NCBI RefSeq assembly: GCF_025452195.1
Contig: NZ_CP104972.1
Coordinates: 62,001-126,000 of the forward strand
Length of the DNA: 64,000 nucleotides
Direction of reading: 5' to 3'
Source: Phyllobacterium zundukense
GTDB lineage: Bacteria > Pseudomonadota > Alphaproteobacteria > Rhizobiales > Rhizobiaceae
The notes below the pieces were generated by a model, which was not told the origin of the DNA, did no database searches, and saw only the letters and a program-made list of their open reading frames with translations. Positions 1 to 64,000 of this stretch are shown piece by piece. Each line of letters starts with the position of its first letter. The stretch's first letter is position 1. The position numbers and the translations under genes are program-made.

Positions 1-519
1 CATGCACGAGGACGGCTCATCGCCGGCACCCAGCGAATAGGTGACGCCGAGCCGGTCGGCCTCGCTCTTCAAATAGGCGCCGATGGTCACGTCCGCCTCG
101 ACATTCATCATGACGAGATGCTTGCCGTGCTCCATTGCCTTCAGGCCGATCTCGGCCCCGACCGCCGGCACCCCGGTCGCATCGATGACCACATCGATCA
201 GATCGTTCGCAAGGATCAGACCGGCATCATCGGTGACGGCGATCTTGCCGGCCTCCATCGCTTCCGTCAGCGCCGACGCATTCGACACCTCGCGCGAATG
301 GCCCTGTTCCTGGTAGGCGATGTCGACGGCCTTCAGGGCATTGGCCATGTTCAGTTCGGAAATCGCCCCGATCTCGATGCCGGGCATATGCGCCACACGC
401 GTGACGATATCGGTGCCCATCTCGCCCGAACCGATCAGGCCGATGCGGATCGGACGGCCCGTTTCCGCCCGCGCCTGCATATCCCGCGCCAATCCCGTCA
501 ATGCAACATTCGTAGCCAT
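1..519 (-). CDS. NAD(P)-binding oxidoreductase, homoserine-dehydrogenase-like (partial)
   Basis: The gene starts with ATG at 519 and runs off the left edge, so 173 residues are visible. The N-terminus holds a Rossmann dinucleotide-binding segment (IGLIGSGEMG, about residues 27-36), then a region ending in DVVIDATGVP and a conserved stretch HGKHLVMMNVEAD. This layout fits the homoserine-dehydrogenase-like / SAF-domain NAD(P) oxidoreductases found in rhizobial sugar-acid clusters. The substrate is unknown; the setting behind galM and a sugar ABC transporter suggests oxidation of a sugar or sugar-acid derivative. It is separated from galM by 76 bp containing a hairpin and is probably the next gene of the same operon. 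The family call is recognition from motifs; the substrate is inference. Confidence 0.7.
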   Translation of the reverse strand, partial: MATNVALTGLARDMQARAETGRPIRIGLIGSGEMGTDIVTRVAHMPGIEIGAISELNMANALKAVDIAYQEQGHSREVSNASALTEAMEAGKIAVTDDAGLILANDLIDVVIDATGVPAVGAEIGLKAMEHGKHLVMMNVEADVTIGAYLKSEADRLGVTYSLGAGDEPSSCM

Positions 520-574
520 CAATGCCTCCACTTTGCTGCAGACCGGCATATGACGGGAATTTGCGATTGGCAAG

Positions 575-599
575 TTAGAGCGAATGTTCTCCGCTCTAA
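575..599 (-). other. Intercistronic hairpin after galM
   Basis: Perfect 8-bp arms TTAGAGCG / CGCTCTAA at 575-582 and 592-599 overlap the galM stop codon. No T-run follows on the minus strand, so this is more likely an mRNA-stability or processing hairpin than a terminator. It may lower expression of the downstream oxidoreductase relative to galM. Confidence 0.4.
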
Positions 600-1612
600 A
601 CGTTATGGAAACGGAATTCCGTGCGCTGGCGATAGATCTCGCCCGGGCGAAGGACGGTGCCAGGAAACTGCGGCTGGTTCGGACTGTCGGGGAAATGCTG
701 TGCTTCCAGGCAGAGGCCGGCATGCGGGCCGTAATGTGTGCCGCCAAGACCGATGACGCTAGGTATCTTCGCTCCATCATAGAATTGTAGACCCGGCTCG
801 CTCGTGTGGACCTGCATGACAAGGCCATTCCCCGCCACAAGCGAAGCTGCAAAACGCATACCATCGCTTATTGGCTCACTGAGGACAAAATTATGATCGT
901 AGAGGGTTGATCCGCTCGTGCCGATGCGGCGCGGCAGGCGAAAATCATAGGCCGTTTCATCAATTCCGGTGATTTCGCCGGTGGGAATAAGGCTCTCGTC
1001 AACGGGCGTATAGGCATCGGCGAGGATCCGCAGCCGATGGTCGCGAATATCGCTGGAGCCATCGAGATTGAAATAGGAATGCTGGGCAAAATTGGCAACG
1101 GTTGGTGCATCGGTGACCGCTTCAACTTCGACGCAGAGCGTGAGGTCATCGAGGCTATAGGTGCAGCGCACATCCATGTTGCCGGGAAAGCCCTGATCGC
1201 CATCGGTCAGATTGATTGAAAGGGTGACCGAAGACTGGCTCCAGCCAGCAATGGTCCACAGGCGCTGCGAAACCCCGCCGCTGCCTCCATGCAATGTCTG
1301 GATGCCATGTTCATTGAGGTCGAGCTGAACAATCGTTCCATCGAGCAGGAAACGCCCCCCGGCTATACGGTTGGCGTAACGCCCGACAAGTGCACCGAAA
1401 TACGGTGAAAGGGCCGGGTAGTCGTCAAAACCATCGAAACCCAGAACCACGCGCTGCAGGATTCCATCGCTCAAGGGGATCTGCAGGTCCCTGATGACGG
1501 CACCCCAGTTCAAAATTCTGGCAACGGCCCCGGCAGGCGAGCGTATCGTCACCTGGAATACCGGCTCGCCTTGAAACGTGCCGAACAGTTCTGGTTGCGC
1601 ATCGTCACGCAT
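596..1612 (-). CDS. galM: Aldose 1-epimerase (mutarotase)
   Basis: The 338-residue product interconverts alpha and beta anomers of an aldose in the cytoplasm. Family marks are GRYANRI (78-84), LHGG (107-110), the catalytic histidine motif AQHSYFNLDG around His178, and LEAQHFPD near the C-terminus carrying the expected glutamate. Length is normal for the family. The ATG at 1612 overlaps the stop of the upstream permease (1612-1614); a TTG one codon earlier at 1615 is an alternative. It is the fifth gene of the sugar ABC operon and presumably supplies the preferred anomer of the imported sugar to the next enzyme. The exact sugar cannot be read from the sequence. Confidence 0.9.
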   Translation of the reverse strand: MRDDAQPELFGTFQGEPVFQVTIRSPAGAVARILNWGAVIRDLQIPLSDGILQRVVLGFDGFDDYPALSPYFGALVGRYANRIAGGRFLLDGTIVQLDLNEHGIQTLHGGSGGVSQRLWTIAGWSQSSVTLSINLTDGDQGFPGNMDVRCTYSLDDLTLCVEVEAVTDAPTVANFAQHSYFNLDGSSDIRDHRLRILADAYTPVDESLIPTGEITGIDETAYDFRLPRRIGTSGSTLYDHNFVLSEPISDGMRFAASLVAGNGLVMQVHTSEPGLQFYDGAKIPSVIGLGGTHYGPHAGLCLEAQHFPDSPNQPQFPGTVLRPGEIYRQRTEFRFHNV

Positions 1613-2616
1613 CAATATTCCCTGACAGCGACGCTGCCGCGCGAGGAAAGTTTCGCCTGCAAGATCACGACGACCAGCAGGAACAGGCCACGTATGACCG
1701 ATTGCCAGTAGGCGGAGAGCGATATCCAGCCCTTGCCGTTTTCGAAGTTCAAAACATTGAAGAGGATGCCAAGCAGCAGCACGCCCGCAAGCGTGGCCCC
1801 GACAGAACCGACCCCGCCGGTCAGCAGGGTTCCGCCGACGACGACTGCGGCTATGGCGAAGAGTTCCCAGCCGACACCCTCGATCGGCTGCCCCGCTCCA
1901 AACTGCGAAGCGAGGATGACACCGGCGAGCCCGGCAAGGCCGCCACTTGCAAGATAGACGAGAAACTTGATGCGGTCGGCGGGGAGGCCCATCAGTCGCG
2001 TTGCATCTTCGTTGCCGCCGACGGCGAGCACCCCGCGACCGGTACTGGTGAAATTCAGAACAATCCAGCCGACCACATAGGCCACGATCGCAATCCAGGC
2101 GGGGATGGGAAAGCCGAGGAAATTGTCCTGGCCGATCGACGTGAACCCGCTTTCATAGGATACCGACACGGACTGGTTGTCGGCGAGGAGAAGCGCGGTA
2201 CCGCTTGCCGCCAGCATCATTGCAAGGGTCGCGACGAATGGCATGATTTTCAATCGTGTGACGAGAATTGCATTGATCAGGCCGACGCAGAGCCCGGCGC
2301 CGACCCCGGCTCCAAGGCCAGTCAAAGCGCCTTGCGGACTGGCAAGCGCCGCGACTACGCTGCCGAGTGCAGCGGTCGAGCCGACAGACAGATCAATACC
2401 GCCGGTCATGATGACGAAGCACATACCAAGAGCCACGAGTGCGAACATCGAATTGTAACGCAGAACGCTGGTGATGTTGAAAAAGCCGAGAAAATAATCG
2501 TAGCGCGCCCATCCGAAGAGGACGAGCAGCAGCAGCGCCAGAACGACGCCGTAGCTGCCAAGCATGGATATGAGTCTTTGCCTGGTCATGCGCGCCTGCC
2601 GTGTTGCTGTATCCAT
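1612..2616 (-). CDS. Sugar ABC transporter permease, YjfF/RbsC type
   Basis: This 334-residue inner-membrane permease has about eight to ten hydrophobic segments and the family signature FVIMTGGIDLSVG (about residues 67-79), plus GGNEDATRLMGL in the cytoplasmic loop that contacts the ATPase. It is the second permease of the operon and corresponds to YjfF in the YtfQRT-YjfF system. The ATG at 2616 overlaps the preceding permease by 31 bp. An internal ATG at 2589 would give the ATGA overlap used at several other junctions here and may be the true start. The partner permease, ATPase and binding protein lie immediately upstream. Confidence 0.88.
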   Translation of the reverse strand: MDTATRQARMTRQRLISMLGSYGVVLALLLLVLFGWARYDYFLGFFNITSVLRYNSMFALVALGMCFVIMTGGIDLSVGSTAALGSVVAALASPQGALTGLGAGVGAGLCVGLINAILVTRLKIMPFVATLAMMLAASGTALLLADNQSVSVSYESGFTSIGQDNFLGFPIPAWIAIVAYVVGWIVLNFTSTGRGVLAVGGNEDATRLMGLPADRIKFLVYLASGGLAGLAGVILASQFGAGQPIEGVGWELFAIAAVVVGGTLLTGGVGSVGATLAGVLLLGILFNVLNFENGKGWISLSAYWQSVIRGLFLLVVVILQAKLSSRGSVAVREY

Positions 2617-3581
2617 ACGGCGAGCACGATGATGCCCGCCTTGACCACAAGGGCCGCAGCATCAGGAACACCATTGGCAAGGAGCGTATAGCGGACGAGC
2701 TGGATTGTCATGGCGCCGAGCAAGGTGCCGATAATGGTTGCCTTGCCGCCGCTCAACAGGGTGCCGCCAACAGCAACCGCCGCGATAGCATCGAGCTCCA
2801 TGCCCATTCCGACAAGATTGGCGTCGCTGGAAGAATTGATGGCGATCACGACGAGACCGGCGATCCCGGCACAAAAACCGCTGATCGCATAAACGATAAG
2901 CTTCACTTTGGCGACTGCTATACCGGAAAGCTCTGCCGCGCGTTCGTTGCCGCCAATGGCGATGATCTGACGGCCGAAAACCGTACGTTTCAGCATCCAT
3001 GCGGCGGCGATCACCAGGAGCACCATAAGCACGACTTGCACCGGAATGCCGAAGAGGCGGCCGAGACCGATCCACTGGAATTGCGGAATGCGGAACGTCT
3101 GGAGATTGCCATTGGTCAGTACCTGGGCAATGCCGCGTCCGGCAATGAACAGAACCAGCGTCGCCACGATCGGCTGGATGCGAAACCTGGCGATGAGCCA
3201 GCCATTGAACAGGCCAAACAGGCCGGCAACACCGACCGCGATGATCATGGCCGCAGCGACGGCAAGAGCAACATTGTCGATCGGAACAATCTTGCCAAGG
3301 AAAATCATCGGCGCAAGCGCGCCGGAGATCGCCATGAGTGATCCAACGGAAAGATCGATGCCGCCGGTCGCGATGACGAGCGTCATGCCAACGGCAACGA
3401 TGACGATGGTGCAAACCTGCGTGAGATTGACGTTGAGCGTCTGCATCGTGGCGAAGTTGCGGGTGAAAGCAAAATTGAACAGGATGAGCAGGGCCAGTGC
3501 AATCAAGGTGCCATAGCGCGCCATGAAATCGAATGGGTCGAACGGTCGCGATATGCGCTGGTGCCGCGCGGTGTCGGTCAT
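2586..3581 (-). CDS. Sugar ABC transporter permease, YtfT/RbsC type
   Basis: This 331-residue integral membrane protein has multiple hydrophobic helices, the motif GMTLVIATGGIDLSVGS (about residues 64-80) and the loop IAIGGNERAAELSGI. The first motif closely matches E. coli YtfT. It forms the translocation channel with the downstream permease. The start ATG at 3581 overlaps the ATPase stop by 4 bp (ATGA), indicating translational coupling. Substrate specificity comes from the binding protein. Confidence 0.88.
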   Translation of the reverse strand: MTDTARHQRISRPFDPFDFMARYGTLIALALLILFNFAFTRNFATMQTLNVNLTQVCTIVIVAVGMTLVIATGGIDLSVGSLMAISGALAPMIFLGKIVPIDNVALAVAAAMIIAVGVAGLFGLFNGWLIARFRIQPIVATLVLFIAGRGIAQVLTNGNLQTFRIPQFQWIGLGRLFGIPVQVVLMVLLVIAAAWMLKRTVFGRQIIAIGGNERAAELSGIAVAKVKLIVYAISGFCAGIAGLVVIAINSSSDANLVGMGMELDAIAAVAVGGTLLSGGKATIIGTLLGAMTIQLVRYTLLANGVPDAAALVVKAGIIVLAVWIQQHGRRA

Positions 3582-5116
3582 GGCGCGGCCTCCGCGATAG
3601 TCGGCGCGCTGCCGTGGGCCATGGCGGACATGACCGCGTCTTCGGTTGCGTCATCGCGATCGAATTCGGCAACGCTGATGCCTTCGCGCAAGACGAACAC
3701 ACGATCGGCGCCCTCGATCACCTCTTCGAGTTCTGAAGAGATCATCAGTACCGCGAGCCCCTGATCGGCCAGCGACTTGATAAGCGCCTGAATCTCCCCC
3801 TTGGCTCCGATATCGATGCCGCGCGTCGGCTCGTCGAGAATGAGAAGACGCGGGTTCATGGCCAGCCAGCGGCCGAGGAGGACCTTCTGCTGATTGCCAC
3901 CGGAAAGCTCGCGCACCTTCTGGTCCGGTCCGGAGCATTTGATGCCGAGTTGCCTGACGAAACGCTCGACGATGTCGCGCTGCGCCTTCTCATCGATGAC
4001 ACCGGATTTGCTGAGTTTCGGCATCAACGCCAGCATCATGTTTTCCGCAACACTCATGTCGGGGACTATGCCTTCGCTCTTTCGATCTTCGGTACAAAAT
4101 CCCATGCCAGCAGCGATGGCATCGGAGGGCTTGTGCGGATCGAAGTTGTGCCCATTGAATGTCATTGTACCCGCACGCGGCCGGTCTATGCCGAAAACAA
4201 GCCGGGCCGTCTCAGTACGTCCCGCACCGAGAAGCCCGGCAAAGCCGGCAATTTCGCCGCTGCGCACGTCAAACGATACGTCCTGAACGATCTGGCCGAT
4301 CGCGAGACTTTCGGCCGACAGCAGCACTTCACCGATCTTCTTTTCGTCGCGATCACTGAATGCCGTGGCGTGGCCCTCGGCGCGATCAATGGCGCGCCCC
4401 AGCATGGATGACACAAGACCGATCTTGTCGATCTCGTTCATGGCCGCGGTCTTTACGGTCCGGCCATCGCGCATGATCGTGACGCGGTCGCAAACCTCAT
4501 AAAGTTCATCCAGCTTGTGGCTGACGAAAACGACCGAAACGCCTTCCTGCTTCAGTTGCCGGATGACATTGAACAACACAGCGACTTCACGCTCATCGAG
4601 CGAGGAGGTGGGTTCGTCCATGATAACGAGCTTTGCCGAAAAACCTATGGCACGCGCAATCGCCACCATCTGCTGCGTGGCGGTATTGAACTCCATCAAA
4701 GGGCGACGCACATCGGCGCGCACTTTAAAGCGCCGCAGCAGCGCTTCAGCCTCCTGGTGCATGCGCTTCCAGTCGAGCAGGCCGTAGCGGCGGGCTTCGC
4801 GGCCAAGACATATATTCTCGGTGATGGAGCGATAGGGGACGAGGTTGATTTCCTGATAGATGGTGCTGATGCCGCTCGCCTGCGCCTGTTGCGGCGAGGA
4901 GACTTCGAATGGCTTGCCATCGAACACGACTTCACCGGCATCGCGCTTGTAATAGCCCGTCAGTACCTTGATCAGGGTCGATTTGCCCGCACCGTTCTGG
5001 CCGATCAGCGCATGAACTTCGCCGCGCCCGACAGCAAAGGAAGCGCCGGACAGAGCGGGGATACCGGCAAAGCGCTTGTCAATTCCGGTCATCGATAAAA
5101 GACTATCGGTGTTCAT
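3578..5116 (-). CDS. Sugar ABC transporter ATP-binding protein (two ABC domains), YtfR/RbsA type
   Basis: The 512-residue protein has two fused nucleotide-binding domains typical of the RbsA/MglA/YtfR class. Walker A in domain 1 is GQNGAGKS (39-46); the second half carries the strong signature LSGGNQQKVLLGRW and Walker B LLILDEPTRGID. As usual in this class the second domain has a degenerate Walker A. I place the start at the ATG at 5116 (MNTDSLLS) rather than a longer reading frame beginning at 5215, because the longer form would run through the terminator hairpin. The gene lies 95 bp after the binding-protein gene. Confidence 0.88.
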   Translation of the reverse strand: MNTDSLLSMTGIDKRFAGIPALSGASFAVGRGEVHALIGQNGAGKSTLIKVLTGYYKRDAGEVVFDGKPFEVSSPQQAQASGISTIYQEINLVPYRSITENICLGREARRYGLLDWKRMHQEAEALLRRFKVRADVRRPLMEFNTATQQMVAIARAIGFSAKLVIMDEPTSSLDEREVAVLFNVIRQLKQEGVSVVFVSHKLDELYEVCDRVTIMRDGRTVKTAAMNEIDKIGLVSSMLGRAIDRAEGHATAFSDRDEKKIGEVLLSAESLAIGQIVQDVSFDVRSGEIAGFAGLLGAGRTETARLVFGIDRPRAGTMTFNGHNFDPHKPSDAIAAGMGFCTEDRKSEGIVPDMSVAENMMLALMPKLSKSGVIDEKAQRDIVERFVRQLGIKCSGPDQKVRELSGGNQQKVLLGRWLAMNPRLLILDEPTRGIDIGAKGEIQALIKSLADQGLAVLMISSELEEVIEGADRVFVLREGISVAEFDRDDATEDAVMSAMAHGSAPTIAEAAP

Positions 5117-5166
5117 TGCAAAGCCAATTCTGAACGCATCGAAGGGCTCCGGCATAGCAAATGCCG

Positions 5167-5199
5167 AAAAAAAAGCCAGCGCCCTATAAGAGCGCTGGC
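5167..5199 (-). terminator. Rho-independent (attenuating) terminator between binding protein and ATPase
   Basis: Read on the minus strand, GCCAGCGC (5199-5192) pairs with GCGCTGGC (5182-5175) and is followed by eight Ts (complement of 5174-5167). It sits 13 bp after the binding-protein stop. Partial termination here would make binding protein more abundant than the membrane components, the usual stoichiometry of sugar ABC systems. Confidence 0.85.
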
Positions 5200-5211
5200 A
5201 GAGCCACAAAA

Positions 5212-6192
5212 TCAATAGGCGGTGCTCAGCAGGTCCTTCGCATTGCTGGCATCATAGAACTGATCGGGATTGATGATCTTGTCCGGAATCTTCTCGCCAG
5301 CCGCGTAGGCGACAGCCGTGTCGAATGCCTTGGGTCCAAAACGTGGGTTGCATTCGACAACAGCTGCAATCTTGCCATCGACCACCGCCTGTACGGCTTC
5401 CTTGCCACCGTCGATCGACAGGACGAGAATATCCTTGCCCGGCACCTTGCCAGCAGCCTCGATTGCGGAAATTGCACCCATCGCCATCTCGTCATTGTGA
5501 GCATAGACGACGTTGGCGTCGGGGTGCGCCTGCAACAGCGTTTCGGCAACCTGGCGTCCCTTGTCGCGGGCGAAATCGCCGGTCTGCGAGGCGACAATCT
5601 TGAAGTCCGGATTCTTGGCGATGACCTCGTCGAAGCCCTTCTTGCGATCGTTGGCCGGAGAGGAACCGGTCGTTCCCTCAAGCTCGATGATCGTTGTCTT
5701 GCCATTGGCGTTCTTGACCAGCCAATCGGCAACGCGCTGGCCTTCCTCGATGAAATTAGAGCCAATGAATGTTACATAATCCTCGCCAGGCTTGGCCAGC
5801 GAAGCGTCAACGTTGCGATCAAGCAGGATCACCGGAATACCGGCGTTCTTGGCCGCCTTGATTGCAGGAATCAGTGGCTTTTCCTCACGTGGTGCGAGGA
5901 AAATCAGGTCTACCCCCTGGGCGATCATCGAATTCACGTCGGCGACCTGCTTGGCGGCGGAGCTGGCGGCATCCGTATAGACGAGCTGCCATCCGCGCTT
6001 CTTGGCTTCTTCCTGCATGCTTGCAGTCTGGGCCAGGCGCCATGGATTGTTGCTTTCGGTCTGGGCAAAGCCGACCTTGTAAGTGTCTTTCTTCTTGAGC
6101 GGCGGCGCATCAGCCAATGCACTGCCAGCGACCATGGAGGCGGCCAGCCCAACGGCTGAAGTAAACAGCAGAGTCCGACGGGTGATATTCAT
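5212..6192 (-). CDS. Periplasmic sugar-binding protein, YtfQ-like (galactofuranose family)
   Basis: The 326-residue product begins with an exported leader (MNITRRTLLFTSAVGLAASM, then GSALADA as the cleavage region). The mature part resembles E. coli YtfQ: VGFAQTESNNPWR, QGVDLIFLAP, VILLDRNVD, GTTGSSPANDRKKGF, QTGDFARDKGR and VYAHNDEMAMGAI are shared landmarks of this Peripla_BP_4 clade. YtfQ binds furanose forms of galactose; that specificity is inferred by resemblance only. The start at 6192 has a good ribosome site (GGGAGG). It is the first gene of a five- or six-gene operon transcribed away from the LacI-type regulator. Confidence 0.88.
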   Translation of the reverse strand: MNITRRTLLFTSAVGLAASMVAGSALADAPPLKKKDTYKVGFAQTESNNPWRLAQTASMQEEAKKRGWQLVYTDAASSAAKQVADVNSMIAQGVDLIFLAPREEKPLIPAIKAAKNAGIPVILLDRNVDASLAKPGEDYVTFIGSNFIEEGQRVADWLVKNANGKTTIIELEGTTGSSPANDRKKGFDEVIAKNPDFKIVASQTGDFARDKGRQVAETLLQAHPDANVVYAHNDEMAMGAISAIEAAGKVPGKDILVLSIDGGKEAVQAVVDGKIAAVVECNPRFGPKAFDTAVAYAAGEKIPDKIINPDQFYDASNAKDLLSTAY

Positions 6193-6365
6193 TGAAAATT
6201 TCCTCCCAGAAATTACTCGTGGCGATCCCACTGCGGAGATCATCGCTGCTTATAAAAATTAGTCAATAATTATTTATGTTGATTAGTCGCGCAAACTGTT
6301 CGTAATATTCTCCGCAACTTCATCGATTCCGGCCAGTCTTCGGGCTGCCGGAAGAATCGTTCCGG
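6193..6365. promoter_or_regulatory. Divergent control region between ytfQ-like gene and lacI-type gene
   Basis: This 173-bp A+T-rich region separates two divergent starts. It contains a direct repeat ATTAGTC at 6258-6264 and 6282-6288, and an imperfect inverted repeat (AGTCAA ... TTGATT). This is where the LacI-type regulator would be expected to bind. No single perfect LacI palindrome stands out, so the operator is not fixed. Confidence 0.4.
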
Positions 6366-7493
6366 GTGGGTGATACGGTGGATAATTCGACCACTGGGAA
6401 AGCTAAGAAGCCCTTGGCAGCGCGGCGCAAGCGCGTCAGCAAGCGTGTGACGATGACCGATATCGCCCGGGTTGCGGGGTGCTCGCAGGCCACAGTCTCC
6501 TTCGTGCTCAACAAGACGCCGGGCATAAAGCTTGCCGCCGAAACGCGCGAACGGGTGATTGAGGCGGCGCGTGCGCTCGGCTATGCCGCACCGAGCTTCG
6601 CCCATCTCGACACTGCGAATATCCTGACGCCGGCGATCGACGGCAAGATCGGCTTTGTCGTCGATCAGCTTGCGACCAGTCCGGAAGCGGTGGTGGCTAT
6701 CGAAGGTGCGCGCCAGGCGTCGTGGAACGCGGGCAATATCATTCTTGTCGCCCAGACGCTCAACGATCCGGAGATGGAGCCCCGTACGATCCGCGCACTG
6801 CGCGAGCAGGGGATTTCGGCACTGATCTATATGGCCATCTTCACACGCGAGGTGGTCTTGCCGGCAGCGATTTACGAACTCGACATTCCAGTCATTCTCA
6901 TCAACTGCTACACGGCAGACCATGCTTTTCCTGCCGTCGTGCCAAGCGAGATCGCGGGTGGTCAGCATTCGACGCGTCATCTGATCCAGCATGGTCATCG
7001 GCGCATCGGCACTATTACCGGCGAACCATGGATGGAGGCAGCGAAGGACCGGCTCAAGGGCTATCGGCGCGCTTTGGCGACAGCCGATATCCCTTTCGAT
7101 CCGGAGCTGGTCATCGAGGGCGACTGGTCGGCGAGCGCGGGCTATGCGGCAACGAAAGAACTGCTGACGCTGGATGACCGCCCCACTGCCATTTTCTGTC
7201 AGAATGACCGTACCGCGATTGGTTGTTACGAAGCGCTGAAGGAGGCGGGGATGCGTATCCCCGAAGATATCTCCGTCATCGGCTATGACGACGAAGAAAT
7301 CTCGCGCCATCTCCATCCGCAATTGACGACCTCGGTCCTGCCGCACCGGGCAATGGGACGCTGGGCAATCGAGCAACTGGACAGCTTTGCTCAGCCATCG
7401 GGCACGCGCTATCCGATCACCAAGCTCGAATGCCCGCTGGTGGAGCGATTATCGGTGGCAGAGTGCACCGCAAAGCTGGCGTACTTCGGCTAG
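6366..7493 (+). CDS. LacI-family transcriptional regulator
   Basis: The product (375 aa from the GTG at 6366) has the LacI DNA-binding head [22 protein letters not shown] (shown in part: [18 protein letters not shown], about 29-46), a hinge and a periplasmic-binding-like sensor domain ending with the family's [16 protein letters not shown] and [14 protein letters not shown]. It has a basic N-terminal arm of about 28 residues. Starts at GTG 6378 or ATG 6453 are also possible because no strong ribosome site is seen. Divergent position to the sugar transporter operon suggests it represses that operon and responds to the imported sugar. Its stop overlaps the stop of dctD by 3 bp, so the two converge without space for a terminator. 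Confidence 0.88.
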
Positions 7494-8845
7494 TCCCCTA
7501 GCTTCTGTTTCGCATAGACGGCACGATCGATCCCATGCCGCTGCAACTTGTCGTAAAAGGTCTTGCGCGGGATCCCGAGGGTTTCGATAGTCGAACGCAC
7601 ATCGCCATGGTTTGCGCTCAGCGCATCACGGATCAGATTTGCCTCGTGCTGCTCCATCGCCTCGGGCAGGTTTATAATGTTGGTCGTCTGACTGAGCCGC
7701 TCGCCTTCCAGCTCGTCCAGTCCGAGTGCAACTCGTTCGGCAAAATGCGAAAGCTCGCGAACATTGCCCGGCCAGTCAAGTTCTATCAGGCGCGATCGCA
7801 ACGCCCCGGTCATCTCCGGCGGCTCGCTCTTGAAGCGTGCCGCCGCTCGGTGCAGGAAATGCGTGAACAGGAGCGGAATATCCTCCCGGCGCTCGCGCAG
7901 GGGCGGGATCGAAATCGTGACGACGTTCAAGCGATAAAAAAGATCTTCGCGGAAATTCGCGCGCTGTTCCGGACTGCCGAGATCTACCTTTGCCGCTGCA
8001 ACGACACGCAGATCGACGGGACGATGTTCATTGGTGCCGAGCGGCGTGATCTCGCGGGTTTCAAGCACGCGCAGCAATTTGACCTGCGTCGACAGCGGCA
8101 TGCTTTCGATCTCGTCGAGAAACAGCGTGCCACCACTGGCATGCTCGATACGGCCTACGCGCTTTTTCTGTGCTCCGGTAAACGCACCAGCCTCATGACC
8201 GAACAGCTCGCTTTCGATCACGGTCTCCGGCAGTGCACCGCAATTGAGCGCGACGAAATTGCCCTGCTTGCGACGGCTCCATTCATGCAAGAGGCTTGCC
8301 GCCACTTCCTTGCCGGTACCGGTTTCGCCGGCAATCAGCACGTCGACATCTGCATTGGCCACGTGGCGCAATGTCTTGCGAAGGTTCTGCATGACAGGGG
8401 TCTGGCCAATGAGCGGCAGGTTGTCGTCGGACGTCTCAAGCGCGAGGCGCAGCTGGCGGTTTTCCATGACCAGCCGCCGCTTTTCAGCCGCTCGCAGGAT
8501 GCTCTGGACAAGGCGATCCGCCGGATAGGGCTTGGCAATGAAATCATAGGCGCCTTCCTGTATCGCCTCGACCGCCATGTCGATGTCGCCGTGGCCGGTG
8601 ATGAGGATGACGGGCAGATCGGCATCCAAGGCGTGCAGGCGGCGAAACAATTCCAGACCGTCGATATTCGGCATGCGCACATCAGTGACGACAATGCCGG
8701 CAAAATCCGGTGTCAAAGAGCGCAAGGCGCTCATTGCATCCGCAAAAGGCACCACCGTAAACCCTGCAAGCTCCAGGGTCTGGCGATTGGCATTGCGCAG
8801 ATCATCATCATCGTCGACGAAAGCGACACTGGGTTGAAAATCCAT
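7490..8845 (-). CDS. dctD: C4-dicarboxylate response regulator, sigma-54 activator
   Basis: The 451-residue NtrC-family activator has a receiver domain (acidic pocket VDDDDD, phospho-acceptor Asp in VVTDVRMPN near residue 55), an AAA+ domain with Walker A GETGTGKE, the sigma-54 contact loop GAFTGA, and a C-terminal Fis-type helix-turn-helix ([20 protein letters not shown]). With DctB it switches on dctA in response to succinate, malate or fumarate. The gap to dctB is only 2 bp. Tandem inverted repeats and a -24/-12 promoter upstream of dctA are the expected targets and strongly support the symbol. Confidence 0.92.
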
Positions 8846-8847
8846 AA

Positions 8848-10704
8848 TCAGGCGACCCTTGGAAGATGAACGGTAAACTCTGTTCCCGCGCTGCTGCTTT
8901 TGACGTCGATGCGCCCGCCATAATCCGCGACGATGTCATGGCAGATGACGAGACCAAGTCCGAGGCCACGATCCTTGGACGTATTGAACGGCGTGAACAG
9001 CGCTTGCATGATTGCTTCGGGAATACCTGGCCCGTTGTCGGAAACGATCAGCTGGACCTCGCCGTCGGTCACCCGGGTTTCCACGCTGATCTTGCTGGCC
9101 GGACCACCTTCCGTTGCCTCCACTGCATTCTGCATGAGATTGATCAGCACCTGTTCGAGACGCATACGATTACCGTGCACCTTGATATCCGGCGGTGGTG
9201 TCTGTGTGATGATCTGACCGGCTCTCTGCCGGAACCGGGTGCCTAGCAGCAGCAACGCACCCTCGATCACATCGCCGACGCTGATGGGCCCCGCGTCGCC
9301 CGTTCCCTTGCGCGCGAAGGTGCGCAGTTCATCAGTGATGCCACCAATGCGCTCCGTCAGTCCGGCAATCGCTTTTAGATTGTCCTTGGCAGAATCGATC
9401 TGGTTTCGGCCAAGAAAAGTCTTGGCATTGTCCGCATAGGAGCGAATGGCCGCCACGGGCTGGTTGATCTCATGGGCGACACCGGCCGTGACTTGTCCGA
9501 GAATGGCAAGACGGTTCGCTTGTACCAGGTCCTGCTGCACCGTCTGCAGCTTGGCCTCCGTCTTCTGGCGCTCCTCGACCTGCATTACGAGTTCCGAGTG
9601 AGCGGTGCTGAGATCCGCCGTGCGCTCGGCGACACGCCGCTCAAGCTCAAGCCGTGCCGCTTCTTGCTCGCGGGCACGCCGCATGGCCAATCCGCGGCGG
9701 CGCAGGAAAAAAGCGGTCAACCCGAGTAAGGGGGCAAGAACGATCAGCGCCAGTAACTGTGCTGTCCGCGTTGCCTCGGCTACGGCGGACGCTGCGGGGG
9801 TCAGGAGTTGCAGGTTCCAGTTCGTGGTGGGAACCGGCGTCTGTACGCGCACGAATTCTTCCGCCTTCGCCGCGCCTGGCAAGCGTGCACGAACAATATC
9901 AGGCTGGCCCTGCGGCAAGGCAGGCGTGATGTCGAGCGGCGCGAGGGGCGCATCACCGAATTGCAGGCTCTCGCGGATCGGCCCCATCTGGTCCGGCACG
10001 ATTGGCCCCTCGGTCATGAACCGCCATCCGGGCAGGCTTGTGATCAGCACAATACCGCGCTGATCAACAACCAGGGAAGGATCGCTGTTACGGCGCCAAT
10101 CAGCCTCGAGTTCATCGAACTCGACCTTGACGACGATAACGCCAAGCGTGCCCGAGGGGCCGTCGATGCGTCTTGAAATATAAAGACCCGGACGTTTACT
10201 GACGGTACCGAACGCATAGTGTTCGGCGCTGCCAGCGGCGACAGCACGGGTATAGTAGGGTCGAAAGCTGTAATTGGTACCGACGAAGCTCGTAGGGTCA
10301 CGCCAATTGCTGGAAGCCAGTGCCAGGCCGTCAGCGTTGAGAAGATAAATCACCGACGAGCGGGTACCGCTGATCAGGCTTTCAAGCTTGCGGTTGACCA
10401 GTTGCAACAGGCTGTCGCTGCGCGTCGTCAGTGCGCTGATGACATCGCGGTCCTGCGACAGGACGAACGGCAGCGACCGCTGTTTCTCAAGCACCGTCCG
10501 CAGCAGGACAGCATTGAGTTCGGCAGCGCTCTCCGCCCGGATGTGCAGCGATTCATAAGCACGCTTCCGGCCATAACCGTTGGCGATCAAAAGTGCGCCT
10601 GCAATGAGAAGTGCAGCGAGGAGACCATAAACAATCTTCACGAGCAGGCTTGTCATCCCCGCTTGCAGAATGCTTTCCGAGCGCATCGCCAACCGATTTT
10701 CCAT
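8848..10704 (-). CDS. dctB: C4-dicarboxylate sensor histidine kinase
   Basis: The product has an N-terminal membrane helix (about 22-45), a large periplasmic sensor with the double-PAS/Cache signature [14 protein letters not shown]...[12 protein letters not shown], a second membrane helix ([21 protein letters not shown]), a coiled-coil linker, a HisKA domain with phospho-acceptor His in [15 protein letters not shown], and an ATPase domain ([26 protein letters not shown]). I chose the ATG at 10704; an ATG at 10686 is also plausible. A start at 10731 would run through the DctD binding site and is less likely. It senses periplasmic dicarboxylates and phosphorylates DctD. About 618 aa, normal for DctB. 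Confidence 0.9.
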
Positions 10705-10712
10705 TAAATTAG

Positions 10713-10762
10713 TGTGCAGGTATTCGCACAAATCTCAAGAGGTACGTGCGAATAACCGCACA
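10713..10762. promoter_or_regulatory. Tandem DctD upstream activator sites
   Basis: Two similar inverted repeats occur: TGTGC-N8-GCACA at 10713-10730 and GTGCG-N6-CGCAC at 10746-10761. Their centres are about 32 bp apart, about three helical turns, placing them on the same DNA face. They lie about 75-120 bp upstream of the dctA -24 element, the known layout for DctD sites in rhizobia. Binding is inferred. Confidence 0.8.
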
Positions 10763-10834
10763 ACTTCAGTGATCAAGAATGCGGCCGTAAAATTTATATT
10801 CTTTGTTTTCAATTACTTGGACTTATATCACAAA

Positions 10835-10851
10835 TTGGCACGGTGCTTGCA
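10835..10851 (+). promoter_or_regulatory. Sigma-54 (-24/-12) promoter of dctA
   Basis: The sequence TTGGCACGGTGCTTGCA matches the sigma-54 consensus TGGCACG-N4-TTGCA exactly, with GG (10837-10838) and GC (10849-10850) separated by the required 10 bp. It lies about 100 bp before the dctA start. Confidence 0.92.
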
Positions 10852-10950
10852 ATGCTTCTCGCGAGGGACGGTCTATCCGCCCTGTAACGAGAGCCCAGGA
10901 GGCTGGCAGGCTTTATTGCGCCAGACGCGGCTCGCACCATGGAGGAAGTT

Positions 10951-12276
10951 ATGAGTCCTGTGACGATAACCGCAGCACCGCAGCCACGCGGCAAAACGCC
11001 GATTTACGCCCATCTCTATTTTCAGGTGATTGTTGCCATCACCATCGGCATTCTGCTCGGCCACTACTATCCCGACATTGGCACGAGCATGAAGCCGCTC
11101 GGCGATGCTTTCATCAAACTGGTGAAGATGATCATTGCCCCGGTCATTTTCCTGACGGTCACCACCGGCATCGCCGGCATGAGTGATCTGAAAAAAGTCG
11201 GCCGCGTTGCCGGCAAGGCGATGCTTTATTTCCTGACGTTCTCGACGCTTGCCTTGATCGTCGGTCTGATCGTCGCCAATGTCGTTCAGCCAGGCGCCGG
11301 CATGAATATCGATCCCGCCTCGCTCGATCCCGCCGCTGTCGCGACCTATACACAACAGGCACATGAGCAGAGCATCGTCGGCTTCCTGACCAACATCATC
11401 CCGACAACAATCGTTGGCGCCTTTGCTTCGGGCGATATCCTGCAGGTCCTGTTTTTCTCGGTACTGTTCGGCCTTTCACTCGCCATGGTCGGCGAGAAGG
11501 CCGAACCGGTTACGAATTTCCTGCAGGTGCTTTCAGCGCCGGTTTTCAAGCTCGTCGCGATCCTGATGAAAGCCGCACCGATCGGGGCCTTCGGCGCCAT
11601 GGCTTTCACTATCGGCAAATACGGCATCGGATCGGTTGCCAATCTGATCTTCCTCATCGGTACATTCTATCTGACGTCGCTGCTGTTCGTACTCGTCGTT
11701 CTCGGCGCCGTCGCCTGGTACAATGGCTTTTCCATCCTGGCGCTGATCCGCTACATCAAGGAAGAACTGTTGCTGGTACTTGGAACGAGTTCATCCGAAG
11801 CTGCCCTGCCGACATTGATGGCCAAGATGGAGAAGGCAGGCTGCAAGAAGTCCGTGGTCGGCCTCGTTATTCCAACCGGCTATTCGTTCAATCTCGACGG
11901 CACCAACATCTACATGACCCTGGCTGCACTGTTCATCGCGCAGGCGACGAATACGCATCTGACACTCACAGATCAGGTATTGCTGCTGCTCGTCGCCATG
12001 CTCAGTTCCAAGGGTGCTGCAGGCATCACCGGCGCTGGCTTCATCACGCTTGCTGCGACCCTCTCCGTCGTTCCGGCAGTTCCCGTCGCGGGCATGGCGC
12101 TGATCCTCGGCATCGATCGTTTCATGTCTGAATGCCGGGCGCTTACCAATCTCGTCGGCAATGCGGTAGCGACAATTGTTGTTGCCCGCTGGGAAGGCGA
12201 GCTTGATACCAGCAAGCTCGCGCAAGCGCTCAGCGGCGATTTCGCCGATGAGGAAGCACTGGCGCTCGCAAGCTAA
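10951..12276 (+). CDS. dctA: C4-dicarboxylate/proton symporter
   Basis: The product (441 aa from the ATG at 10951) is a DAACS-family membrane transporter with repeated hydrophobic segments, the N-terminal [21 protein letters not shown], the serine-rich reentrant motif [11 protein letters not shown] and [13 protein letters not shown]. It imports succinate, fumarate and malate. The ATG at 10951 has an ideal ribosome site (GGAGG at 10941-10945); an in-frame ATG at 10939 precedes that site and is rejected. It is divergent from dctBD and controlled by the sigma-54 promoter and DctD sites described here. Confidence 0.94.
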
Positions 12277-12300
12277 CGAATAAGGTGGTTCAAGTAAAAG

Positions 12301-12325
12301 GCGGGCCGGCCAGGTCCGCTTTTTT
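12301..12325 (+). terminator. Rho-independent terminator of dctA
   Basis: Seven-base arms GCGGGCC (12301-12307) and GGTCCGC (12313-12319), with one G-T pair, are followed by TTTTTT (12320-12325). It starts 25 bp after the dctA stop and reaches the end of the convergent rhaK. Confidence 0.85.
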
Positions 12326-13692
12326 CATTTGCGCCGAAGGTTATCCCGCCAGTTCCGTGCATAAATATCGAAGGCTCCGCTCAACGGCGCGACATCGTCC
12401 GAGACTGCTTTCACCGGGCACCTGGCGCCGGCCAGGAGTGCGGCGCCAAGACTGGTACCCGTGGAGCCTGGAGAAGCGATGACTTCGCGTCCGGTCAACG
12501 ACCGCAATGCAGACCGATAAGTTCGGTTGCGGGAAAACGGTCCTTCGACAATCGTCGGGCCGGCTGCACCAATCAGCTCAAGACAGGTATTGGTCATGAG
12601 TGCCGTATATAGCGAGGCAGCGGCGTTCAGCTCGGGCGCCGATCGCCACTCATCATTCAGCCGGACCGGTTCGTGCGCGGGGTAGGGGCCTGAACCCTGG
12701 ACAATGCTCGGCAGGATCATGAACTGCTCGCTGATAACCTGGTCGAGCGTATCCGCATCGGGTTCGAGGTTACTGCCGCCGGTCAAGAGATCGAATTCGC
12801 GTCCGCCCATGAACCGTGCCGACGGCACCGCCTTCCCATAGGCTTCGACATTGGCGAGTGTATCCCGTGCCGGGTCGAGCTGATCCAGCCTTCCGCCGAC
12901 CGCAAACGACACCACCCAGGTTCCGGTCGACACGACGGAGAAGGGTGAGGTACGGCTGATCAGATGCGGCAGCAGCGAGGCGTTGGAATCGTGGATACCG
13001 CAATGAACCGGAATTGTCTTGACCACACCGATCTGTCTGGAAAGCGGCTCACGCAGATCACCAATCCGGTCGAACGCAGTGCGTATCGGCGCCAGCAAAG
13101 GACGAAGCTCCAGCGTATCGACAAGACTGGAATATTCGCCCTCTTGCGGGTTCCACAGATCCGTATGGCAGCCAAGCGAGGTGACTTCGTTCACGGCAAT
13201 GCCAGTCAGGCGCCAGACCCAGTATTGCGCATAGGTGACGATGGTCTTTGCCGTGGAAAACTGAGCTGGAAACTGCGTCTTCTGGTAGTGGATTTGCGCA
13301 CCGACATTGAGGCCGCCGGAGAGAAGCGGCGAGCGGGTCTCGGCGAAATCCGGCCGCAAGGCAGCATAGGCCGCGCGCACCTCGTCAGGATAGACATGCT
13401 CGTAGTCGATGACCGGCATCGCCAGATCATTGCCGCCCAGCAATGCGGCTGCCGCGCCATGTGCGGTGACAGAAATTGCATCGAAGCCCGGCGATTGGGC
13501 AAAGATTGTCAGTGTATCGACAAAAAATCCCCACAGCGCCTCCACATCATAATGCGGATAGGGCCCATCCCGGGCGACGCGGTTCTGCGTGCTGCGCGAG
13601 GCGATTTCTGTTCCTGTCGCGGCGTCGACGATGACAACCTTGGCATTGGTCTTGCCAACATCCATGACCGCTATGCGGCGGCCGTCGCTCAT
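12325..13692 (-). CDS. rhaK: FGGY-family sugar kinase, rhamnulokinase-like
   Basis: The 455-residue kinase of the FGGY/ASKHA fold shows the N-terminal phosphate loop [15 protein letters not shown], a catalytic-domain stretch [16 protein letters not shown] (with the expected Asp) and the second ATP-site motif [11 protein letters not shown]. In the rhamnose locus of Rhizobium leguminosarum RhaK phosphorylates the sugar and is also needed for ABC transport. The ATG at 13692 overlaps the rhaU stop (ATGA). It is the last gene of rhaRSTPQUK. Confidence 0.88.
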
Positions 13693-14012
13693 GGCAGATG
13701 GAAAAGGCATACGAGGTCAGTCTGGACCGGCGAGCTGTCCGGATTGGTGACCATGATGTCTGCCATATGCGTCCACCATTTCTTCATCACCGGATGATCG
13801 GGCAGGCTTTGCATGGTGTGACCAACGGGGCGGGTCAACACGCCAAAGAGCATGTTTGTCGCGCGGTCGAGATGGATCGAATAGTCGGCAATACCCGCCG
13901 CGTGCAGGAGATCCACGAGTTCCGGCCAGATTTCGTCGTGACGGCGCCTGTATTCGGCCTCCATGCCGGGATTGAGCGTCATCGTGAAAGCATATTTTTC
14001 CATCGCGCTCAT
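13689..14012 (-). CDS. rhaU: L-rhamnose mutarotase
   Basis: This small 107-residue RhaM/RhaU-family protein (dimeric alpha-beta barrel) has the characteristic segments [27 protein letters not shown] and [15 protein letters not shown]. It interconverts L-rhamnose anomers. The ATG at 14012 has ribosome site AGGAAG and overlaps the rhaQ stop (ATGA). Its place between rhaQ and rhaK agrees with rhizobial rhamnose operons. Confidence 0.92.
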
Positions 14013-15010
14013 GCGGACTTCCTGTGACGGAACTGACGGATGACGACCGGCAGTGTAATGGTGACGATCAAAAGCAGGCCGATGCAGATCGACATGACAA
14101 TGCCGGGAACGTTCAGCAGGCCAAGGCCGAAGGTGACCAGCCCCATGACGAAGGCAGCGATGACCACGCCGCCGATCGTTCCGGCACCGCCAAGGATCGA
14201 GACGCCGCCAAGGACGACCATGGTGACGATCTCGAGCTCCCAGCCCTGTGCGATCGACGGCCGGGTGGAGCCGAGGCGTGAGGTGAGGCAGACGGCCGCG
14301 ATGCCGGACATCAGGCCGGTCAGGAGAAACAGCGTGAACTTGATGCGCTCGACACGAATACCGGAGAAGCGTGCGGCAAATTCATTATTGCCGATGGCAT
14401 AGACCCGGCGGCCGAAATTCGTCGCATGCAACAGGACCGCAAAGAGGATCGCCAGCACGGCGAAAAGCACGAACTCGAAGGAGAACACCCACAAGACATA
14501 GCCTTGGCCAAAATAGGCAAAGGAAGCCGGATAGCCGCCATAGGCCTTGTCGCCAAGGACGATATAGGCAATGCCGCGGAACAGGCTCATCGTGCCGATC
14601 GTGACGACGATGGAAGGCAGACGAAGTCCTGCAACGAGGATGCCGTTTACCACGCCGCAACCGACACCAACGCCGATCCCGATGGCAACGAGGCCAGGCG
14701 TACCGATGCCCATCTGCGCTGCGGCGCCCATGGCGGTGGAAGCCAGCGCTATGATCGCAGCGACCGAGAGATCGATCTCCCCGGAGATGATCAGCAGCGC
14801 CATGGCAAACGCTACCATGGCCTTTTCAGTAAAATTGAACGTGGCATCGGAAAGATTCCACGCATTCAGGAAATAGGGCGAGGCGAGGGAATTGGCGATG
14901 AAGATCAGCACGGCAACAGCAAAAAGAAGTGCTTCCCAACTCCCAAACAGACGGGTTGCCGATGTGCCAAGCCGGTCCGGGATAAACCGCTTTTCCGGTA
15001 TCGCGCTCAT
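14009..15010 (-). CDS. rhaQ: Rhamnose ABC transporter permease
   Basis: This 333-residue RbsC-type membrane permease has multiple hydrophobic helices, a [10 protein letters not shown] motif (about residues 76-85; glutamate replaces the more common glycine) and the loop [14 protein letters not shown]. Start overlaps the rhaP stop (ATGA). It works with RhaP, RhaT and RhaS in L-rhamnose import. Confidence 0.9.
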
Positions 15011-16008
15011 GCTGCCACCTCGATCTGTTCCGATGCGCCGCGATCACGCAGGATGATACGGCCACGCCGCCGTTCCTGACGGGCATTGAAGATCACCGCA
15101 GCAATGATGACTGAGCCGGAAATCGCCATTTGTGCAAAGGGCGAAATGTTGATGACCGGCAACGCGTTCTTGATGGCGCCAAGAAACAGCGCACCGAGGA
15201 CGGCGCCGGCAACCGAACCAATGCCGCCAAGCGTCGAGATACCGCCAATGACGCAGGCGGCGACGGTATCGAGCTCGAAGCCTGCTGCGATATCAACATA
15301 GGCAACCGCGTAGCGCGACACCCAGAGATAGCCGCACAGACCCGCGAGGGTTCCGGAGATGACGAACGCGAAAAAGCGGGTACGTCCGACATCGATACCG
15401 GCATAGACCGCCGCTGTCGGGTTGCCGCCGGAGGCATAGATCGCCCGGCCAAGAAACGTGCGCGACATGACGAGATACATGACGGCTACGATCACGATGG
15501 CCGTCCAGCCAAGGATGGGCAGGCCAAGGAAGAGCTGGCGCGGCGTCTGCAGGAAGGGCGCTGTCATCTGGTGCGCATTCACCCAGGCTCCGCCGGACAG
15601 AACGAACGCCATGCCACGATATATGGTGAGTGTTCCAAGCGTGACGACAATGGAAGGAATGTTGAGCTTCCACACGAACATTCCGTTGATTGCGCCGAGA
15701 ACGGCACCGATGCCGAGAGCGACAATGAGGATCAGCACGAGGGGCAGTTCCGGGTGGGCGGCATTCAACATACCAACCGCCATGCCGGTAAAGGCCACAT
15801 TGGCTGCGACGGAAAGATCGATGGATTTCGTCAGGATCACCGTCATCTGGCCAAGTGCAAGAATGATCAGGATCGACGTGTCGTTGAAGATATTCGCAAG
15901 GTTGCCCGGCGTGGCAAAGCCCGGCGAACGGGCGGAAAACACGGCAAGCAGAATGGCGATGATGATCACCAGCAGCATTTCGCGAAATTTGAACAATTGC
16001 CTGATCAT
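15007..16008 (-). CDS. rhaP: Rhamnose ABC transporter permease
   Basis: This 333-residue RbsC-type permease has the signature TVILTKSIDLSVAANVAF (about 58-75) and loop ASGGNPTAAVYAGI. It is preceded by rhaT with 9 bp between, and overlaps rhaQ by 4 bp. The second half of the heterodimeric rhamnose channel. Confidence 0.9.
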   Translation of the reverse strand: MIRQLFKFREMLLVIIIAILLAVFSARSPGFATPGNLANIFNDTSILIILALGQMTVILTKSIDLSVAANVAFTGMAVGMLNAAHPELPLVLILIVALGIGAVLGAINGMFVWKLNIPSIVVTLGTLTIYRGMAFVLSGGAWVNAHQMTAPFLQTPRQLFLGLPILGWTAIVIVAVMYLVMSRTFLGRAIYASGGNPTAAVYAGIDVGRTRFFAFVISGTLAGLCGYLWVSRYAVAYVDIAAGFELDTVAACVIGGISTLGGIGSVAGAVLGALFLGAIKNALPVINISPFAQMAISGSVIIAAVIFNARQERRRGRIILRDRGASEQIEVAA

Positions 16009-16017
16009 TTACAACCT

Positions 16018-17541
16018 TTACGCATTGCCTGTCGCGGCGCGGACCAGAGTTTCAGCATTGAGGTGCGAACGCTCGAAGATACCGGCCGACAAGCCTTCAC
16101 GCATCACCAGCACGCGATCCGACATGCCGAGGATTTCCGGCAATTCCGACGAGACCATGATGATGCTGAGGCCTTCGCCGGCGAGTTCACTGATGAAGGC
16201 GTGGACCGCAGCCTTTGACCCGATGTCGATACCCTTGGTCGGTTCATCGAGGATGAGAATCTTCGGCTGCGTCGCCAGCCATTTGCCGATGACGACCTTT
16301 TGCTGATTACCCCCGGACAAGGTACCAACCGGGACGGAAAGAGCGGCAGCTCGCAGGTCGAAACGTTCGGCATATTTCCGTGCAAGGGCAAACTCCTCCG
16401 CCGCGCGCAAGAAGCCTGAACGAGAAGTTCGTGTCAGTGAGGGCAGCGAAATGTTCTGGTAGATCGGGAGCTGCAATACCGCGCCGTGGCGGCCACGTTC
16501 TTCCGGCACGTAGACGATACCCGCCTTGATGGCGTCGCTCGGGGAACTGATGACGATCTCCTTGCCGCCCAGCTTGAGAGTACCACCGGAGGGTTTTGTG
16601 ACGCCAAAGAGCGACTGGCATATCTCCGAGCGGCCTGCGCCGACAAGACCGTAGATCCCGAAAATCTCGCCCTTCCTGAGGGCGAAGTTGATGTCGCGAA
16701 ACTCGGTCGGATGCGTGTAGTTCTCGACCGAAAGCACCGTCTCGCCGAGCGGAATGTCGACTTTCGGGAAGGCATGCTCGATCGAACGGCCAACCATGAG
16801 CTTGACGATCTCGTCCTGTCCGACACCGGCAAGCGCGCCGCTGCCAACCGCCTTGCCATCGCGAAAGACCGCATAATGATCGGCGATCTCATAGACTTCA
16901 TCGAATTTGTGGCTGATGAACAGGATGGCCTTGCCCTGGGCTTTCAGGCGCTTGACGATCTGGAACAAATCGTCGACCTCCTTGCGTGAGAGCGCGGCGG
17001 TGGGCTCATCCATGATGACAATGCGCGCATCGACGGAGAGCGCGCGGGCAATGGCCACGAGATGGCGCTGGGCAATAGAGAGATCCTTCAGACGCACACG
17101 CGGATCGATATTGCTCTCGAGGGAATGGAGCAGGGCCAGCGAGCGCGCATTGACGGCTTTCCAGTCGACCAAGCCGAGCCTGGTTCTCGGCGCATGGCCG
17201 AGAAAGATATTCTCGGCGACTGACAATTCGTCGAAAAGCACAGTCTCCTGATGGATTGCGGTGACACCGAAATCGATTGCGTCCTGCGCATTTGCAAAGG
17301 CTACCGGCTTGCCATCGACGTGAATTTCGCCCTCGTCGGATTCGTAAATGCCGGTGAGTATCTTGACGAGCGTCGACTTTCCCGCACCATTTTCGCCAAT
17401 CAGCGCCGTCACCCGGCCCGGGAACAACGCGATGTTGACATCGTTCAACGCCTTCACGCCAGGAAACGACTTGGAGATGCCACGCATCTCCAAGAGAGGC
17501 GTTTCGGACACTGGTTCGGGCAGGGTAATCTTGTTCATCAA
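16018..17541 (-). CDS. rhaT: Rhamnose ABC transporter ATP-binding protein (two ABC domains)
   Basis: This 507-residue dual ATPase has Walker A GENGAGKST (about 49-57), Walker B IVIMDEPTAALS in the first half, and LSGGNQQKVVIGKW with ILILDEPTKGID in the second. It energises rhamnose uptake. Start is one of two adjacent ATG codons (17541 or 17538). It follows rhaS after a strong hairpin. The name follows the rhizobial rha operon; it is not the proton symporter RhaT of E. coli. Confidence 0.9.
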   Translation of the reverse strand: MMNKITLPEPVSETPLLEMRGISKSFPGVKALNDVNIALFPGRVTALIGENGAGKSTLVKILTGIYESDEGEIHVDGKPVAFANAQDAIDFGVTAIHQETVLFDELSVAENIFLGHAPRTRLGLVDWKAVNARSLALLHSLESNIDPRVRLKDLSIAQRHLVAIARALSVDARIVIMDEPTAALSRKEVDDLFQIVKRLKAQGKAILFISHKFDEVYEIADHYAVFRDGKAVGSGALAGVGQDEIVKLMVGRSIEHAFPKVDIPLGETVLSVENYTHPTEFRDINFALRKGEIFGIYGLVGAGRSEICQSLFGVTKPSGGTLKLGGKEIVISSPSDAIKAGIVYVPEERGRHGAVLQLPIYQNISLPSLTRTSRSGFLRAAEEFALARKYAERFDLRAAALSVPVGTLSGGNQQKVVIGKWLATQPKILILDEPTKGIDIGSKAAVHAFISELAGEGLSIIMVSSELPEILGMSDRVLVMREGLSAGIFERSHLNAETLVRAATGNA

Positions 17542-17552
17542 ATATACCGGAA

Positions 17553-17585
17553 GGGAAAAAATGCCCGGCAGAAAATCTGCCGGGC
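17553..17585 (-). terminator. Rho-independent (attenuating) terminator between rhaS and rhaT
   Basis: Perfect 10-bp arms GCCCGGCAGA (17563-17572) and TCTGCCGGGC (17576-17585) with a 3-base loop are followed on the minus strand by a T-run (complement of 17561-17556). It has the same place and logic as the hairpin in the first sugar operon: binding protein high, membrane parts lower. Confidence 0.85.
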
Positions 17586-17604
17586 CGACTACGATACGTG
17601 CGGA

Positions 17605-18603
17605 TCAGAATATCTTGGAGAACTGATCGATATTCTTGGCGTCGTAAACGAATGGATCAGCCATGGCTGCTTCGCCATTGTCGCCGACCTTGATCTTGCC
17701 CATGCGTCCGGCTGCAATTTCGCTGCCGGGAGCACCGTCCGTCTCACCCTTGACGAGGCGATAGGCGATCTGGGTTGCCGAATAGCCAAGGTCGATCGGG
17801 TTCCAGATAGCGAATTCCTTGGTCGCACCGGACTTGATCGCGCCGGCCATTTCAGAAGGAAGGCCAAGACCCGTTACATAGACGTCGCCGATCTTCTTGG
17901 CATCGGCCACGGCCTGCGACGCGGCAAGGACGCCGACCGTCGTCGGTGCGACGATGACCTTCACATTCGGCTGCGAGGTCAGCAGGCCCTGTGCTTCACG
18001 GTAGCTCTTGTCGGAAAGGTCGTCACCATAGACGGTCGTCACGAGATTGAGGCCCGGGAAATTCGGCAGTTGCTTCTTCATCTCCTCGATCCAGGTATTC
18101 TGGTTGGTCGAGGTAGTCGTAGCGGAAAGAATGGCGAAATCACCCTTGCCGTCCTTCAGATGGTCGGCGGCGAGCTGCAGGCACATCTTGCCGATCAATT
18201 CGTTCGATGATGGATTGAGGTGCATGATGCGGCCATCCTTGGCGACGGCGGAATCCCACGAAATGACTTTGATCCCGCGCGCCATGGCCTTCTTCAGCGC
18301 CGGAATGACAGCGTCGGGGTCATTAGCGGAAATCGCGATTGCATTGACGTTCTGCGCGATCAGAGCGTTGATCACCTCGATCTGGCCTTCCGCCGTCGTC
18401 GATGTCGGGCCGGTATAGATGACCTCGACGTCGCCAAGCTCTTTCGCCGCTTCCTGCGCGCCCTTGTTGGCCGCTTCGAAAAAGCCGTTGCCAAGCGATT
18501 TGACGACGAGGCCGATCTTGACCGTATCGGCAGCGTGCGCCTGCGATGCGAGCATGGCAAAGGCGAATGCCGATCCCAGCGCGAGTTTCTTCAAAAGTTT
18601 CAT
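17605..18603 (-). CDS. rhaS: Rhamnose-binding periplasmic protein
   Basis: The 332-residue product has a clear Sec signal (MKLLKKLALGSAFAFAMLAS, cleavage near QAHAADT) and a Peripla_BP_4 body beginning VKIGLVVKSLGNGFFEAANKGAQ, with INALIAQNVNAIAISANDPDA and ISWDSAV. The ATG at 18603 carries ribosome site GGGAGGA; a longer reading frame from 18657 lacks one. It is the first structural gene after rhaR and is followed by an attenuating hairpin. Confidence 0.92.
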   Translation of the reverse strand: MKLLKKLALGSAFAFAMLASQAHAADTVKIGLVVKSLGNGFFEAANKGAQEAAKELGDVEVIYTGPTSTTAEGQIEVINALIAQNVNAIAISANDPDAVIPALKKAMARGIKVISWDSAVAKDGRIMHLNPSSNELIGKMCLQLAADHLKDGKGDFAILSATTTSTNQNTWIEEMKKQLPNFPGLNLVTTVYGDDLSDKSYREAQGLLTSQPNVKVIVAPTTVGVLAASQAVADAKKIGDVYVTGLGLPSEMAGAIKSGATKEFAIWNPIDLGYSATQIAYRLVKGETDGAPGSEIAAGRMGKIKVGDNGEAAMADPFVYDAKNIDQFSKIF

Positions 18604-18653
18604 TGTCTGTCCTCCCAGAGATTGAACCATATTGTTGGTCGACACCGCTTCCA

Positions 18654-19458
18654 TCACGCGACGGAAACGGAATTCCTTGATTGATTGACGTTTGCGATGA
18701 TCAGCCTGACGCCCGCATTCTCCACCATTTTCCGGTCCGCATCCGAAATGCCATCATCGGTGATAATGGTGGCAACGCGCTGCAACGGACAGAGGATGAG
18801 GCTCGAGCGGCGAGCGAACTTGGTCGAGATCAACGAGCAGGACAAGCTCATCGGCCTGATTGATCAGTTTCTGCTCGCCTTGGATAATGAGCGCGTCGGA
18901 TTCCATGACTCCGAACGGGCCAACGCCCTGCGAGCCCATGAACATGCGCTTTCCATAGAAATTGCGCGTCACATCATTGTCGAAGGGCGAAAGAATGATG
19001 CTTTGCTCGCGGTAGATCGCCCCGCCAGGCACAGTGACCGAACTCTTGGAATTCTTCACCAGATGCTCGGCAATGGCGAACGAATTGGTCATCACCTGCA
19101 ACCGCCGCGACACGAGGAAATGAACCATCTGGAATGTTGTCGTGCCGCCATTGATGATGATAGCATCGCCTTCTTCGCACAGCGCAACGGCCTCGCGGGC
19201 GATGGCGCGCTTTTTATCGGCGTTTTCCGATTCCGAAACATGAAAATGCCGGCCGGCAAGGGGCGTCAGTTGCGGTGGATGTACGGCTTCGGCACCCCCA
19301 CGCACCCGGCGCAGCTTGCCTTTGACATGGAGCGAGGCAATGTCACGACGAATCGTTGCTTCCGACGCTTCCGTCAGTTCGGCAATGTCCTGAATGGTGA
19401 TGACCGGCTTTTCCTGAACAGCGCTCAGAATGATGCGGTGGCGCTCACGCTCATGCAT
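18654..19458 (-). pseudogene. rhaR: DeoR-family regulator of rhamnose genes, frameshifted
   Basis: The reading frame from 19458 encodes a DeoR helix-turn-helix (ITIQDIAELTEASEATIRRDI, cited in part: AELTEASEATIRRDI) and most of the sugar-phosphate-binding sensor (IINGGTTTFQM, MTNSFAIAEHL, MFMGSQGV). After QADELVLLVD it leaves the family pattern and stops at 18754. The expected continuation STKFARRSSLILCPLQRVA...ITDDGIS is intact in the next frame and ends at 18654. A single extra base near 18828 explains this; corrected, the protein would be about 267 aa, normal for DeoR regulators. Either a real mutation, with possible constitutive rha expression, or a sequence error. Position at the head of the operon matches rhizobial rhaR. 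Confidence 0.85.
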
Positions 19459-19481
19459 GCTTGTCCTCCTCTTGTCATAAT

Positions 19482-19611
19482 CTATGGCGCAAAAACGGCG
19501 CTAGTGTCAATCAACTTCAGTCAAATAGTTTCATATTGCACTGCACAATCGTAAGTTTATGATTGAAATTGACCGTTTGTGATTGACAACAAAATGCGAT
19601 CTGCTCCATAG
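19482..19611. promoter_or_regulatory. Divergent rhaR / rhaD promoters with repeated operator-like motif
   Basis: Two promoters of the same form, TTGACA-N17-CCATAG, point outward: one leftward (-35 at 19510-19505, -10 at 19487-19482) for rhaR, one rightward (-35 at 19583-19588, -10 at 19606-19611) for rhaD. Both -35 boxes lie inside GATTGACA. Further related words (GATTGAAATTGAC at 19561-19573) make a repeat cluster suited to a DeoR-type repressor. Confidence 0.6.
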
Positions 19612-19678
19612 CTAGGTGCAAATAGCAACGGCCGGACGATCTGTCCTGAGCTGGCAATTGACTTTTCGGGAGGCGAAT

Positions 19679-21775
19679 ATGGCAGACAAGGTCCAACTTC
19701 TGGATAATCGTTGGGACGATCAAAAGGCCTCTGGTCTGGATGAACCGGGCAAGCTGCTTTACCGCTCCAATCTGCTGGGTGCCGACAAGCGCATCACCAA
19801 TTATGGTGGTGGCAATACTTCCGCGAAAGTAATCGAAACCGACCCTTTGACCGGCAAGCCGGTCGAGGTGCTGTGGGTCAAGGGGTCGGGCGGCGATGTC
19901 GGCACGATCAAGCTCGATGGTTTTGCCACGCTTTATATGGAAAAGCTGGAATCGCTGAAGTCCATCTACAAGGGCGTCGAGGACGAGGATCGCATGGTCG
20001 GCTTCCTGCCGCACTGCACCTTCAACCTCAATAGCCGCGCTGCCTCCATCGATACGCCGCTGCACGGATTTGTGCCGTTCAGACATGTCGATCACATGCA
20101 TCCCGATGCGATCATCGCCATTGCCGCGTCGAAAAACTCCCGCGAATTGACGCAGGAAATCTTCGGCGACCAGATCGGCTGGTTGCCGTGGCGTCGTCCC
20201 GGTTTCCAGCTCGGTCTCGATCTTGGCGCCTATGTGGCTGACCATCCAAATTCAAAAGGTGTCGTGCTCGAAAGCCATGGTCTCTTCACGTGGGCCAATG
20301 ATGCCAAGGAATGCTATGAACTGACGCTGGACATCATCAACAAGGCGATCATCTGGTTCGATCAGAAAACCGCCGGGAACGCGGCCTTTGGCGGGGAGGT
20401 CACCAAAAGTCTGGATGCCTCCGAACGGCGTGCTGTTGCGGCAAAATTGATGCCGGAAATTCGCGGAAAAATCGGTGTGTCGGAGCGTAAGCTTGGTCAT
20501 TTCGACGATCAACCGGCCGTGCTCGAATTCGTCAATTCGAACGATCTGCGCCCGCTCGCGGCCTTGGGCACGAGCTGTCCGGACCATTTCCTGCGCACGA
20601 AAATTCGGCCGCTCGTACTCGACTTCAATCCGGCGAACCCGGACGTGGATGCGGTAGCCGCATCGCTCGAGGCCGCGCTGGAAGCATACCGCGCCGACTA
20701 CACCCGCTATTACAATGACTGCAAGCACGACAATTCGCCGGCTATGCGCGATCCCAACCCAGTGATTTTCCTGATCCCCGGGGTTGGCATGCTGTCCTTC
20801 GCCAAGGACAAGGCGACCGCGCGCATCGCGGGCGAGTTTTACGTCAACGCGATCAACGTCATGCGCGGCGCTTCATCGGTCTCCGAGTATCAGGGCCTGC
20901 CCGAACAGGAAGCCTTCGACATCGAGTACTGGCTGCTCGAAGAAGCCAAGCTCCAGCGCATGCCGAAACCCAAGTCATTGGCAGGCCGGGTAGCTTTCGT
21001 CACCGGCGGCGCCGGCGGCATCGGCCGGGCGACGGCGGAACGGCTTTTGGGCGAGGGCGCCTGTGTGGTGCTTGCCGACATTGATGCTGAAGCATTGAAG
21101 ACGGCGCATGACGATTTCGCCAGACGCTATACGGCGGATGCCGTACGCAGCGTTCAGTTGAACGTGACGGATGAGGCAGGGGTGATCGCCAGCTACGCCG
21201 AAGCTTCCGTGGAATTTGGCGGTGTCGATATTCTGGTTTCCAATGCCGGCATCGCATCCTCGGCGCCAATCGAGACGACCGAGCTTTCGATGTGGACGCG
21301 CAATATCGATATTCTTGCAACCGGCTATTTCCTCGTCGCGCGCGAGGCGTTCCGGCTGTTCCGCAGGCAGAAGATTGGCGGTAATGTCGTCTTCGTCGCG
21401 TCGAAGAACGGCCTTGCCGCGTCGCCAAATGCGAGCGCCTATTGCGCGGCCAAGGCTGCGGAAATCCATCTGGCCCGCTGTCTGGCACTGGAGGGCGCTG
21501 AAGGGGGCATTCGCGTCAATACGGTCAATCCCGATGCGGTACTGCGGGGCTCGAAAATCTGGAACGGCGAGTGGCGTGAGCAGCGCGCCGCCTCCTCCAA
21601 TCTGCAGGTTGACGAGCTTGAGGAACACTATCGCAAGCGTTCACTGCTGAAGCTCAATGTGCTGCCGGAAGACATCGCCGAAGCAATATATTTTCTTGCC
21701 TCGGACGCATCCGCCAAATCGACTGGTAATATCATCAATGTCGATGCGGGCAACGCGCAGAGCTTTACGCGTTAG
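19679..21775 (+). CDS. rhaD: Bifunctional rhamnulose-1-phosphate aldolase / short-chain alcohol dehydrogenase
   Basis: The 698-residue fusion has an N-terminal class II aldolase domain (about 1-420; ITNYGGGNTSAKV and the metal-site region HVDHMHPDAII) and a C-terminal SDR domain (about 430-698; VTGGAGGIGRATAE cofactor loop, SNAGIA, catalytic YCAAKAA). It cleaves rhamnulose phosphate to dihydroxyacetone phosphate and L-lactaldehyde and then acts on the aldehyde. I use the ATG at 19679 with ribosome site GGGAGGCG. Same fusion and position as in R. leguminosarum, divergent from rhaR. Confidence 0.93.
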   Translation: MADKVQLLDNRWDDQKASGLDEPGKLLYRSNLLGADKRITNYGGGNTSAKVIETDPLTGKPVEVLWVKGSGGDVGTIKLDGFATLYMEKLESLKSIYKGVEDEDRMVGFLPHCTFNLNSRAASIDTPLHGFVPFRHVDHMHPDAIIAIAASKNSRELTQEIFGDQIGWLPWRRPGFQLGLDLGAYVADHPNSKGVVLESHGLFTWANDAKECYELTLDIINKAIIWFDQKTAGNAAFGGEVTKSLDASERRAVAAKLMPEIRGKIGVSERKLGHFDDQPAVLEFVNSNDLRPLAALGTSCPDHFLRTKIRPLVLDFNPANPDVDAVAASLEAALEAYRADYTRYYNDCKHDNSPAMRDPNPVIFLIPGVGMLSFAKDKATARIAGEFYVNAINVMRGASSVSEYQGLPEQEAFDIEYWLLEEAKLQRMPKPKSLAGRVAFVTGGAGGIGRATAERLLGEGACVVLADIDAEALKTAHDDFARRYTADAVRSVQLNVTDEAGVIASYAEASVEFGGVDILVSNAGIASSAPIETTELSMWTRNIDILATGYFLVAREAFRLFRRQKIGGNVVFVASKNGLAASPNASAYCAAKAAEIHLARCLALEGAEGGIRVNTVNPDAVLRGSKIWNGEWREQRAASSNLQVDELEEHYRKRSLLKLNVLPEDIAEAIYFLASDASAKSTGNIINVDAGNAQSFTR

Positions 21776-21799
21776 GACTGTCGGTCTTGGGAGGACATC

Positions 21800-23092
21800 A
21801 TGGCTGAGCTACATATTTCCGGTGAACTGATAGCGACCGAAAACGACCGGCTGCTCGCTGCACACAAGAGCGACTATGAGGCGCTGGGCGCCCATCTCGC
21901 GCGACGCAACATCGATATCGATGCAATCACCAGCAAGGTCGCGGAATTTTTCGTCGCCATACCGTCGTGGGGTGTTGGCACGGGCGGCACGCGGTTTGCG
22001 CGCTTTCCCGGCATAGGCGAGCCGCGCGGCATTTTCGACAAGCTCGACGATTGTGCGGTGATCCAGCAATTGACACGCACAACGCCGAATGTGTCGTTGC
22101 ATATCCCTTGGGACAAGGCGGATCCAAAACATCTGAAGGCTCATGCCGATGCACACGGCCTTGGTTTCGATGCAATGAATTCCAACACGTTCTCCGATGC
22201 ACCCGATCAGGCGCATTCCTACAAATATGGATCACTCAGCCATGTGAATGCTTCGACGCGGACACAGGCGATCGAGCACAATATCGAATGTATCGAGATC
22301 GGTGCAGCGATTGGCTCGAAAGCCCTGACCGTGTGGGTTGGCGATGGCTCCAATTTTCCGGGGCAGAGCAATTTTGCCAAGGCCTTCGAGCGTTATCTCG
22401 GATCCATGTCGGAAATATATAAAGCGCTGCCGGATGATTGGCGCATCTTCTCCGAACACAAGATGTATGAGCCGGCTTTCTATTCGACCGTGGTACAGGA
22501 TTGGGGGACAAACTATCTGATCGCGCGGACATTGGGGCCGAAAGCCTATTGCCTTGTCGATCTCGGCCACCATGCGCCGAATACCAATATCGAGATGATC
22601 GTTTCGCGGCTGATCCAGTTCAAGAAACTAGGCGGCTTCCATTTCAATGATTCCAAATATGGCGATGACGATCTCGATGCGGGTTCGATCGATCCCTATC
22701 GCCTGTTTCTCGTCTTCAATGAACTCGTCGACGCGGAAGATCGCGGCGTAGAGAACTTCCATCCCGCCCACATGATCGATCAGTCGCACAATGTCACTGA
22801 TCCGATCGAAAGCCTGATCTCAAGCGCCAATGAAATTCGCCGGGCTTACGCTCAGGCTTTGCTGGTGGATCGAAAGGCATTGAGCGCTTACCAGGATGAG
22901 AACGATGCGCTGATGGCTTCCAATGCATTGAAGCGAGCCTACCGCACCGATGTCGAACCAATCCTCGCCGAGGCGCGCCGGCGATCAGCTGGAGCGATCG
23001 ATCCTGTCGCCACCTATCGCAAGAGTGGTTACCGCGAATTGGTCGGCAGGGAACGACCAGTAAGCGTCGCTGGCGGCGGCGGAATAATTTAA
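21800..23092 (+). CDS. rhaI: L-rhamnose isomerase
   Basis: This 430-residue xylose-isomerase-like TIM-barrel protein of the rhizobial RhaI type converts L-rhamnose to L-rhamnulose. Landmarks are VSLHIPWDKADP, ALTVWVGDGSNFPGQ, FSEHKMYEPAFYST, VDLGHHAPNTNIE and GGFHFNDSKYGDDDLD, which supply the metal and substrate ligands. The ATG at 21800 has ribosome site GGGAGG. The gene follows rhaD after 24 bp and is closed by a terminator. Confidence 0.93.
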   Translation: MAELHISGELIATENDRLLAAHKSDYEALGAHLARRNIDIDAITSKVAEFFVAIPSWGVGTGGTRFARFPGIGEPRGIFDKLDDCAVIQQLTRTTPNVSLHIPWDKADPKHLKAHADAHGLGFDAMNSNTFSDAPDQAHSYKYGSLSHVNASTRTQAIEHNIECIEIGAAIGSKALTVWVGDGSNFPGQSNFAKAFERYLGSMSEIYKALPDDWRIFSEHKMYEPAFYSTVVQDWGTNYLIARTLGPKAYCLVDLGHHAPNTNIEMIVSRLIQFKKLGGFHFNDSKYGDDDLDAGSIDPYRLFLVFNELVDAEDRGVENFHPAHMIDQSHNVTDPIESLISSANEIRRAYAQALLVDRKALSAYQDENDALMASNALKRAYRTDVEPILAEARRRSAGAIDPVATYRKSGYRELVGRERPVSVAGGGGII

Positions 23093-23115
23093 CCCATCTA
23101 CTCCTATCAAAACAT

Positions 23116-23152
23116 AAGGGCTGCGCTTCATCGCGCGGCCCTTTTGTTTTTT
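23116..23152 (+). terminator. Rho-independent terminator of rhaDI
   Basis: Arms AAGGGC-GCGC (23116-23126, one bulge) and GCGC-GCCCTT (23133-23143) with loop TTCATC are followed by a T-rich run TTTTGTTTTTT. It lies 24 bp after rhaI. Confidence 0.85.
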
Positions 23153-23208
23153 GAATTGACAGTCCCGTCAGCATTTGTTCTTATTCTACTATAAAACACT
23201 ATAATCCA

Positions 23209-23222
23209 TTATTGTGGAATAA
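23209..23222. promoter_or_regulatory. Possible IclR-regulator operator before the peptide-type ABC operon
   Basis: TTATT-GTGG-AATAA at 23209-23222 lies 14 bp before the binding-protein ATG. A near-identical word, TTATT-ACAT-TATAA (29260-29273), occurs between the IclR gene and the SelA-like gene. The shared form TTATT-N4-WATAA suggests one regulator acting on both transcription units. Confidence 0.4.
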
Positions 23223-23236
23223 CTAAGGGAACCGTC

Positions 23237-24767
23237 ATGAAATCACTGAAGCTCGCACTCCTTCTTGGTTCAGCGCTGATTGCTGTTAGCCCCTCCGCTT
23301 TCGCTCAGACAAAAGGCGGGGTCATCAACGTCGCCACGATCGGCGAGCCGCCGACACTCGATGCCATGGCCTCGACGGCGGATCTCGTCGGCATCGTCTC
23401 GCAGCACATTTTCGAAACCCTCTACACGTTCGACAAAAGCTGGAACGTCACACCACTTCTCGCTGCCAGTCTTCCCGAAGTTTCGCCTGACGGCAAAGTC
23501 TACACGATAAAGCTTCGCACCGGCGTCAAGTTCCATGACGGCACGGATATGGATTCCACCGACGTCGTCGCCTCGTTAAAACGCTGGACAGAAGTTGCCT
23601 CGCGCGGCAAGCAGACAGCCTCGATGATCGCTTCGATCGAAGCTGCCGATCCTGCGACTGTGAAAATCACTCTTAACGCACCTTATGCCCCGCTCGTTTC
23701 GCTGCTGGCTTTCAACAATGCCGCCGCGATCATCCTCCCGAGCGAGAAGCAGCAAAACCCGATGACCGATCCGGTTGGTACGGGCCCATATATGCTGAAG
23801 GAACGCAAGGCTGACCAATATATCCAGCTCGCGCGTTTCGACGGCTACAAATCACCCGAAGGCGACGAAAATGGCTATGGTGGTGCGCGGCATCAGTATC
23901 TCGATGAAATCCGCTTTGTTCCTGTGCCGGATGCCAATACGCGTGTCGAAGGTGCGGTTTCCGGCCAGTTCGACTACGTCGACAGCCTTCCGGTTGAAGC
24001 CTATGACCGGCTGAAGGACCAGAAAACGACTGAAGCCGTTTTGCTCAAGCCATTCGGCTGGCCGGTCTTCGTCATGAACACCAGTACTGGCATCACCAAG
24101 AACCAGGATATCAGATTGGCAATTCGCGATTCTGCTCAGCATGGAAGACATGATGGCCGCGGCCTTCGGCAGTACCGATTTCTATTCGCTCAATGCGTCG
24201 ATGTACCCCGATGGATATAGCTGGAAGACCGATGCGGGCACCGAAGGCGCCTATAATGTCGCTGATCCGGAAAAGGCTGCCGAGCTGATGAAGAAGGCCG
24301 GCTACAATGGCGAACCGATCCGCATCCTGACCAGCCGTCAATATGAATTCCACTACAAGATGGCGCAGGTTGCCGCCGAGTATCTGAAGGCTGCGGGCTT
24401 CACGGTGGATATGCAGGTCGTGGACTGGGCAACGCTGACCCAGCGCCGCGCCGACCCGAAACTCTGGGACATTTATATCAGCCACAGTCCCTTCCTGCCG
24501 GAGCCCGCTTTGATTGGCGCCATGTCGACCAGCGCGCCCGGTAATTGGGATACGCCCGCCCGCAAGGCGGCCGTCGATGCCTTCAATTCTGAGGTCGATC
24601 CAAAGAAGCGCGTTGAACTTTGGGCCGAAGTACAGAAAGTGATCTATGCCGAAGTCCCGATCATCAAGATCGGCGATTTCAACGCGCTCTCGGCCAAGTC
24701 ACCAAAGCTGGAAGGTTTCACGCCAGCGCCATGGCCCTATTTCTGGAACGTGTCGCTGAAGCAATAG
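23237..24767 (+). pseudogene. Peptide/opine-type ABC substrate-binding protein (SBP_bac_5), frameshifted
   Basis: The first 290 residues or so have a Sec signal (MKSLKLALLLGSALIAVSPS, cleavage AFAQ) and family-5 landmarks (FETLYTFDKSWNVTPLLA, VKFHDGTDM, DPVGTGPYMLKER). After QDIRLAI the frame from 23237 drifts into non-family sequence and stops at 24220. The family pattern (LSMEDMMAAAFG, SWKTDAG, then the C-terminal half to PAPWPYFWNVSLKQ) continues one frame over to 24767. One extra base near 24120-24130 accounts for it; the restored protein would be about 509 aa, normal length. Could be a sequence error, since the downstream permease, ATPase and enzyme genes are intact. Confidence 0.85.
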
Positions 24768-24850
24768 CGCAAGTGCAACGGTCGCGGGCTGGGGCCTCCC
24801 AGCCTGCGACCATTCTTCAGTAAAACCGCAAGAGAGAACGATCCGGCCAG

Positions 24851-25792
24851 ATGCTCCGCTACATACTCCAACGCTTTATCGGCATGATCATCGTTATGTT
24901 TCTGGTGGTGACGATAGTTTTCATCATCGTGCGCGTTACGCCGGGTGATCCCGCTGCCGTGATGCTTGGGCCGGAGGCGACTGCGGCGGATATTGCAGCG
25001 CTGCGTCAGCAACTCGGGCTCGATCAATCCATTCTGCTGCAATATATCTATTTCATCGGCAATCTGTTCAAGGGCGATCTCGGGCAGTCCATCTTTCTCA
25101 ACCAGCCCGTACTGCAGGCGCTGGCCCAGCGCGCCGAACCGACCTTCTTTCTCACAATCTTCTCGCTGTTGATTGCCAGCGTCATCGCCATTCCGATCGG
25201 CATTTATGCTGCATACCGGCGCGGGTCATTCTTCGATCAGGCAGCAACGGCAGTAGCGATGCTGGCCGCAAGTATCCCAAGCTTCTGGCTGGGACTCATC
25301 CTGATGCAGATATTCGCCGTACGATTTGGCCTGTTTCCCGTATCCGGCTATGGCGGGCCGGGAACATCGCTGATGGAACGGCTTGGATATCTGGTGCTGC
25401 CGGCGTTCGCGCTCGGCATCGTCTCTTCCGCACTCATCATGCGTTTCACCCGCGCCTCAATGCTCGATGTACTTGGCGACGACTATATTCGCACGGCGCG
25501 TGCCAAGGGCGTGGATGAGCGGCGGGTCGTCCTAAAACATGCCTTCAAGAACGCGCTGATTCCGATCCTCACCGTCCTCGGTCTGACAGCTGCCGTGCTG
25601 ATCTCGGGTGCTGTCGTCACAGAGACCGTGTTTGGTCTTCCCGGTGTCGGCAGTCTTGTGGTGTCAGCGGTATTGCGGCGGGACTACCCTGTCATCCAGG
25701 GCGCGCTGCTGATCATCGCAGCGCTCTACGTCCTCATCAACTTTGCCATCGATATGCTCTACCTCGTCGTCGATCCAAGGGTGCGCTACTGA
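24851..25792 (+). CDS. Oligopeptide-type ABC transporter permease (DppB-like)
   Basis: This 313-residue membrane protein has six predicted helices and the DppB N-terminus MLRYILQRFIGMIIVMFLVV followed by RVTPGDPAAVMLGPEAT. The EAA loop (YIRTARAKGVDERRVVLKHA) contacts the ATPase. It overlaps the second permease by 1 bp. Substrate is probably a small peptide or acylated amino acid given the neighbouring enzymes. Confidence 0.9.
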   Translation: MLRYILQRFIGMIIVMFLVVTIVFIIVRVTPGDPAAVMLGPEATAADIAALRQQLGLDQSILLQYIYFIGNLFKGDLGQSIFLNQPVLQALAQRAEPTFFLTIFSLLIASVIAIPIGIYAAYRRGSFFDQAATAVAMLAASIPSFWLGLILMQIFAVRFGLFPVSGYGGPGTSLMERLGYLVLPAFALGIVSSALIMRFTRASMLDVLGDDYIRTARAKGVDERRVVLKHAFKNALIPILTVLGLTAAVLISGAVVTETVFGLPGVGSLVVSAVLRRDYPVIQGALLIIAALYVLINFAIDMLYLVVDPRVRY

Positions 25793-26661
25793 TGGCCGAT
25801 ATTGCAACCAACGTCCCTACAAGCGAGCGCTCGAAATTTTTCCGGATATTGATCCGGCGCAAGACCGTGCTGTTCGGGCTGATCGTTCTCGCCATCTTCG
25901 TGCTTCTTGCGGTCTTCGCACCTCTGATCACACCCTATTCGCCGAGCAAATTGTCCATCGTCAACCGCCTGAAGCCACCGGACATGAAGTGGCTCTTTGG
26001 CACGGACGAATTCGGCCGCGACGTATTCTCGCGGACGATCTTTTCGGCGCGGTTGTCGCTATTGGTCGGTTTCGCCGTGGTGGTGCTTGCATCATTGATC
26101 GGCGTGACCCTTGGCATCCTCGCTGGATTTTTCCAGAAGCTCGACGCGCCGATTACCCGCCTTATCGACGCGATGATGGCCTTTCCGGATATTCTGTTGG
26201 CGATTGCGCTCGTTGCAGCACTCGGGCCATCGCTGACCACAGTCATCGTCGCACTCAGTATCGTCTATGCACCGCGCCTTGCTCGTATCGTTCGCGCCTC
26301 GACATTGGTCATTCGCGAACTGCCCTATGTGGAGGCTGCGACCTCGCTTGGAATCTCGACGCCGCATATCATGACGCGGCATATCCTGCGCAATCTGCTA
26401 TCGCCCATTCTCGTGCAAGGGACATTCCTCTTCGCCAATGCCATGCTCGCGGAAGCGGGACTCTCGTTCCTCGGGCTTGGCGTCAGCCCCGAAGTGCCAA
26501 CCTGGGGCACGATGATCGCGTCCGGCCGTCAATATATCGGCAAGGCGGACTGGATGACGCTATTCCCCGGCATCGCCATCGTGCTTGCCGTTCTTTCCCT
26601 GCAGATGGTTGGCGACGGTTTCCGCGACCTTCTCGATCCCCGCCTCAGAAAGGATCTCTGA
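25792..26661 (+). CDS. Oligopeptide-type ABC transporter permease (DppC-like)
   Basis: This 289-residue permease has the DppC landmarks: soluble N-terminus, a first helix, HWFGTDEFGRDVF-like motif (here WLFGTDEFGRDVFSR) and the coupling loop YVEAATSLGISTPHIMTRHI. Start ATG overlaps the stop of the first permease. It ends 2 bp before the amidohydrolase gene. Confidence 0.9.
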   Translation: MADIATNVPTSERSKFFRILIRRKTVLFGLIVLAIFVLLAVFAPLITPYSPSKLSIVNRLKPPDMKWLFGTDEFGRDVFSRTIFSARLSLLVGFAVVVLASLIGVTLGILAGFFQKLDAPITRLIDAMMAFPDILLAIALVAALGPSLTTVIVALSIVYAPRLARIVRASTLVIRELPYVEAATSLGISTPHIMTRHILRNLLSPILVQGTFLFANAMLAEAGLSFLGLGVSPEVPTWGTMIASGRQYIGKADWMTLFPGIAIVLAVLSLQMVGDGFRDLLDPRLRKDL

Positions 26662-26663
26662 TC

Positions 26664-27890
26664 ATGCCTGCCTCTTCTGCAACCGCCAATTCTCCAATCG
26701 AAGGGCGCTTGCTGCTGACCAATGTCAAACCGGTTTCGTTCGGACCCAATACGCCTTCGTCCACCATGGACATCCTGATCGATGCTGACGGCAGGATTGC
26801 CGAGTTTGGGCCTTCGCTGAATGTCCATGGCGATGTGCGCCGTGTCGACGGCAAGGGCGCATGGATTTCTCCAGGCTGGGTCGATCTGCACACGCATATC
26901 TGGCACGGCGGCACGGATATTTCGGTGCGCCCGCAACTGTGCGGCGCCGAGCGGGGCGTCACCACTATCGTTGACGCGGGTTCGGCGGGTGAAGCCAATT
27001 TCCACGGATTTCGTGAATACATCATTGATCCGGCGCGTGAACGTATCAAGGCGTTTCTGAACCTGGGCTCCATCGGGCTCGTAGCCTGCAACCGGGTGAG
27101 CGAACTCAGCGACATCAAGTCGATCGATATCGATCGTACCGTTGCCTGCGTCAATGAAAACCGCGATCACATCGTCGGATTAAAGGTGCGTGCCAGCCAT
27201 GTGATCACAGGCTCCTGGGGTGTTACTCCGGTTAAAGTCGGCAAGAAGCTGGCCAAGATACTGAAAATCCCGATGATGGTGCATGTTGGTGAACCGCCAG
27301 CGCTTTACGACGAAGTGCTGGAGATCCTCGGCCCGGGAGATATCATCACACACTGCTTCAACGGCAAGGTCGGTAGCAGCATCATCGAAGACGATGATCT
27401 TTTCGAACTGGCGGCACGTTGCGCGGGTGAGGGGATACGTCTCGACATCGGTCACGGCGGCGCATCGTTCTCGTTCCGCGTGGCGGAAGTCGCGATCCAG
27501 CGCGGACTTCTACCGTTTTCGATCTCGACCGATATTCATCTGCGCAGTTTGAACTTTGCAGTGTGGGACCTCGGCACCACGATGTCCAAACTCCTGAGCG
27601 TCGGCATGCCGTTCGACAAGGTGGTGGAGGCGGTGACGCTCTCCCCGGCATCGGCGATCAATCTGCCGACGGAGAACCTCTTGTCGGTCGGAACGCGTGC
27701 GGACTTCACCATATTCGAGCTCGCCGATTCCGATCTCACGGTCATCGACTCGATGGGGTACGAAGCAAGGCTCGACAAATTGTTCGAGCCACACTGGGCA
27801 GTGCTCGGCAATGAACCGATCGCCGCCAGCCGCTACCAACCTGTAAAGCCTGAAACATCCGGCGCCATTGCGCCCTATTCATACCGTTGA
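26664..27890 (+). CDS. Amidohydrolase/deacetylase of the cog3964 (EF_0837/AHA_3915) family
   Basis: This 408-residue metal-dependent hydrolase of the amidohydrolase superfamily has the HxH metal motif LHTHIWHGG (His76, His78), the probable carbamylated Lys in GLKVRAS, MMVHVGEPP, ITHCFNGK and the catalytic Asp in SISTDIHLRS. Characterised relatives, once called dihydroorotases, hydrolyse acetyl-(R)-mandelate-like esters or N-acyl compounds in vitro. The natural substrate is unknown. It sits between peptide permeases and a RidA gene, upstream of a SelA-like PLP enzyme, a partnership known in other bacteria. I infer deacylation of an imported acyl-amino compound. Confidence 0.85.
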   Translation: MPASSATANSPIEGRLLLTNVKPVSFGPNTPSSTMDILIDADGRIAEFGPSLNVHGDVRRVDGKGAWISPGWVDLHTHIWHGGTDISVRPQLCGAERGVTTIVDAGSAGEANFHGFREYIIDPARERIKAFLNLGSIGLVACNRVSELSDIKSIDIDRTVACVNENRDHIVGLKVRASHVITGSWGVTPVKVGKKLAKILKIPMMVHVGEPPALYDEVLEILGPGDIITHCFNGKVGSSIIEDDDLFELAARCAGEGIRLDIGHGGASFSFRVAEVAIQRGLLPFSISTDIHLRSLNFAVWDLGTTMSKLLSVGMPFDKVVEAVTLSPASAINLPTENLLSVGTRADFTIFELADSDLTVIDSMGYEARLDKLFEPHWAVLGNEPIAASRYQPVKPETSGAIAPYSYR

Positions 27891-27900
27891 GGAATTCGCC

Positions 27901-28398
27901 TTGAGTGACCTGTCAAGTCCGGCAATCAATGCCGACGTTTCCCCCTACGATCGTCTCAAGGCGCTGGGCATAGTTCTTCCCCCGGCGCCGAGCCCGATCG
28001 CGAACTTCGTTACCCACATCCAGGAAGGCAATATGCTTTACCTGTCGGGGCAAGGACCGCGGGAAGAGGACGGGTACATGCACACCGGCAAGGTCGGAGG
28101 TTATGTGAGCGTCGAAGAAGCTTACAAGCATGCGCGTCTGACCGGCATCAACCTGCTGGCGGTCATGCATTCGGCGCTCGGAGATTTGCGGCGGGTGAAA
28201 CGAGTAGTGAAGCTTCTCGGCATGGTCAACGCAGTACCGGACTTTGCCGATCATCCCTCGGTCATCAATGGGTGCTCTGACTTGCTGATCAACGTTTTTG
28301 GTGAAGCCGGCAACCATGCGCGTTCAGCCGTTGGCTTCAGCTCGTTGCCCGGCAATATCACCGTGGAAATCGAGGCAATTATTTCGTTGAAGGATTGA
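27901..28398 (+). CDS. RidA/YjgF-family enamine/imine deaminase
   Basis: The product (165 aa) belongs to the YjgF/RidA family with an N-terminal extension: NMLYLSGQGPREEDG, TGKVGGYVSVEEAYKHAR, AVMHSALGDLRRVKRVVKLLGMVN and GEAGNHARSAVGFSSLPGNITVEIEAII. RidA proteins hydrolyse reactive enamine/imine intermediates released by PLP enzymes. The TTG at 27901 has ribosome site GAGGAA (27889-27894) and is preferred; an ATG at 27868 overlaps the amidohydrolase. A SelA-like PLP enzyme nearby may be its partner. Confidence 0.88.
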   Translation: MSDLSSPAINADVSPYDRLKALGIVLPPAPSPIANFVTHIQEGNMLYLSGQGPREEDGYMHTGKVGGYVSVEEAYKHARLTGINLLAVMHSALGDLRRVKRVVKLLGMVNAVPDFADHPSVINGCSDLLINVFGEAGNHARSAVGFSSLPGNITVEIEAIISLKD

Positions 28399-28400
28399 GA

Positions 28401-29219
28401 TCAGGAATGACTGCGCCAGCCCATCACCGTTTCGATCCGCTCCGCCGAGGCCTTGACCTCGGCTGTGTAGCGATCGGGATTGTCGGTGATCTTCTGTTCG
28501 GGCAGAACGATGGAAATGGTGGCAATACAGGCGCCATTGTCATCGCAGATCGGCGAGGCGATACAGGCAACCGCATAGTCGGATTCGCCCGCCTGTATGG
28601 AGATGCGTGCCTGCAGGGCTTGTTTGGCCGACTCGGACAAAACGGACGGATCGATCACGGCGCGCCCAGTCGGAGAGGATTTTGCGCAATGCTCGAACAA
28701 GTCCAGCCGTTCCTGTTCCGGCAGATGACCAACCAGCAGGCGGCCGGATGCAGTCCAGTTGAGCGGCACGCGGGTGCCGACACGCGACGTCACCTGAAAA
28801 TGCCCCGGGCCGTCAGCCATCGCCAGCACCATCATATGATCGCCATCGCGACCGCAGACCTGTACCGTTTCGCCCGAAACGCGACTGAGATTGTGCATCT
28901 CGTGATTGGCGACATTGAGAAAATCCAGCGAGCGCGCATAGGCAAGACCATAGTGGTAGAGCCGCGCGCCCAGCCAGACGGTGTTATCGCCATTGCGCGA
29001 CAGGAGGTTCTTTTCAACGAGATCGTCGATGATCACGTAGACGGTGGAAAGGGGAGCGCCAATGGCCTTGGCGATCGCGTAGACGCCCGCCGGACTTCCC
29101 GTTTCGTACAGATAATCAAGAACCTGCAGGGCACGATCGATACCGCTGACACGCGAGCGGCGGGCAGTCGTTTCTTCACTGGAAACAGGTGCGTCCATGT
29201 CTGATGTCTTCGCGTCCAC
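28401..29219 (-). CDS. IclR-family transcriptional regulator
   Basis: The product (272 aa) has an N-terminal winged helix (GIDRALQVLDYLYETG, GVYAIAKAIGAPLSTVYVIIDDL) and a C-terminal IclR effector domain (GRLLVGHLPEQERLDLF, VACIASPICDDNGACIATISIVLPE). Start GTG at 29219 follows AGGAG; ATG at 29198 is possible. It faces the RidA gene tail-to-tail (stops 2 bp apart) and is divergent from the SelA-like gene. Likely local regulator of the transporter/enzyme cluster through the repeats at 23209 and 29257. Confidence 0.88.
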   Translation of the reverse strand: MDAKTSDMDAPVSSEETTARRSRVSGIDRALQVLDYLYETGSPAGVYAIAKAIGAPLSTVYVIIDDLVEKNLLSRNGDNTVWLGARLYHYGLAYARSLDFLNVANHEMHNLSRVSGETVQVCGRDGDHMMVLAMADGPGHFQVTSRVGTRVPLNWTASGRLLVGHLPEQERLDLFEHCAKSSPTGRAVIDPSVLSESAKQALQARISIQAGESDYAVACIASPICDDNGACIATISIVLPEQKITDNPDRYTAEVKASAERIETVMGWRSHS

Positions 29220-29256
29220 TCTTAGGCTCCTGGCACTATCGCTAAAGTTCTTCGGT

Positions 29257-29276
29257 CCGTTATTACATTATAACGG
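29257..29276. promoter_or_regulatory. Palindromic operator between iclR and SelA-like gene
   Basis: Perfect 7-bp arms CCGTTAT (29257-29263) and ATAACGG (29270-29276) flank TACATT. A second palindrome GGCATATATGCC overlaps at 29275-29286. Location in the 99-bp divergent space suggests autoregulation by the IclR protein and control of the SelA-like gene. Confidence 0.55.
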
Positions 29277-29318
29277 CATATATGCCAAGCAAACGGAATA
29301 CGCTTCGAGGAGAATACC

Positions 29319-30530
29319 ATGACCGACTCTCATATGCAGCCCGATATACGCCAGTCGCTGGGACTAAGACCCGTGATCAACGTTTCCGGGACGATGACAT
29401 CGCTGGGGGCGTCAATCGTGGTGCCGGAGGCGGTCGCGGCAATGAGTGCCATACTCCCGCAATTCGTGGAAATCAACGACCTGCATAAGCGAGCGAGCCC
29501 GGTGATCGCACGTTTGACGGGCGGCGATGCGGGCTTTGTCACCGCATCCTGTTCGGCCGCAATCAGTCTCGCCGTGGCGGCGACAATGACCGGAAGCGAT
29601 CTTGCTGCAATAGAGCGACTGCCGGACACCACCGGTCTGAAGGATGAAGTAATCATACAGACTGGCCATGTCGTCAGCTATGGCGCGCCGGTTGACCAAG
29701 GCATCAGGCTTGCGGGCGCGAAGGCGGTGCTTATCGGCCAGGCCACGTCCTGCTATCCGTACCATCTCGAGGGTGCCATCAACGAGCGTACGGCTGCCGC
29801 GGTCTTCGTGGTCTCGCATCACACAGTCCAGTATGGCCTGATCGCCCTGAAGAAGTTTGCCGAGCTTTGCCATGCGCGCGGTGTTCCGGTCATCGTCGAC
29901 GCCGCTTCCGAATACGATCTGAAAATCTTCCTAGCGGAAGGTGCCGACATCGCGCTCTATTCGTCGCACAAGTTTCTCGGCGGACCAACGGGTGGTATTG
30001 TTGCCGGGCGCAAGGATCTGGTTCGCAATGCGTTCCTACAGAATATGGGCATTGGCCGCGGCATGAAGCTGGGCAAGGAAAGCATCCTTGGCACTGTCGC
30101 AGCACTCGAAGCATGGGAGAAGCGCGACCATGCCGGTATCCGCGAAAAGGAAACCGGCTATCTCAACTTGTGGAAGCAGACGCTAGCGGGAAGGCCCGGT
30201 GTCACCGCCGAGATCGAACCGGATCCAACCCACAATCCGCTCGACCGCTTGCGGGTGACCGTCAACCCGCAAGAAGCGCATATCACAGCGTGGGACCTTG
30301 CCGATACGCTGGCGCGAGGGGCGCACCCGGTCATCGTTCGCGATCATGAAGCAGAGCACGGATTTTTCTATATGGATCCATGCAACCTGCATCCTGGCGA
30401 GGAGAAAATCGTGGCGAGCCGTCTCGACGAGGAGCTCAGCAAGGCACGAGCCTCGAATGAAATCATCTCAACCCCGTTTGAAGAACGTTACGCCCGTCGT
30501 ATCGCTGGCCTGATGCGCTGGCCAGATTGA
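29319..30530 (+). CDS. SelA-like PLP-dependent enzyme (D-glucosaminate-6-phosphate ammonia-lyase / DgaE family)
   Basis: This 403-residue fold-type I PLP enzyme has [21 protein letters not shown] at the N-terminus (cited in part: [10 protein letters not shown]), the cofactor Asp in [12 protein letters not shown] (Asp194) and the Schiff-base Lys in [10 protein letters not shown] (Lys218). Relatives include DgaE and other SelA-like lyases; they are not true selenocysteine synthases, and no selC or selB was seen. Together with the amidohydrolase and RidA it would remove the amino group from a deacylated amino acid or amino sugar acid by elimination. The precise substrate is not known. The ATG at 29319 follows AGGAG. 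Confidence 0.82.
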
Positions 30531-30544
30531 CCGGAGGATAGCTC

Positions 30545-32359
30545 ATGGAAACGCCCACCGCCCCCGTTCTGTCGGTTTCGAACCTGACCACATCCTTCTT
30601 GGCCGATGGTCAGTGGCGACCGGTGGTGCGCAACGTCTCCTTCGATGTTGCGCCCGGCGAGACCGTGGCGATTGTGGGCGAATCCGGGTCCGGCAAGAGC
30701 GTCACGTCGCTTTCTGTCATGCGGCTTCTGCAAAAGGACAAGAGCCGTATCGAGGGGAAAATTATGCTGGGAGGAAAGGACATTCTTGCCCTGCCGGAGA
30801 GCCAGATGCGCGGCATCCGCGGCAATGACGTCGCGATGATTTTCCAGGAACCAATGACCAGCCTCAATCCGCTGTTCACGGTGGGCCAACAGATCAGCGA
30901 GGCACTACTTTGCCATCACAACATCTCGCGTGCCGAGGCCAAGGCAGAAACCATCCGGCTTCTCGAAAAGGTGCGGATACCTGCCGCGAAATCGCGATTC
31001 AATGAATATCCACATCGCTTCTCGGGCGGGATGCGCCAGCGCGTGATGATCGCGATGGCTCTGGCGAGCAAACCAAAACTGCTTATCGCCGATGAACCAA
31101 CCACAGCTCTGGACGTGACCATTCAGGGCCAGATCCTCGATCTTATAAAATTGTTGCAGGACGAGGAGGGTGCCTCTGTTCTCTTTATCACCCACGATAT
31201 GGGCGTAGTGGCGGAGATCGCCGACCGGACCGTGGTCATGTATAATGGCGAGGCGGTCGAAACCGGCAAGACCGAGGATATCTTCGCGCGGCCGCAGCAT
31301 CCGTACACGCGTTCACTGCTGTCGGCAGTTCCGGTTCTGGGCTCGATGAAAGGCCGCGAGCGGCCTTTGCGATTTCCGGTGGTCGATCGCGCTACCGGCA
31401 CATCCGATACGCCGGTCGAAGCGGCCGATACGGTGCAGGCGGGCGTCCGGCCGCTTCTGGATGTGCGCAATCTTACGACGCGTTTCAACATCCATTCCGG
31501 CATGTTTGGCCAGCTTGAGGGACGGGTGCATGCCGTTGAAAATCTTTCCTTCACATTGCAGCCCGGCGAAACCCTTTCGCTCGTTGGCGAATCCGGCTGC
31601 GGAAAATCAACCACGGGACGCTCGATCATGCGCCTCGTTCCAGCGCAGGCCGGCGAAGTCCTGCTCAATGGCCAGGATGTGCTGACCATGGATCCGAAGC
31701 AGCTGCGGGATATGCGCCGGACCATGCAGATGATATTCCAGGACCCGTTCGCCAGTTTAAATCCGCGCATGACCGTGGGGGCGGCTATTGCAGAGCCCTA
31801 TCTCGAACACAAGCTTGGAACCCGTGCCGAAGCACGTGAGCGTGTGGCCGATCTGCTGGAGCGCGTGGGCCTAACCCCGGCAATGGCAAGTCGCTATCCG
31901 CATGAATTCTCCGGCGGCCAGCGTCAGCGTGTCTGCATTGCCCGCGCATTGGCGCTCGATCCGAAGATCATCGTTGCTGACGAATCCGTCTCTGCACTCG
32001 ACGTTTCGATAAAGGCGCAGGTCATCAACCTTCTGCTCGACCTGCAGGCTAGCCTGAACCTCGCCTATCTGTTCATCTCGCACGATATCGCCGTGGTTGA
32101 ACGGGTCAGCCACCGCATCGCGGTCATGTATCTTGGCGAAATCGTCGAAATCGGGCCCCGTGCGGCGATCTTCGAAAATCCGCAGCATCCCTATACGAGA
32201 AAGCTGATTTCTGCAGTACCCGTTCCAGATCCTTCACGGCGCGGTGTAAAGCGGCCTGTGTCCAATGACGAGATCAAAAGCCCCGTTCGGGCGCCGGATT
32301 TCGCAGTTCCGATCCGTCAATATGCCGAGGTTTCGTCGGGACATCTGGTTCAGCTCTAA
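30545..32359 (+). CDS. Peptide ABC transporter ATP-binding protein, fused DppD-DppF type
   Basis: This 604-residue protein has two complete oligopeptide-type ATPase domains: Walker A GESGSGKS (first) and GESGCGKS (second), signatures [14 protein letters not shown] and [14 protein letters not shown], Walker [13 protein letters not shown] and [12 protein letters not shown], and two [12 protein letters not shown] / [13 protein letters not shown]-terminal peptide-transporter motifs. It powers the two permeases encoded 4-6 kb upstream, from which it is split by the enzyme and regulator genes. Start has GGAGGA. Similar in design to GsiA. Confidence 0.92.
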
Positions 32360-32441
32360 AGCCGGGGCTTGAGACATTGGCCTGATCGTGAGATGACACT
32401 GCGAGAGTTGCCCCATCATCAGGCGCAGAGCAGGAAAAGCC

Positions 32442-33638
32442 ATGTCCAAGCCTTTTATCGATCACCTGTCTTCCGAGCTCGAGGGGCTGAAACAGTCCGG
32501 GCTTTATAAGACCGAGCGCGTCATCACCTCCAAACAAGCCGGACAGATCGTTGTGGATTCGGGTGCAAAGGTGCTCAACTTCTGTGCCAACAATTACCTC
32601 GGGCTTGCTGACAACGAAGAACTTGCAGCAGCCGGCAAGGCAGCACTCGACCGCTACGGCTATGGCATGGCATCGGTACGCTTCATCTGCGGCACGCAGG
32701 AGGAACACAAGCAGCTTGAAGCCCGCATCTCCAGCTTCCTCGGTCTGGAAGACACGATCCTTTATTCCAGCTGTTTCGATGCCAATGGCGGTCTGTTCGA
32801 AACTCTGCTCGGCGAGGAAGACGCCATCATTTCCGATGCGCTCAACCACGCCTCGATCATCGACGGCGTACGCCTCTCCAAAGCCAAGCGCTTCCGTTAC
32901 GCCAACAATGACATGGCGGCGCTGGAAGAAGAATTGAAGAAAGCTGAAGGCAGTCGCTTCAAGATGATTGCGACCGACGGCGTGTTTTCGATGGATGGCA
33001 TCATCGCCAATCTGCAGGGTGTTTGCGACCTTGCCGAAAAATACGGTGCCATGGTCATGGTGGACGACAGCCATGCCGTGGGCTTTGTCGGAAAAAATGG
33101 TCGCGGCTCCGCCGAGCATTGCGGCGTCGAAGGCCGTGTCGATATCATTACCGGTACGCTGGGTAAGGCGCTGGGCGGGGCTTCGGGCGGCTATACATCC
33201 GGCAAGCGCGAAGTGGTCGACTGGCTGCGTCAGCGCTCCCGGCCCTATCTTTTTTCAAACACGCTGGCGCCTGTCATTGCGGCAGCATCGCTGAAAGTGT
33301 TCGATCTGATCGACCGGGGCGCGGACCTGCGCGCGCGCCTCAACGCCAATGCCGCGCATTTTCGCCGCGATATGACAAAGCTTGGCTTTAATCTGGCCGG
33401 CGCCGATCATCCCATCATTCCGGTGATGCTCGGCGACGCGACACTGGCGCAGGAAATGGCCTCGCGCATGCTGGACAAAGGCGTTTATGTCATCGGTTTC
33501 GCCTTTCCGGTGGTGCCGAAAGGCCAAGCTCGCATCCGCACGCAAATGTCGGCCGCCCACACCACGGAAGATGTCACTCGCGTGATCGAGATTTTTGCTG
33601 AAGTCGGGCGTGATCTCGGCATCATCGGAGCTAAATAG
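32442..33638 (+). CDS. kbl: 2-amino-3-ketobutyrate CoA ligase (glycine C-acetyltransferase)
   Basis: This 398-residue alpha-oxoamine synthase is PLP dependent. Landmarks: [59 protein letters not shown] and the Schiff-base Lys in [13 protein letters not shown]. It splits 2-amino-3-ketobutyrate with CoA to glycine and acetyl-CoA. The ATG at 32442 follows GAGCAGGA. It forms a two-gene operon with tdh, whose start lies one base after the kbl stop. Confidence 0.95.
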
Positions 33639-33639
33639 T

Positions 33640-34674
33640 ATGTCGAACATGATGAAGGCACTGGTCAAGGCGAAGGCGGAACCCGGGATCTGGATGGAGC
33701 GCGTTCCGGTCCCGGAGCCTGGTGCTAACGACGTGCTGATCCGGGTCAAAAAGTCTGCCATTTGCGGCACTGACGTGCATATCTACAACTGGGACAAGTG
33801 GGCTGAAGCCACGATCCCGGTGCCGATGGTCGTGGGTCATGAGTTCAGTGGAGAGATTGCTGAAATCGGTTCGGCCGTGACCAAATACAAGGTCGGGCAG
33901 CGTGTCTCCGGCGAGGGCCATATCGTCTGTGGCATTTGCCGCAATTGCCGCGCAGGCAGGGGCCATCTTTGCCGTAACACGCTCGGCGTCGGCGTACACC
34001 GGCCGGGTTCCTTCGGCGAATATGTCTGCATTCCGGAAGACAATGTCGTGCCGATCCCCGACGATATTTCCGATGAAATCGCTGCGATCTTCGATCCCTT
34101 TGGCAACGCCGTGCATACGGCTTTGAGCTTCGATCTGGTTGGTGAAGATGTGCTGGTTACCGGCGCAGGCCCCATCGGCATCATGGGCGCCCTGGTTGCC
34201 AAGCGGTCAGGAGCCCGCAAGGTCGTCATCACCGATATCAATCCTGCGCGCCTGGCGCTCGCCCGCAAACTCGGGATAGATCATGTGGTCGATGCATCGA
34301 CGCAAAATCTCGCCGACGTGATGAAGGACATCGGCATGACCGAGGGCTTTGATGTCGGGCTGGAAATGTCCGGCGCGGCACCGGCTTTTCGCGACATGAT
34401 CGACAAGATGAACAATGGTGGCAAGATCGCCATTCTCGGCATTGCGCCGACAGGTTTCGAGATCGACTGGAACAAGGTGATCTTCAAGATGCTCAATCTC
34501 AAAGGTATCTATGGCCGCGAAATGTTCGAGACCTGGTACAAGATGATTGCCTTCGTGCAAGGAGGTCTCGATCTGTCGCCCATTATCACGCACAGGCTGC
34601 CGATCGATGATTTCCAGTCTGGCTTCGATGCGATGCGGTCTGGCAGTTCAGGCAAGGTGGTTTTGAGCTGGTAA
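33640..34674 (+). CDS. tdh: L-threonine 3-dehydrogenase
   Basis: This 344-residue zinc-dependent medium-chain dehydrogenase has catalytic zinc ligands in [11 protein letters not shown] and GHEFSGEI, the structural zinc cluster [15 protein letters not shown], and the NAD loop [12 protein letters not shown]. It oxidises L-threonine to 2-amino-3-ketobutyrate, the substrate of Kbl. The ATG at 33640 has GGAG at 33627-33630 inside kbl. An upstream frame opening at 33595 overlaps kbl and is rejected. Normal length. Confidence 0.95.
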
Positions 34675-35274
34675 GTAAGCGCGTCGTTCCGACAGGACGA
34701 TGTTTCGGTGAAGTAGCCAACCCTGACCGAAAGGATCTTGAAGAGCCAACAATTCGGGTTTAACAAGCGGGGGCGGCGTGACGATACCCGGCGGCGAGGC
34801 GAGGGGCAGGTTGTTTTGGTCCTGGCAGCCCCCGGACAGCGCCGTCCCTCGTCAAATACACTGGCCCGGACAATGATCCGACCCACGCGCATCTTCAGCA
34901 ACTGAAAGATAACGTCGAAAATTTACGTCATAGACGGGATTTCGTGCGCGCTTCGCGCCGCGGGGCCAGCGATGATGCTTGCTTTCTCCGGGAAAAAAGG
35001 GCGCTCCCCTCGAACGGGTCGAGCGTCCTTTTTGTAGCCCTATTCATTCGGGTCCTCAATTTCTTTGAACGCGCAGACGGTTTTCTAAAATGCAGGCGAC
35101 CCAGGCGCTCTGCACTGGGGTGAGGTTGATATTACTGTTTTTAAGAAAGAGTAACATCAACTCATCTGATAGGAATTATCGGAATCGACACCGGAATGCC
35201 GCCACGTTGACAATTAAAAAAAACGTGTTGTTACTTTTTTTATAAAATAGGTACAACCTCCTCTGAGGACACCC
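34675..35274. other. 600-bp intergenic region after tdh
   Basis: No gene is supported here. It contains a probable terminator (34993-35035), then a change to A+T-rich sequence from about 35100, with a likely promoter area (TATAAAAT near 35241) leading into the next gene. The shift in base composition marks the boundary between the metabolic region and the accessory region. Confidence 0.5.
34993..35035 (+). terminator. Rho-independent terminator downstream of kbl-tdh
   Basis: Arms AAAAAAGGGCGCTC (from 34993) and GAGCGTCCTTTTT (35021-35033), with one mismatch, form a hairpin followed by a T-run. The A-run before the stem lets it work in both directions. It lies about 320 bp after tdh. Confidence 0.7.
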
Positions 35275-36388
35275 GTGAGGCAGTTTAGTTCCATCGAGCA
35301 GCTAATGTTTTCTGATCTCCTGCAGAAATGCCTGGACGCAGAATTCGACGATACGTATCCCGAAAATGGATCGTTCTTGCTCCAAACTTCGGCGCGGCCG
35401 ACAATATTGGTATTACAAGGGATTTTCCGCAGACCCTCAGGGAGGAGCAGGAAAGCAATATCTCAAATATGTGGGTCCAAAAGGCAATGAGGAGTTGGAC
35501 AAACGTGTTCAACGTTTTGAGCGGGTAAAATCGGGATACCGGGAACGCAGGCAGCTCGCTACAAAACTCAGGCAAGCAGGGATGCCATCGCCCATCGCAA
35601 TTGAAGGCCAAGTTGTTCAAGCGTTGTCGAAGGCGGGAATGTTTAGGCTTCGTTCGGTGTTGGTTGGTTCCGTGGCGTTCCAAACTTATGGAGGCCTTCT
35701 CGGAATCCGGTTGCCCGACCTTTCAATGCGCACAGATGACATTGATGTTGCCCAGTATTTCAGCATCTCCCAGCAAATCGACGACAAAATCGAAGACCTG
35801 CAGCAAGCGCTGAACTCGGTCGATGAAAGTTTCTCGCCCGTTTGCCATCCTAATGAACCCAAACTGGTTGCAAGTTTTAGAAACAAGACAGGCTTTAAGG
35901 TAGAGGTTTTGACGCCTAATCGAGGGGCCGAGGAATATGAGTATCAATGTGCTGAAATGCCCGCGTTAGGCCCCAACATTGGAGCCCAAGTTCTACGATT
36001 TCTCGATTATCTGATCCACGAACCGGTGTCATCGCTCATCCTGTACGACGCCGGGATTGTCGTGACCGTCCCAGCTCCTGAACGGTATGCCATTCACAAG
36101 CTTCTGGTCGCAATCTCGCGGCCTAATACAGAAACGACGAAGATAGCCAAGGATCGCAGGCAAGCCTCCGATCTAATCGAGGCTTTCCAGGAAATAGGCC
36201 GATTACATGATGTTGGGTTGGCCTGGATGGATGCTTGGCAACGCGGCAATGCCTGGAAAAGACGTCTTCGAGACTCGGCCCTGCGTTTAGAACAAGCCAG
36301 TAGGGAAATGCTGAAATCAGCAATCATCGAGGCCTGTCGAGTGGATCAAAAATCTCCGGATAACTACCTATTCGACAAAACAGCTTAG
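35275..36388 (+). pseudogene. GSU2403-family nucleotidyltransferase-fold protein, frameshifted
   Basis: From the GTG at 35275 (ribosome site GAGGA) the frame reads RQFSSIEQLMFSDLLQKCLDAEF...GSFLLQ, the usual N-terminus of this family. It then leaves the pattern and stops at 35490. From about 35385 the next frame reads RRGRQYWYYKGFSADPQGG, the nucleotidyltransferase core GSVAFQTYGGLLGIRLP and the metal motif MRTDDIDVAQ, and the rest to 36388. Removing one A from the AAA at about 35382-35384 restores one 370-aa protein. The function of the family is not established. The gene stands alone beside insertion sequences and has lower G+C than the catabolic genes, suggesting transfer. Confidence 0.8.
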
Positions 36389-36472
36389 ACTCCTAGCACC
36401 AGCACGGCCATGCGTGCTTCCCTTCTCCCAAAATATGCCATGTTCCATAATAGTTATTATGCGATCTTCTCA

Positions 36473-38046
36473 TGTAGCCGCAAAGTTAAAATGTCCTGTT
36501 TCTGCAAAGTAGAAATGTCCGTGTGTCACCTTCTCGTTCATCGCAACGAGATATGGGATTCAGATTTTGGGATGGATTTTAATGAGCGAACGCGAACTGC
36601 ATCGTATCGAGGTTTTATCGGAGGTTGTTGAAGGGCGCCGCGCGCTCGCGTCGGCCGCAATTGTGCTGTCGCTGAGTGTTCGCCAAGTGCAAAGGATCGT
36701 GCGGACATTCTGTCTCGAAGGCGCGCCGGCACTGCGTCATCAGAGCCGCGGCCGCCGGTCGAACAACCGGATCAACGATGGTGTGCGGGATCTGGCGCTG
36801 CAGCTGATCCGCGAGCGCTACGCTGACTTTGGTCCGACGCTGGCGGCCGAGAAGCTGGCCGAGCACGGCTTTTCGGTTTCGCGCGAGACGTTGCGCAAAT
36901 GGATGGCTGATGCCGGCATCTGGCTGTCGCGCAAACAGCGCCGGACGTTTCGTCAGCCGCGGTTGAGGCGTGAGTGTTATGGCGAGCTGATCCAGATCGA
37001 CGGCAGCGATCATCACTGGTTTGAAGATCGTGGCGATCGGTGCACGCTGCTGGTGTTCATCGATGATGCGACCGGCAAGCTGATGCAGCTTTTGTTTGTG
37101 CGCTCGGAAAGCGCCTTCACCTATTTCGACGCTTTGGAGCTCTACCTTAAGGTCCATGGCCGTCCAGTTGCGTTCTACTCCGACAAGCATTCGGTGTTCC
37201 GTGTGGCGAAGAAGGATGCCATGAACGGCCAGGGCATGACGCAGTTCGGCCGGGCGCTGGCGGAGCTGAGCATCGAGATTCTGTGCGCAAATTCGAGCCA
37301 GGCGAAAGGTCGTGTCGAGCGGGTCAACCGCACCTTGCAGGACCGTTTGGTCAAGGAACTGCGGCTGGCCGGGATCGACGATATGGCGGCTGGCAACGCC
37401 TTCCTGCCCAGCTTTATGGAGCGGTTCAACGAACAATTCGCTGTTACTGCGATCCGCCCGGAGAATTTGCACCGGCCGCTCAATGTCGTCCCGGACCGTT
37501 TGCGGGAGATTCTGTGCAAGCGGGAACAACGCTACGTTGGTGAGCAACTGACGTTTTCCTATGAGCGCAAGCGCATCATGCTGGAGGAGAATGAGATTAC
37601 CCGTGGTCTGGTTGGCAAATATATCGACACCTATGCCTTTGCGGACGGGCGCCTGGAGATGCGCTGGAAAGGGATCGCCCTTCCCTACAAAATGTTCGAT
37701 ATGGACCAACGTGTGACCCACGCAGCTGTGACCGAGAACAAAAGACTGGGCGATGTGCTGTCGATGATCAAGGCGCAGCAGGATCCGTTGCCTGCGCCGA
37801 AGGTGAAGACCAACAGCGAGGTCATCGCCTATCAAAAACGTGAGCGCAAACCCTCACGGAAGAACGACTGGGTCGAGGAACGAAGGACACGCAGACTACT
37901 GGACAAGGCCGCTGGGGCCCCGCTGGATGTCACCGGTCCGGGCTGCGATATTGAGGTCTCCGCCCTGCCCGGCGACGCGCCTCGGCGTCTGTCGGGATGA
38001 CATTTCTACTTTGCAGAATCGGCGACATTTCTAATTGGCTGCCACA
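36473..38046 (+). mobile_element. Insertion sequence, ISNCY-type, full copy (about 1574 bp)
   Basis: The left end begins TGTAGCCGCAAAGTT and the right end finishes CTAATTGGCTGCCACA. The inner parts of the two ends match as inverted repeats over TTCTGCAAAGTAGAAATGTC, with a looser outer match (TGTAGCC / TGTGGCA). It holds a single transposase gene. Left flank ...TCTCA and right flank TCTGA are similar but not identical, so a target duplication is uncertain. A second, deleted copy follows after 5 bp. Confidence 0.85.
36582..38000 (+). CDS. Transposase, DDE type, ISNCY family
   Basis: The 472-residue protein has an N-terminal helix-turn-helix (ASAAIVLSLSVRQVQRIVRTF), a rve integrase-like core with acidic residues in LIQIDGSDHHWF, FYSDKHSVFR and the Glu of KGRVERVNRTLQDRLVKELR, and a basic C-terminus. 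It catalyses movement of the element. The ATG at 36582 has GGGATGG upstream; a frame opening at 36567 is a little longer. The frame looks intact, so the element may be active. Confidence 0.88.
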   Translation: MSERELHRIEVLSEVVEGRRALASAAIVLSLSVRQVQRIVRTFCLEGAPALRHQSRGRRSNNRINDGVRDLALQLIRERYADFGPTLAAEKLAEHGFSVSRETLRKWMADAGIWLSRKQRRTFRQPRLRRECYGELIQIDGSDHHWFEDRGDRCTLLVFIDDATGKLMQLLFVRSESAFTYFDALELYLKVHGRPVAFYSDKHSVFRVAKKDAMNGQGMTQFGRALAELSIEILCANSSQAKGRVERVNRTLQDRLVKELRLAGIDDMAAGNAFLPSFMERFNEQFAVTAIRPENLHRPLNVVPDRLREILCKREQRYVGEQLTFSYERKRIMLEENEITRGLVGKYIDTYAFADGRLEMRWKGIALPYKMFDMDQRVTHAAVTENKRLGDVLSMIKAQQDPLPAPKVKTNSEVIAYQKRERKPSRKNDWVEERRTRRLLDKAAGAPLDVTGPGCDIEVSALPGDAPRRLSG

Positions 38047-38051
38047 TCTGA

Positions 38052-39079
38052 TGTAGCCGCAAAGTTAAAATGTCCTGTTTCTGCAAAGTAGAAATGTCCG
38101 TGTGTCACCTTCTCGTTCATCGCAACGTTTGTGCGCTCGGAAAGCGCCTTCACCTATTTCGACGCTTTGGAGCTCTACCTTAAGGTCCATGGCCGTCCAG
38201 TTGCGTTCTACTCCGACAAGCATTCGGTGTTCCGTGTGGCGAAGAAGGATGCCATGAACGGCCAGGGCATGACGCAGTTCGGCCGGGCGCTGGCGGAGCT
38301 GAGCATCGAGATTCTGTGCGCAAATTCGAGCCAGGCGAAAGGTCGTGTCGAGCGGGTCAACCGCACCTTGCAGGACCGTTTGGTCAAGGAACTGCGGCTG
38401 GCCGGGATCGACGATATGGCGGCTGGCAACGCCTTCCTGCCCAGCTTTATGGAGCGGTTCAACGAACAATTCGCTGTTACTGCGATCCGCCCGGAGAATT
38501 TGCACCGGCCGCTCAATGTCGTCCCGGACCGTTTGCGGGAGATTCTGTGCAAGCGGGAACAACGCTACGTTGGTGAGCAACTGACGTTTTCCTATGAGCG
38601 CAAGCGCATCATGCTGGAGGAGAATGAGATTACCCGTGGTCTGGTTGGCAAATATATCGACACCTATGCCTTTGCGGACGGGCGCCTGGAGATGCGCTGG
38701 AAAGGGATCGCCCTTCCCTACAAAATGTTCGATATGGACCAACGTGTGACCCACGCAGCTGTGACCGAGAACAAAAGACTGGGCGATGTGCTGTCGATGA
38801 TCAAGGCGCAGCAGGATCCGTTGCCTGCGCCGAAGGTGAAGACCAACAGCGAGGTCATCGCCTATCAAAAACGTGAGCGCAAACCCTCACGGAAGAACGA
38901 CTGGGTCGAGGAACGAAGGACACGCAGACTACTGGACAAGGCCGCTGGGGCCCCGCTGGATGTCACCGGTCCGGGCTGCGATATTGAGGTCTCCGCCCTG
39001 CCCGGCGACGCGCCTCGGCGTCTGTCGGGATGACATTTCTACTTTGTAGAATCGGCGACATTTCTAATTGGCTGCCACA
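38052..39079 (+). mobile_element. Insertion sequence, second copy with 546-bp internal deletion (about 1028 bp)
   Basis: The same left end (38052) and right end (39079) as the full copy are kept. The sequence is essentially identical except for the loss of 546 bp: CGCAACG joins directly to TTTGTGCGCTCGG near 38127, where in the full copy these are at about 36548 and 37095. One further difference is seen at the right end (CTTTGCAGA versus CTTTGTAGA). Both ends are intact, so it could be mobilised by the neighbour's transposase. Confidence 0.88.
38131..39033 (+). pseudogene. Truncated transposase of the deleted IS copy
   Basis: This 300-residue remnant is identical to residues 173-472 of the full transposase but lacks the helix-turn-helix and the first acidic residue. 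It starts in the middle of the catalytic core (RSESAFTYFDALELY), so it cannot be an active transposase. If expressed it might act as a dominant-negative partner. Confidence 0.85.
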
Positions 39080-39153
39080 TTGGATTGTAGCCGGGCACAT
39101 TCTATTTTCAATTGCGACACGTACAAAACCCTCTTTATTTTCAGGAGGATGGA

Positions 39154-39342
39154 ATGCCCCGCAGTTTCACGCAATTGACGATGGATGAACGGCGTATCGT
39201 TTCGCAGATGCTGCAGGCCAAGGCACGCTTGGCCCAGTGTTCAGAGAGCAGCTTGTTGAAATTGTATCGCTGCCGGAATAGCCTGCCCCACTCCGCCGTT
39301 GCATTTGAAATAGAACCCACAAACGGGAGGGTTCAAGGATGA
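39154..39342 (+). pseudogene. IS30-family transposase, N-terminal fragment
   Basis: The first residues PRSFTQLTMDERRIVSQMLQAKA match the start of rhizobial IS30-type transposases. After that the reading frame (ARLAQCSESS...) no longer fits and ends at 39342. Upstream, TGTAGCCGGGCACATT (39086-39101) resembles an IS left end and a good ribosome site (AGGAGG) remains. It is a truncated leftover. Confidence 0.6.
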
Positions 39343-39532
39343 AGCGCGACTTGCAATAGATAACAATGGCTTATCACATGCAAGGACTCGTGTTTCTTTC
39401 GTCCCATTACTTGCCGACAGGCGCTCCACCCACCGTCCAGTAAAGGCCTAGGATTGTGCTTCGGCGTCCGAGCGACGGCCAACGGTTTGTCCTCATTCGC
39501 TTCACATAGAGAAAACGGCTCCATAATCCGAC

Positions 39533-39554
39533 GTGGTATACACACGTATACCAC
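39533..39554. promoter_or_regulatory. TATAC-N4-GTATA box A
   Basis: Perfect inverted repeat GTGGTATAC (39533-39541) / GTATACCAC (39546-39554) with 4-base spacer ACAC. This is the longest of five boxes with core TATAC-N4-GTATA. It lies about 65 bp before a strong ribosome site and 164 bp before the PF03640 gene, in very A+T-rich promoter-like sequence. Confidence 0.75.
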
Positions 39555-39617
39555 TAATATACCTTGTGCTGATTTATTATTAATATTGCAGTATATTATA
39601 ACATAGGAGGATTATCC

Positions 39618-39653
39618 GTGTACAATGCGGCGATCTATTCTACAAACCCATAA
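39618..39653 (+). CDS. Possible 11-residue leader peptide
   Basis: A GTG at 39618 lies 7 bp after AGGAGG (39605-39610), the best ribosome site in this region. It opens a frame of 11 codons (reading YNAAIYSTNP after the start) before TAA at 39651. The real downstream gene starts 65 bp later with its own weaker site. It may be a leader peptide or a chance frame; no attenuator structure was worked out. Confidence 0.3.
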   Translation: MYNAAIYSTNP

Positions 39654-39717
39654 CGTTGCCTGGGAGCAGCCTGCATTTTCGCTACCTTGGACGGAAAGAG
39701 CGACCGAAAGGACCAAT

Positions 39718-40110
39718 ATGTCGAGAAATATAATGACTTCCATGCTCGCCCTCAGCCTCGCCTTAAGTGCGTCTTCAATGGCGTATGCAGATATGGCGGC
39801 ACCTGCCAGGGTAATAATGCACGGACAGACAAAGATCCTAACCGACGCCCGTGGTTGGTCGCTCTACACTTTCGACGAAGACCAGCCTGGGAAGTCTGAG
39901 TGCACTCTCCTTTGTGCTACCGCGTGGCCGCCATTTGAGGCCCCTGCGAGCGCACGGGCCTCTGGACATTGGAGCCTGATCCGGCGCTCAAGCGGTGTTC
40001 TTCAGTGGGCTTACAAGGGTTCTCCGCTTTACACATACCGCTTGGACTTTAAGCCCGGCGAAATTCGGGGGGATGGAGCTGAGGGTATCTGGCATCTTGC
40101 CAAGCCATAA
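39718..40110 (+). CDS. Small secreted protein with PF03640 (COG4315) repeats
   Basis: This 130-residue protein has a Sec signal (MSRNIMTSMLALSLALSASSMAYA) and two PF03640-type repeats: GWSLYTFDEDQPGKSEC followed by CATAWPPFEA, and WAYKGSPLYTYRLDFKPGE with GIWHLAKP. The YxFxxD/WPP pattern is typical of this periplasmic family of unknown function. No lipobox is seen. The ATG at 39718 follows GAAAGGA; a frame from 39625 would hide the signal peptide. Box A upstream ties it to the putative regulon. Confidence 0.85.
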   Translation: MSRNIMTSMLALSLALSASSMAYADMAAPARVIMHGQTKILTDARGWSLYTFDEDQPGKSECTLLCATAWPPFEAPASARASGHWSLIRRSSGVLQWAYKGSPLYTYRLDFKPGEIRGDGAEGIWHLAKP

Positions 40111-40913
40111 AACCAGCGTAGAGCGGCAGTTACCGGCTGCCATGCCTTTCACATTCAACGCATCCAGATCATTGCTGCGGCGAGGTGCGTGAAGCTTAGA
40201 AAGTAGATGGCGCGTCTGTCGTCGTGTTGCGATGCGACGGGAGTCGCTTGAGCTTAATGAAGGCAACAGTCCATCCGATTTCTGGCTCTATAGGCTTTAC
40301 CCAACTGCAGGATTGGCGGGTGCCCTCGACAGGAAAGCCAATTTGGCCCATCCGTCTGCGTACTGCGTTGCTTGCCGTGGCTACATTGGAACAGGAAGGG
40401 CAATATGTTGGAAACGCTTCAAGATCTCACCCTAGGGTAGATCGGAACCGATTTGGAGAACTCGCCGCTAGGATCCTCGGTCAATATCGAGCTGCGAAAC
40501 GAATCTCACCGTGCAGGAAATTTGAGAATTATGGTGTCTCAGATACACTGACGAGGAGTGAACGTTCCACCCGGATACTGCCTCGCCTCGGTCGATCCCC
40601 CCAGTCACGCTCGCTGAAAGTCTCCTAATTCGGCGTTGTACAGATTTGGCAGACAGCTACAACTGCTCGTTTGAAAATGCCGGCAAGGGCAGGTTTTCGT
40701 CGACTTCGATTGCTGCCTTAGGGTCTACAATTCGTCTGCGACTCAGGAAAAACGGCGTCAACGATCGCCTTGAACGGAGCCGAACTCAGACCCACTCATT
40801 AAATCACCGCATTTACTGACGTGAGGATGCTTCCGAGCATCAGGAAGCGCGAATAGCATTGTAGAACCAAGACAGCTCATACTCCTGAGCGTCAACATCG
40901 CCAGAGCTGTTAC
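40111..40913. other. 800-bp region without an intact gene
   Basis: Holds an IS5-type transposase remnant near 40155-40290; the rest shows no convincing reading frame, ribosome site or RNA. Probably eroded mobile DNA next to the fdhF-like gene. Confidence 0.5.
40155..40290 (-). pseudogene. IS5-family transposase C-terminal remnant
   Basis: On the minus strand three short frames together read FIKLKRL, RRIATR and DRRAIYFLSFTHLAAAMIWMR followed by a stop (TGA at 40157-40155). RRIATRYDK...FL..LAAAMIW is the usual end of IS5-type transposases. At least two frameshifts separate the pieces, so it is an old relic. Confidence 0.5.
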
Positions 40914-43220
40914 TCAGTCCGGTGTCGCAAGCCTGATGCGGATGGGAATCGACTTGAACCCAGGGGTTCCCGAGCGGCGGTCGTAGTGCGACAATGCAAT
41001 CAAGCCGTTCATTTCCGGGTAGTATCCGGCAGCGGACCCGCTTGGGATATCGTACTCGATCGCAGTGAGGCGGCGAACCAGCCGTGGGCGGTCATCAATC
41101 TCGGCAGAATTTCTGGCTGCTTCGACGTCAAGGATATCGCCGTCAGCCAACCCTCTGCTGGCGAGATCATCCCCGTTGAGAAAGATGACATCGCGTCTCC
41201 CGAACACGCCTCTGTAGCGATCATCCATGCCGTAGATCGTAGTGTTATACTGATCATGACTGCGAATAGTCGTCAATGTGAGAAGATCAGAATCCGAAAG
41301 CTCCGGATCTTCATCAAGGCTTTCGGCGACCAAAAACTGGGCTTTTTTAGCCGGGGTGTGCCAATCACGGTTAGAAGCTGGCACGCTCAGGCGAAACCCG
41401 CCGGGCTGCCTTATCCTCTCGTTGAAGTCATGGAAGTCGGGAAAGACGACCTCAATCTTGTCGCGTATCCTGTCGTAGTTTTCGATCATTGCATCCCACT
41501 CTATCCCGTGCCGGTTGCCAAGGGTGGCCTTGGCCATGCCGGCAATTACAGCCGGTTCCGAGCGCACCAGGTCGCTGGGCGGTTTCAAAAAACCTCGCGA
41601 TGCATGGACCATCGACATTGAGTCTTCGACAGTGACTGATTGTGGACCCGTCGCTTGAATATCCACATCGGTGCGGCCCAGAACCGGTAGTATGATCAAC
41701 GTTTTCGCCGTCAGCAGATGTGACCGGTTGAGCTTGGTCGTAAGGTGAACCGCCAGATCCAGCTTTCGCATGCCAGCGAAAGTGGCGTCAGGATCCGACA
41801 TCGCCACTGCGAGATTTCCGCCGAGGCAGATGAGTGCTTTTGATCGCCCATCCTGGATAGCTTCGATCGCCTCCACAGCGCTGTGACCTTTTTCCGCGAC
41901 CGGACGAAAGCCGAAGGCGCGTTCCATACCATCCAGCAACGCAGCGTTGGGCGCTTCGGTGATACCTACGGTGCGATCACCTTGAACATTCGAATGACCT
42001 CGTAACGGGCATATGCCGGCACCCTGACGCCCGATGTTCCCGCGCAACATTAGAAGATTGGCGATTTGCTGCACATTGGAGGTGCCATTCCTGTGCTGCG
42101 TGATCCCCATTCCGTAGCAGAGAATGACATTCCCAGCTTTTAAATAAACGTCGCCCGCACTTTCAATTGCTGTTTGTGTGAGACCGGAGATCGCCTCGAT
42201 CTGATCCCAGGGTGTGCCATCGATGTCTGTTCGCAAGGCATCGATGCCATCCGTGTGCTCGGCGATAAAGCTGCGATCGAGCATACCGCTTCCGCCGTTC
42301 TCTATCTCCTCTCTGTCGCGCTGGAAAATTCGCTTCATCATTCCCTTCAGTACTGCAACATCGCCTCCCGGGCGCACCTGGTGATAGGCCGAGGCAATCT
42401 CCGTCGATGACAGAGTTGCCATCTCGACGGCACTTTGGGGAGAAGCAAATCGCTCAAGCGCCCGCTCCTTGAGGGGATTGAAGACGACTATCGGAACGCC
42501 GCGCTTTGCGGCTTCACGCAATGTCGTCATCATGCGTGGATGATTCGTACCGGGATTGTGCCCGAAACTGAAGATCGCATCGGCATGATCGAAGTCTTCG
42601 AGGGTGACCGTGCCTTTGCCGACGCCGATCGACAGAGGGAGCCCGACGCTGGTCGCTTCGTGGCACATATTGGAACAATCGGGAAAATTGTTTGTCCCGT
42701 AAGCACGTACGAAAAGTTGAAAAAGGAAAGCGGCTTCATTTGAGGCCCTGCCCGAGGTGTAAAATTCGGCCATGCTTGGCTCGGGAAGTGCATTCAGCGC
42801 CTCGGCGATCGTTTGGAAGGCGACGTCCCATTCGATTTCCACATACGTGTCCAAGGACGCGTCATAGATCAGCGGATGGGTTAGCCGCCCCTGATTTTCG
42901 AGGTCATGATCATGCCAATCCCACAATTCTGAAACAGTGTGAGATGCAAAGAACGAAGGCATCAAACGTTTGGCAGTTGATTCCCACGTTACGGCCTTGG
43001 CACCATTTTCACAAAACTCAAACGACGATGTGTGCCGCGGATCAGGCCAGGCGCAGCCGGGACAGTCAAACCCATCGGGTTGATTAACCTTCAAGAGAGT
43101 CGCTGCGCCTTGAGCGACGATCTGCTGCCGCGATAGGCTTTCCGCCACCGCCTTCAACGCACCCCAGCCTCCGGCAGGTGCATCATATCTTTCAATTCCC
43201 TCGGGTCGTTTGCTGGCCAT
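40914..43220 (-). CDS. FdhF/YdeP-family molybdopterin oxidoreductase (formate-dehydrogenase-like)
   Basis: This 768-residue cytoplasmic protein of the formate dehydrogenase alpha family, YdeP branch, has the N-terminal FDCPGCAWPDP (Cys53, Cys56) and FCENGAKAVTWE (Cys70), EFYTSGRASNEAAF, CSNMCHEATSVGLPLSIGVGKG, FGHNPGTNHPRMM, and the bis-MGD-binding segments MLRGNIGRQGAGICPLRGHSN (cited in part: NIGRQGAGICPLRGHSN) and DQYNTTIYGMDDRYRGV. YdeP in E. coli is linked to acid resistance. As the last gene of dps-oxdC-focA-fdhF it could oxidise formate made from oxalate. The electron acceptor and real activity are inferred. Confidence 0.88.
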   Translation of the reverse strand: MASKRPEGIERYDAPAGGWGALKAVAESLSRQQIVAQGAATLLKVNQPDGFDCPGCAWPDPRHTSSFEFCENGAKAVTWESTAKRLMPSFFASHTVSELWDWHDHDLENQGRLTHPLIYDASLDTYVEIEWDVAFQTIAEALNALPEPSMAEFYTSGRASNEAAFLFQLFVRAYGTNNFPDCSNMCHEATSVGLPLSIGVGKGTVTLEDFDHADAIFSFGHNPGTNHPRMMTTLREAAKRGVPIVVFNPLKERALERFASPQSAVEMATLSSTEIASAYHQVRPGGDVAVLKGMMKRIFQRDREEIENGGSGMLDRSFIAEHTDGIDALRTDIDGTPWDQIEAISGLTQTAIESAGDVYLKAGNVILCYGMGITQHRNGTSNVQQIANLLMLRGNIGRQGAGICPLRGHSNVQGDRTVGITEAPNAALLDGMERAFGFRPVAEKGHSAVEAIEAIQDGRSKALICLGGNLAVAMSDPDATFAGMRKLDLAVHLTTKLNRSHLLTAKTLIILPVLGRTDVDIQATGPQSVTVEDSMSMVHASRGFLKPPSDLVRSEPAVIAGMAKATLGNRHGIEWDAMIENYDRIRDKIEVVFPDFHDFNERIRQPGGFRLSVPASNRDWHTPAKKAQFLVAESLDEDPELSDSDLLTLTTIRSHDQYNTTIYGMDDRYRGVFGRRDVIFLNGDDLASRGLADGDILDVEAARNSAEIDDRPRLVRRLTAIEYDIPSGSAAGYYPEMNGLIALSHYDRRSGTPGFKSIPIRIRLATPD

Positions 43221-43257
43221 GTCAAATTCGCTTTCAAACTATGTTGATAAGGTATGT

Positions 43258-44082
43258 TCAGCCGATCCTGCTGACCGGGGGAAGCGTCCGGCTCTTGGCC
43301 AGCGGAGACGCCGCCTGCGCAGCGCCTGCGAGTTGCACCCAATATCCGAAGGCCACCATGATCCCGCCGCCGACGATGTTGCCCAGAGTGACGAATACCA
43401 GATTGTGTAAAGCGCCATATACACTAATGCTTGCCGGATGAGGGCCGAGGAGCGCTAACGAAAAAGCGAACATGTTTGCCACGCAGTGCTCGAAACCGGC
43501 AGCAACGAAAATCATGATTGGCCAAAAGATCAAAAAGACTTTCGCAGCATCGTTTTCGGTTCGATAAGACATCCAGATCGCGAGGCAAACGAGCCAGTTG
43601 CATATGATGCCCCGGGCAAAAAGCTCGTGAGCCGGGGCACTGATTTTCGCCGCAACCGCTGCAAAGAATGCCGGACTGCCGTCGCCGAGCAGGACACCTC
43701 CGCCGCCAAGTTTAAAAAGCACGGCAAGCAAGAAAGCTCCTGCGAAATTGCCCAGCCAGCAAAGTATCCAAACACGCAGGAGATCGATCAAACCAGCTTT
43801 GCCGCTCAGAAGCGCAAGCGGCATATACATGGCCATACCGGTGAAAAGTTCAGATCCGGCAAAGACGACGATCGTGAGTGCCGAGGCGAAAACAGCACCC
43901 ATTACAAGATGGCTCCACGAAGGGTCCGCATGAGCGCCCACGGTGAACATGATGATATCGCCAAAGCCAATATATGCACCCGCCATCGCCGAACCGACCA
44001 CGAATGCAAACGGATTACCCGTTAGTGCGACGGACTTGGACCTGCCCGCATCCGAAAGTTTTTTGATTGCTTCTTCGTACAT
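43258..44082 (-). CDS. Formate/nitrite transporter family channel (FocA/NirC-like)
   Basis: This 274-residue pentameric membrane channel subunit has about six helices: GNPFAFVVGSAMAGAYIGFGDI, SALTIVVFAGSELFTGMAMYM, WLGNFAGAF, and GIICNWLVCLAIWMSYRT, GFEHCVANMFAF, LHNLVFVTLGNIVGGG, which include the family's omega loop and pore His (in GFEHCVAN). Start ATG 44082 (YEEAIKKL); a longer form opens at 44106. It lies between the oxalate decarboxylase and the formate-dehydrogenase-like gene, which argues for formate as substrate, though NirC-type nitrite transport cannot be excluded. Confidence 0.87.
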   Translation of the reverse strand: MYEEAIKKLSDAGRSKSVALTGNPFAFVVGSAMAGAYIGFGDIIMFTVGAHADPSWSHLVMGAVFASALTIVVFAGSELFTGMAMYMPLALLSGKAGLIDLLRVWILCWLGNFAGAFLLAVLFKLGGGGVLLGDGSPAFFAAVAAKISAPAHELFARGIICNWLVCLAIWMSYRTENDAAKVFLIFWPIMIFVAAGFEHCVANMFAFSLALLGPHPASISVYGALHNLVFVTLGNIVGGGIMVAFGYWVQLAGAAQAASPLAKSRTLPPVSRIG

Positions 44083-44169
44083 GGCAGTTTTCCTATGGAA
44101 TAGCATCAGTTTGGATGTATTTCGGCGCTGCCGTTGCGTAACGCCAGCCGATGGCGAAGAACAGCTTAG

Positions 44170-45390
44170 CTAAACGGAACTCACGACTGGCTGCTTGTTT
44201 GGTTTCAAAGCCTTCATAGTCGCAGTATCGAAACCCAGGTGCCCGGAAACGAGTTCTGGCGGAGTTAATGCCAACCATTGATTGAGAGACACGTCCGCAT
44301 AGTGATCGCTTTTGAACATTTCGAGGAACACGAGCGGTTCATCACCGGTGTTTTCGACGTAATGTCCCATGGCGAATGGCACATATCCGACGTCGCCAGC
44401 TGCGAAATCAAAGGTGCGGGAGGCGCCGTTGGCTGCAAACACACCCATTCGTCCAACTCCTTGAATGTAGTATTGCCATTCATCGGTGTTTGGGTGCCAG
44501 TGCAACTCTCGCATGCCCCCCGGCTCGATTTCCACAAGCGCTGCGGCAATCGTTTTGGACGCGGGGAAATTCCGGGAGTCGGTTATGCGAACGGTGCCGC
44601 CCGCAGAGCTTATCGGAGTTTGTGAAGTCATTCGGTGGACGAACCCGTTTGGAACCGTTGTCGCACCCGCGATCCTGTCGCTGTCAAGATTGCCTGGGAC
44701 AGGGAGATTGAAGATATAGCGGTCACTTGGAGAGGGGAGATTATCGAAGCTTGCTGCAGGCACGCCGAAATTCTTTGCAAGAATAGTTTTGGGGACGTGC
44801 TTGAACCAGTCGCTCAGCAGGAACGTGCTGTCCTCATCAAATCCGCCATCGTCGAAAACCAGCAGAAACTCACACCCGTCGGGTCCAAGCCCCTGGATGG
44901 AGTGCGGTGTACCGGATGGAAAGTACCAGATATCACCAGGACCAAGATCGCCGACGAAATTCCTGCCATCGGGATCGACAGCCGTAACTCTGGCATTTCC
45001 ATAAAGTATGTACGCCCATTCACCTTCTTTGTGCCAGTGCAACTCACGAACGCCGCCGGCGTTCAGCCGCATATCAACACCGGCTATGCTCTTGGATATT
45101 CCAAGTTCCCGCTTGGTGATTTGACGGGTCCAGCCTGCAGGGTATTGTTTCGTCGGCGCATCGGCGAACGAGAAGCGAAGGTTGGGCAAGGTTCCAGCGT
45201 CGGTAGCCGGTGGATTGAGAATATCTGGATTCTGGATGTCCCGATCAAGGTTGCGCGGCCCAGGATCGTCGCCGCCAACGCGGGAACTTTGCGGTTGGGG
45301 CAGGCCTGCGGCATAACTCGTGGAACCTGCGGCTACCAAGCTTCCTGCAGACAACGCCAGGAGCGCCTCACGACGGCTAAAAGCATTCAT
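44170..45390 (-). CDS. oxdC: Oxalate decarboxylase, bicupin, exported
   Basis: The 406-residue protein has a twin-arginine-like signal ([19 protein letters not shown], AxA site near SYAAG). Cupin 1 has [11 protein letters not shown] (His118, His120, Glu124) and PHSI (His163); cupin 2 has [12 protein letters not shown] (His297, His299, Glu304) and GHYVEN (His343): a complete set of Mn ligands twice. The active-site lid reads DEDST (185-189), corresponding to SENST in Bacillus OxdC, keeping the catalytic Glu that separates decarboxylase from oxidase. It converts oxalate to formate and CO2 with uptake of a proton. ATG at 45390 overlaps the dps stop (ATGA). Confidence 0.92.
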
Positions 45391-45956
45391 TTCATCAGCC
45401 TTTCTGATACTGTCATTGACATCTGCAATGCCGCAGCTGGTGTCGGGATTGACCTGAGATGCGCACGCCATGCTTCAACGAGGAACCAGGTTCGGCCATC
45501 GGCCTCGTCGATCCAGGTCTCGAAATAGTCAGCCGTCTCAAAATCCCGGTGCACGTCACAGACATCGCGAGTAGAGCGCAGGAATGAAGAGAGCTGTCTG
45601 TTGTCGCTGGCGAGTTCGGTCAACATCTCTGCGGGAGTAAGGCAATCGGCGTCGTTGTCGGCAAGTCTTTGAAGTCGCCCGATACGGCCAATCGAATGGA
45701 GCGTCGTGCCTCCGAGCTCGCGTATGCGTTGCGCGATAACATCTGTGATGGAAAGTATCTGCTCGGCTTGCTCGTCTAGCAGTGGCTGGAAAATACCAAA
45801 ACCCGTTGGAGCCATGTGCCAATGGAAACTTTTCGTCTTTAGGTACAACGCGAACGTATCCGCGAGCAGGATCATCAGGGCTTGCGAAACCTCGGCCGCA
45901 GTGTCGCCTGAATAGAACGGCTTCACACGGTTACCAGTATAAATTGACAGGCTCAT
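45387..45956 (-). CDS. dps: Dps-family ferritin-like DNA-protection protein
   Basis: This 189-residue ferritin-like four-helix protein has the Dps ferroxidase motif [26 protein letters not shown], cited in two parts ([27 protein letters not shown]), with the His and Asp/Glu ligands shared between subunits. The canonical FxxLH is replaced by FQPLL. It would bind DNA and oxidise/store iron under stress. First gene of a four-gene operon; box B lies about 103 bp upstream. Confidence 0.9.
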
Positions 45957-46058
45957 TCAACGACCCTTTCCTGTTCCACGTAGTGTCATGGCTGATTGTT
46001 GTATCGAGCCTAGGCCAAGCCTTCCTGTCGTGACAGTGGATACTCGTTTCGATTAAGT

Positions 46059-46072
46059 TATACTTGAGTATA
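46059..46072. promoter_or_regulatory. TATAC-N4-GTATA box B, between dps operon and sensor kinase
   Basis: TATAC (46059-46063) TTGA GTATA (46068-46072). It lies in the divergent space, 103 bp from the dps start and about 160 bp from the kinase start, so one site could control both the stress operon and the two-component system (autoregulation). Confidence 0.75.
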
Positions 46073-46232
46073 GGGGGTGAATTTTACCGCCGGTGGGGTG
46101 TTAGCGTGCGCGAGGCGAGCAGCAACACCGTTGCCATTCACGGAAATTAGCGACATTGCGCCACTTAAGATTGTGCAGCCTTGCAGCCGATCTGTTATAG
46201 CCCGATCGGGTTGGCTATTTGGGATAGTTCGC

Positions 46233-47744
46233 ATGGCGAGATTTTCACCGCTGGCTGCAGCAATCATTGCTGTGGCGGTTTTCCTTCTGGACACTCTGAC
46301 GACGTTTGACATCGCCATTGCCGTTCTCTACGTCGTCGTCGTGTTGCTTTCGCTCAATTTCGCCAGGAAATTCCAGCTTCTGGCGATTGGGGCCGGCTGC
46401 ATGGGGCTGACGCTCCTCAGCTTCTTGCTGTCGCATGGACAGGAACTCCCGGCTGACTCCATTGGACGTTGCTTTGTCAGCCTTGCTGCAATCGGGATAA
46501 CAACCTTTCTTGCTTTCAGGGTAAAAGCAGCGATCGGAGTTTTAGCCGATAGCGAGCAGCGTTACAGGTCCATATTTCTGGCTACAGGCGTTGGAATTCT
46601 CCAGATGGACTTCACGGGGTTAAAAAATGCGTTCGACAGGTTTAAGTCCGATAATGTGCAACGCATCGAGGATATTGAACGCCTGGATCCCGGATTCGCC
46701 CGCAGCGCACTAAGACTGATCAAGCTGACCAATGCCAACAACACTGCCCTGAACATGTTCAACGCTCCAGATGTAGGCGCTCTAGATCAGCTGCTGCCGA
46801 CACTCGTTAGCGAGGACATGGAGGGGAAAGTATGGAAGTTGCTTGCTTCAATATGGGCTGGAAATCAGAGTTATGAAGCCGAAGCTATTTTAAAGACATC
46901 GGACGGGCGCCAGCTGATTTTTCTTTATAATGTAGCAGTACCGCTCGATCGCCCTGCTCTCGACATGGTCTTGATCAGCATAATGGACGTTACAGCACGA
47001 AGAGAAGCCGAGAATGAACTGGATGTGGCGCGAAGTCAGTTGGCGCATGTAGCCCGCATAGCGACCCTTGGAGAACTGACGGTATCGATCGCACATGAAC
47101 TCAACCAGCCTTTGGCAGCCGTGGTCACCAACGGAGGAGCTGGCCTGCGTTGGCTCAAGAGGGATGTGCCGGATTTGACGAAAGTGCAGTCGTCGATGGA
47201 ATCTATGATCGCCGACGCTACCCGCGCCAGCGACGTCATCAAGCATTTGCGCGGGTTGTCGGTAAAGGCGTCACCAAACCCGATGAATGTTGATTTGAAT
47301 GAGATTATCGAGGAAACAGTCACGCTGCTGCAGCGCGAAATCGATATCAACCAGGTGACTTTAAGGGTGGATCTTGCAGCCGGTCTACCGAAGGTCATCG
47401 GCGATCGTGTGCAACTGCAGCAAGTTGTCCTAAATCTTCTGTTGAACGCTATCCAGGCGATGGCGCATGTCGCGCAAGGACAACGAGAACTCCTGGTGAA
47501 GTCCTCGGAAGAGGAAAGTGCCATCATGTTCAGCGTCCATGATACCGGTCCCGGCATTCCTCTTGAGGTCCGCGACAACCTCTTCAACCCGTTTTACACA
47601 ACGAAGCAGGACGGTATGGGCATGGGTTTGTCAATATGTCGTTCGATTTTGACCGCGCACGGCGGGAGCATAAGTGCCAGTTCCGAACCGGGAGCAGGCA
47701 CCACGTTCGAATTCACCATTCCATTCAACAGGGAGGTCGGATGA
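46233..47744 (+). CDS. Membrane sensor histidine kinase, FixL/NtrB-like
   Basis: The product (503 aa from the ATG at 46233) has four N-terminal hydrophobic helices (about 5-95), a PAS-like domain (about 105-250), a HisKA domain with His288 in SIAHELNQPLAAVV and an ATPase domain (LLNAIQAM, DTGPGIPLEV, GMGMGLSICRSI). No haem-binding FixL histidine could be assigned, so the signal is unknown. A longer frame opens at 46077. It is coupled to the next response regulator by an ATGA overlap. Divergent from the dps-oxdC-focA-fdhF operon, which it most likely controls. Confidence 0.87.
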   Translation: MARFSPLAAAIIAVAVFLLDTLTTFDIAIAVLYVVVVLLSLNFARKFQLLAIGAGCMGLTLLSFLLSHGQELPADSIGRCFVSLAAIGITTFLAFRVKAAIGVLADSEQRYRSIFLATGVGILQMDFTGLKNAFDRFKSDNVQRIEDIERLDPGFARSALRLIKLTNANNTALNMFNAPDVGALDQLLPTLVSEDMEGKVWKLLASIWAGNQSYEAEAILKTSDGRQLIFLYNVAVPLDRPALDMVLISIMDVTARREAENELDVARSQLAHVARIATLGELTVSIAHELNQPLAAVVTNGGAGLRWLKRDVPDLTKVQSSMESMIADATRASDVIKHLRGLSVKASPNPMNVDLNEIIEETVTLLQREIDINQVTLRVDLAAGLPKVIGDRVQLQQVVLNLLLNAIQAMAHVAQGQRELLVKSSEEESAIMFSVHDTGPGIPLEVRDNLFNPFYTTKQDGMGMGLSICRSILTAHGGSISASSEPGAGTTFEFTIPFNREVG

Positions 47745-48373
47745 TGGCCGGACTCACAACGCCAATTGTCTTTATAGTTGATGATGACCAGCATTTGCGA
47801 GAAGCGCTGGGCAATCTTTTCGCATCTGTCGGCATGCGCGTGGAACTGTTTGGCTCCACGTCGGAACTCCTTGCCCGCCCTGCCAAGATTTCCGCCGAAA
47901 GCTGCCTTGTTCTCGATATTCGGCTGCCAGGCGTCAGCGGCCTTGATTTCCAGAATCAACTCGCGAAACTAGGGAACAATATTCCCATCATCTTCATGAC
48001 GGGCCACGGTGACGTTCCGATGTCGGTACGCGCGATGAAGGCAGGTGCGATTGACTTTCTAACCAAGCCGTTCCGGGACCAGGATATGCTTGATGCGGTC
48101 GCCAATGCGTTGACCCTGGATCGAGCTCGCCGGGCCAGCGATGACGCGCTGTCTGCACTGATGGCGCGGTATGAAAGTCTGACGGCTCGCGAGCGTGAGG
48201 TGATTGCCCTGGTAACCAGCGGCCTGATGAACAAGCAAATTGCGGGTAAGCTTGGTGTGAGCGAGATAACAGTTAAAATCCACCGCGGTCATCTGATGGA
48301 AAAAATGGCTGTTCGAACCCTTGCGGAACTGGTCAAGGCTTATGAGGCGCTTCGGCCAGTTTTGAACAAGTGA
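47741..48373 (+). CDS. FixJ-like response regulator (receiver plus LuxR helix-turn-helix)
   Basis: The 210-residue regulator has a receiver domain (VDDDQHLREAL, phospho-acceptor Asp59 in LVLDIRLPG, Lys109 in LTKPF) and a C-terminal GerE/LuxR-type helix-turn-helix (LTAREREVIALVTSG, KQIAGKLGVSEITVKIHRG). The FixJ/StyR/TodT group binds inverted repeats with 4-bp spacing, so the TATAC-N4-GTATA boxes are plausible targets. The start ATG (47741) has GGGAGG and overlaps the kinase stop. The C-terminus is nearly identical to that of a second regulator at the right edge. Confidence 0.92.
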   Translation: MMAGLTTPIVFIVDDDQHLREALGNLFASVGMRVELFGSTSELLARPAKISAESCLVLDIRLPGVSGLDFQNQLAKLGNNIPIIFMTGHGDVPMSVRAMKAGAIDFLTKPFRDQDMLDAVANALTLDRARRASDDALSALMARYESLTAREREVIALVTSGLMNKQIAGKLGVSEITVKIHRGHLMEKMAVRTLAELVKAYEALRPVLNK

Positions 48374-48462
48374 TGCCGGAACCTAAACATGAGTATGATA
48401 TCTTCTGGTCTCTGGGTGGTGCATTTGATCTAGAAACAGTCACATATTTTAGAAGGTTGCTG

Positions 48463-48831
48463 GTGTACCGTTCGAAATCCATAGCCGTCGTCGAGGACGA
48501 CGCGTCGCTGCGCGACGCCATGGAGAATCTCATAAGCTCACATGGGCTCAATGTTTATACGTTTGTTTCCGCGGAATCATTTCTGGCCCAGAGGGATCAT
48601 ATAGAGATCGACTGCCTTATAACCGACGTGCAAATGGACGGAATGGGCGGGGTGGAGCTATTCCATATCCTCCTCAAAATTGGTGTCGTTACTCCAGTCA
48701 TTTTCATTACGGCGTTCGAGGATGAACGAATTCACAAGAGGGTGATGGCCTCAGGCGCCAAGGGCTACTTCCGGAAACCTTTCGAAAGTCAGGCCATGAT
48801 TGATTGCATAGATCAGGCACTGGCTATGTAG
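48463..48831 (+). CDS. Single-domain receiver protein (CheY-like, FixJ-type)
   Basis: This is a receiver-only protein of 122 aa from the GTG at 48463 (AGAAGG at 48451-48456), with VVEDDASLRDAM, Asp55 in LITDVQMDG, T/S in FITAFED and Lys105 in FRKPF. No output domain follows: stop at 48831. A longer frame opens at 48370 directly overlapping the FixJ-like gene, but its first 31 residues do not look like receiver sequence. It may be a phosphate sink or antagonist for the neighbouring kinase, as FixT-like or receiver-only proteins do. Function is inferred. Confidence 0.8.
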   Translation: MYRSKSIAVVEDDASLRDAMENLISSHGLNVYTFVSAESFLAQRDHIEIDCLITDVQMDGMGGVELFHILLKIGVVTPVIFITAFEDERIHKRVMASGAKGYFRKPFESQAMIDCIDQALAM

Positions 48832-48985
48832 CCGTCGATCACGGAACGTTCGTGATAAGTTGCTCGGCCGGTTTATCAATCCGGGTATCAAATGCGAAAT
48901 CGCCCCCGGACGCACCTGGAGCGATTTTGTACCTGACGGGTACCATGCCTCATGATCGCGAGGCACAGCTTGTTCGACGCATGGA

Positions 48986-49255
48986 CTATCGTGTCTCGTG
49001 CATTCCGAAGAGATAGGTCGGGTTGGTGCTACCCTCATCCGACTCGCTATTGCGTTCAATACGGTCGAAATTCCGAGCAGTGTTACTAACGGTTTGCCCC
49101 CCGCGGGACGCGCGTGATCCGCCTGACTCGTGCGAAGCGTGTGATCCACCTCCATCGTGGGAGCCATGTGAACCACCCGAGGCTGCATAAGCGGTAGCGA
49201 ATGGAGTAGAGATGAAAAGGGCGGCGATTGCCGTTCTGAAGATCAAAGAACGCAT
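48986..49255 (-). CDS. Small secreted Gly/Ser/His-rich protein
   Basis: This 89-residue protein has a Sec signal (MRSLIFRTAIAALFISTPFA, cleavage TAYAA) and a low-complexity mature part of SHGSHDGGGSHASH type, then QTVSNTARNFDRIE and a tail ending in MHETR. Histidine repeats might bind metal ions. The ATG at 49255 has GGAGA upstream. No known family is recognised. It faces the two-component operon tail-to-tail. Confidence 0.65.
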   Translation of the reverse strand: MRSLIFRTAIAALFISTPFATAYAASGGSHGSHDGGGSHASHESGGSRASRGGQTVSNTARNFDRIERNSESDEGSTNPTYLFGMHETR

Positions 49256-49718
49256 TTTTGGCGTCTCCAAAAGTATCGAGGACAGGGTTGGCGTCCTCTT
49301 TCTATAAGACCGTCCAGTTCCGTCGCGTCACGCTGGATATTCTCCATCGTCGGCGGTTCCCGGTCTGTTAATAAGTATATTACAGTAATTTTTCATTGCA
49401 AATTAATAAAAAGTAATATTTGTGATATTTATTGTGACACAATTCAGGTTATTCCGACAAAAACGTGAACAACCACCTTTCTTAGATCAAATTAATATTC
49501 ATCCATATTTGATACTTGGTGAATGCTTTGATGTATTATCTGTATGTAACTCAAAATTACTACTTTTCTGACCGTCAGATGGCACGAATGCCTGAGACCC
49601 ATAGCCCAATTGGTATCAATACAGGAAGAGAATGTATTGGCAGCAATGATGAAGACATTTTCGATCGGAATGGGCGATCGTATCCGTTCGCCTGGAGCTT
49701 CAGCAATTGATCCTCTGA
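49256..49718. other. A+T-rich 460-bp intergenic region
   Basis: No credible gene. A small hairpin GAGGAC / GTCCTC (49278-49298) lies in the 5' leader of the small secreted protein. From 49370 the sequence is strongly A+T-rich and unlike its surroundings, probably leader DNA or an old insertion. Confidence 0.45.
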
Positions 49719-50967
49719 TCAAACGCCAGCAACGGTTCCGGCATTGACGCGGACTTTACTGCCTTCCTCCAGTTGCACTGGGGGATTTCGAATTACTACG
49801 TCGCCTTCCTTGAGGCCGTCCGTGATTTCGATGGTTGTTCCCATATCTCTCACCACAGATATTTTTTTTATGTGAACAATGCCATTCTCAACGACGGCCA
49901 CCTGCAATCCATCTGCATTGAAGATGAGGGCGTCAGAGGGTACCGAAAGGCTTGGCGACTTCAGCGGAATTTGAAGCTGCACAGTGCAATAGATGCCGGG
50001 CGTCAGCAGGCCGTCAGGATTGGGCACGTCGATCTCGGTTAGCAAAGTGCGGGTGCCAGGCTGCAACGAATCGGCAATTCGGGTTACCGTTCCAGAAAAA
50101 ATGCGGCCCGGGATCTCGGGAACCTCAACGCTGGCCTTGTCGCCGGGACTAACGCCGAACGCTGCATCCTGTGGCACGAACACTTGCGTGCGGATCACGT
50201 CTCCCTGCATGATGGCGAACATGAAAGTGCCAGTGGTCGTATCCGCCTGTACAAGGCTGCCTTTATCAATATTGCGCTGGGTGATGATACCATCGAAGGG
50301 TGCGATGACCCGCTGATAAAGCTTTTGTTGATTAAGCACCTCAAGTTGATCTTGCTGTGCCTTCACATTGGCTTGTGCGACACCCACCGTTGCCTGTTGG
50401 GCCTTCAGGGTCTGGACGTCGATGGTACCCTGCTGCTGCGTTATCCAGCCCTTGGCGACCAGCGGCTTGTCGCGATCCCATGTGACCTGTGCGAGGTCTG
50501 AATTGGCCTGTGCCTGTTTCAAAGCTGCCTGGAGCTGGCCCAAAGTGGCTTCAGCTTCGAGAATTTGATCATCGAGTTCCGGCACGGCGATCGTGGCGAG
50601 GAGTTGGCCCTTCTTTACGTGATCGCCTATATCTGCTTCGCGTTCTTCGATATAGCCACTGGCTCGGGCAAAAATTTCGACGTCGTCGAAAGCCGAGGTG
50701 GTCGCGGGAAGACTGACGTTGATCGTGTCGGCGCTGGGCTTTATCTCGATAACGTGCACGGATGGCACGAAATTGCGGAGTTGATCGGCTGTGGCGTTAA
50801 CTTCCTCGGCCCGCGAGTGATATCCCCACGCACCGAAACAGAGCAAGGCGACAAGCCCAAGCAGCGTGCCAAGCCCTACGAGCCACCCTCCCCGCCCGGA
50901 CGAAATTTGGAGTTGTGGCTTATAGGTCTGGTCAATCCGTTGATCCGACGGTTCTTAAGGGTTTCAT
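49719..50967 (-). CDS. RND efflux periplasmic adaptor (HlyD/AcrA family), probable N-terminal frameshift
   Basis: From 50846 the frame encodes 375 aa of a membrane-fusion adaptor: lipoyl-like halves (ASGYIEEREADIGDHVKKGQLLATI; QRVIAPFDGIITQRNIDKGS), a coiled-coil hairpin rich in Q and A (about 95-165), and beta-barrel and membrane-proximal domains. This start would cut the N-terminal anchor in half. An ATG at 50967 overlaps the RND pump stop (ATGA), as expected, but its frame stops after 11 codons. One extra base near 50955 would join it to an in-frame run including a full hydrophobic anchor (WLVGLGTLLGLVALLCFG). Either a frameshift mutation or a sequence error. Confidence 0.75.
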
Positions 50968-53900
50968 GCTGGTTCCTCGTTGAATACGCCGTGGGCCGCC
51001 TTGCCGTCCTGTCCTCCGCGAAGCATCGCAAACAGGTACGGGACGAAGAGGAGTGTCGTAGGAGTTGCGAACAGCAGACCGCCGATGACAGCGCGCGCCA
51101 AAGCGGCATTCTGTTCCTCGCCGGCGCCACCTATGGCCATCGGAATCATGCCGACAATCATGGCTGCTGCAGTCATCAGGACCGGCCTGATACGGGTATG
51201 GCCTGCGTCAATAGCCGACTGAACCGCCGATCTGCCCGTCAGTTGCTGCTCTCTCGCGAACGTGACCAGCAGGATCGAATTCGCGGAAGCGACGCCGACG
51301 GCCATGATAGCCCCCATAAGCGAGGGCACGTTAAGGGTGGTTCCGGTCACGAAGAGCATCATCAGGATGCCGCAAAGCGTCGCCGGCAAGGCCAGGATCA
51401 CGACAAACGGATCTCCGAAGTTCTGGTAGTTTACGACCATCAGCATATAAACAAACACGGCGGCGAACAGAAGACCGATGCCAAGATCCCGGAAAGCATC
51501 GTTCATGCTCTGGATCTGGCCAGCGACCTGAATGTAGTTTCCAGGAGAAAGCTGCTTTTGCATATCCGTGACGATGGCGTTGATCTGATTGGAAACGCTG
51601 CCGAGATCGCGACCCTGGACACTGGCGAAGACCTCGTAGAGAGGCTGAATGTTTGCCTGGTTACTGTTGGTCGGTATGCCGCTTCGCTTGAACGTTGCGA
51701 CATTGCTAAGAAGTCCTGGCACCTGAGCGCCGGCTGTGGATATGGTTGAGGACACAGGCGTGTTACCGAGGTCGTTGATCGAACTGATCTTCGATTCGGG
51801 CGTTTGAACCGCAAGATAGTACGGGATGCCGGTCGTCGGGTCGGTCCAGAAATTGGGCGATACCTGCTCGGAAGAACTTAGGCTGACATTGATGTTCGTT
51901 GCGATGGTGTTTGCATTCAAACCTAGTTGCGCTGCGCGCGTGCGATCTATGGTGGTGTCGAATGCGGGCGCGTTAACTTCCTGTTGGAGGTGGGCATCCG
52001 CGATGCCCGGAATGGCTGCAATGCGTCGCTGAAGCTCCGTTGCCACCCGCAGGTTTGTGGCCCGGTCATATCCGACGGTGCGGACATCGATTTGCGCCGG
52101 GAGACCGAAGTTGAGGATTTGCGTGACGATGTCCGCAGACTGGAAGTAGAACAGCACGTCCGGAAAGGCTTCCGGTAGTGCTGAGCGCAACTTGCGCACA
52201 TAGTCTGCAGTAGGTGCGTGGCCAGGCTTAAGGGCAACGAGGATAACGCCGTCATTTACGCCGATCGTCGAGCCGTCGGTGAATGCAAGATTGTACGCAC
52301 GGGCCGGGAGCCCGATATTGTCGACGACAAGCTGGCGGTCGCTGTCGGGAACGATCTCGCGAATTTTGTCCTCGACTTGCTGGAAAATACGTTCCGTCGT
52401 CTCAATCCGCGTTCCAGCGGGCGCACGGACATGAAGTTGAATCTGGCCACCATCGATCGCAGGATAAAAGTCGCGCCCGACGAAGATCAGCAAAGTGACT
52501 CCAAGGGCCAGGACCAGGACGGCGACGACCGGCATGATCAACCGTCGTGTGAGCAGCAACGTAAGCAGCCCGACATAACGGACGCGCATCGTCTCGAAAC
52601 CATGCTCGAACCTGGCATGAAATCGGGAGAACCAGTTTTTCGACGTCCCATGGCGCTCGCTCTTGAGCAACAAGCCGATCGAAATGGGAGTGAGTGTCCG
52701 AGAAAGGCCATAGGACGCCAGCATGGCGAAAACGACGGCGAGCCCGAGCGGTGTGAAAAGATATTTGGCCGGTCCCTCAAGGAAAACCACTGACGTGAAC
52801 ACGCAACTGATCGCGAGGGTAGATACCAATGTCGGCACAGCGATACCTGCCGCTCCATGTAGCGTCGCCTGCGGCAGCGACTGACCTTCCGTGAGCAATC
52901 GATGGGTGTTCTCGATCGTCACCGTCGAATCGTCGACAAGAATACCCACGGCCAGCGCGAGGCCACCGAGCGTCATGGTGTTGAGCGTTTCCCCGAGGAA
53001 ATACAGGGCAATGACCGATGACAGGATCGCAAGGGGTATTGTTATCATGACAACCAATGTTGATCGCCACGATCCCAGAAACAGCAGGATCATCAGAGCA
53101 GTAAGGGCGGCCGCGATGGCGCCTTCGCGCAGCACACCTGCAATGGACTGCTTGACGAACACCGACTGATCAAAGATCTCCTTGATCTCCATACCGGGAG
53201 GCGCCGACGCACGTGCCGTAACCAATGCTCGCCGGACGGCATTGACCACTTCCAGCGTGGAAGCGTTACCATTCTTGATGACACTCAGAAGCACGGAACG
53301 CCGCCCGTCCTGACGAACGACGTTCTGCTGAACGAGCCAGCCATCATGAACCTGGCCGACGTCTTTCACGAAAACCGTAGCTCCGTTGACCACCTTGACC
53401 GGAATGTCGTTGAGTTCATCGATCGTCGCCGGCGTCGCGTTCGTACGCACAACGTATTGGGTATCCCCGATCTTGGCTGTGCCGGAAGGTAGGGTCAGAT
53501 TCTGCGTGTTGACTGCGTTGACGACGTCGAGTGGGGTGAGACCCTTGGCAAGCAGCTTCGACGGATCGAGGTCGACCATGATTTGCCGGTATTTTCCCCC
53601 GGCAGGGGTTGGCAGTGTGATGCCCGGGATCGGCGCCAGTTGCTGGCGAATCCGATAGATACCGTAATCGTAGAGCTGCTGCTCGTTGAGTGTATCGGAA
53701 CTCAGGCTGATTTGCAGGACTGGCACGCTGGAGGCATTGAACTGCACCACAAGCGGCGCCTGGATTCCTGCTGGCAAAAGCGCGCGGATGGCGTTTGTCG
53801 CCGACACAATCTGCGCGATCGCCAGGTCCAGATTGACGTCTTGCTGGAAGTAGATTTTCTGAATCGACAATCCACCCAGCGTCTGCGCTTCGATATTCTT

Positions 53901-54134
53901 GATGCCATTGACGTTGGAGCTGATTGCATACTGGCTGTAAGTGGTAACGCGCTGCTCCATCTCAGGGGTGCTGAGACCACCATAGCTCCAGATCACCGAT
54001 ACAACCGGAATGTTGATTTCCGGAAAGATATCCGTTCGCATCTCGTAACTTGCGACGCCGCCAAGAAAAAGTATTAAGGCGGCTAACACGTAGAATGTGT
54101 GCGGGAACCGCAGCGCGAACCTGACAATACCCAT
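50964..54134 (-). CDS. RND efflux pump inner-membrane subunit (AcrB/HAE1-like)
   Basis: The protein, about 1056 aa, has a membrane helix at the start (FPHTFYVLAALILFLGGVAS), two large periplasmic loops and two sets of helices. Hallmarks: RTDIFPEINIPVVSV, LAVGILVDDSTVTIEN in helix 4 (the proton-relay Asp pair), and the C-terminal TRIRPVLMTAAAMIVGMIPMA. It exports lipophilic or amphiphilic compounds with proton exchange. Start chosen at 54134 (MGIVRFALR); a frame from 54251 adds non-family residues. It precedes its adaptor; no outer-membrane TolC partner is encoded here. Confidence 0.9.
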   Translation of the reverse strand: MGIVRFALRFPHTFYVLAALILFLGGVASYEMRTDIFPEINIPVVSVIWSYGGLSTPEMEQRVTTYSQYAISSNVNGIKNIEAQTLGGLSIQKIYFQQDVNLDLAIAQIVSATNAIRALLPAGIQAPLVVQFNASSVPVLQISLSSDTLNEQQLYDYGIYRIRQQLAPIPGITLPTPAGGKYRQIMVDLDPSKLLAKGLTPLDVVNAVNTQNLTLPSGTAKIGDTQYVVRTNATPATIDELNDIPVKVVNGATVFVKDVGQVHDGWLVQQNVVRQDGRRSVLLSVIKNGNASTLEVVNAVRRALVTARASAPPGMEIKEIFDQSVFVKQSIAGVLREGAIAAALTALMILLFLGSWRSTLVVMITIPLAILSSVIALYFLGETLNTMTLGGLALAVGILVDDSTVTIENTHRLLTEGQSLPQATLHGAAGIAVPTLVSTLAISCVFTSVVFLEGPAKYLFTPLGLAVVFAMLASYGLSRTLTPISIGLLLKSERHGTSKNWFSRFHARFEHGFETMRVRYVGLLTLLLTRRLIMPVVAVLVLALGVTLLIFVGRDFYPAIDGGQIQLHVRAPAGTRIETTERIFQQVEDKIREIVPDSDRQLVVDNIGLPARAYNLAFTDGSTIGVNDGVILVALKPGHAPTADYVRKLRSALPEAFPDVLFYFQSADIVTQILNFGLPAQIDVRTVGYDRATNLRVATELQRRIAAIPGIADAHLQQEVNAPAFDTTIDRTRAAQLGLNANTIATNINVSLSSSEQVSPNFWTDPTTGIPYYLAVQTPESKISSINDLGNTPVSSTISTAGAQVPGLLSNVATFKRSGIPTNSNQANIQPLYEVFASVQGRDLGSVSNQINAIVTDMQKQLSPGNYIQVAGQIQSMNDAFRDLGIGLLFAAVFVYMLMVVNYQNFGDPFVVILALPATLCGILMMLFVTGTTLNVPSLMGAIMAVGVASANSILLVTFAREQQLTGRSAVQSAIDAGHTRIRPVLMTAAAMIVGMIPMAIGGAGEEQNAALARAVIGGLLFATPTTLLFVPYLFAMLRGGQDGKAAHGVFNEEPA

Positions 54135-54465
54135 ATCTACTGGAAACCCCAATTGTGTACGAAAGGCGAAAGGTGGAAGGGAAGATTTCCTTCGGCCGGA
54201 GCATCTGTCACTGACGGGTGACGGTGTTAGACTACTTAGTTCGCAATGCATGCTCCATCATACGAACGTGGACGGGTATTATTCGCTCGTCTGATCGTTT
54301 CATACTTTGGTTTTGGTTGTGTCAGCTGCCAACCAACCCATTTAAACAATGGGGAATGAGCGCGCCTTGATGCGTATCCGCATTCTGTCCTGTGCACGAG
54401 TTCCCGCGAAGTATCATCTGAACCTGACGGCTTGCGAAAGGGCGTCGCCAAAAATGGAGCAAGAA

Positions 54466-54711
54466 ATGCGCTCTTTGGTCCTCACAACTACGTTCGCGGC
54501 AGTATGTCTGTCCGTTCAACCTCCCCTAGCCTTGCCTGGTCCGCAAGACAGCCATCCGTTAAAGAACGAGAGGGCTCTGCGACACATCGAGCCGCAAGTC
54601 GTCGGTCATACCAAGCCCGCTTTGTCCATCGACGCGAACTCACTCCCCGCATATTTGGCAACACTGCATAGACTTCACTTCACTGACGGGCATATCGAAC
54701 CTCAGGATTGA
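54466..54711 (+). CDS. Small exported protein of unknown function
   Basis: The 81-residue product (ATG at 54466, GGAG 6 bp before it) begins with a likely Sec signal (MRSLVLTTTFAAVCLSVQPP, cleavage near LALPG). The short mature part has no recognised domain. It lies 66 bp upstream of the second efflux adaptor and divergent from the first pump, so it may be co-expressed with the mdtA-like gene. Possibly a chance frame, but signal peptide and ribosome site argue against it. Confidence 0.55.
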   Translation: MRSLVLTTTFAAVCLSVQPPLALPGPQDSHPLKNERALRHIEPQVVGHTKPALSIDANSLPAYLATLHRLHFTDGHIEPQD

Positions 54712-54776
54712 GTCGGGATCTCTTCGCCTCTAGCGCGAAGGATTGCTGCAATGGCCTCCTCGAGTTGGAGCACAAG

Positions 54777-55949
54777 ATGCACTTTTCAGTTCGAAATAGA
54801 GCCAGCATCGCAATAGGTTTAGCGGTGCTTGGCGCAGCTGGAGCTTTTTGGCTCCAAAGCAATGAAAAGACGGTCGCCATAGGTCAGCCGGCTCCTGTAC
54901 TCATACCAGTCGAGGCCGCAGCAGCGGTCCAGGCTGATGTGCCTGTCTATCTGAATGGTCTCGGCACAGTTCAGGCGTTCAATACCGTCACCGTGAAAGC
55001 CAAGGTCGATGGCGAACTTCAGCAAGTGCTTTTCACCGAGGGGCAGAGGGTCAAGAAAGGCGATCTACTGGCTGTCATCGACCCTCGCCCCTTCCAGGCC
55101 GCGTTCGATCAGGCCTCGGCCAAACTGGTCCAGGATCAAGCGAACCTGGATAATGACAAGGTCATTCTGCAGAGGGACAAGAAGCTTACCGCCCAGGAAT
55201 TTACGACCGTAGAAACCACGCAGACACAACAAAGCACCGTTGCGCAGCTGCAAGCGCAAATAGCACAAGACGCTGCCGCGAAAGATTCCGCTGCTGTTTC
55301 GCTGTCCTATACGCAGATGATCGCGCCCGTTGATGGACGCACGGGCATCAGGCTGGTTGATCAGGGTAATTATGTCCATGCGGCTGACACAACCGGGATT
55401 GTTGTCATAACGCAAACGCAACCGATCTCTGTCGTATCGACACTACCGGAAGATGATCTGGCGGCAGTGCGCGCTGCCCAGGACGCCGGTCCTGTCAGTG
55501 TGACAGCTTACTCCCGTGATGGTAGCACAAATCTGGGTACGGGAACGCTCTCGGTCATTGACAATGAGATAGACCAGACGAGTGGCACCATGCGGCTGAA
55601 GTCGACGTTTCCCAACGTAGACGAGAAACTTTGGCCCGGACAATTCGTCGATATCCGCCTGCAGCAAAGGGTGGTTCATCAAGCCGTTACGGTGCCTTCT
55701 GCAGCGCTTGAGAGGGGTCAGGATGGCTTCTTCGTCTACGTGATCAAACCGGATGATACCGTGGAAGTTCGCGCGATCCACCCTGGCCAGATTTCCGCCG
55801 GCCGCGCGGTAATCGAAAGCGGACTGACCGCCGGGGAGCGCGTTGTTACTTCTGGGCAATATCGTCTTGAGGCAGGTGCAAAAATTTCAATTCAGGAGAC
55901 ACCTGACAAGACCACAACTTCGAGTGATGCCGAGACGGAGCGGGATTGA
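54777..55949 (+). CDS. RND efflux periplasmic adaptor, MdtA-like
   Basis: This 390-residue membrane-fusion protein has an N-terminal anchor (ASIAIGLAVLGAAGAFWL), lipoyl-like motif VTVKAKVDGELQQVLFTEGQRVKKGDLLAVIDPRPF (cited in part: GQRVKKGDLLAVIDPRPF), a coiled-coil hairpin (about 110-180) and the paired half IAPVDGRTGIRLVDQGNYVH. The DPRPFQAAFDQA stretch is typical of the MdtA branch. ATG at 54777 follows TGGAG. It overlaps the pump gene by 4 bp (ATGA). Confidence 0.9.
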   Translation: MHFSVRNRASIAIGLAVLGAAGAFWLQSNEKTVAIGQPAPVLIPVEAAAAVQADVPVYLNGLGTVQAFNTVTVKAKVDGELQQVLFTEGQRVKKGDLLAVIDPRPFQAAFDQASAKLVQDQANLDNDKVILQRDKKLTAQEFTTVETTQTQQSTVAQLQAQIAQDAAAKDSAAVSLSYTQMIAPVDGRTGIRLVDQGNYVHAADTTGIVVITQTQPISVVSTLPEDDLAAVRAAQDAGPVSVTAYSRDGSTNLGTGTLSVIDNEIDQTSGTMRLKSTFPNVDEKLWPGQFVDIRLQQRVVHQAVTVPSAALERGQDGFFVYVIKPDDTVEVRAIHPGQISAGRAVIESGLTAGERVVTSGQYRLEAGAKISIQETPDKTTTSSDAETERD

Positions 55950-58900
55950 TGTCGATCTCGCACTGGTTTATCCAACGACCCATCGCAACGTCGCTGCTCA
56001 TGCTGGGCATCCTCGCAATCGGCTTGGCGACCTATCCTTTGCTGCCCGTAGCGCCGCTGCCGCAGGTCGATTTTCCAACCATCCAGGTCTCCACGCAGCT
56101 GCCAGGAGCAAGCCCGCAAACGATGGCATCTTCGGTTACGCAACCGTTGGAACGGCAGTTCGGCGAAATCTCGGGTGTTACGCAGATGACGTCGGTGAGC
56201 ACCCTCGGCAGCAGCTCGATCACGCTGCAATTTCAGCTGGACCGCAATATTGACGGCGCGGCGCAGGATGTACAGACCGCGATCAACGCCGCCGGTGGTC
56301 AGCTGCCGAGCAATCTTCCAGCTCCGCCGACCTACCGGAAGGTCAACCCTGCAGACCCACCCATACTGGTGCTTGCACTTACGTCAGACACTCTGCCATT
56401 GACACAGATCGATGACTTTGCCGAGAATGTCCTGGTACAGCATATCAGCCAGGTCTCGGGTGTCGCGCAGGTTTCGGTCTTTGGTCAACAGAAGCCAGCA
56501 GTTCGAGTGCAAGTCGACCCACGCAAAATAGCTGATCTCGGGCTGTCACTGGAAGATATCCGCTCCGCAATCATCGCCACCACGACCGATGCGCCAAAGG
56601 GTAGCATCCAGGGAGCTTTGCGAACCTATACACTTTACGACAATGATCAGCTTCTGGCCGCGGGCCCTTGGAACGACGCGATCATTGCTTACCGGAACGG
56701 CGCTCCGATAAGAATAAGCGACATTGGCCAAGCGATCGATGCGCCGGAAAACACGCAAATAGCGGCATGGGCCGATGGCAAGCCGGCCATCTTGCTGCCA
56801 ATCTCCAAACTCCCCGGCGCAAATGTCATTGAGACGGTAGATCAGATAAAAGCATTGTTGCCGGAGTTGAAGGCAATAGCGCCGCATGCGCTGCACATAT
56901 CGAGTTTAAGTGATCGTACGACGACGATCCGGGCGTCCGTCCTGGATGTAAAATTTACCCTGTTGCTCACGATCGCACTGGTTATCACGGTAATATTCGT
57001 TTTTCTGCGGAACGTCTGGGCGACGTCGATACCGGCCGTCACTGTCCCGCTCGCGCTCATCGGCACTTTCGCACTCATGTACGTGCTGGGGTTCAGTCTT
57101 GATAACCTGTCCCTGATGGGACTGAGCATTGCGGTCGGCTTCGTCGTCGACGATGCTATCGTCATGCTGGAGAACATCCAGCGCCATATGGAAGACGGTA
57201 AATCGGCGCTGGAGGCTGCTATCGATGGCTCAAAGGAGATCGGCTTCACAATCATCTCGATCAGCCTCTCTCTCGTTGCCGTTTTTATACCTATTCTGTT
57301 CCTGGGCGGCATTGTGGGCAGGCTCTTTCACGAATTCGCTATCACCGTAACCGTCACCATCGCGGTGTCGGCACTTGTATCGCTAACTCTGACGCCAGTG
57401 ATGTGTGCTCGTTTTCTGAAAAACGAACACAGTATAAAACACGGCAGACTCTTTCTGATTTCCGAACGAGCGTTCGACGCCCTCCTCAGCGGTTATCGCA
57501 CTACGCTTGATATTGCCTTGCACCATCATCGCGTCACATTTGGCATCTTCCTGCTGACGCTCGTTGCCACCGGCTATCTTTTTGTCAGTATTCCCAAGGG
57601 TTTTTTTCCGATTCAGGATACTGGCTTGATCACGGGCCTTCTGCAGGGTGCACAAGACACCTCTTTCGCTGATATGGCGCGACATCAGGTAGAAATAGGC
57701 AAGGTGGTCGCCAGTGATCCGGGAGTTGCTTCGGTCGGCATGGCAGTCGGCGGTGGCTCGGGCAATACGCTGAACACGGGCCGTATGTTCATCACGCTCA
57801 AGCCTCAGGACCAGCGAGACGCTACGGCAAGCCAGATCATTCAACGCTTGCGCCCCAAGGTTGCACAGATCGAAGGCGTAAAGCTTTTCCTGCAACCGGC
57901 GCAGGATATCAATGTCGGTGGCCGAAGCACTGCCACTCAGTTTCAATACACACTCCAGGATGGCGACGCCAACGAACTCAACGATTGGGCTCCGAAGCTC
58001 TTGGCAAAATTAAGCACGTTACCAGAACTTACGGATGTTGCGACGGATCAGCAGTCCAACGGAGCAACCGTTACACTCGACATTGACCGCGATCAGGCAG
58101 CGCGTTTTGGCATCTCACCTCAGACAATCGACGACACGCTCGACGATGCCTTTGGCCAGCGCCAAGTCACCCAGTATTTTACGGACCTCAACAGTTATCA
58201 CGTCATTCTGGAACTGCCGCCAAAGGCCCAAAGCTCCCCCCAGGCAATCGATGGGCTCTATATCAAATCGCCGTTGACCGGCGCGCAAGTGCCGCTCAAC
58301 GTACTCGTTAAACAGTCAACGCAGCCAACGACGGTCCTGGCGATCAATCACCAAAGCCAGTTTCCTTCGGTGACTTTGTCCTTCAACCTCGCGCCTGGAG
58401 TTGCTCTCAGCCAAGCTGTTTCGGCCATTCACGGGTCCGAAGCCGACTTGGGAGTGCCACCTACGCTCATTGCAACATTCCAGGGCAATGCGCAGGCGTA
58501 TCAGACGTCCTTATCAAGCGAGCCCTTGCTCGTTTTAGCTGCGCTGGCGGTGATTTATATTATTCTTGGCGTCCTCTACGAGAGCTACGTTCATCCGTTA
58601 ACCATATTGTCTACTTTGCCATCTGCAGGTCTCGGAGCTCTCATCATGCTGTGGAGCTTCGGCTTCGACTTCACTGTGATTGCCCTCATCGGCGTCATAC
58701 TTCTCATCGGCATCGTCAAGAAAAACGGCATTATGATCGTTGACTTCGCAATTGCTGCGGAGCGGGAACATGGCTTGCGACCCGAGGAAGCAATCCGACA
58801 GGCGTGCCTGCTGCGCTTCCGGCCGATCATGATGACGACCATGGCGGCCATCCTTAGCGGCGTTCCGCTGATGTTGGGGCATGGTACTGGCTCTGAACTG

Positions 58901-59056
58901 CGACAGCCACTGGGATATGCAATGGTTGGAGGCCTCATATTGAGTCAGGCAATGACACTCTATACTACGCCGGTTGTCTACCTTTACCTCGACAGATTGA
59001 GCCTCTGGATATCTGGGCGGCGCAACAGGGCGCGGGCGATCGATGTCCAGGATTGA
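55946..59056 (+). CDS. RND efflux pump inner-membrane subunit, MdtB/MdtC-like
   Basis: This 1036-residue pump has start motif SISHWFIQRPIATSLLMLGI (MdtB/C type), LPVAPLPQVDFPTIQVSTQLPGAS (cited in part: LPQVDFPTIQV), helix-4 Asp pair in SIAVGFVVDDAIVMLEN, and RFRPIMMTTMAAILSGVPLML near the C-terminus. It exports detergents or related compounds; in E. coli MdtBC heterodimers need two pumps, here only one is present with its adaptor. No TolC-type gene nearby. Confidence 0.92.
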   Translation: MMSISHWFIQRPIATSLLMLGILAIGLATYPLLPVAPLPQVDFPTIQVSTQLPGASPQTMASSVTQPLERQFGEISGVTQMTSVSTLGSSSITLQFQLDRNIDGAAQDVQTAINAAGGQLPSNLPAPPTYRKVNPADPPILVLALTSDTLPLTQIDDFAENVLVQHISQVSGVAQVSVFGQQKPAVRVQVDPRKIADLGLSLEDIRSAIIATTTDAPKGSIQGALRTYTLYDNDQLLAAGPWNDAIIAYRNGAPIRISDIGQAIDAPENTQIAAWADGKPAILLPISKLPGANVIETVDQIKALLPELKAIAPHALHISSLSDRTTTIRASVLDVKFTLLLTIALVITVIFVFLRNVWATSIPAVTVPLALIGTFALMYVLGFSLDNLSLMGLSIAVGFVVDDAIVMLENIQRHMEDGKSALEAAIDGSKEIGFTIISISLSLVAVFIPILFLGGIVGRLFHEFAITVTVTIAVSALVSLTLTPVMCARFLKNEHSIKHGRLFLISERAFDALLSGYRTTLDIALHHHRVTFGIFLLTLVATGYLFVSIPKGFFPIQDTGLITGLLQGAQDTSFADMARHQVEIGKVVASDPGVASVGMAVGGGSGNTLNTGRMFITLKPQDQRDATASQIIQRLRPKVAQIEGVKLFLQPAQDINVGGRSTATQFQYTLQDGDANELNDWAPKLLAKLSTLPELTDVATDQQSNGATVTLDIDRDQAARFGISPQTIDDTLDDAFGQRQVTQYFTDLNSYHVILELPPKAQSSPQAIDGLYIKSPLTGAQVPLNVLVKQSTQPTTVLAINHQSQFPSVTLSFNLAPGVALSQAVSAIHGSEADLGVPPTLIATFQGNAQAYQTSLSSEPLLVLAALAVIYIILGVLYESYVHPLTILSTLPSAGLGALIMLWSFGFDFTVIALIGVILLIGIVKKNGIMIVDFAIAAEREHGLRPEEAIRQACLLRFRPIMMTTMAAILSGVPLMLGHGTGSELRQPLGYAMVGGLILSQAMTLYTTPVVYLYLDRLSLWISGRRNRARAIDVQD

Positions 59057-59230
59057 TTTCTGCCTGGGCTGGCATGTTTTGGCAGGTGCAGAATCGTTGG
59101 ATCCGATACGGAGAGCCCCTAACTTTCATCGCGGCCATTAAGCGAGCGAAGGAACCAAGGATGATCGTTGTAAAAGGGGATGAATTGCTTACCGTTCACC
59201 TGGCATAGCTTCCCATCAACAGGGAGCTTG

Positions 59231-59535
59231 TTCAAAGGTCGCCATTTCGACCGAACGTGATTCCGTTACGCTGGTACCTGGCTTACAACCTCAGACTGCG
59301 CGATCTCGAAGAAACGACTGCTTGAGCGTTGACCATTTCCCTTGTCCATTGCTGGCTTATCCATTTCGCGCCAAAGTTGCTCGAGCGCTTCAATCGGCGC
59401 AAACGCGCCGTTACCGGCAAAGGGCACGTCGATGAGACCTATGTCAAGGTTCGCAGTCAATGGATGTACTTGTATCGTGCAATCGACAGCGTTGCGGGAC
59501 ACTGTTGAGTTCTTCCGGCGCTGCTAGAAAGAAGA
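59231..59535 (+). pseudogene. IS6-family transposase remnant
   Basis: Fragments read FKGRHFD, then VIPLRWYLAYNLRLRDLEE, then WLIHFAPKLLERFNRRKRAVTG (in part) and HVDETYVKVRSQWMYLYRAID, and finally DTVEFFRRC. These are the ordered blocks of an IS6/IS26-type transposase, including the DETY catalytic motif, broken by at least two frameshifts and an in-frame stop. No complete ends were found. Confidence 0.8.
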
Positions 59536-59709
59536 CCAACCCGTCGCGGGCGCGCCCAGTGTCTTGCGCGGGAAGGCTCCTCCCTCGCGGAAAATGACGA
59601 TATAGAAGGCAAACACCGTCGCTGCTCCAAAGAATAGGCTGACCGTGAGGCTCACCGTTTCCACACCAACGCCTGCTGAGAACGCATAGAGCGGATTGCG
59701 TGCGATCAT
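59524..59709 (-). pseudogene. PEMT/ICMT-like methyltransferase fragment
   Basis: MIARNPLYAFSAGVGVETVS and FREGGAFPRKTLGAP match the core of small membrane methyltransferases (RNPLY, EE.FL.....GAPY). The N-terminal half is missing and the C-terminus is cut by the IS6 remnant. It also lacks the usual glutamate pair (GG in place of EE), so it should be inactive. Confidence 0.55.
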
Positions 59710-59828
59710 TTTCCATCCGCGGTGCCAGACTTCAGAACGGTTGCCTGATCTTTGTTTCGTGCGAGTTCTGGCTGTCGGGCACGGGAGAATGCGAGTAGGC
59801 GTCCCCGATCCACTCACACTCTGCGACG

Positions 59829-60605
59829 CTAGGTGCGTCCAGTTGCTTCAAGGATAAGTTTCGTGATCTCGTCGGGTTTTGAGATCAACGACAAATGGCT
59901 CGCCTTCACTTCAATCGTCTTGGCTCCCATGCGTTTAGCCATGAAACGCTCTAAATCCGGATTTATCGTACGATCTTCTGTTGAGACAGCGTAGAAGCTC
60001 GGCTTGGAACGCCACGCCGCTTGGGAAGTCCGGCCAGTCAGGAGAGCTTTCTGGAATGGCTGCTGCACTGCATAAAGCACCCGCGATCTTGCTTCAGGCA
60101 GGTCGCCGGCAAAATCACGCAGGAACGCAGCTTCACTCAAGCGCCCCTCGTCACCATTGAAAACTATGCCGGCTGTAGCCGGGGGCGTTGCGAAAGTCTT
60201 GGCGAGCGCGGAATAGTCCTCGCCAGCGTCTGGCCCCCTCGCCGCAACATACACGAGCGCCGAAACGTTAGGATGCACGCCGGCCTCTGTCACGATCATT
60301 CCCGCAAACGAGTGTCCCACAAGGACCGTCGGGCCGTCCTGCAGTGCCAGCACCCGCTGGGTGGATGCCACGGCTTCTGGTAACGTCGTCAAGGGGTTTT
60401 GAACGGCCGTGGCGTTGAGTCCGGCCGCTTGGAGGCGAGCAATCACCTCCGACCAGCACGATCCATCTGCGAACAAACCATGGACGAGAACGACGTTGCG
60501 AGCCGGAATGGGGGATGGCTTCGCTGCCATGCCGCGGGAGGAAATCAACGATGCAGCACCGGCAACCAGGGTAGCCGAGAACATCCGTCTGTTCATCATC
60601 ATCAT
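59829..60605 (-). CDS. Alpha/beta hydrolase, exported
   Basis: This 258-residue serine hydrolase has an N-terminal signal with a twin-arginine-like start (NRRMFSATLVAGAASLISS, cleavage MAAK), oxyanion loop VVLVHGLFADGSCWSEV, nucleophile elbow GHSFAG, acid residue near STEDRTINPD and catalytic His in KASHLSLISKP. Related proteins include the EstC/pyrethroid-hydrolase group; substrate unknown. Start at the first of four Met codons (60605) after GAGAGGA. Box C is 70 bp upstream. Confidence 0.87.
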   Translation of the reverse strand: MMMMNRRMFSATLVAGAASLISSRGMAAKPSPIPARNVVLVHGLFADGSCWSEVIARLQAAGLNATAVQNPLTTLPEAVASTQRVLALQDGPTVLVGHSFAGMIVTEAGVHPNVSALVYVAARGPDAGEDYSALAKTFATPPATAGIVFNGDEGRLSEAAFLRDFAGDLPEARSRVLYAVQQPFQKALLTGRTSQAAWRSKPSFYAVSTEDRTINPDLERFMAKRMGAKTIEVKASHLSLISKPDEITKLILEATGRT

Positions 60606-60674
60606 ATATTCCTCTCTATTGTGTTTGATATGAGTATTCTTGGTAATTACCGTTTGAGCAGATCATTTTCGATT

Positions 60675-60688
60675 ATACATGAGTATAG
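60675..60688. promoter_or_regulatory. TATAC-N4-GTATA box C
   Basis: TATAC (60675-60679) ATGA GTATA (60684-60688), 70 bp upstream of the alpha/beta hydrolase start. No gene starts to the right within 200 bp, so the hydrolase is the probable target. Confidence 0.72.
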
Positions 60689-60933
60689 CCGTGACAAGGT
60701 TGGCGGGAGCTGGCCCCAGATGGTCATGCCCTTCGCGCTCTACGCGATGCGACATGCGGCGCGCTGGTAAATCCGGATCAAGGACGAAGTTGGTTCACCC
60801 TCACATCGAATGTGGCGGGAGCTTCCTCAACAAATTATGAGAAGGCTTTCGGCGGGAGCGGCGGATAGGCAAATATGATGATTATAAAAAGCCCAGCCAA
60901 GTTGAAAGACTTGGTAACCGCGCTTCGCTTGCA
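60689..60933. other. Short gap between hydrolase promoter and methyltransferase end
   Basis: 245 bp with no supported gene. It holds the weak terminator described separately and a partly purine-rich stretch. Confidence 0.4.
60886..60914 (-). terminator. Probable terminator of PKS-methyltransferase operon
   Basis: On the minus strand CCAAGT (60914-60909) pairs with ACTTGG (60902-60897), followed after 5-6 bases by TTTTT (complement of 60890-60886). The gap between stem and T-run makes it weak. Confidence 0.45.
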
Positions 60934-61440
60934 TCAGTGCCTTGCATCATGGCGCAACTCCGAAAGCGCGGCATTCTCTTCGCGAACCCTTACCGCCAGA
61001 ACGAAGGCATTCAGCGCGGAGAATGCGAGAGCATACCATATCAGCCCAAAGCACAAGGGCAGCACGGCGATCTCTCCGATCACGACGACATAGTTGGGAT
61101 GCGAAAGAAAGCGGTAGGGGCCCGTTCTGACGAGCGGGCTTCCCGGCAGAACGATAATGCGCGTGGTCCAGCGCTTGCCCAAGGTCCCGAGCACCCAGAA
61201 CCGCAAGCCTTGAAGCAATATGAAAACGGCAAGCCATCCGGGTTCAATCGGCTTGTCCCAGGCAAGAACCCACAAGCCGGCAAGCCAGGCGGCATGCAAC
61301 GCCACGATGAACACATAATGACCCGGCGCCGCCTCATAGGCTCCCTTCGCCAGCAGGGCTTTGGTGTTATGTCTGGCGAGCAGGAGTTCGCCAAGACGCT
61401 CGATAGTGACGAAAGCGAGAAGCGTGGAAGCCGCGATCAT
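60934..61440 (-). CDS. Isoprenylcysteine carboxyl methyltransferase-family protein, probable polyketide O-methyltransferase
   Basis: This 168-residue membrane protein has about four helices and the ICMT-family end: GPYRFLSHPNYVVVIGEIAVLPL and VRVREENAAL. The family uses S-adenosylmethionine at the membrane surface. Its ATG (61440) overlaps the stop of the type III PKS gene by 4 bp, so the two are translationally coupled. In Streptomyces, SrsB of this family methylates alkylresorcinols made by a type III PKS; the same job is inferred here. Confidence 0.82.
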   Translation of the reverse strand: MIAASTLLAFVTIERLGELLLARHNTKALLAKGAYEAAPGHYVFIVALHAAWLAGLWVLAWDKPIEPGWLAVFILLQGLRFWVLGTLGKRWTTRIIVLPGSPLVRTGPYRFLSHPNYVVVIGEIAVLPLCFGLIWYALAFSALNAFVLAVRVREENAALSELRHDARH

Positions 61441-62489
61441 GCGGCTCTCGTGAGTGAAACACAGCTGACGCTGAAGCCCGGGCCCATCGCTGTCAGCAAT
61501 GTGCGGGATGGCAAACCCGGCTCGGCGACGCGGTCGAGAACGAACAGCGCCGTGGGGGCCGACATATTTCCATATTCGGATAACACATCCCGTTCATGGT
61601 CCAGGCTGCCTTGACCAAGGGAAAGCGCAGTCTCCAAGGCAGTCACGACTTTGGCGCCGCCGGGATGACAGGCAAATCTATCGATATCCGCAAGTTCCAA
61701 ATCCGCGCGTCCGAGGATTCCGGAAATCGCCGGGGCGATGCGCTCTTCGGCAAAAGGTGGAATATCGCGATCGAAAATGACGCCGAAACCTTGTCTGTCA
61801 ACACTCCAGCCCATTATGTCCAGCGTGCCGGGCCAGGTGTGCTGGCCCGACATCTCGACAGCGGCAAGTCCCTCATTTGCAACCTTCAGGACGCATGCCG
61901 CCGCGCCGTCCCCGAAAAGCGCGCTGGCAACGATATTGGCTTTTGTCAGTTGATCCAACCGGAACGCCAATGTGCACAGTTCAACAGCGACCAGCAGGAC
62001 GACGGTTCCAGGTCTTGACTGCGCAAGCCGGGAGGCAATGGAAAAACCGGATACACCGCCCGCACAGCCCAGACCGAAAACAGGCACGCGTTCAATATCA
62101 TCGCGAAATCCCATTTGCTGGGCGACACGGGCTTCCAGACTTGGCGTGGCAATACCCGTTGACGACACCGTCACGACCGTATCGACGTCCTTGCCCCTGA
62201 TGCCTGCCTTCTCCAGGGCAGCATTGGCAGCGGAGGCGAACAAACTGCACGCTCCTTCAATATAAGCGGCATTTCTTTCCGGCCACCCCAAAGGCTCCAG
62301 ATACCATTCGAGCGGCTGGACAGCGTAGCGCGTGCGAATGCCGGAACTCTCGAAGACTTTCGCCAAACGGTCAAAGTCTCTGAACCGGGCCGAAAAAGCC
62401 TGATGTGCCGCAGCGGCGGCGTCACGTTGTTGAATGATGTGGGCAGGCACTGCTGTGCCTATTGATATCAGTTTCACGGATTGAGACAT
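61437..62489 (-). CDS. Type III polyketide synthase (chalcone-synthase superfamily)
   Basis: This 350-residue thiolase-fold enzyme has the complete catalytic triad: Cys142 in FGLGCAGGVSGFS, His275 in FACHPGGAK and Asn308 in YGNMSAPT, and the GPGFS loop at the end. It condenses an acyl-CoA starter with malonyl-CoA units to pyrones or resorcinols. The ATG at 62489 follows AAGGAG; a frame opening at 62561 adds non-family residues. First gene of a two-gene operon with the methyltransferase. Product probably a phenolic lipid or alkylpyrone; the starter cannot be read. Confidence 0.9.
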   Translation of the reverse strand: MSQSVKLISIGTAVPAHIIQQRDAAAAAHQAFSARFRDFDRLAKVFESSGIRTRYAVQPLEWYLEPLGWPERNAAYIEGACSLFASAANAALEKAGIRGKDVDTVVTVSSTGIATPSLEARVAQQMGFRDDIERVPVFGLGCAGGVSGFSIASRLAQSRPGTVVLLVAVELCTLAFRLDQLTKANIVASALFGDGAAACVLKVANEGLAAVEMSGQHTWPGTLDIMGWSVDRQGFGVIFDRDIPPFAEERIAPAISGILGRADLELADIDRFACHPGGAKVVTALETALSLGQGSLDHERDVLSEYGNMSAPTALFVLDRVAEPGLPSRTLLTAMGPGFSVSCVSLTRAA

Positions 62490-62950
62490 CGACACTCCTT
62501 GGTGACCTTTCTGCAATCGACGCGGGCACAAGTGCTGCCACGAGGACCCAGCAGGACACATCTCTTCAACAACACTTGACCGGTACGGTTATTCGGCATG
62601 TCTACTTAAAAGTGGGAAGCATCCGGTCTGGCGAAGTATCTTCAACATAGGATCAGTATGATGATCTTCGTATTATACGTTGGTTTAGCGCGCATAACTG
62701 TATTTGATCCCAGGCATTGGACGGTATTCGAAAATCAAGCAAACGCGCTTCGCAGACCGGTGGCCACCACGGACGGGGTATTGACGTCGATTGGAGGTGG
62801 CTGCCGGAGCTCTCAGCCCCTGTGGCAACCGAAGCATCCGTCACCCGGATTGAACGGATAGATAGTTTGAGCTGCACATTCACGATCGCGAGGTTCAAAT
62901 GCGCTGCATTTCCGGCCAGCAAATGTAAAATCGATTTTTCGTTTATGCCG
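62490..62950. other. 460-bp region upstream of the PKS gene
   Basis: No gene is supported. It must hold the PKS promoter. Short open frames on both strands show no ribosome site or family. Confidence 0.45.
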
Positions 62951-62968
62951 AGTATACCAACGTATACT
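62951..62968. promoter_or_regulatory. TATAC-N4-GTATA box D
   Basis: Perfect repeat AGTATAC (62951-62957) CAAC GTATACT (62962-62968). It lies about 40 bp before the likely start of the small RNA candidate to its right and about 460 bp from the PKS gene to its left. Confidence 0.75.
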
Positions 62969-62999
62969 TATGCATCGGGCAGTTTGGATGTATTTCTCA

Positions 63000-63135
63000 A
63001 ATTGCGCCCGTCATAAAGCTCGACGGGACTGGTAGTTCCCCCGGCTACCATACTTCGACGTTTCCGCCCGTTGAAGTGCGGCCATCCAGGCCCGCAAAAG
63101 ACCGTCCGAGCCCCCTCCGGACGGTCTTTTGTCTT
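63000..63135 (+). ncRNA. Candidate regulatory small RNA (about 130 nt)
   Basis: Downstream of box D, with TGTATT (62989-62994) as possible -10, lie three successive hairpins: CCCGTC/GACGGG (63007-63012, 63022-63027), TGGTAG/CTACCA (63030-63035, 63045-63050) with loop TTCCCCCGG, and a 13-bp terminator stem AAAAGACCGTCCG / CGGACGGTCTTTT (63096-63108, 63118-63130). The loops of the second and third carry C-runs that could pair with ribosome-binding sites, as in several alphaproteobacterial small RNAs. No protein frame with a ribosome site fills the region. Start point and function are inferred. Confidence 0.6.
63096..63130 (+). terminator. Strong rho-independent terminator (end of small RNA candidate)
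   Basis: Thirteen paired bases, AAAAGACCGTCCG (63096-63108) with CGGACGGTCTTTT (63118-63130), and a C-rich 9-base loop. No protein gene ends just upstream, which itself points to a non-coding transcript. Confidence 0.85.
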
Positions 63136-63203
63136 CTAGCTCTCAGCTTTACCGTTCACCTTCCCACATCGTTCGAGGCGTCCAATACCGGTCATGGCAC
63201 TAC

Positions 63204-63217
63204 TATACAAATGTATA
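63204..63217. promoter_or_regulatory. TATAC-N4-GTATA box E
   Basis: TATAC (63204-63208) AAAT GTATA (63213-63217), about 50 bp before the start of the small protein at 63266, followed by CATAAT as a possible -10. Confidence 0.72.
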
Positions 63218-63265
63218 ACCGCATATATCCGAAGCATAATTTCATTTCGACAAAGCCAATGTAAC

Positions 63266-63505
63266 ATGGCATCCATGAGAAACCTTGTAATCCATAGTGC
63301 AGCTGCCGTTGTTGTCGCCATCATGAGTTCTGCGGGTTTCGTGCCCGGCCATAGGACCTCTGTCCCGTTCGCCGCTGATCAAACGCGGCTCATGGACAAG
63401 ATGTCTGGACACGACAGCAAGTACCATCAAGGCGACACTCGTAAACTCTTCCCGGAATGGGAGAACAATATTTGGGAGGATCAGGTCTGGAACGGGCTTG
63501 GTTAA
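63266..63505 (+). CDS. Small membrane or exported protein of unknown function
   Basis: The 79-residue product (ATG 63266; ATG 63275 also possible) starts with a hydrophobic segment (NLVIHSAAAVVVAIMSSAGF) that may be a signal or anchor, followed by a polar tail ending EWENNIWEDQVWNGLG. No family is recognised. Box E directly upstream makes it a likely regulon member. Confidence 0.55.
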   Translation: MASMRNLVIHSAAAVVVAIMSSAGFVPGHRTSVPFAADQTRLMDKMSGHDSKYHQGDTRKLFPEWENNIWEDQVWNGLG

Positions 63506-63561
63506 TTCGAGCCTGCGCGTCCGCCAGCCGTAAACCCGCCGCTGAGCGGCCAACAGATGGA

Positions 63562-63771
63562 ATGACAATGACAAATAGTCCAAAAGACAGAAAGGCATTG
63601 GCGACTGCGAGCCGGATGAAGGACCTTGAGCATAAAATCCACGCTCTGGAAGTTGATCTCGGCAGTGCGGTCGAAATCGCATACCTGCGCGGCGCTACCG
63701 AATGGGTCCGTATCAATTACCCATCCCACTACAAGCGGCTGCACATGCGATTTGACAGCTGCGCGGCTTGA
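63562..63771 (+). CDS. Small cytoplasmic protein, helical, unknown function
   Basis: The 69-residue product (ATG 63562 or 63568) contains a heptad-like helical stretch SRMKDLEHKIHALEVDLGSAVEIAYLRGA followed by TEWVRINYPSHYKRL; cited in parts, MKDLEHKIHALEVDLGSA is probably coiled coil. No family is recognised with certainty. It follows the preceding small protein after 56 bp and could be in the same transcript. Confidence 0.5.
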   Translation: MTMTNSPKDRKALATASRMKDLEHKIHALEVDLGSAVEIAYLRGATEWVRINYPSHYKRLHMRFDSCAA

Positions 63772-63876
63772 AGCAAGGCTGTCGAAATATACGTTTCAGG
63801 TCGGCTTCGACGGACCGCCGGCCTCATGCTGCTCCCAACACTCGCTGCAGTGCTGCGGCAATCGTCAAATCAGGCA

Positions 63877-64000
63877 CTACTTGTTCAACACAGGCCGAAG
63901 CGCCTCATAGGCCTTGACGAGTTCAGCCAGGGTTCGCACACCCATCTTTTCCATCAGGTGGCCGCGATGAATTTTGACCGTTATCTCACTCAGGCCAAGT
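63877..64000 (-). CDS. Second FixJ-like response regulator (C-terminal part only)
   Basis: The minus strand reads LGLSEITVKIHRGHLMEKMGVRTLAELVKAYEALRPVLNK then TAG (63879-63877); cited in parts, LSEITVKIHRGHLMEKMGV and RTLAELVKAYEALRPVLNK. This is the recognition helix and tail of a LuxR-type domain, differing from the FixJ-like protein at 47741-48373 at only two of 40 positions (GLSE versus GVSE, KMGV versus KMAV). The rest lies outside the window. Likely binds the same DNA sites. Confidence 0.9.
   Translation of the reverse strand, partial: LGLSEITVKIHRGHLMEKMGVRTLAELVKAYEALRPVLNK

Follow-up and report, generated by a model that had tools for sequence, protein, structure and literature searches.

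This region of Phyllobacterium zundukense raises the question of what acts on the palindrome TATAC-N4-GTATA, for which a pattern scan found five exact sites in the window (the whole stretch of 64,000 nt that was analyzed). The preliminary description had proposed that these boxes are operators of FixJ-like proteins. We favor this reading at a probability of roughly 0.8: the boxes are likely operators of a window-encoded, StyR-branch FixJ-type regulator and its paralogues, and would define one multi-target stress regulon. Of the five positions first reported, 39537, 46059, 62953 and 63204 were correct, whereas the site given as 60675 starts at 60674. The boxes, with the gap to the nearest gene start, are:

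39537..39550, exact box TATACACACGTATA, before the PF03640 protein (gap 74)
46059..46072, exact box TATACTTGAGTATA, between dps and the kinase gene (gap 102, to dps)
60674..60687, exact box TATACATGAGTATA, before the hydrolase gene (gap 68)
62953..62966, exact box TATACCAACGTATA, before a small RNA (sRNA), not a protein start
63204..63217, exact box TATACAAATGTATA, 48 bp before a small protein start (63266)

Such boxes are rare by chance, with a mean of 0.01 sites in dinucleotide-preserving shuffles of the window (n = 100), none of which reached five. The genome-wide search that had been proposed (6,413,776 bases, 5 contigs) returned the window's five and no other exact site, and a reversed control pattern had none in the same genome. 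All five lie inside 23.7 kb, the chance of which is about 2e-10 under uniform placement, and no more than about 9 kb from the genes of the regulators RR1 or RR2. The statement that all are intergenic holds with the small-protein start at 63266, but an ATG at 63194 opens a frame enclosing the 63204 box, and this frame aligned whole in relative genomes G299 and G310 (tblastn). We take the start as 63266 because the 63194 ATG reads AGG in G299 (by eye).

The candidate regulators and their partners are encoded as follows:

46077..47744, plus strand, membrane histidine kinase HK1 (HATPase_c 4.7e-28; start codon uncertain)
47744..48373, plus strand, FixJ/StyR-type response regulator RR1 (Response_reg and GerE)
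48370..48831, plus strand, single-domain receiver protein (PF00072 1.8e-22), third gene of the regulatory operon
63877..64000, minus strand, C-terminal end of RR2, a second FixJ-type regulator whose gene extends past the window (L006:1877-2611)

HK1 has hydrophobic windows between residues 50 and 146, and its best named models, AtoS and FixL, scored far below cut-off. The single-domain receiver gene adjoins the RR gene in many relatives. The closest solved structure to RR1 was StyR (1yio, 3.7e-60), with FixJ (5xso) at 3.4e-37. The second regulator, said earlier to share a near-identical DNA-binding end with the first, does so: 63 of the last 67 residues of RR1 and RR2 agree (by eye), and their recognition helices are identical. 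K175, V176 and H179 of StyR are named as DNA contacts (PMC5874301); in the alignment RR1 keeps K175 and differs at the other two (V176 to I, H179 to G).

Co-occurrence of box and regulator, which the preliminary description had put forward as a test, was evident within the genus: of the 40 exact sites in 20 Phyllobacterium genomes, 22 were at most 25 kb from an RR gene (at least 70% identity), in DNA that makes up at most 0.8% of the total. Elsewhere, an RR-positive genome averaged 0.6 exact sites and an RR-negative one 1.2 (10 genomes each). A motif-blind, composition-corrected search of the 300 bp upstream of the paired kinase ranked ATAC-N4-GTAT as the top palindrome with four-base arms, both at 77 loci (17, vs 0.05 expected) and at 67 more distant loci (12, vs 0.04 expected), and the best palindromes of two control regions were much weaker. 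With five-base arms, TATAC-N4 ranked first in the full set of 77 loci and did not reach the top five when only the 67 distant ones were used. The core palindrome was absent upstream of the kinase in 60 of the 77 loci, and in 11 of the 17 others a crude gene caller put a putative ORF around the site. When exact five-base arms were counted over 1 kb upstream of the kinase, GC-rich words ranked first and TATAC-N4 came eleventh (6 of 80 loci); we regard the 300-bp composition-corrected test as more informative. Locus L055 (also L183) encodes an RR of about 82% identity, and its 20 kb contained no box even with one mismatch allowed. A general operator of the whole family was ruled out: of the family's 297 genomes searched, only 92 have an exact site, and counts are mostly 0-3. 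Across the loci compared, the kinase-RR pair was what they had in common and matches to the window's other genes varied. In Phyllobacterium, Rhizobium, Bosea, Azorhizobium, Ancylobacter and Kaistia, genes for Dps or oxalate decarboxylase-like proteins occur close to this RR branch.

The 46059 box faces an operon with the following features:

45387..45956, minus strand, Dps/ferritin-like protein (PF00210 3.2e-19), first gene of the operon
44170..45471, minus strand, bicupin oxalate decarboxylase (TIGR03404 549 bits, cut-off 254)
43258..44106, minus strand, formate/nitrite-family channel (PF01226 9.9e-68)
40914..43220, minus strand, FdhF/YdeP-family molybdopterin oxidoreductase (TIGR01701 931 bits, cut-off 582)
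46007..46012, minus strand, putative -10 element TAGGCT of the dps operon (by eye)
46037..46050, minus strand, putative second, degenerate site with half-site GAAAC, 22 bp downstream of the box

The oxidoreductase gene had been labeled fdhF, which we replace with the broader family name based on TIGR01701; the YdeP model NF007406 gave 974 bits, below its cut-off of 1473. An exact box occupies the corresponding place in loci L048-L051 and L057 and in genomes G297 and G308. Most aligned relatives have a TAG-type hexamer at the place of the -10 element (TAATTT in G308), and all 10 dps/oxdC/focA promoters compared by eye have the half-site [TG]AAAC at an identical offset. Genes like oxdC (E up to 1e-60) were present in the 10 RR-positive genomes and in none of the 10 RR-negative ones; seven of ten had an exact box 211-602 nt upstream, and the copy L275 had no site within two mismatches. 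In four genomes whose kinase lies apart from the oxdC/focA operon, the exact box sits at the operon, and none was seen in front of the kinase even with one mismatch allowed. The earlier proposal that the kinase is itself a target is thus doubtful in Phyllobacterium, where its autoregulation is weakly supported; in several other genera the box directly precedes the kinase gene.

The remaining predicted targets and their neighbors are:

39625..40110, plus strand, PF03640 secreted-repeat protein (Pfam 6e-23), predicted target
59829..60605, minus strand, alpha/beta hydrolase (PF12697 6.5e-23), predicted target
60934..61440, minus strand, ICMT-family methyltransferase (PF04140 8.1e-26), downstream of the type III polyketide synthase (PKS)
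61437..62561, minus strand, type III PKS (PF00195 1e-23), predicted target of a variant box
62674..62687, minus strand, variant box TAAACCAACGTATA, before the type III PKS gene
63003..63132, plus strand, structured sRNA whose hairpin loops are C-rich, with a terminator hairpin (putative 5' end)
63266..63505, plus strand, apparently secreted small protein of 79 aa, predicted target
63562..63771, plus strand, family B small protein (GATEWVRxNYP)

Several of these boxes are kept in relatives. Genome G297 (L178:1209) has the 39537 site at the same distance; the hydrolase box recurs without mismatch and at a similar distance in G297 and G300 (N4 altered in G300), and with one mismatch in G299; the 63204 box is exact in G299 and G310, with one mismatch in G300; and G300 has TAAACCAATGTATA before its PKS gene. 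The frame of the 79-aa protein, which had no Pfam match, is kept in G299 and G310 at 69-70%. The sRNA had a folding z of -5.41 (63011-63132), and 5 of 41 predicted pairs showed changes on both sides; against Rfam it gave nothing at gathering and one weak RNAI match (E 1.9). In a search covering Phyllobacterium it was present in 6 of 19 genomes, and a site within one mismatch preceded 12 of 12 copies. Family B, which had no Pfam match above cut-off, comprised 18 copies, also in 6 of 19 Phyllobacterium genomes, 13 of them with a box within one mismatch; copy L211 had no site within two mismatches, and a database search found 8 proteins. The six genomes with sRNA and family B are the six of the 19 searched whose RR1 is at least 90% identical. 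Within one target family the copies descend from a common ancestor, so their boxes do not count as independent occurrences.

Sites with one mismatch to TATAC-N4-GTATA occur at 51 places in the genome, vs 81 for the reversed control, so as a class they are not enriched genome-wide, but particular variants are concentrated on one contig. The surroundings of 20 of 46 one-mismatch sites were inspected (17 on the 990-kb contig C4, 3 on C5). In these variants the left arm varies while the right arm GTATA is kept, and the pattern BAWAC-N4-GTATA, defined partly from C4 sites, occurs at 28 places, 22 of them on C4. Its signal is this concentration; the genome total of 33 strand hits is little above the 28 of the reversed control. 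An N5 form had 10 sites (1 on C4). BAWAC-N4-GTATA hits numbered 23-33 in the six genomes with RR1 of at least 90% identity vs 6-21 in the other 14, and the reversed control did not clearly differ between these groups. Sites of this type precede sRNA copies, family B small proteins and Gly/His-rich, apparently secreted proteins. The exact boxes are all in the 24-kb region to which the regulon was first assigned, but variant sites preceding relatives of the targets are spread over C4. Confinement of the regulon to this region or to the window is therefore ruled out, and the regulon looks larger than was proposed.

The inference that the boxes are operators of this regulator was upheld by comparative evidence: linkage, motif-blind rediscovery with four-base arms, conservation in orthologous promoters and boxed relatives of targets. 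The strongest rival assigns the boxes to a different transcription factor, with its gene elsewhere, that would control the two-component genes as well as the targets. The two altered StyR contact residues in RR1 would suit it, as would the frequent box before the kinase gene in distant genera, which fits an external regulator of the kinase. We nevertheless consider it unlikely, because exact sites track RR presence across the genus, the kinase-RR pair is the element the loci share while other gene matches vary, and both the N4 spacing and the AAAC half-site are in keeping with relatives of StyR.

More improbable still is a reading without a common regulator, in which duplication of promoter segments or mobile repeats would have left the boxes behind on C4. 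Several sites do precede paralogues, and two are in segments with a second C4 copy at 98-99% identity. However, the dps, hydrolase, PF03640, PKS and sRNA promoters share the box and not its flanks (by eye), and among orthologues of the hydrolase and oxdC/focA promoters the N4 varies while the arms stay. Least likely of all, although similarly improbable, is that these perfect inverted repeats act as RNA hairpins or terminators: five mostly A-U pairs around a loop of four should be weak, the sites precede genes at conserved distances, and a left arm that changes against a constant GTATA is unlike a stem.

If the boxes are operators of the FixJ-type regulator, the kinase, with its predicted membrane segments, would phosphorylate the regulator, as in its family, and a regulator dimer would bind AWAC-N4-GTATA. 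A weighted -10 score, adopted after a positional count of TAnnnT hexamers proved uninformative, placed the site about 24 nt upstream of a -10-like hexamer in most target promoters examined. At this spacing the site would lie near -43 in most of them, the position of a class II activator; in the dps operon the full palindrome would be near -65 and the degenerate site, 22 bp downstream, near -43. This position is why we suggest activation rather than repression. The predicted targets are dps-oxdC-FNT channel-ydeP, the alpha/beta hydrolase, the PF03640 protein, the type III PKS, a PoxB-like enzyme, the sRNA with C-rich loops and the small protein families. We speculate that the sRNA may repress translation through these loops.

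RR1 resembles StyR and TodT in its receiver domain and LuxR/FixJ (GerE) helix-turn-helix, StyR being its nearest solved structure. StyR's group may recognise ATAAACN4GTTTAT (PMC5874301), and the StyR site STY2 is at about -40 bp (PMC2442086); the N4-spaced inverted repeat, the AAAC left arm of natural variants and a site near -40 are shared. Unlike in those systems, the preferred arms here are ATAC/GTAT (AWAC/GTATA) instead of AAAC/GTTT, the recognition helix of RR1 carries V176I and H179G, and the neighbors are stress and small-protein genes, not genes of aromatic catabolism.

An FdhF/YdeP-type oxidoreductase standing with oxalate decarboxylase and Dps recalls the acid regulon of E. coli EvgA, a regulator of the same LuxR-type class as RR1, with an operator different from the TATAC-N4-GTATA box. 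In E. coli a single two-component system, EvgS/EvgA, controls both a YdeP oxidoreductase and oxalate decarboxylation (PMC3720670, PMC4283999), and genes for both are among the targets predicted here. The oxalate decarboxylase here is a bicupin, unlike the YfdW/YfdU pair, and EvgS was absent among the best 25 models listed for HK1. The rhizobial sRNAs SmelA075 and SmelA099 are described as having hairpins with CCUCCUCCC anti-Shine-Dalgarno loops (PMC3927594); by that description the sRNA here is similar in its several hairpins with C-rich loops, but its loops are not CCUCCUCCC. No description of this regulon was found in the open-licence literature on Phyllobacterium/FixJ regulation and oxalate, which is weak evidence of absence.

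The purpose of the regulon can be named only tentatively, the leading candidate being protection from acid and oxidative stress, with oxalate decarboxylation consuming protons. We lean somewhat towards a wider scheme in which a single 990-kb replicon carries three kinase-regulator pairs that are paralogues of one another and whose recognition helix and operator have moved from the StyR half-site AAAC towards ATAC; together they would run a largely replicon-bound stress program that includes a multi-copy family of C-rich-loop sRNAs and two undescribed small-protein families. If correct, this would be the first operator assigned to this regulator branch, as far as the literature searched shows, with an operator change paired with a recognition-helix change, and proton-consuming oxalate decarboxylation would be coupled to sRNA control of translation. 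It would also provide a testable operator for the FixJ-type branch near Dps/oxalate decarboxylase-like genes in several genera. Judged from sequence, the box very probably marks genes under one sensor-regulator family: likely acid- and oxidation-protection enzymes, together with a multi-copy sRNA and small proteins that no annotation would link to them.

The inverted repeat TATAC-N4-GTATA (the box) starts at 39537, 46059, 60674, 62953 and 63204 in the window; the preliminary description had four of these right and placed the third one base off, at 60675. Shuffled sequence contained a mean of 0.01 boxes, and none of 100 shuffles attained five. The window is C4:62001-126000, part of a contig 990 kb in length. 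The whole-genome search which that description had proposed found no sixth exact box in the 6.41 Mb and no occurrence of the reversed control pattern. Genome G056 (another genus, 2.6 Mb), found in the family search, had eight exact boxes and no control match. The genes discussed here, with boundaries set from open frames and family matches, are as follows.

Left of box 46059: dps operon, comprising dps, a bicupin oxalate decarboxylase (oxdC), a formate/nitrite-family channel (focA) and an FdhF/YdeP-family oxidoreductase
Right of box 46059: histidine kinase (membrane segments predicted), RR1, which is a FixJ-type regulator, and a single-domain receiver protein
L006:1877-4131, immediately beyond the window: second kinase-regulator pair
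C4:711057-711665, same contig: third kinase-regulator pair, its regulator at 86% identity to RR1
63003..63132: structured small RNA (sRNA), 5' end predicted
63562..63771: window copy of the family B small proteins

Between 46073 and 60673 the window has no site that comes within one mismatch of the box. Two divergent RND efflux systems adjoin the kinase operon at 49719-59056, and likewise do so in genomes G297 and G300.

As a class, sites within one mismatch were not enriched genome-wide (51 places including the five exact boxes, versus 81 for the reversed control). We inspected 20 of the 46 inexact sites, namely all 17 on contig C4 and three on C5. Eleven of the C4 sites lie before relatives of predicted targets, so the regulon probably extends past the window genes.

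Before the type III PKS of the window: one site
Before small Gly/His-rich proteins, apparently with signal peptides: four sites, at 69-78 bp
Before family B proteins: two sites
Before PoxB-like gene copies (NF006591, 690 bits, cut-off 792): two sites
Before sRNA copies: two sites

A twelfth C4 site is the partner of one of the eleven, 64 bp away, and no clear target could be assigned to the remaining five on C4 or the three on C5. Two of the four Gly/His-rich proteins were identical over the 70 residues shown. Paired variant boxes 64 bp apart (L006:10487 and 10551) precede a Gly/His-rich protein, and contig 37 of G297 carries this pair too, with unchanged spacers. The PoxB-like gene and an sRNA-DUF3455 segment are both duplicated on C4 with their boxes, rearranged and at 98-99% identity (L174:7395-9268 and 9539-10463; L175:4099-5971 and 13648-14571).

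The relaxed pattern BAWAC-N4-GTATA occurred at 28 distinct places genome-wide (33 strand hits, versus 28 for the reversed control). This total is little raised; the signal is the crowding on C4, which makes up 15.4% of the genome and holds 22 of the 28 places, or 17 of 23 with the exact boxes removed, in a pattern biased towards C4 by its partial derivation from C4 sites. With a spacer of N5 there were 10 places, one of them on C4. Six of the Phyllobacterium genomes carry RR1 at 90% identity or above; they have 23-33 strand hits each and the other 14 have 6-21, for reversed control means of 29.8 and 26.9, respectively. One relaxed site, GAAACAAACGTATA, lies at 48556-48569 within the receiver gene, and sites resembling it near RR1 in G297 (C35:12181) and G300 (C4:1024903) are perhaps merely conserved coding sequence.

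The box was also linked to the regulator gene across Phyllobacterium, the genus in which the organism is placed by the closest RR1 relatives in the named collection. By hand count, 22 of the 40 exact boxes in 20 Phyllobacterium genomes lay within 25 kb of a regulator gene of at least 70% identity, one of them (G303) only through the circularity of a plasmid contig; the surroundings so defined account for no more than 0.8% of the DNA. The 17 regulator genes used include matches of 137 residues, with an internal stop (G305), and of 147 residues (G308), but not a fragment of 101 residues in G299. Away from the regulator, exact boxes averaged 0.6 per genome in the 10 regulator-positive genomes and 1.2 in the 10 negative ones.

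A motif-blind search led to a related palindrome. We scored all arms with spacers of 0-12 against dinucleotide expectation in the 300 bp upstream of the kinase at 77 of 80 fetched loci, the other three having too short an upstream region. Among four-base arms ATAC-N4-GTAT ranked first, at 17 of 77 loci versus 0.05 expected, and still did so after removal of the ten closest loci (12 of 67 versus 0.04); the loci are mutually related, so that the tail probabilities are not literal and what counts is the contrast with two control regions, where the top palindromes were far weaker. The 17 loci came from Phyllobacterium, Rhizobium, Bosea, Azorhizobium, Ancylobacter, Kaistia and Xanthobacter, a Xanthobacteraceae strain, a Rhodospirillaceae strain and one metagenome bin; the other 60 lacked the palindrome in these 300 bp. 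With five-base arms TATAC-N4 was top across the 77 loci (six loci) and ranked below fifth in the 67 distant ones, where the outer base was mostly C. Eleven of the 17 sites fell within putative open reading frames from a crude caller, many of which, in GC-rich genomes, are likely spurious.

The preliminary description counted both the kinase and the oxdC/focA operon as targets, and an exact box does lie between dps/oxdC and the kinase in L048-L051, L057, G297 and G308. However, in L053, L054, L056 and G303 the operon is kilobases from the kinase and the exact box precedes the operon, with no site within one mismatch in the 2.6 kb upstream of the regulator (L053, L054, L056) or in the 11.8-kb kinase stretch of G303 (L185). 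The likely target in Phyllobacterium is therefore the operon and not the kinase. The 10 of 20 Phyllobacterium genomes with oxdC-like genes are exactly the 10 that carry the regulator. For seven of these genes an exact box lies 211-602 nt upstream, with dps in between in five cases; two distant copies (46% identity) have AATAC-N4-GTATG upstream, and one has no upstream site within two mismatches. Upstream of the distant copies (L276, L277) two degenerate sites stand 22 bp apart at 312-336 nt, the same spacing as in the dps promoter. The oxdC match G300:C4:1028009-1029307 (L270) contains one TGA.

Six of 19 Phyllobacterium genomes searched carry the sRNA (folding z -5.41 for the window copy), in 12 copies altogether. 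Every copy has a site within one mismatch (four exact), 21-28 nt before the base that corresponds to 62990; in the comparison of these copies, 5 of 41 predicted pairs were changed on both sides. The hairpin loops of the sRNA are C-rich, like the anti-Shine-Dalgarno loops of SmelA075/099, but the loop motif differs from the one given in PMC3927594. Family B has 18 copies in the same six genomes, and a database search that requires shared five-residue words found at least eight proteins. Within 450 nt upstream, 13 of the 18 have a site within one mismatch, four more have one within two, which is weak evidence at an estimated 0.2 chance sites per promoter (equal base frequencies), and one has none within two. 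At three copies an exact box lies at a distance of 359-360 nt, in front of the small gene preceding the family B gene.

In 12 promoters of this genome other than dps, the weighted TATAAT score was maximal 23-25 nt past the box, which predicts a box position near -43. Smaller maxima fell at 29-32 and 2 nt; the peak height was matched anywhere by 5 of 1000 single-base shuffles, with seven of the 12 promoters belonging to three paralogue families and thus not independent. The box is set 22 bp farther upstream in the dps operon and its relatives, and a half-site [TG]AAAC was seen by eye at the usual box position in all 10 such promoters printed.

We infer that a regulator dimer binds the boxes. 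RR1 and RR2, whose gene runs past the window end, share the recognition helix TVKIHRGHLMEKM, and StyR is the closest regulator of solved structure. PMC5874301 names K175, V176 and H179 of StyR as putative DNA contacts and ATAAACN4GTTTAT as a consensus that StyR-like regulators may recognize; the window regulator retains K, with V replaced by I and H by G, and the putative operator retains the N4 spacing and tolerates AAAC in its left arm. As to function, EvgA of E. coli is described as controlling both YdeP and oxalate decarboxylation (PMC3720670, PMC4283999). Formate oxidation by YdeP is suggested as possible in PMC3720670, and a classic formate dehydrogenase role is thought unlikely in PMC4283999. 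From this E. coli precedent acid stress would be our first guess for the signal, at slightly less than even odds, with oxalate or oxidative stress as the alternatives.
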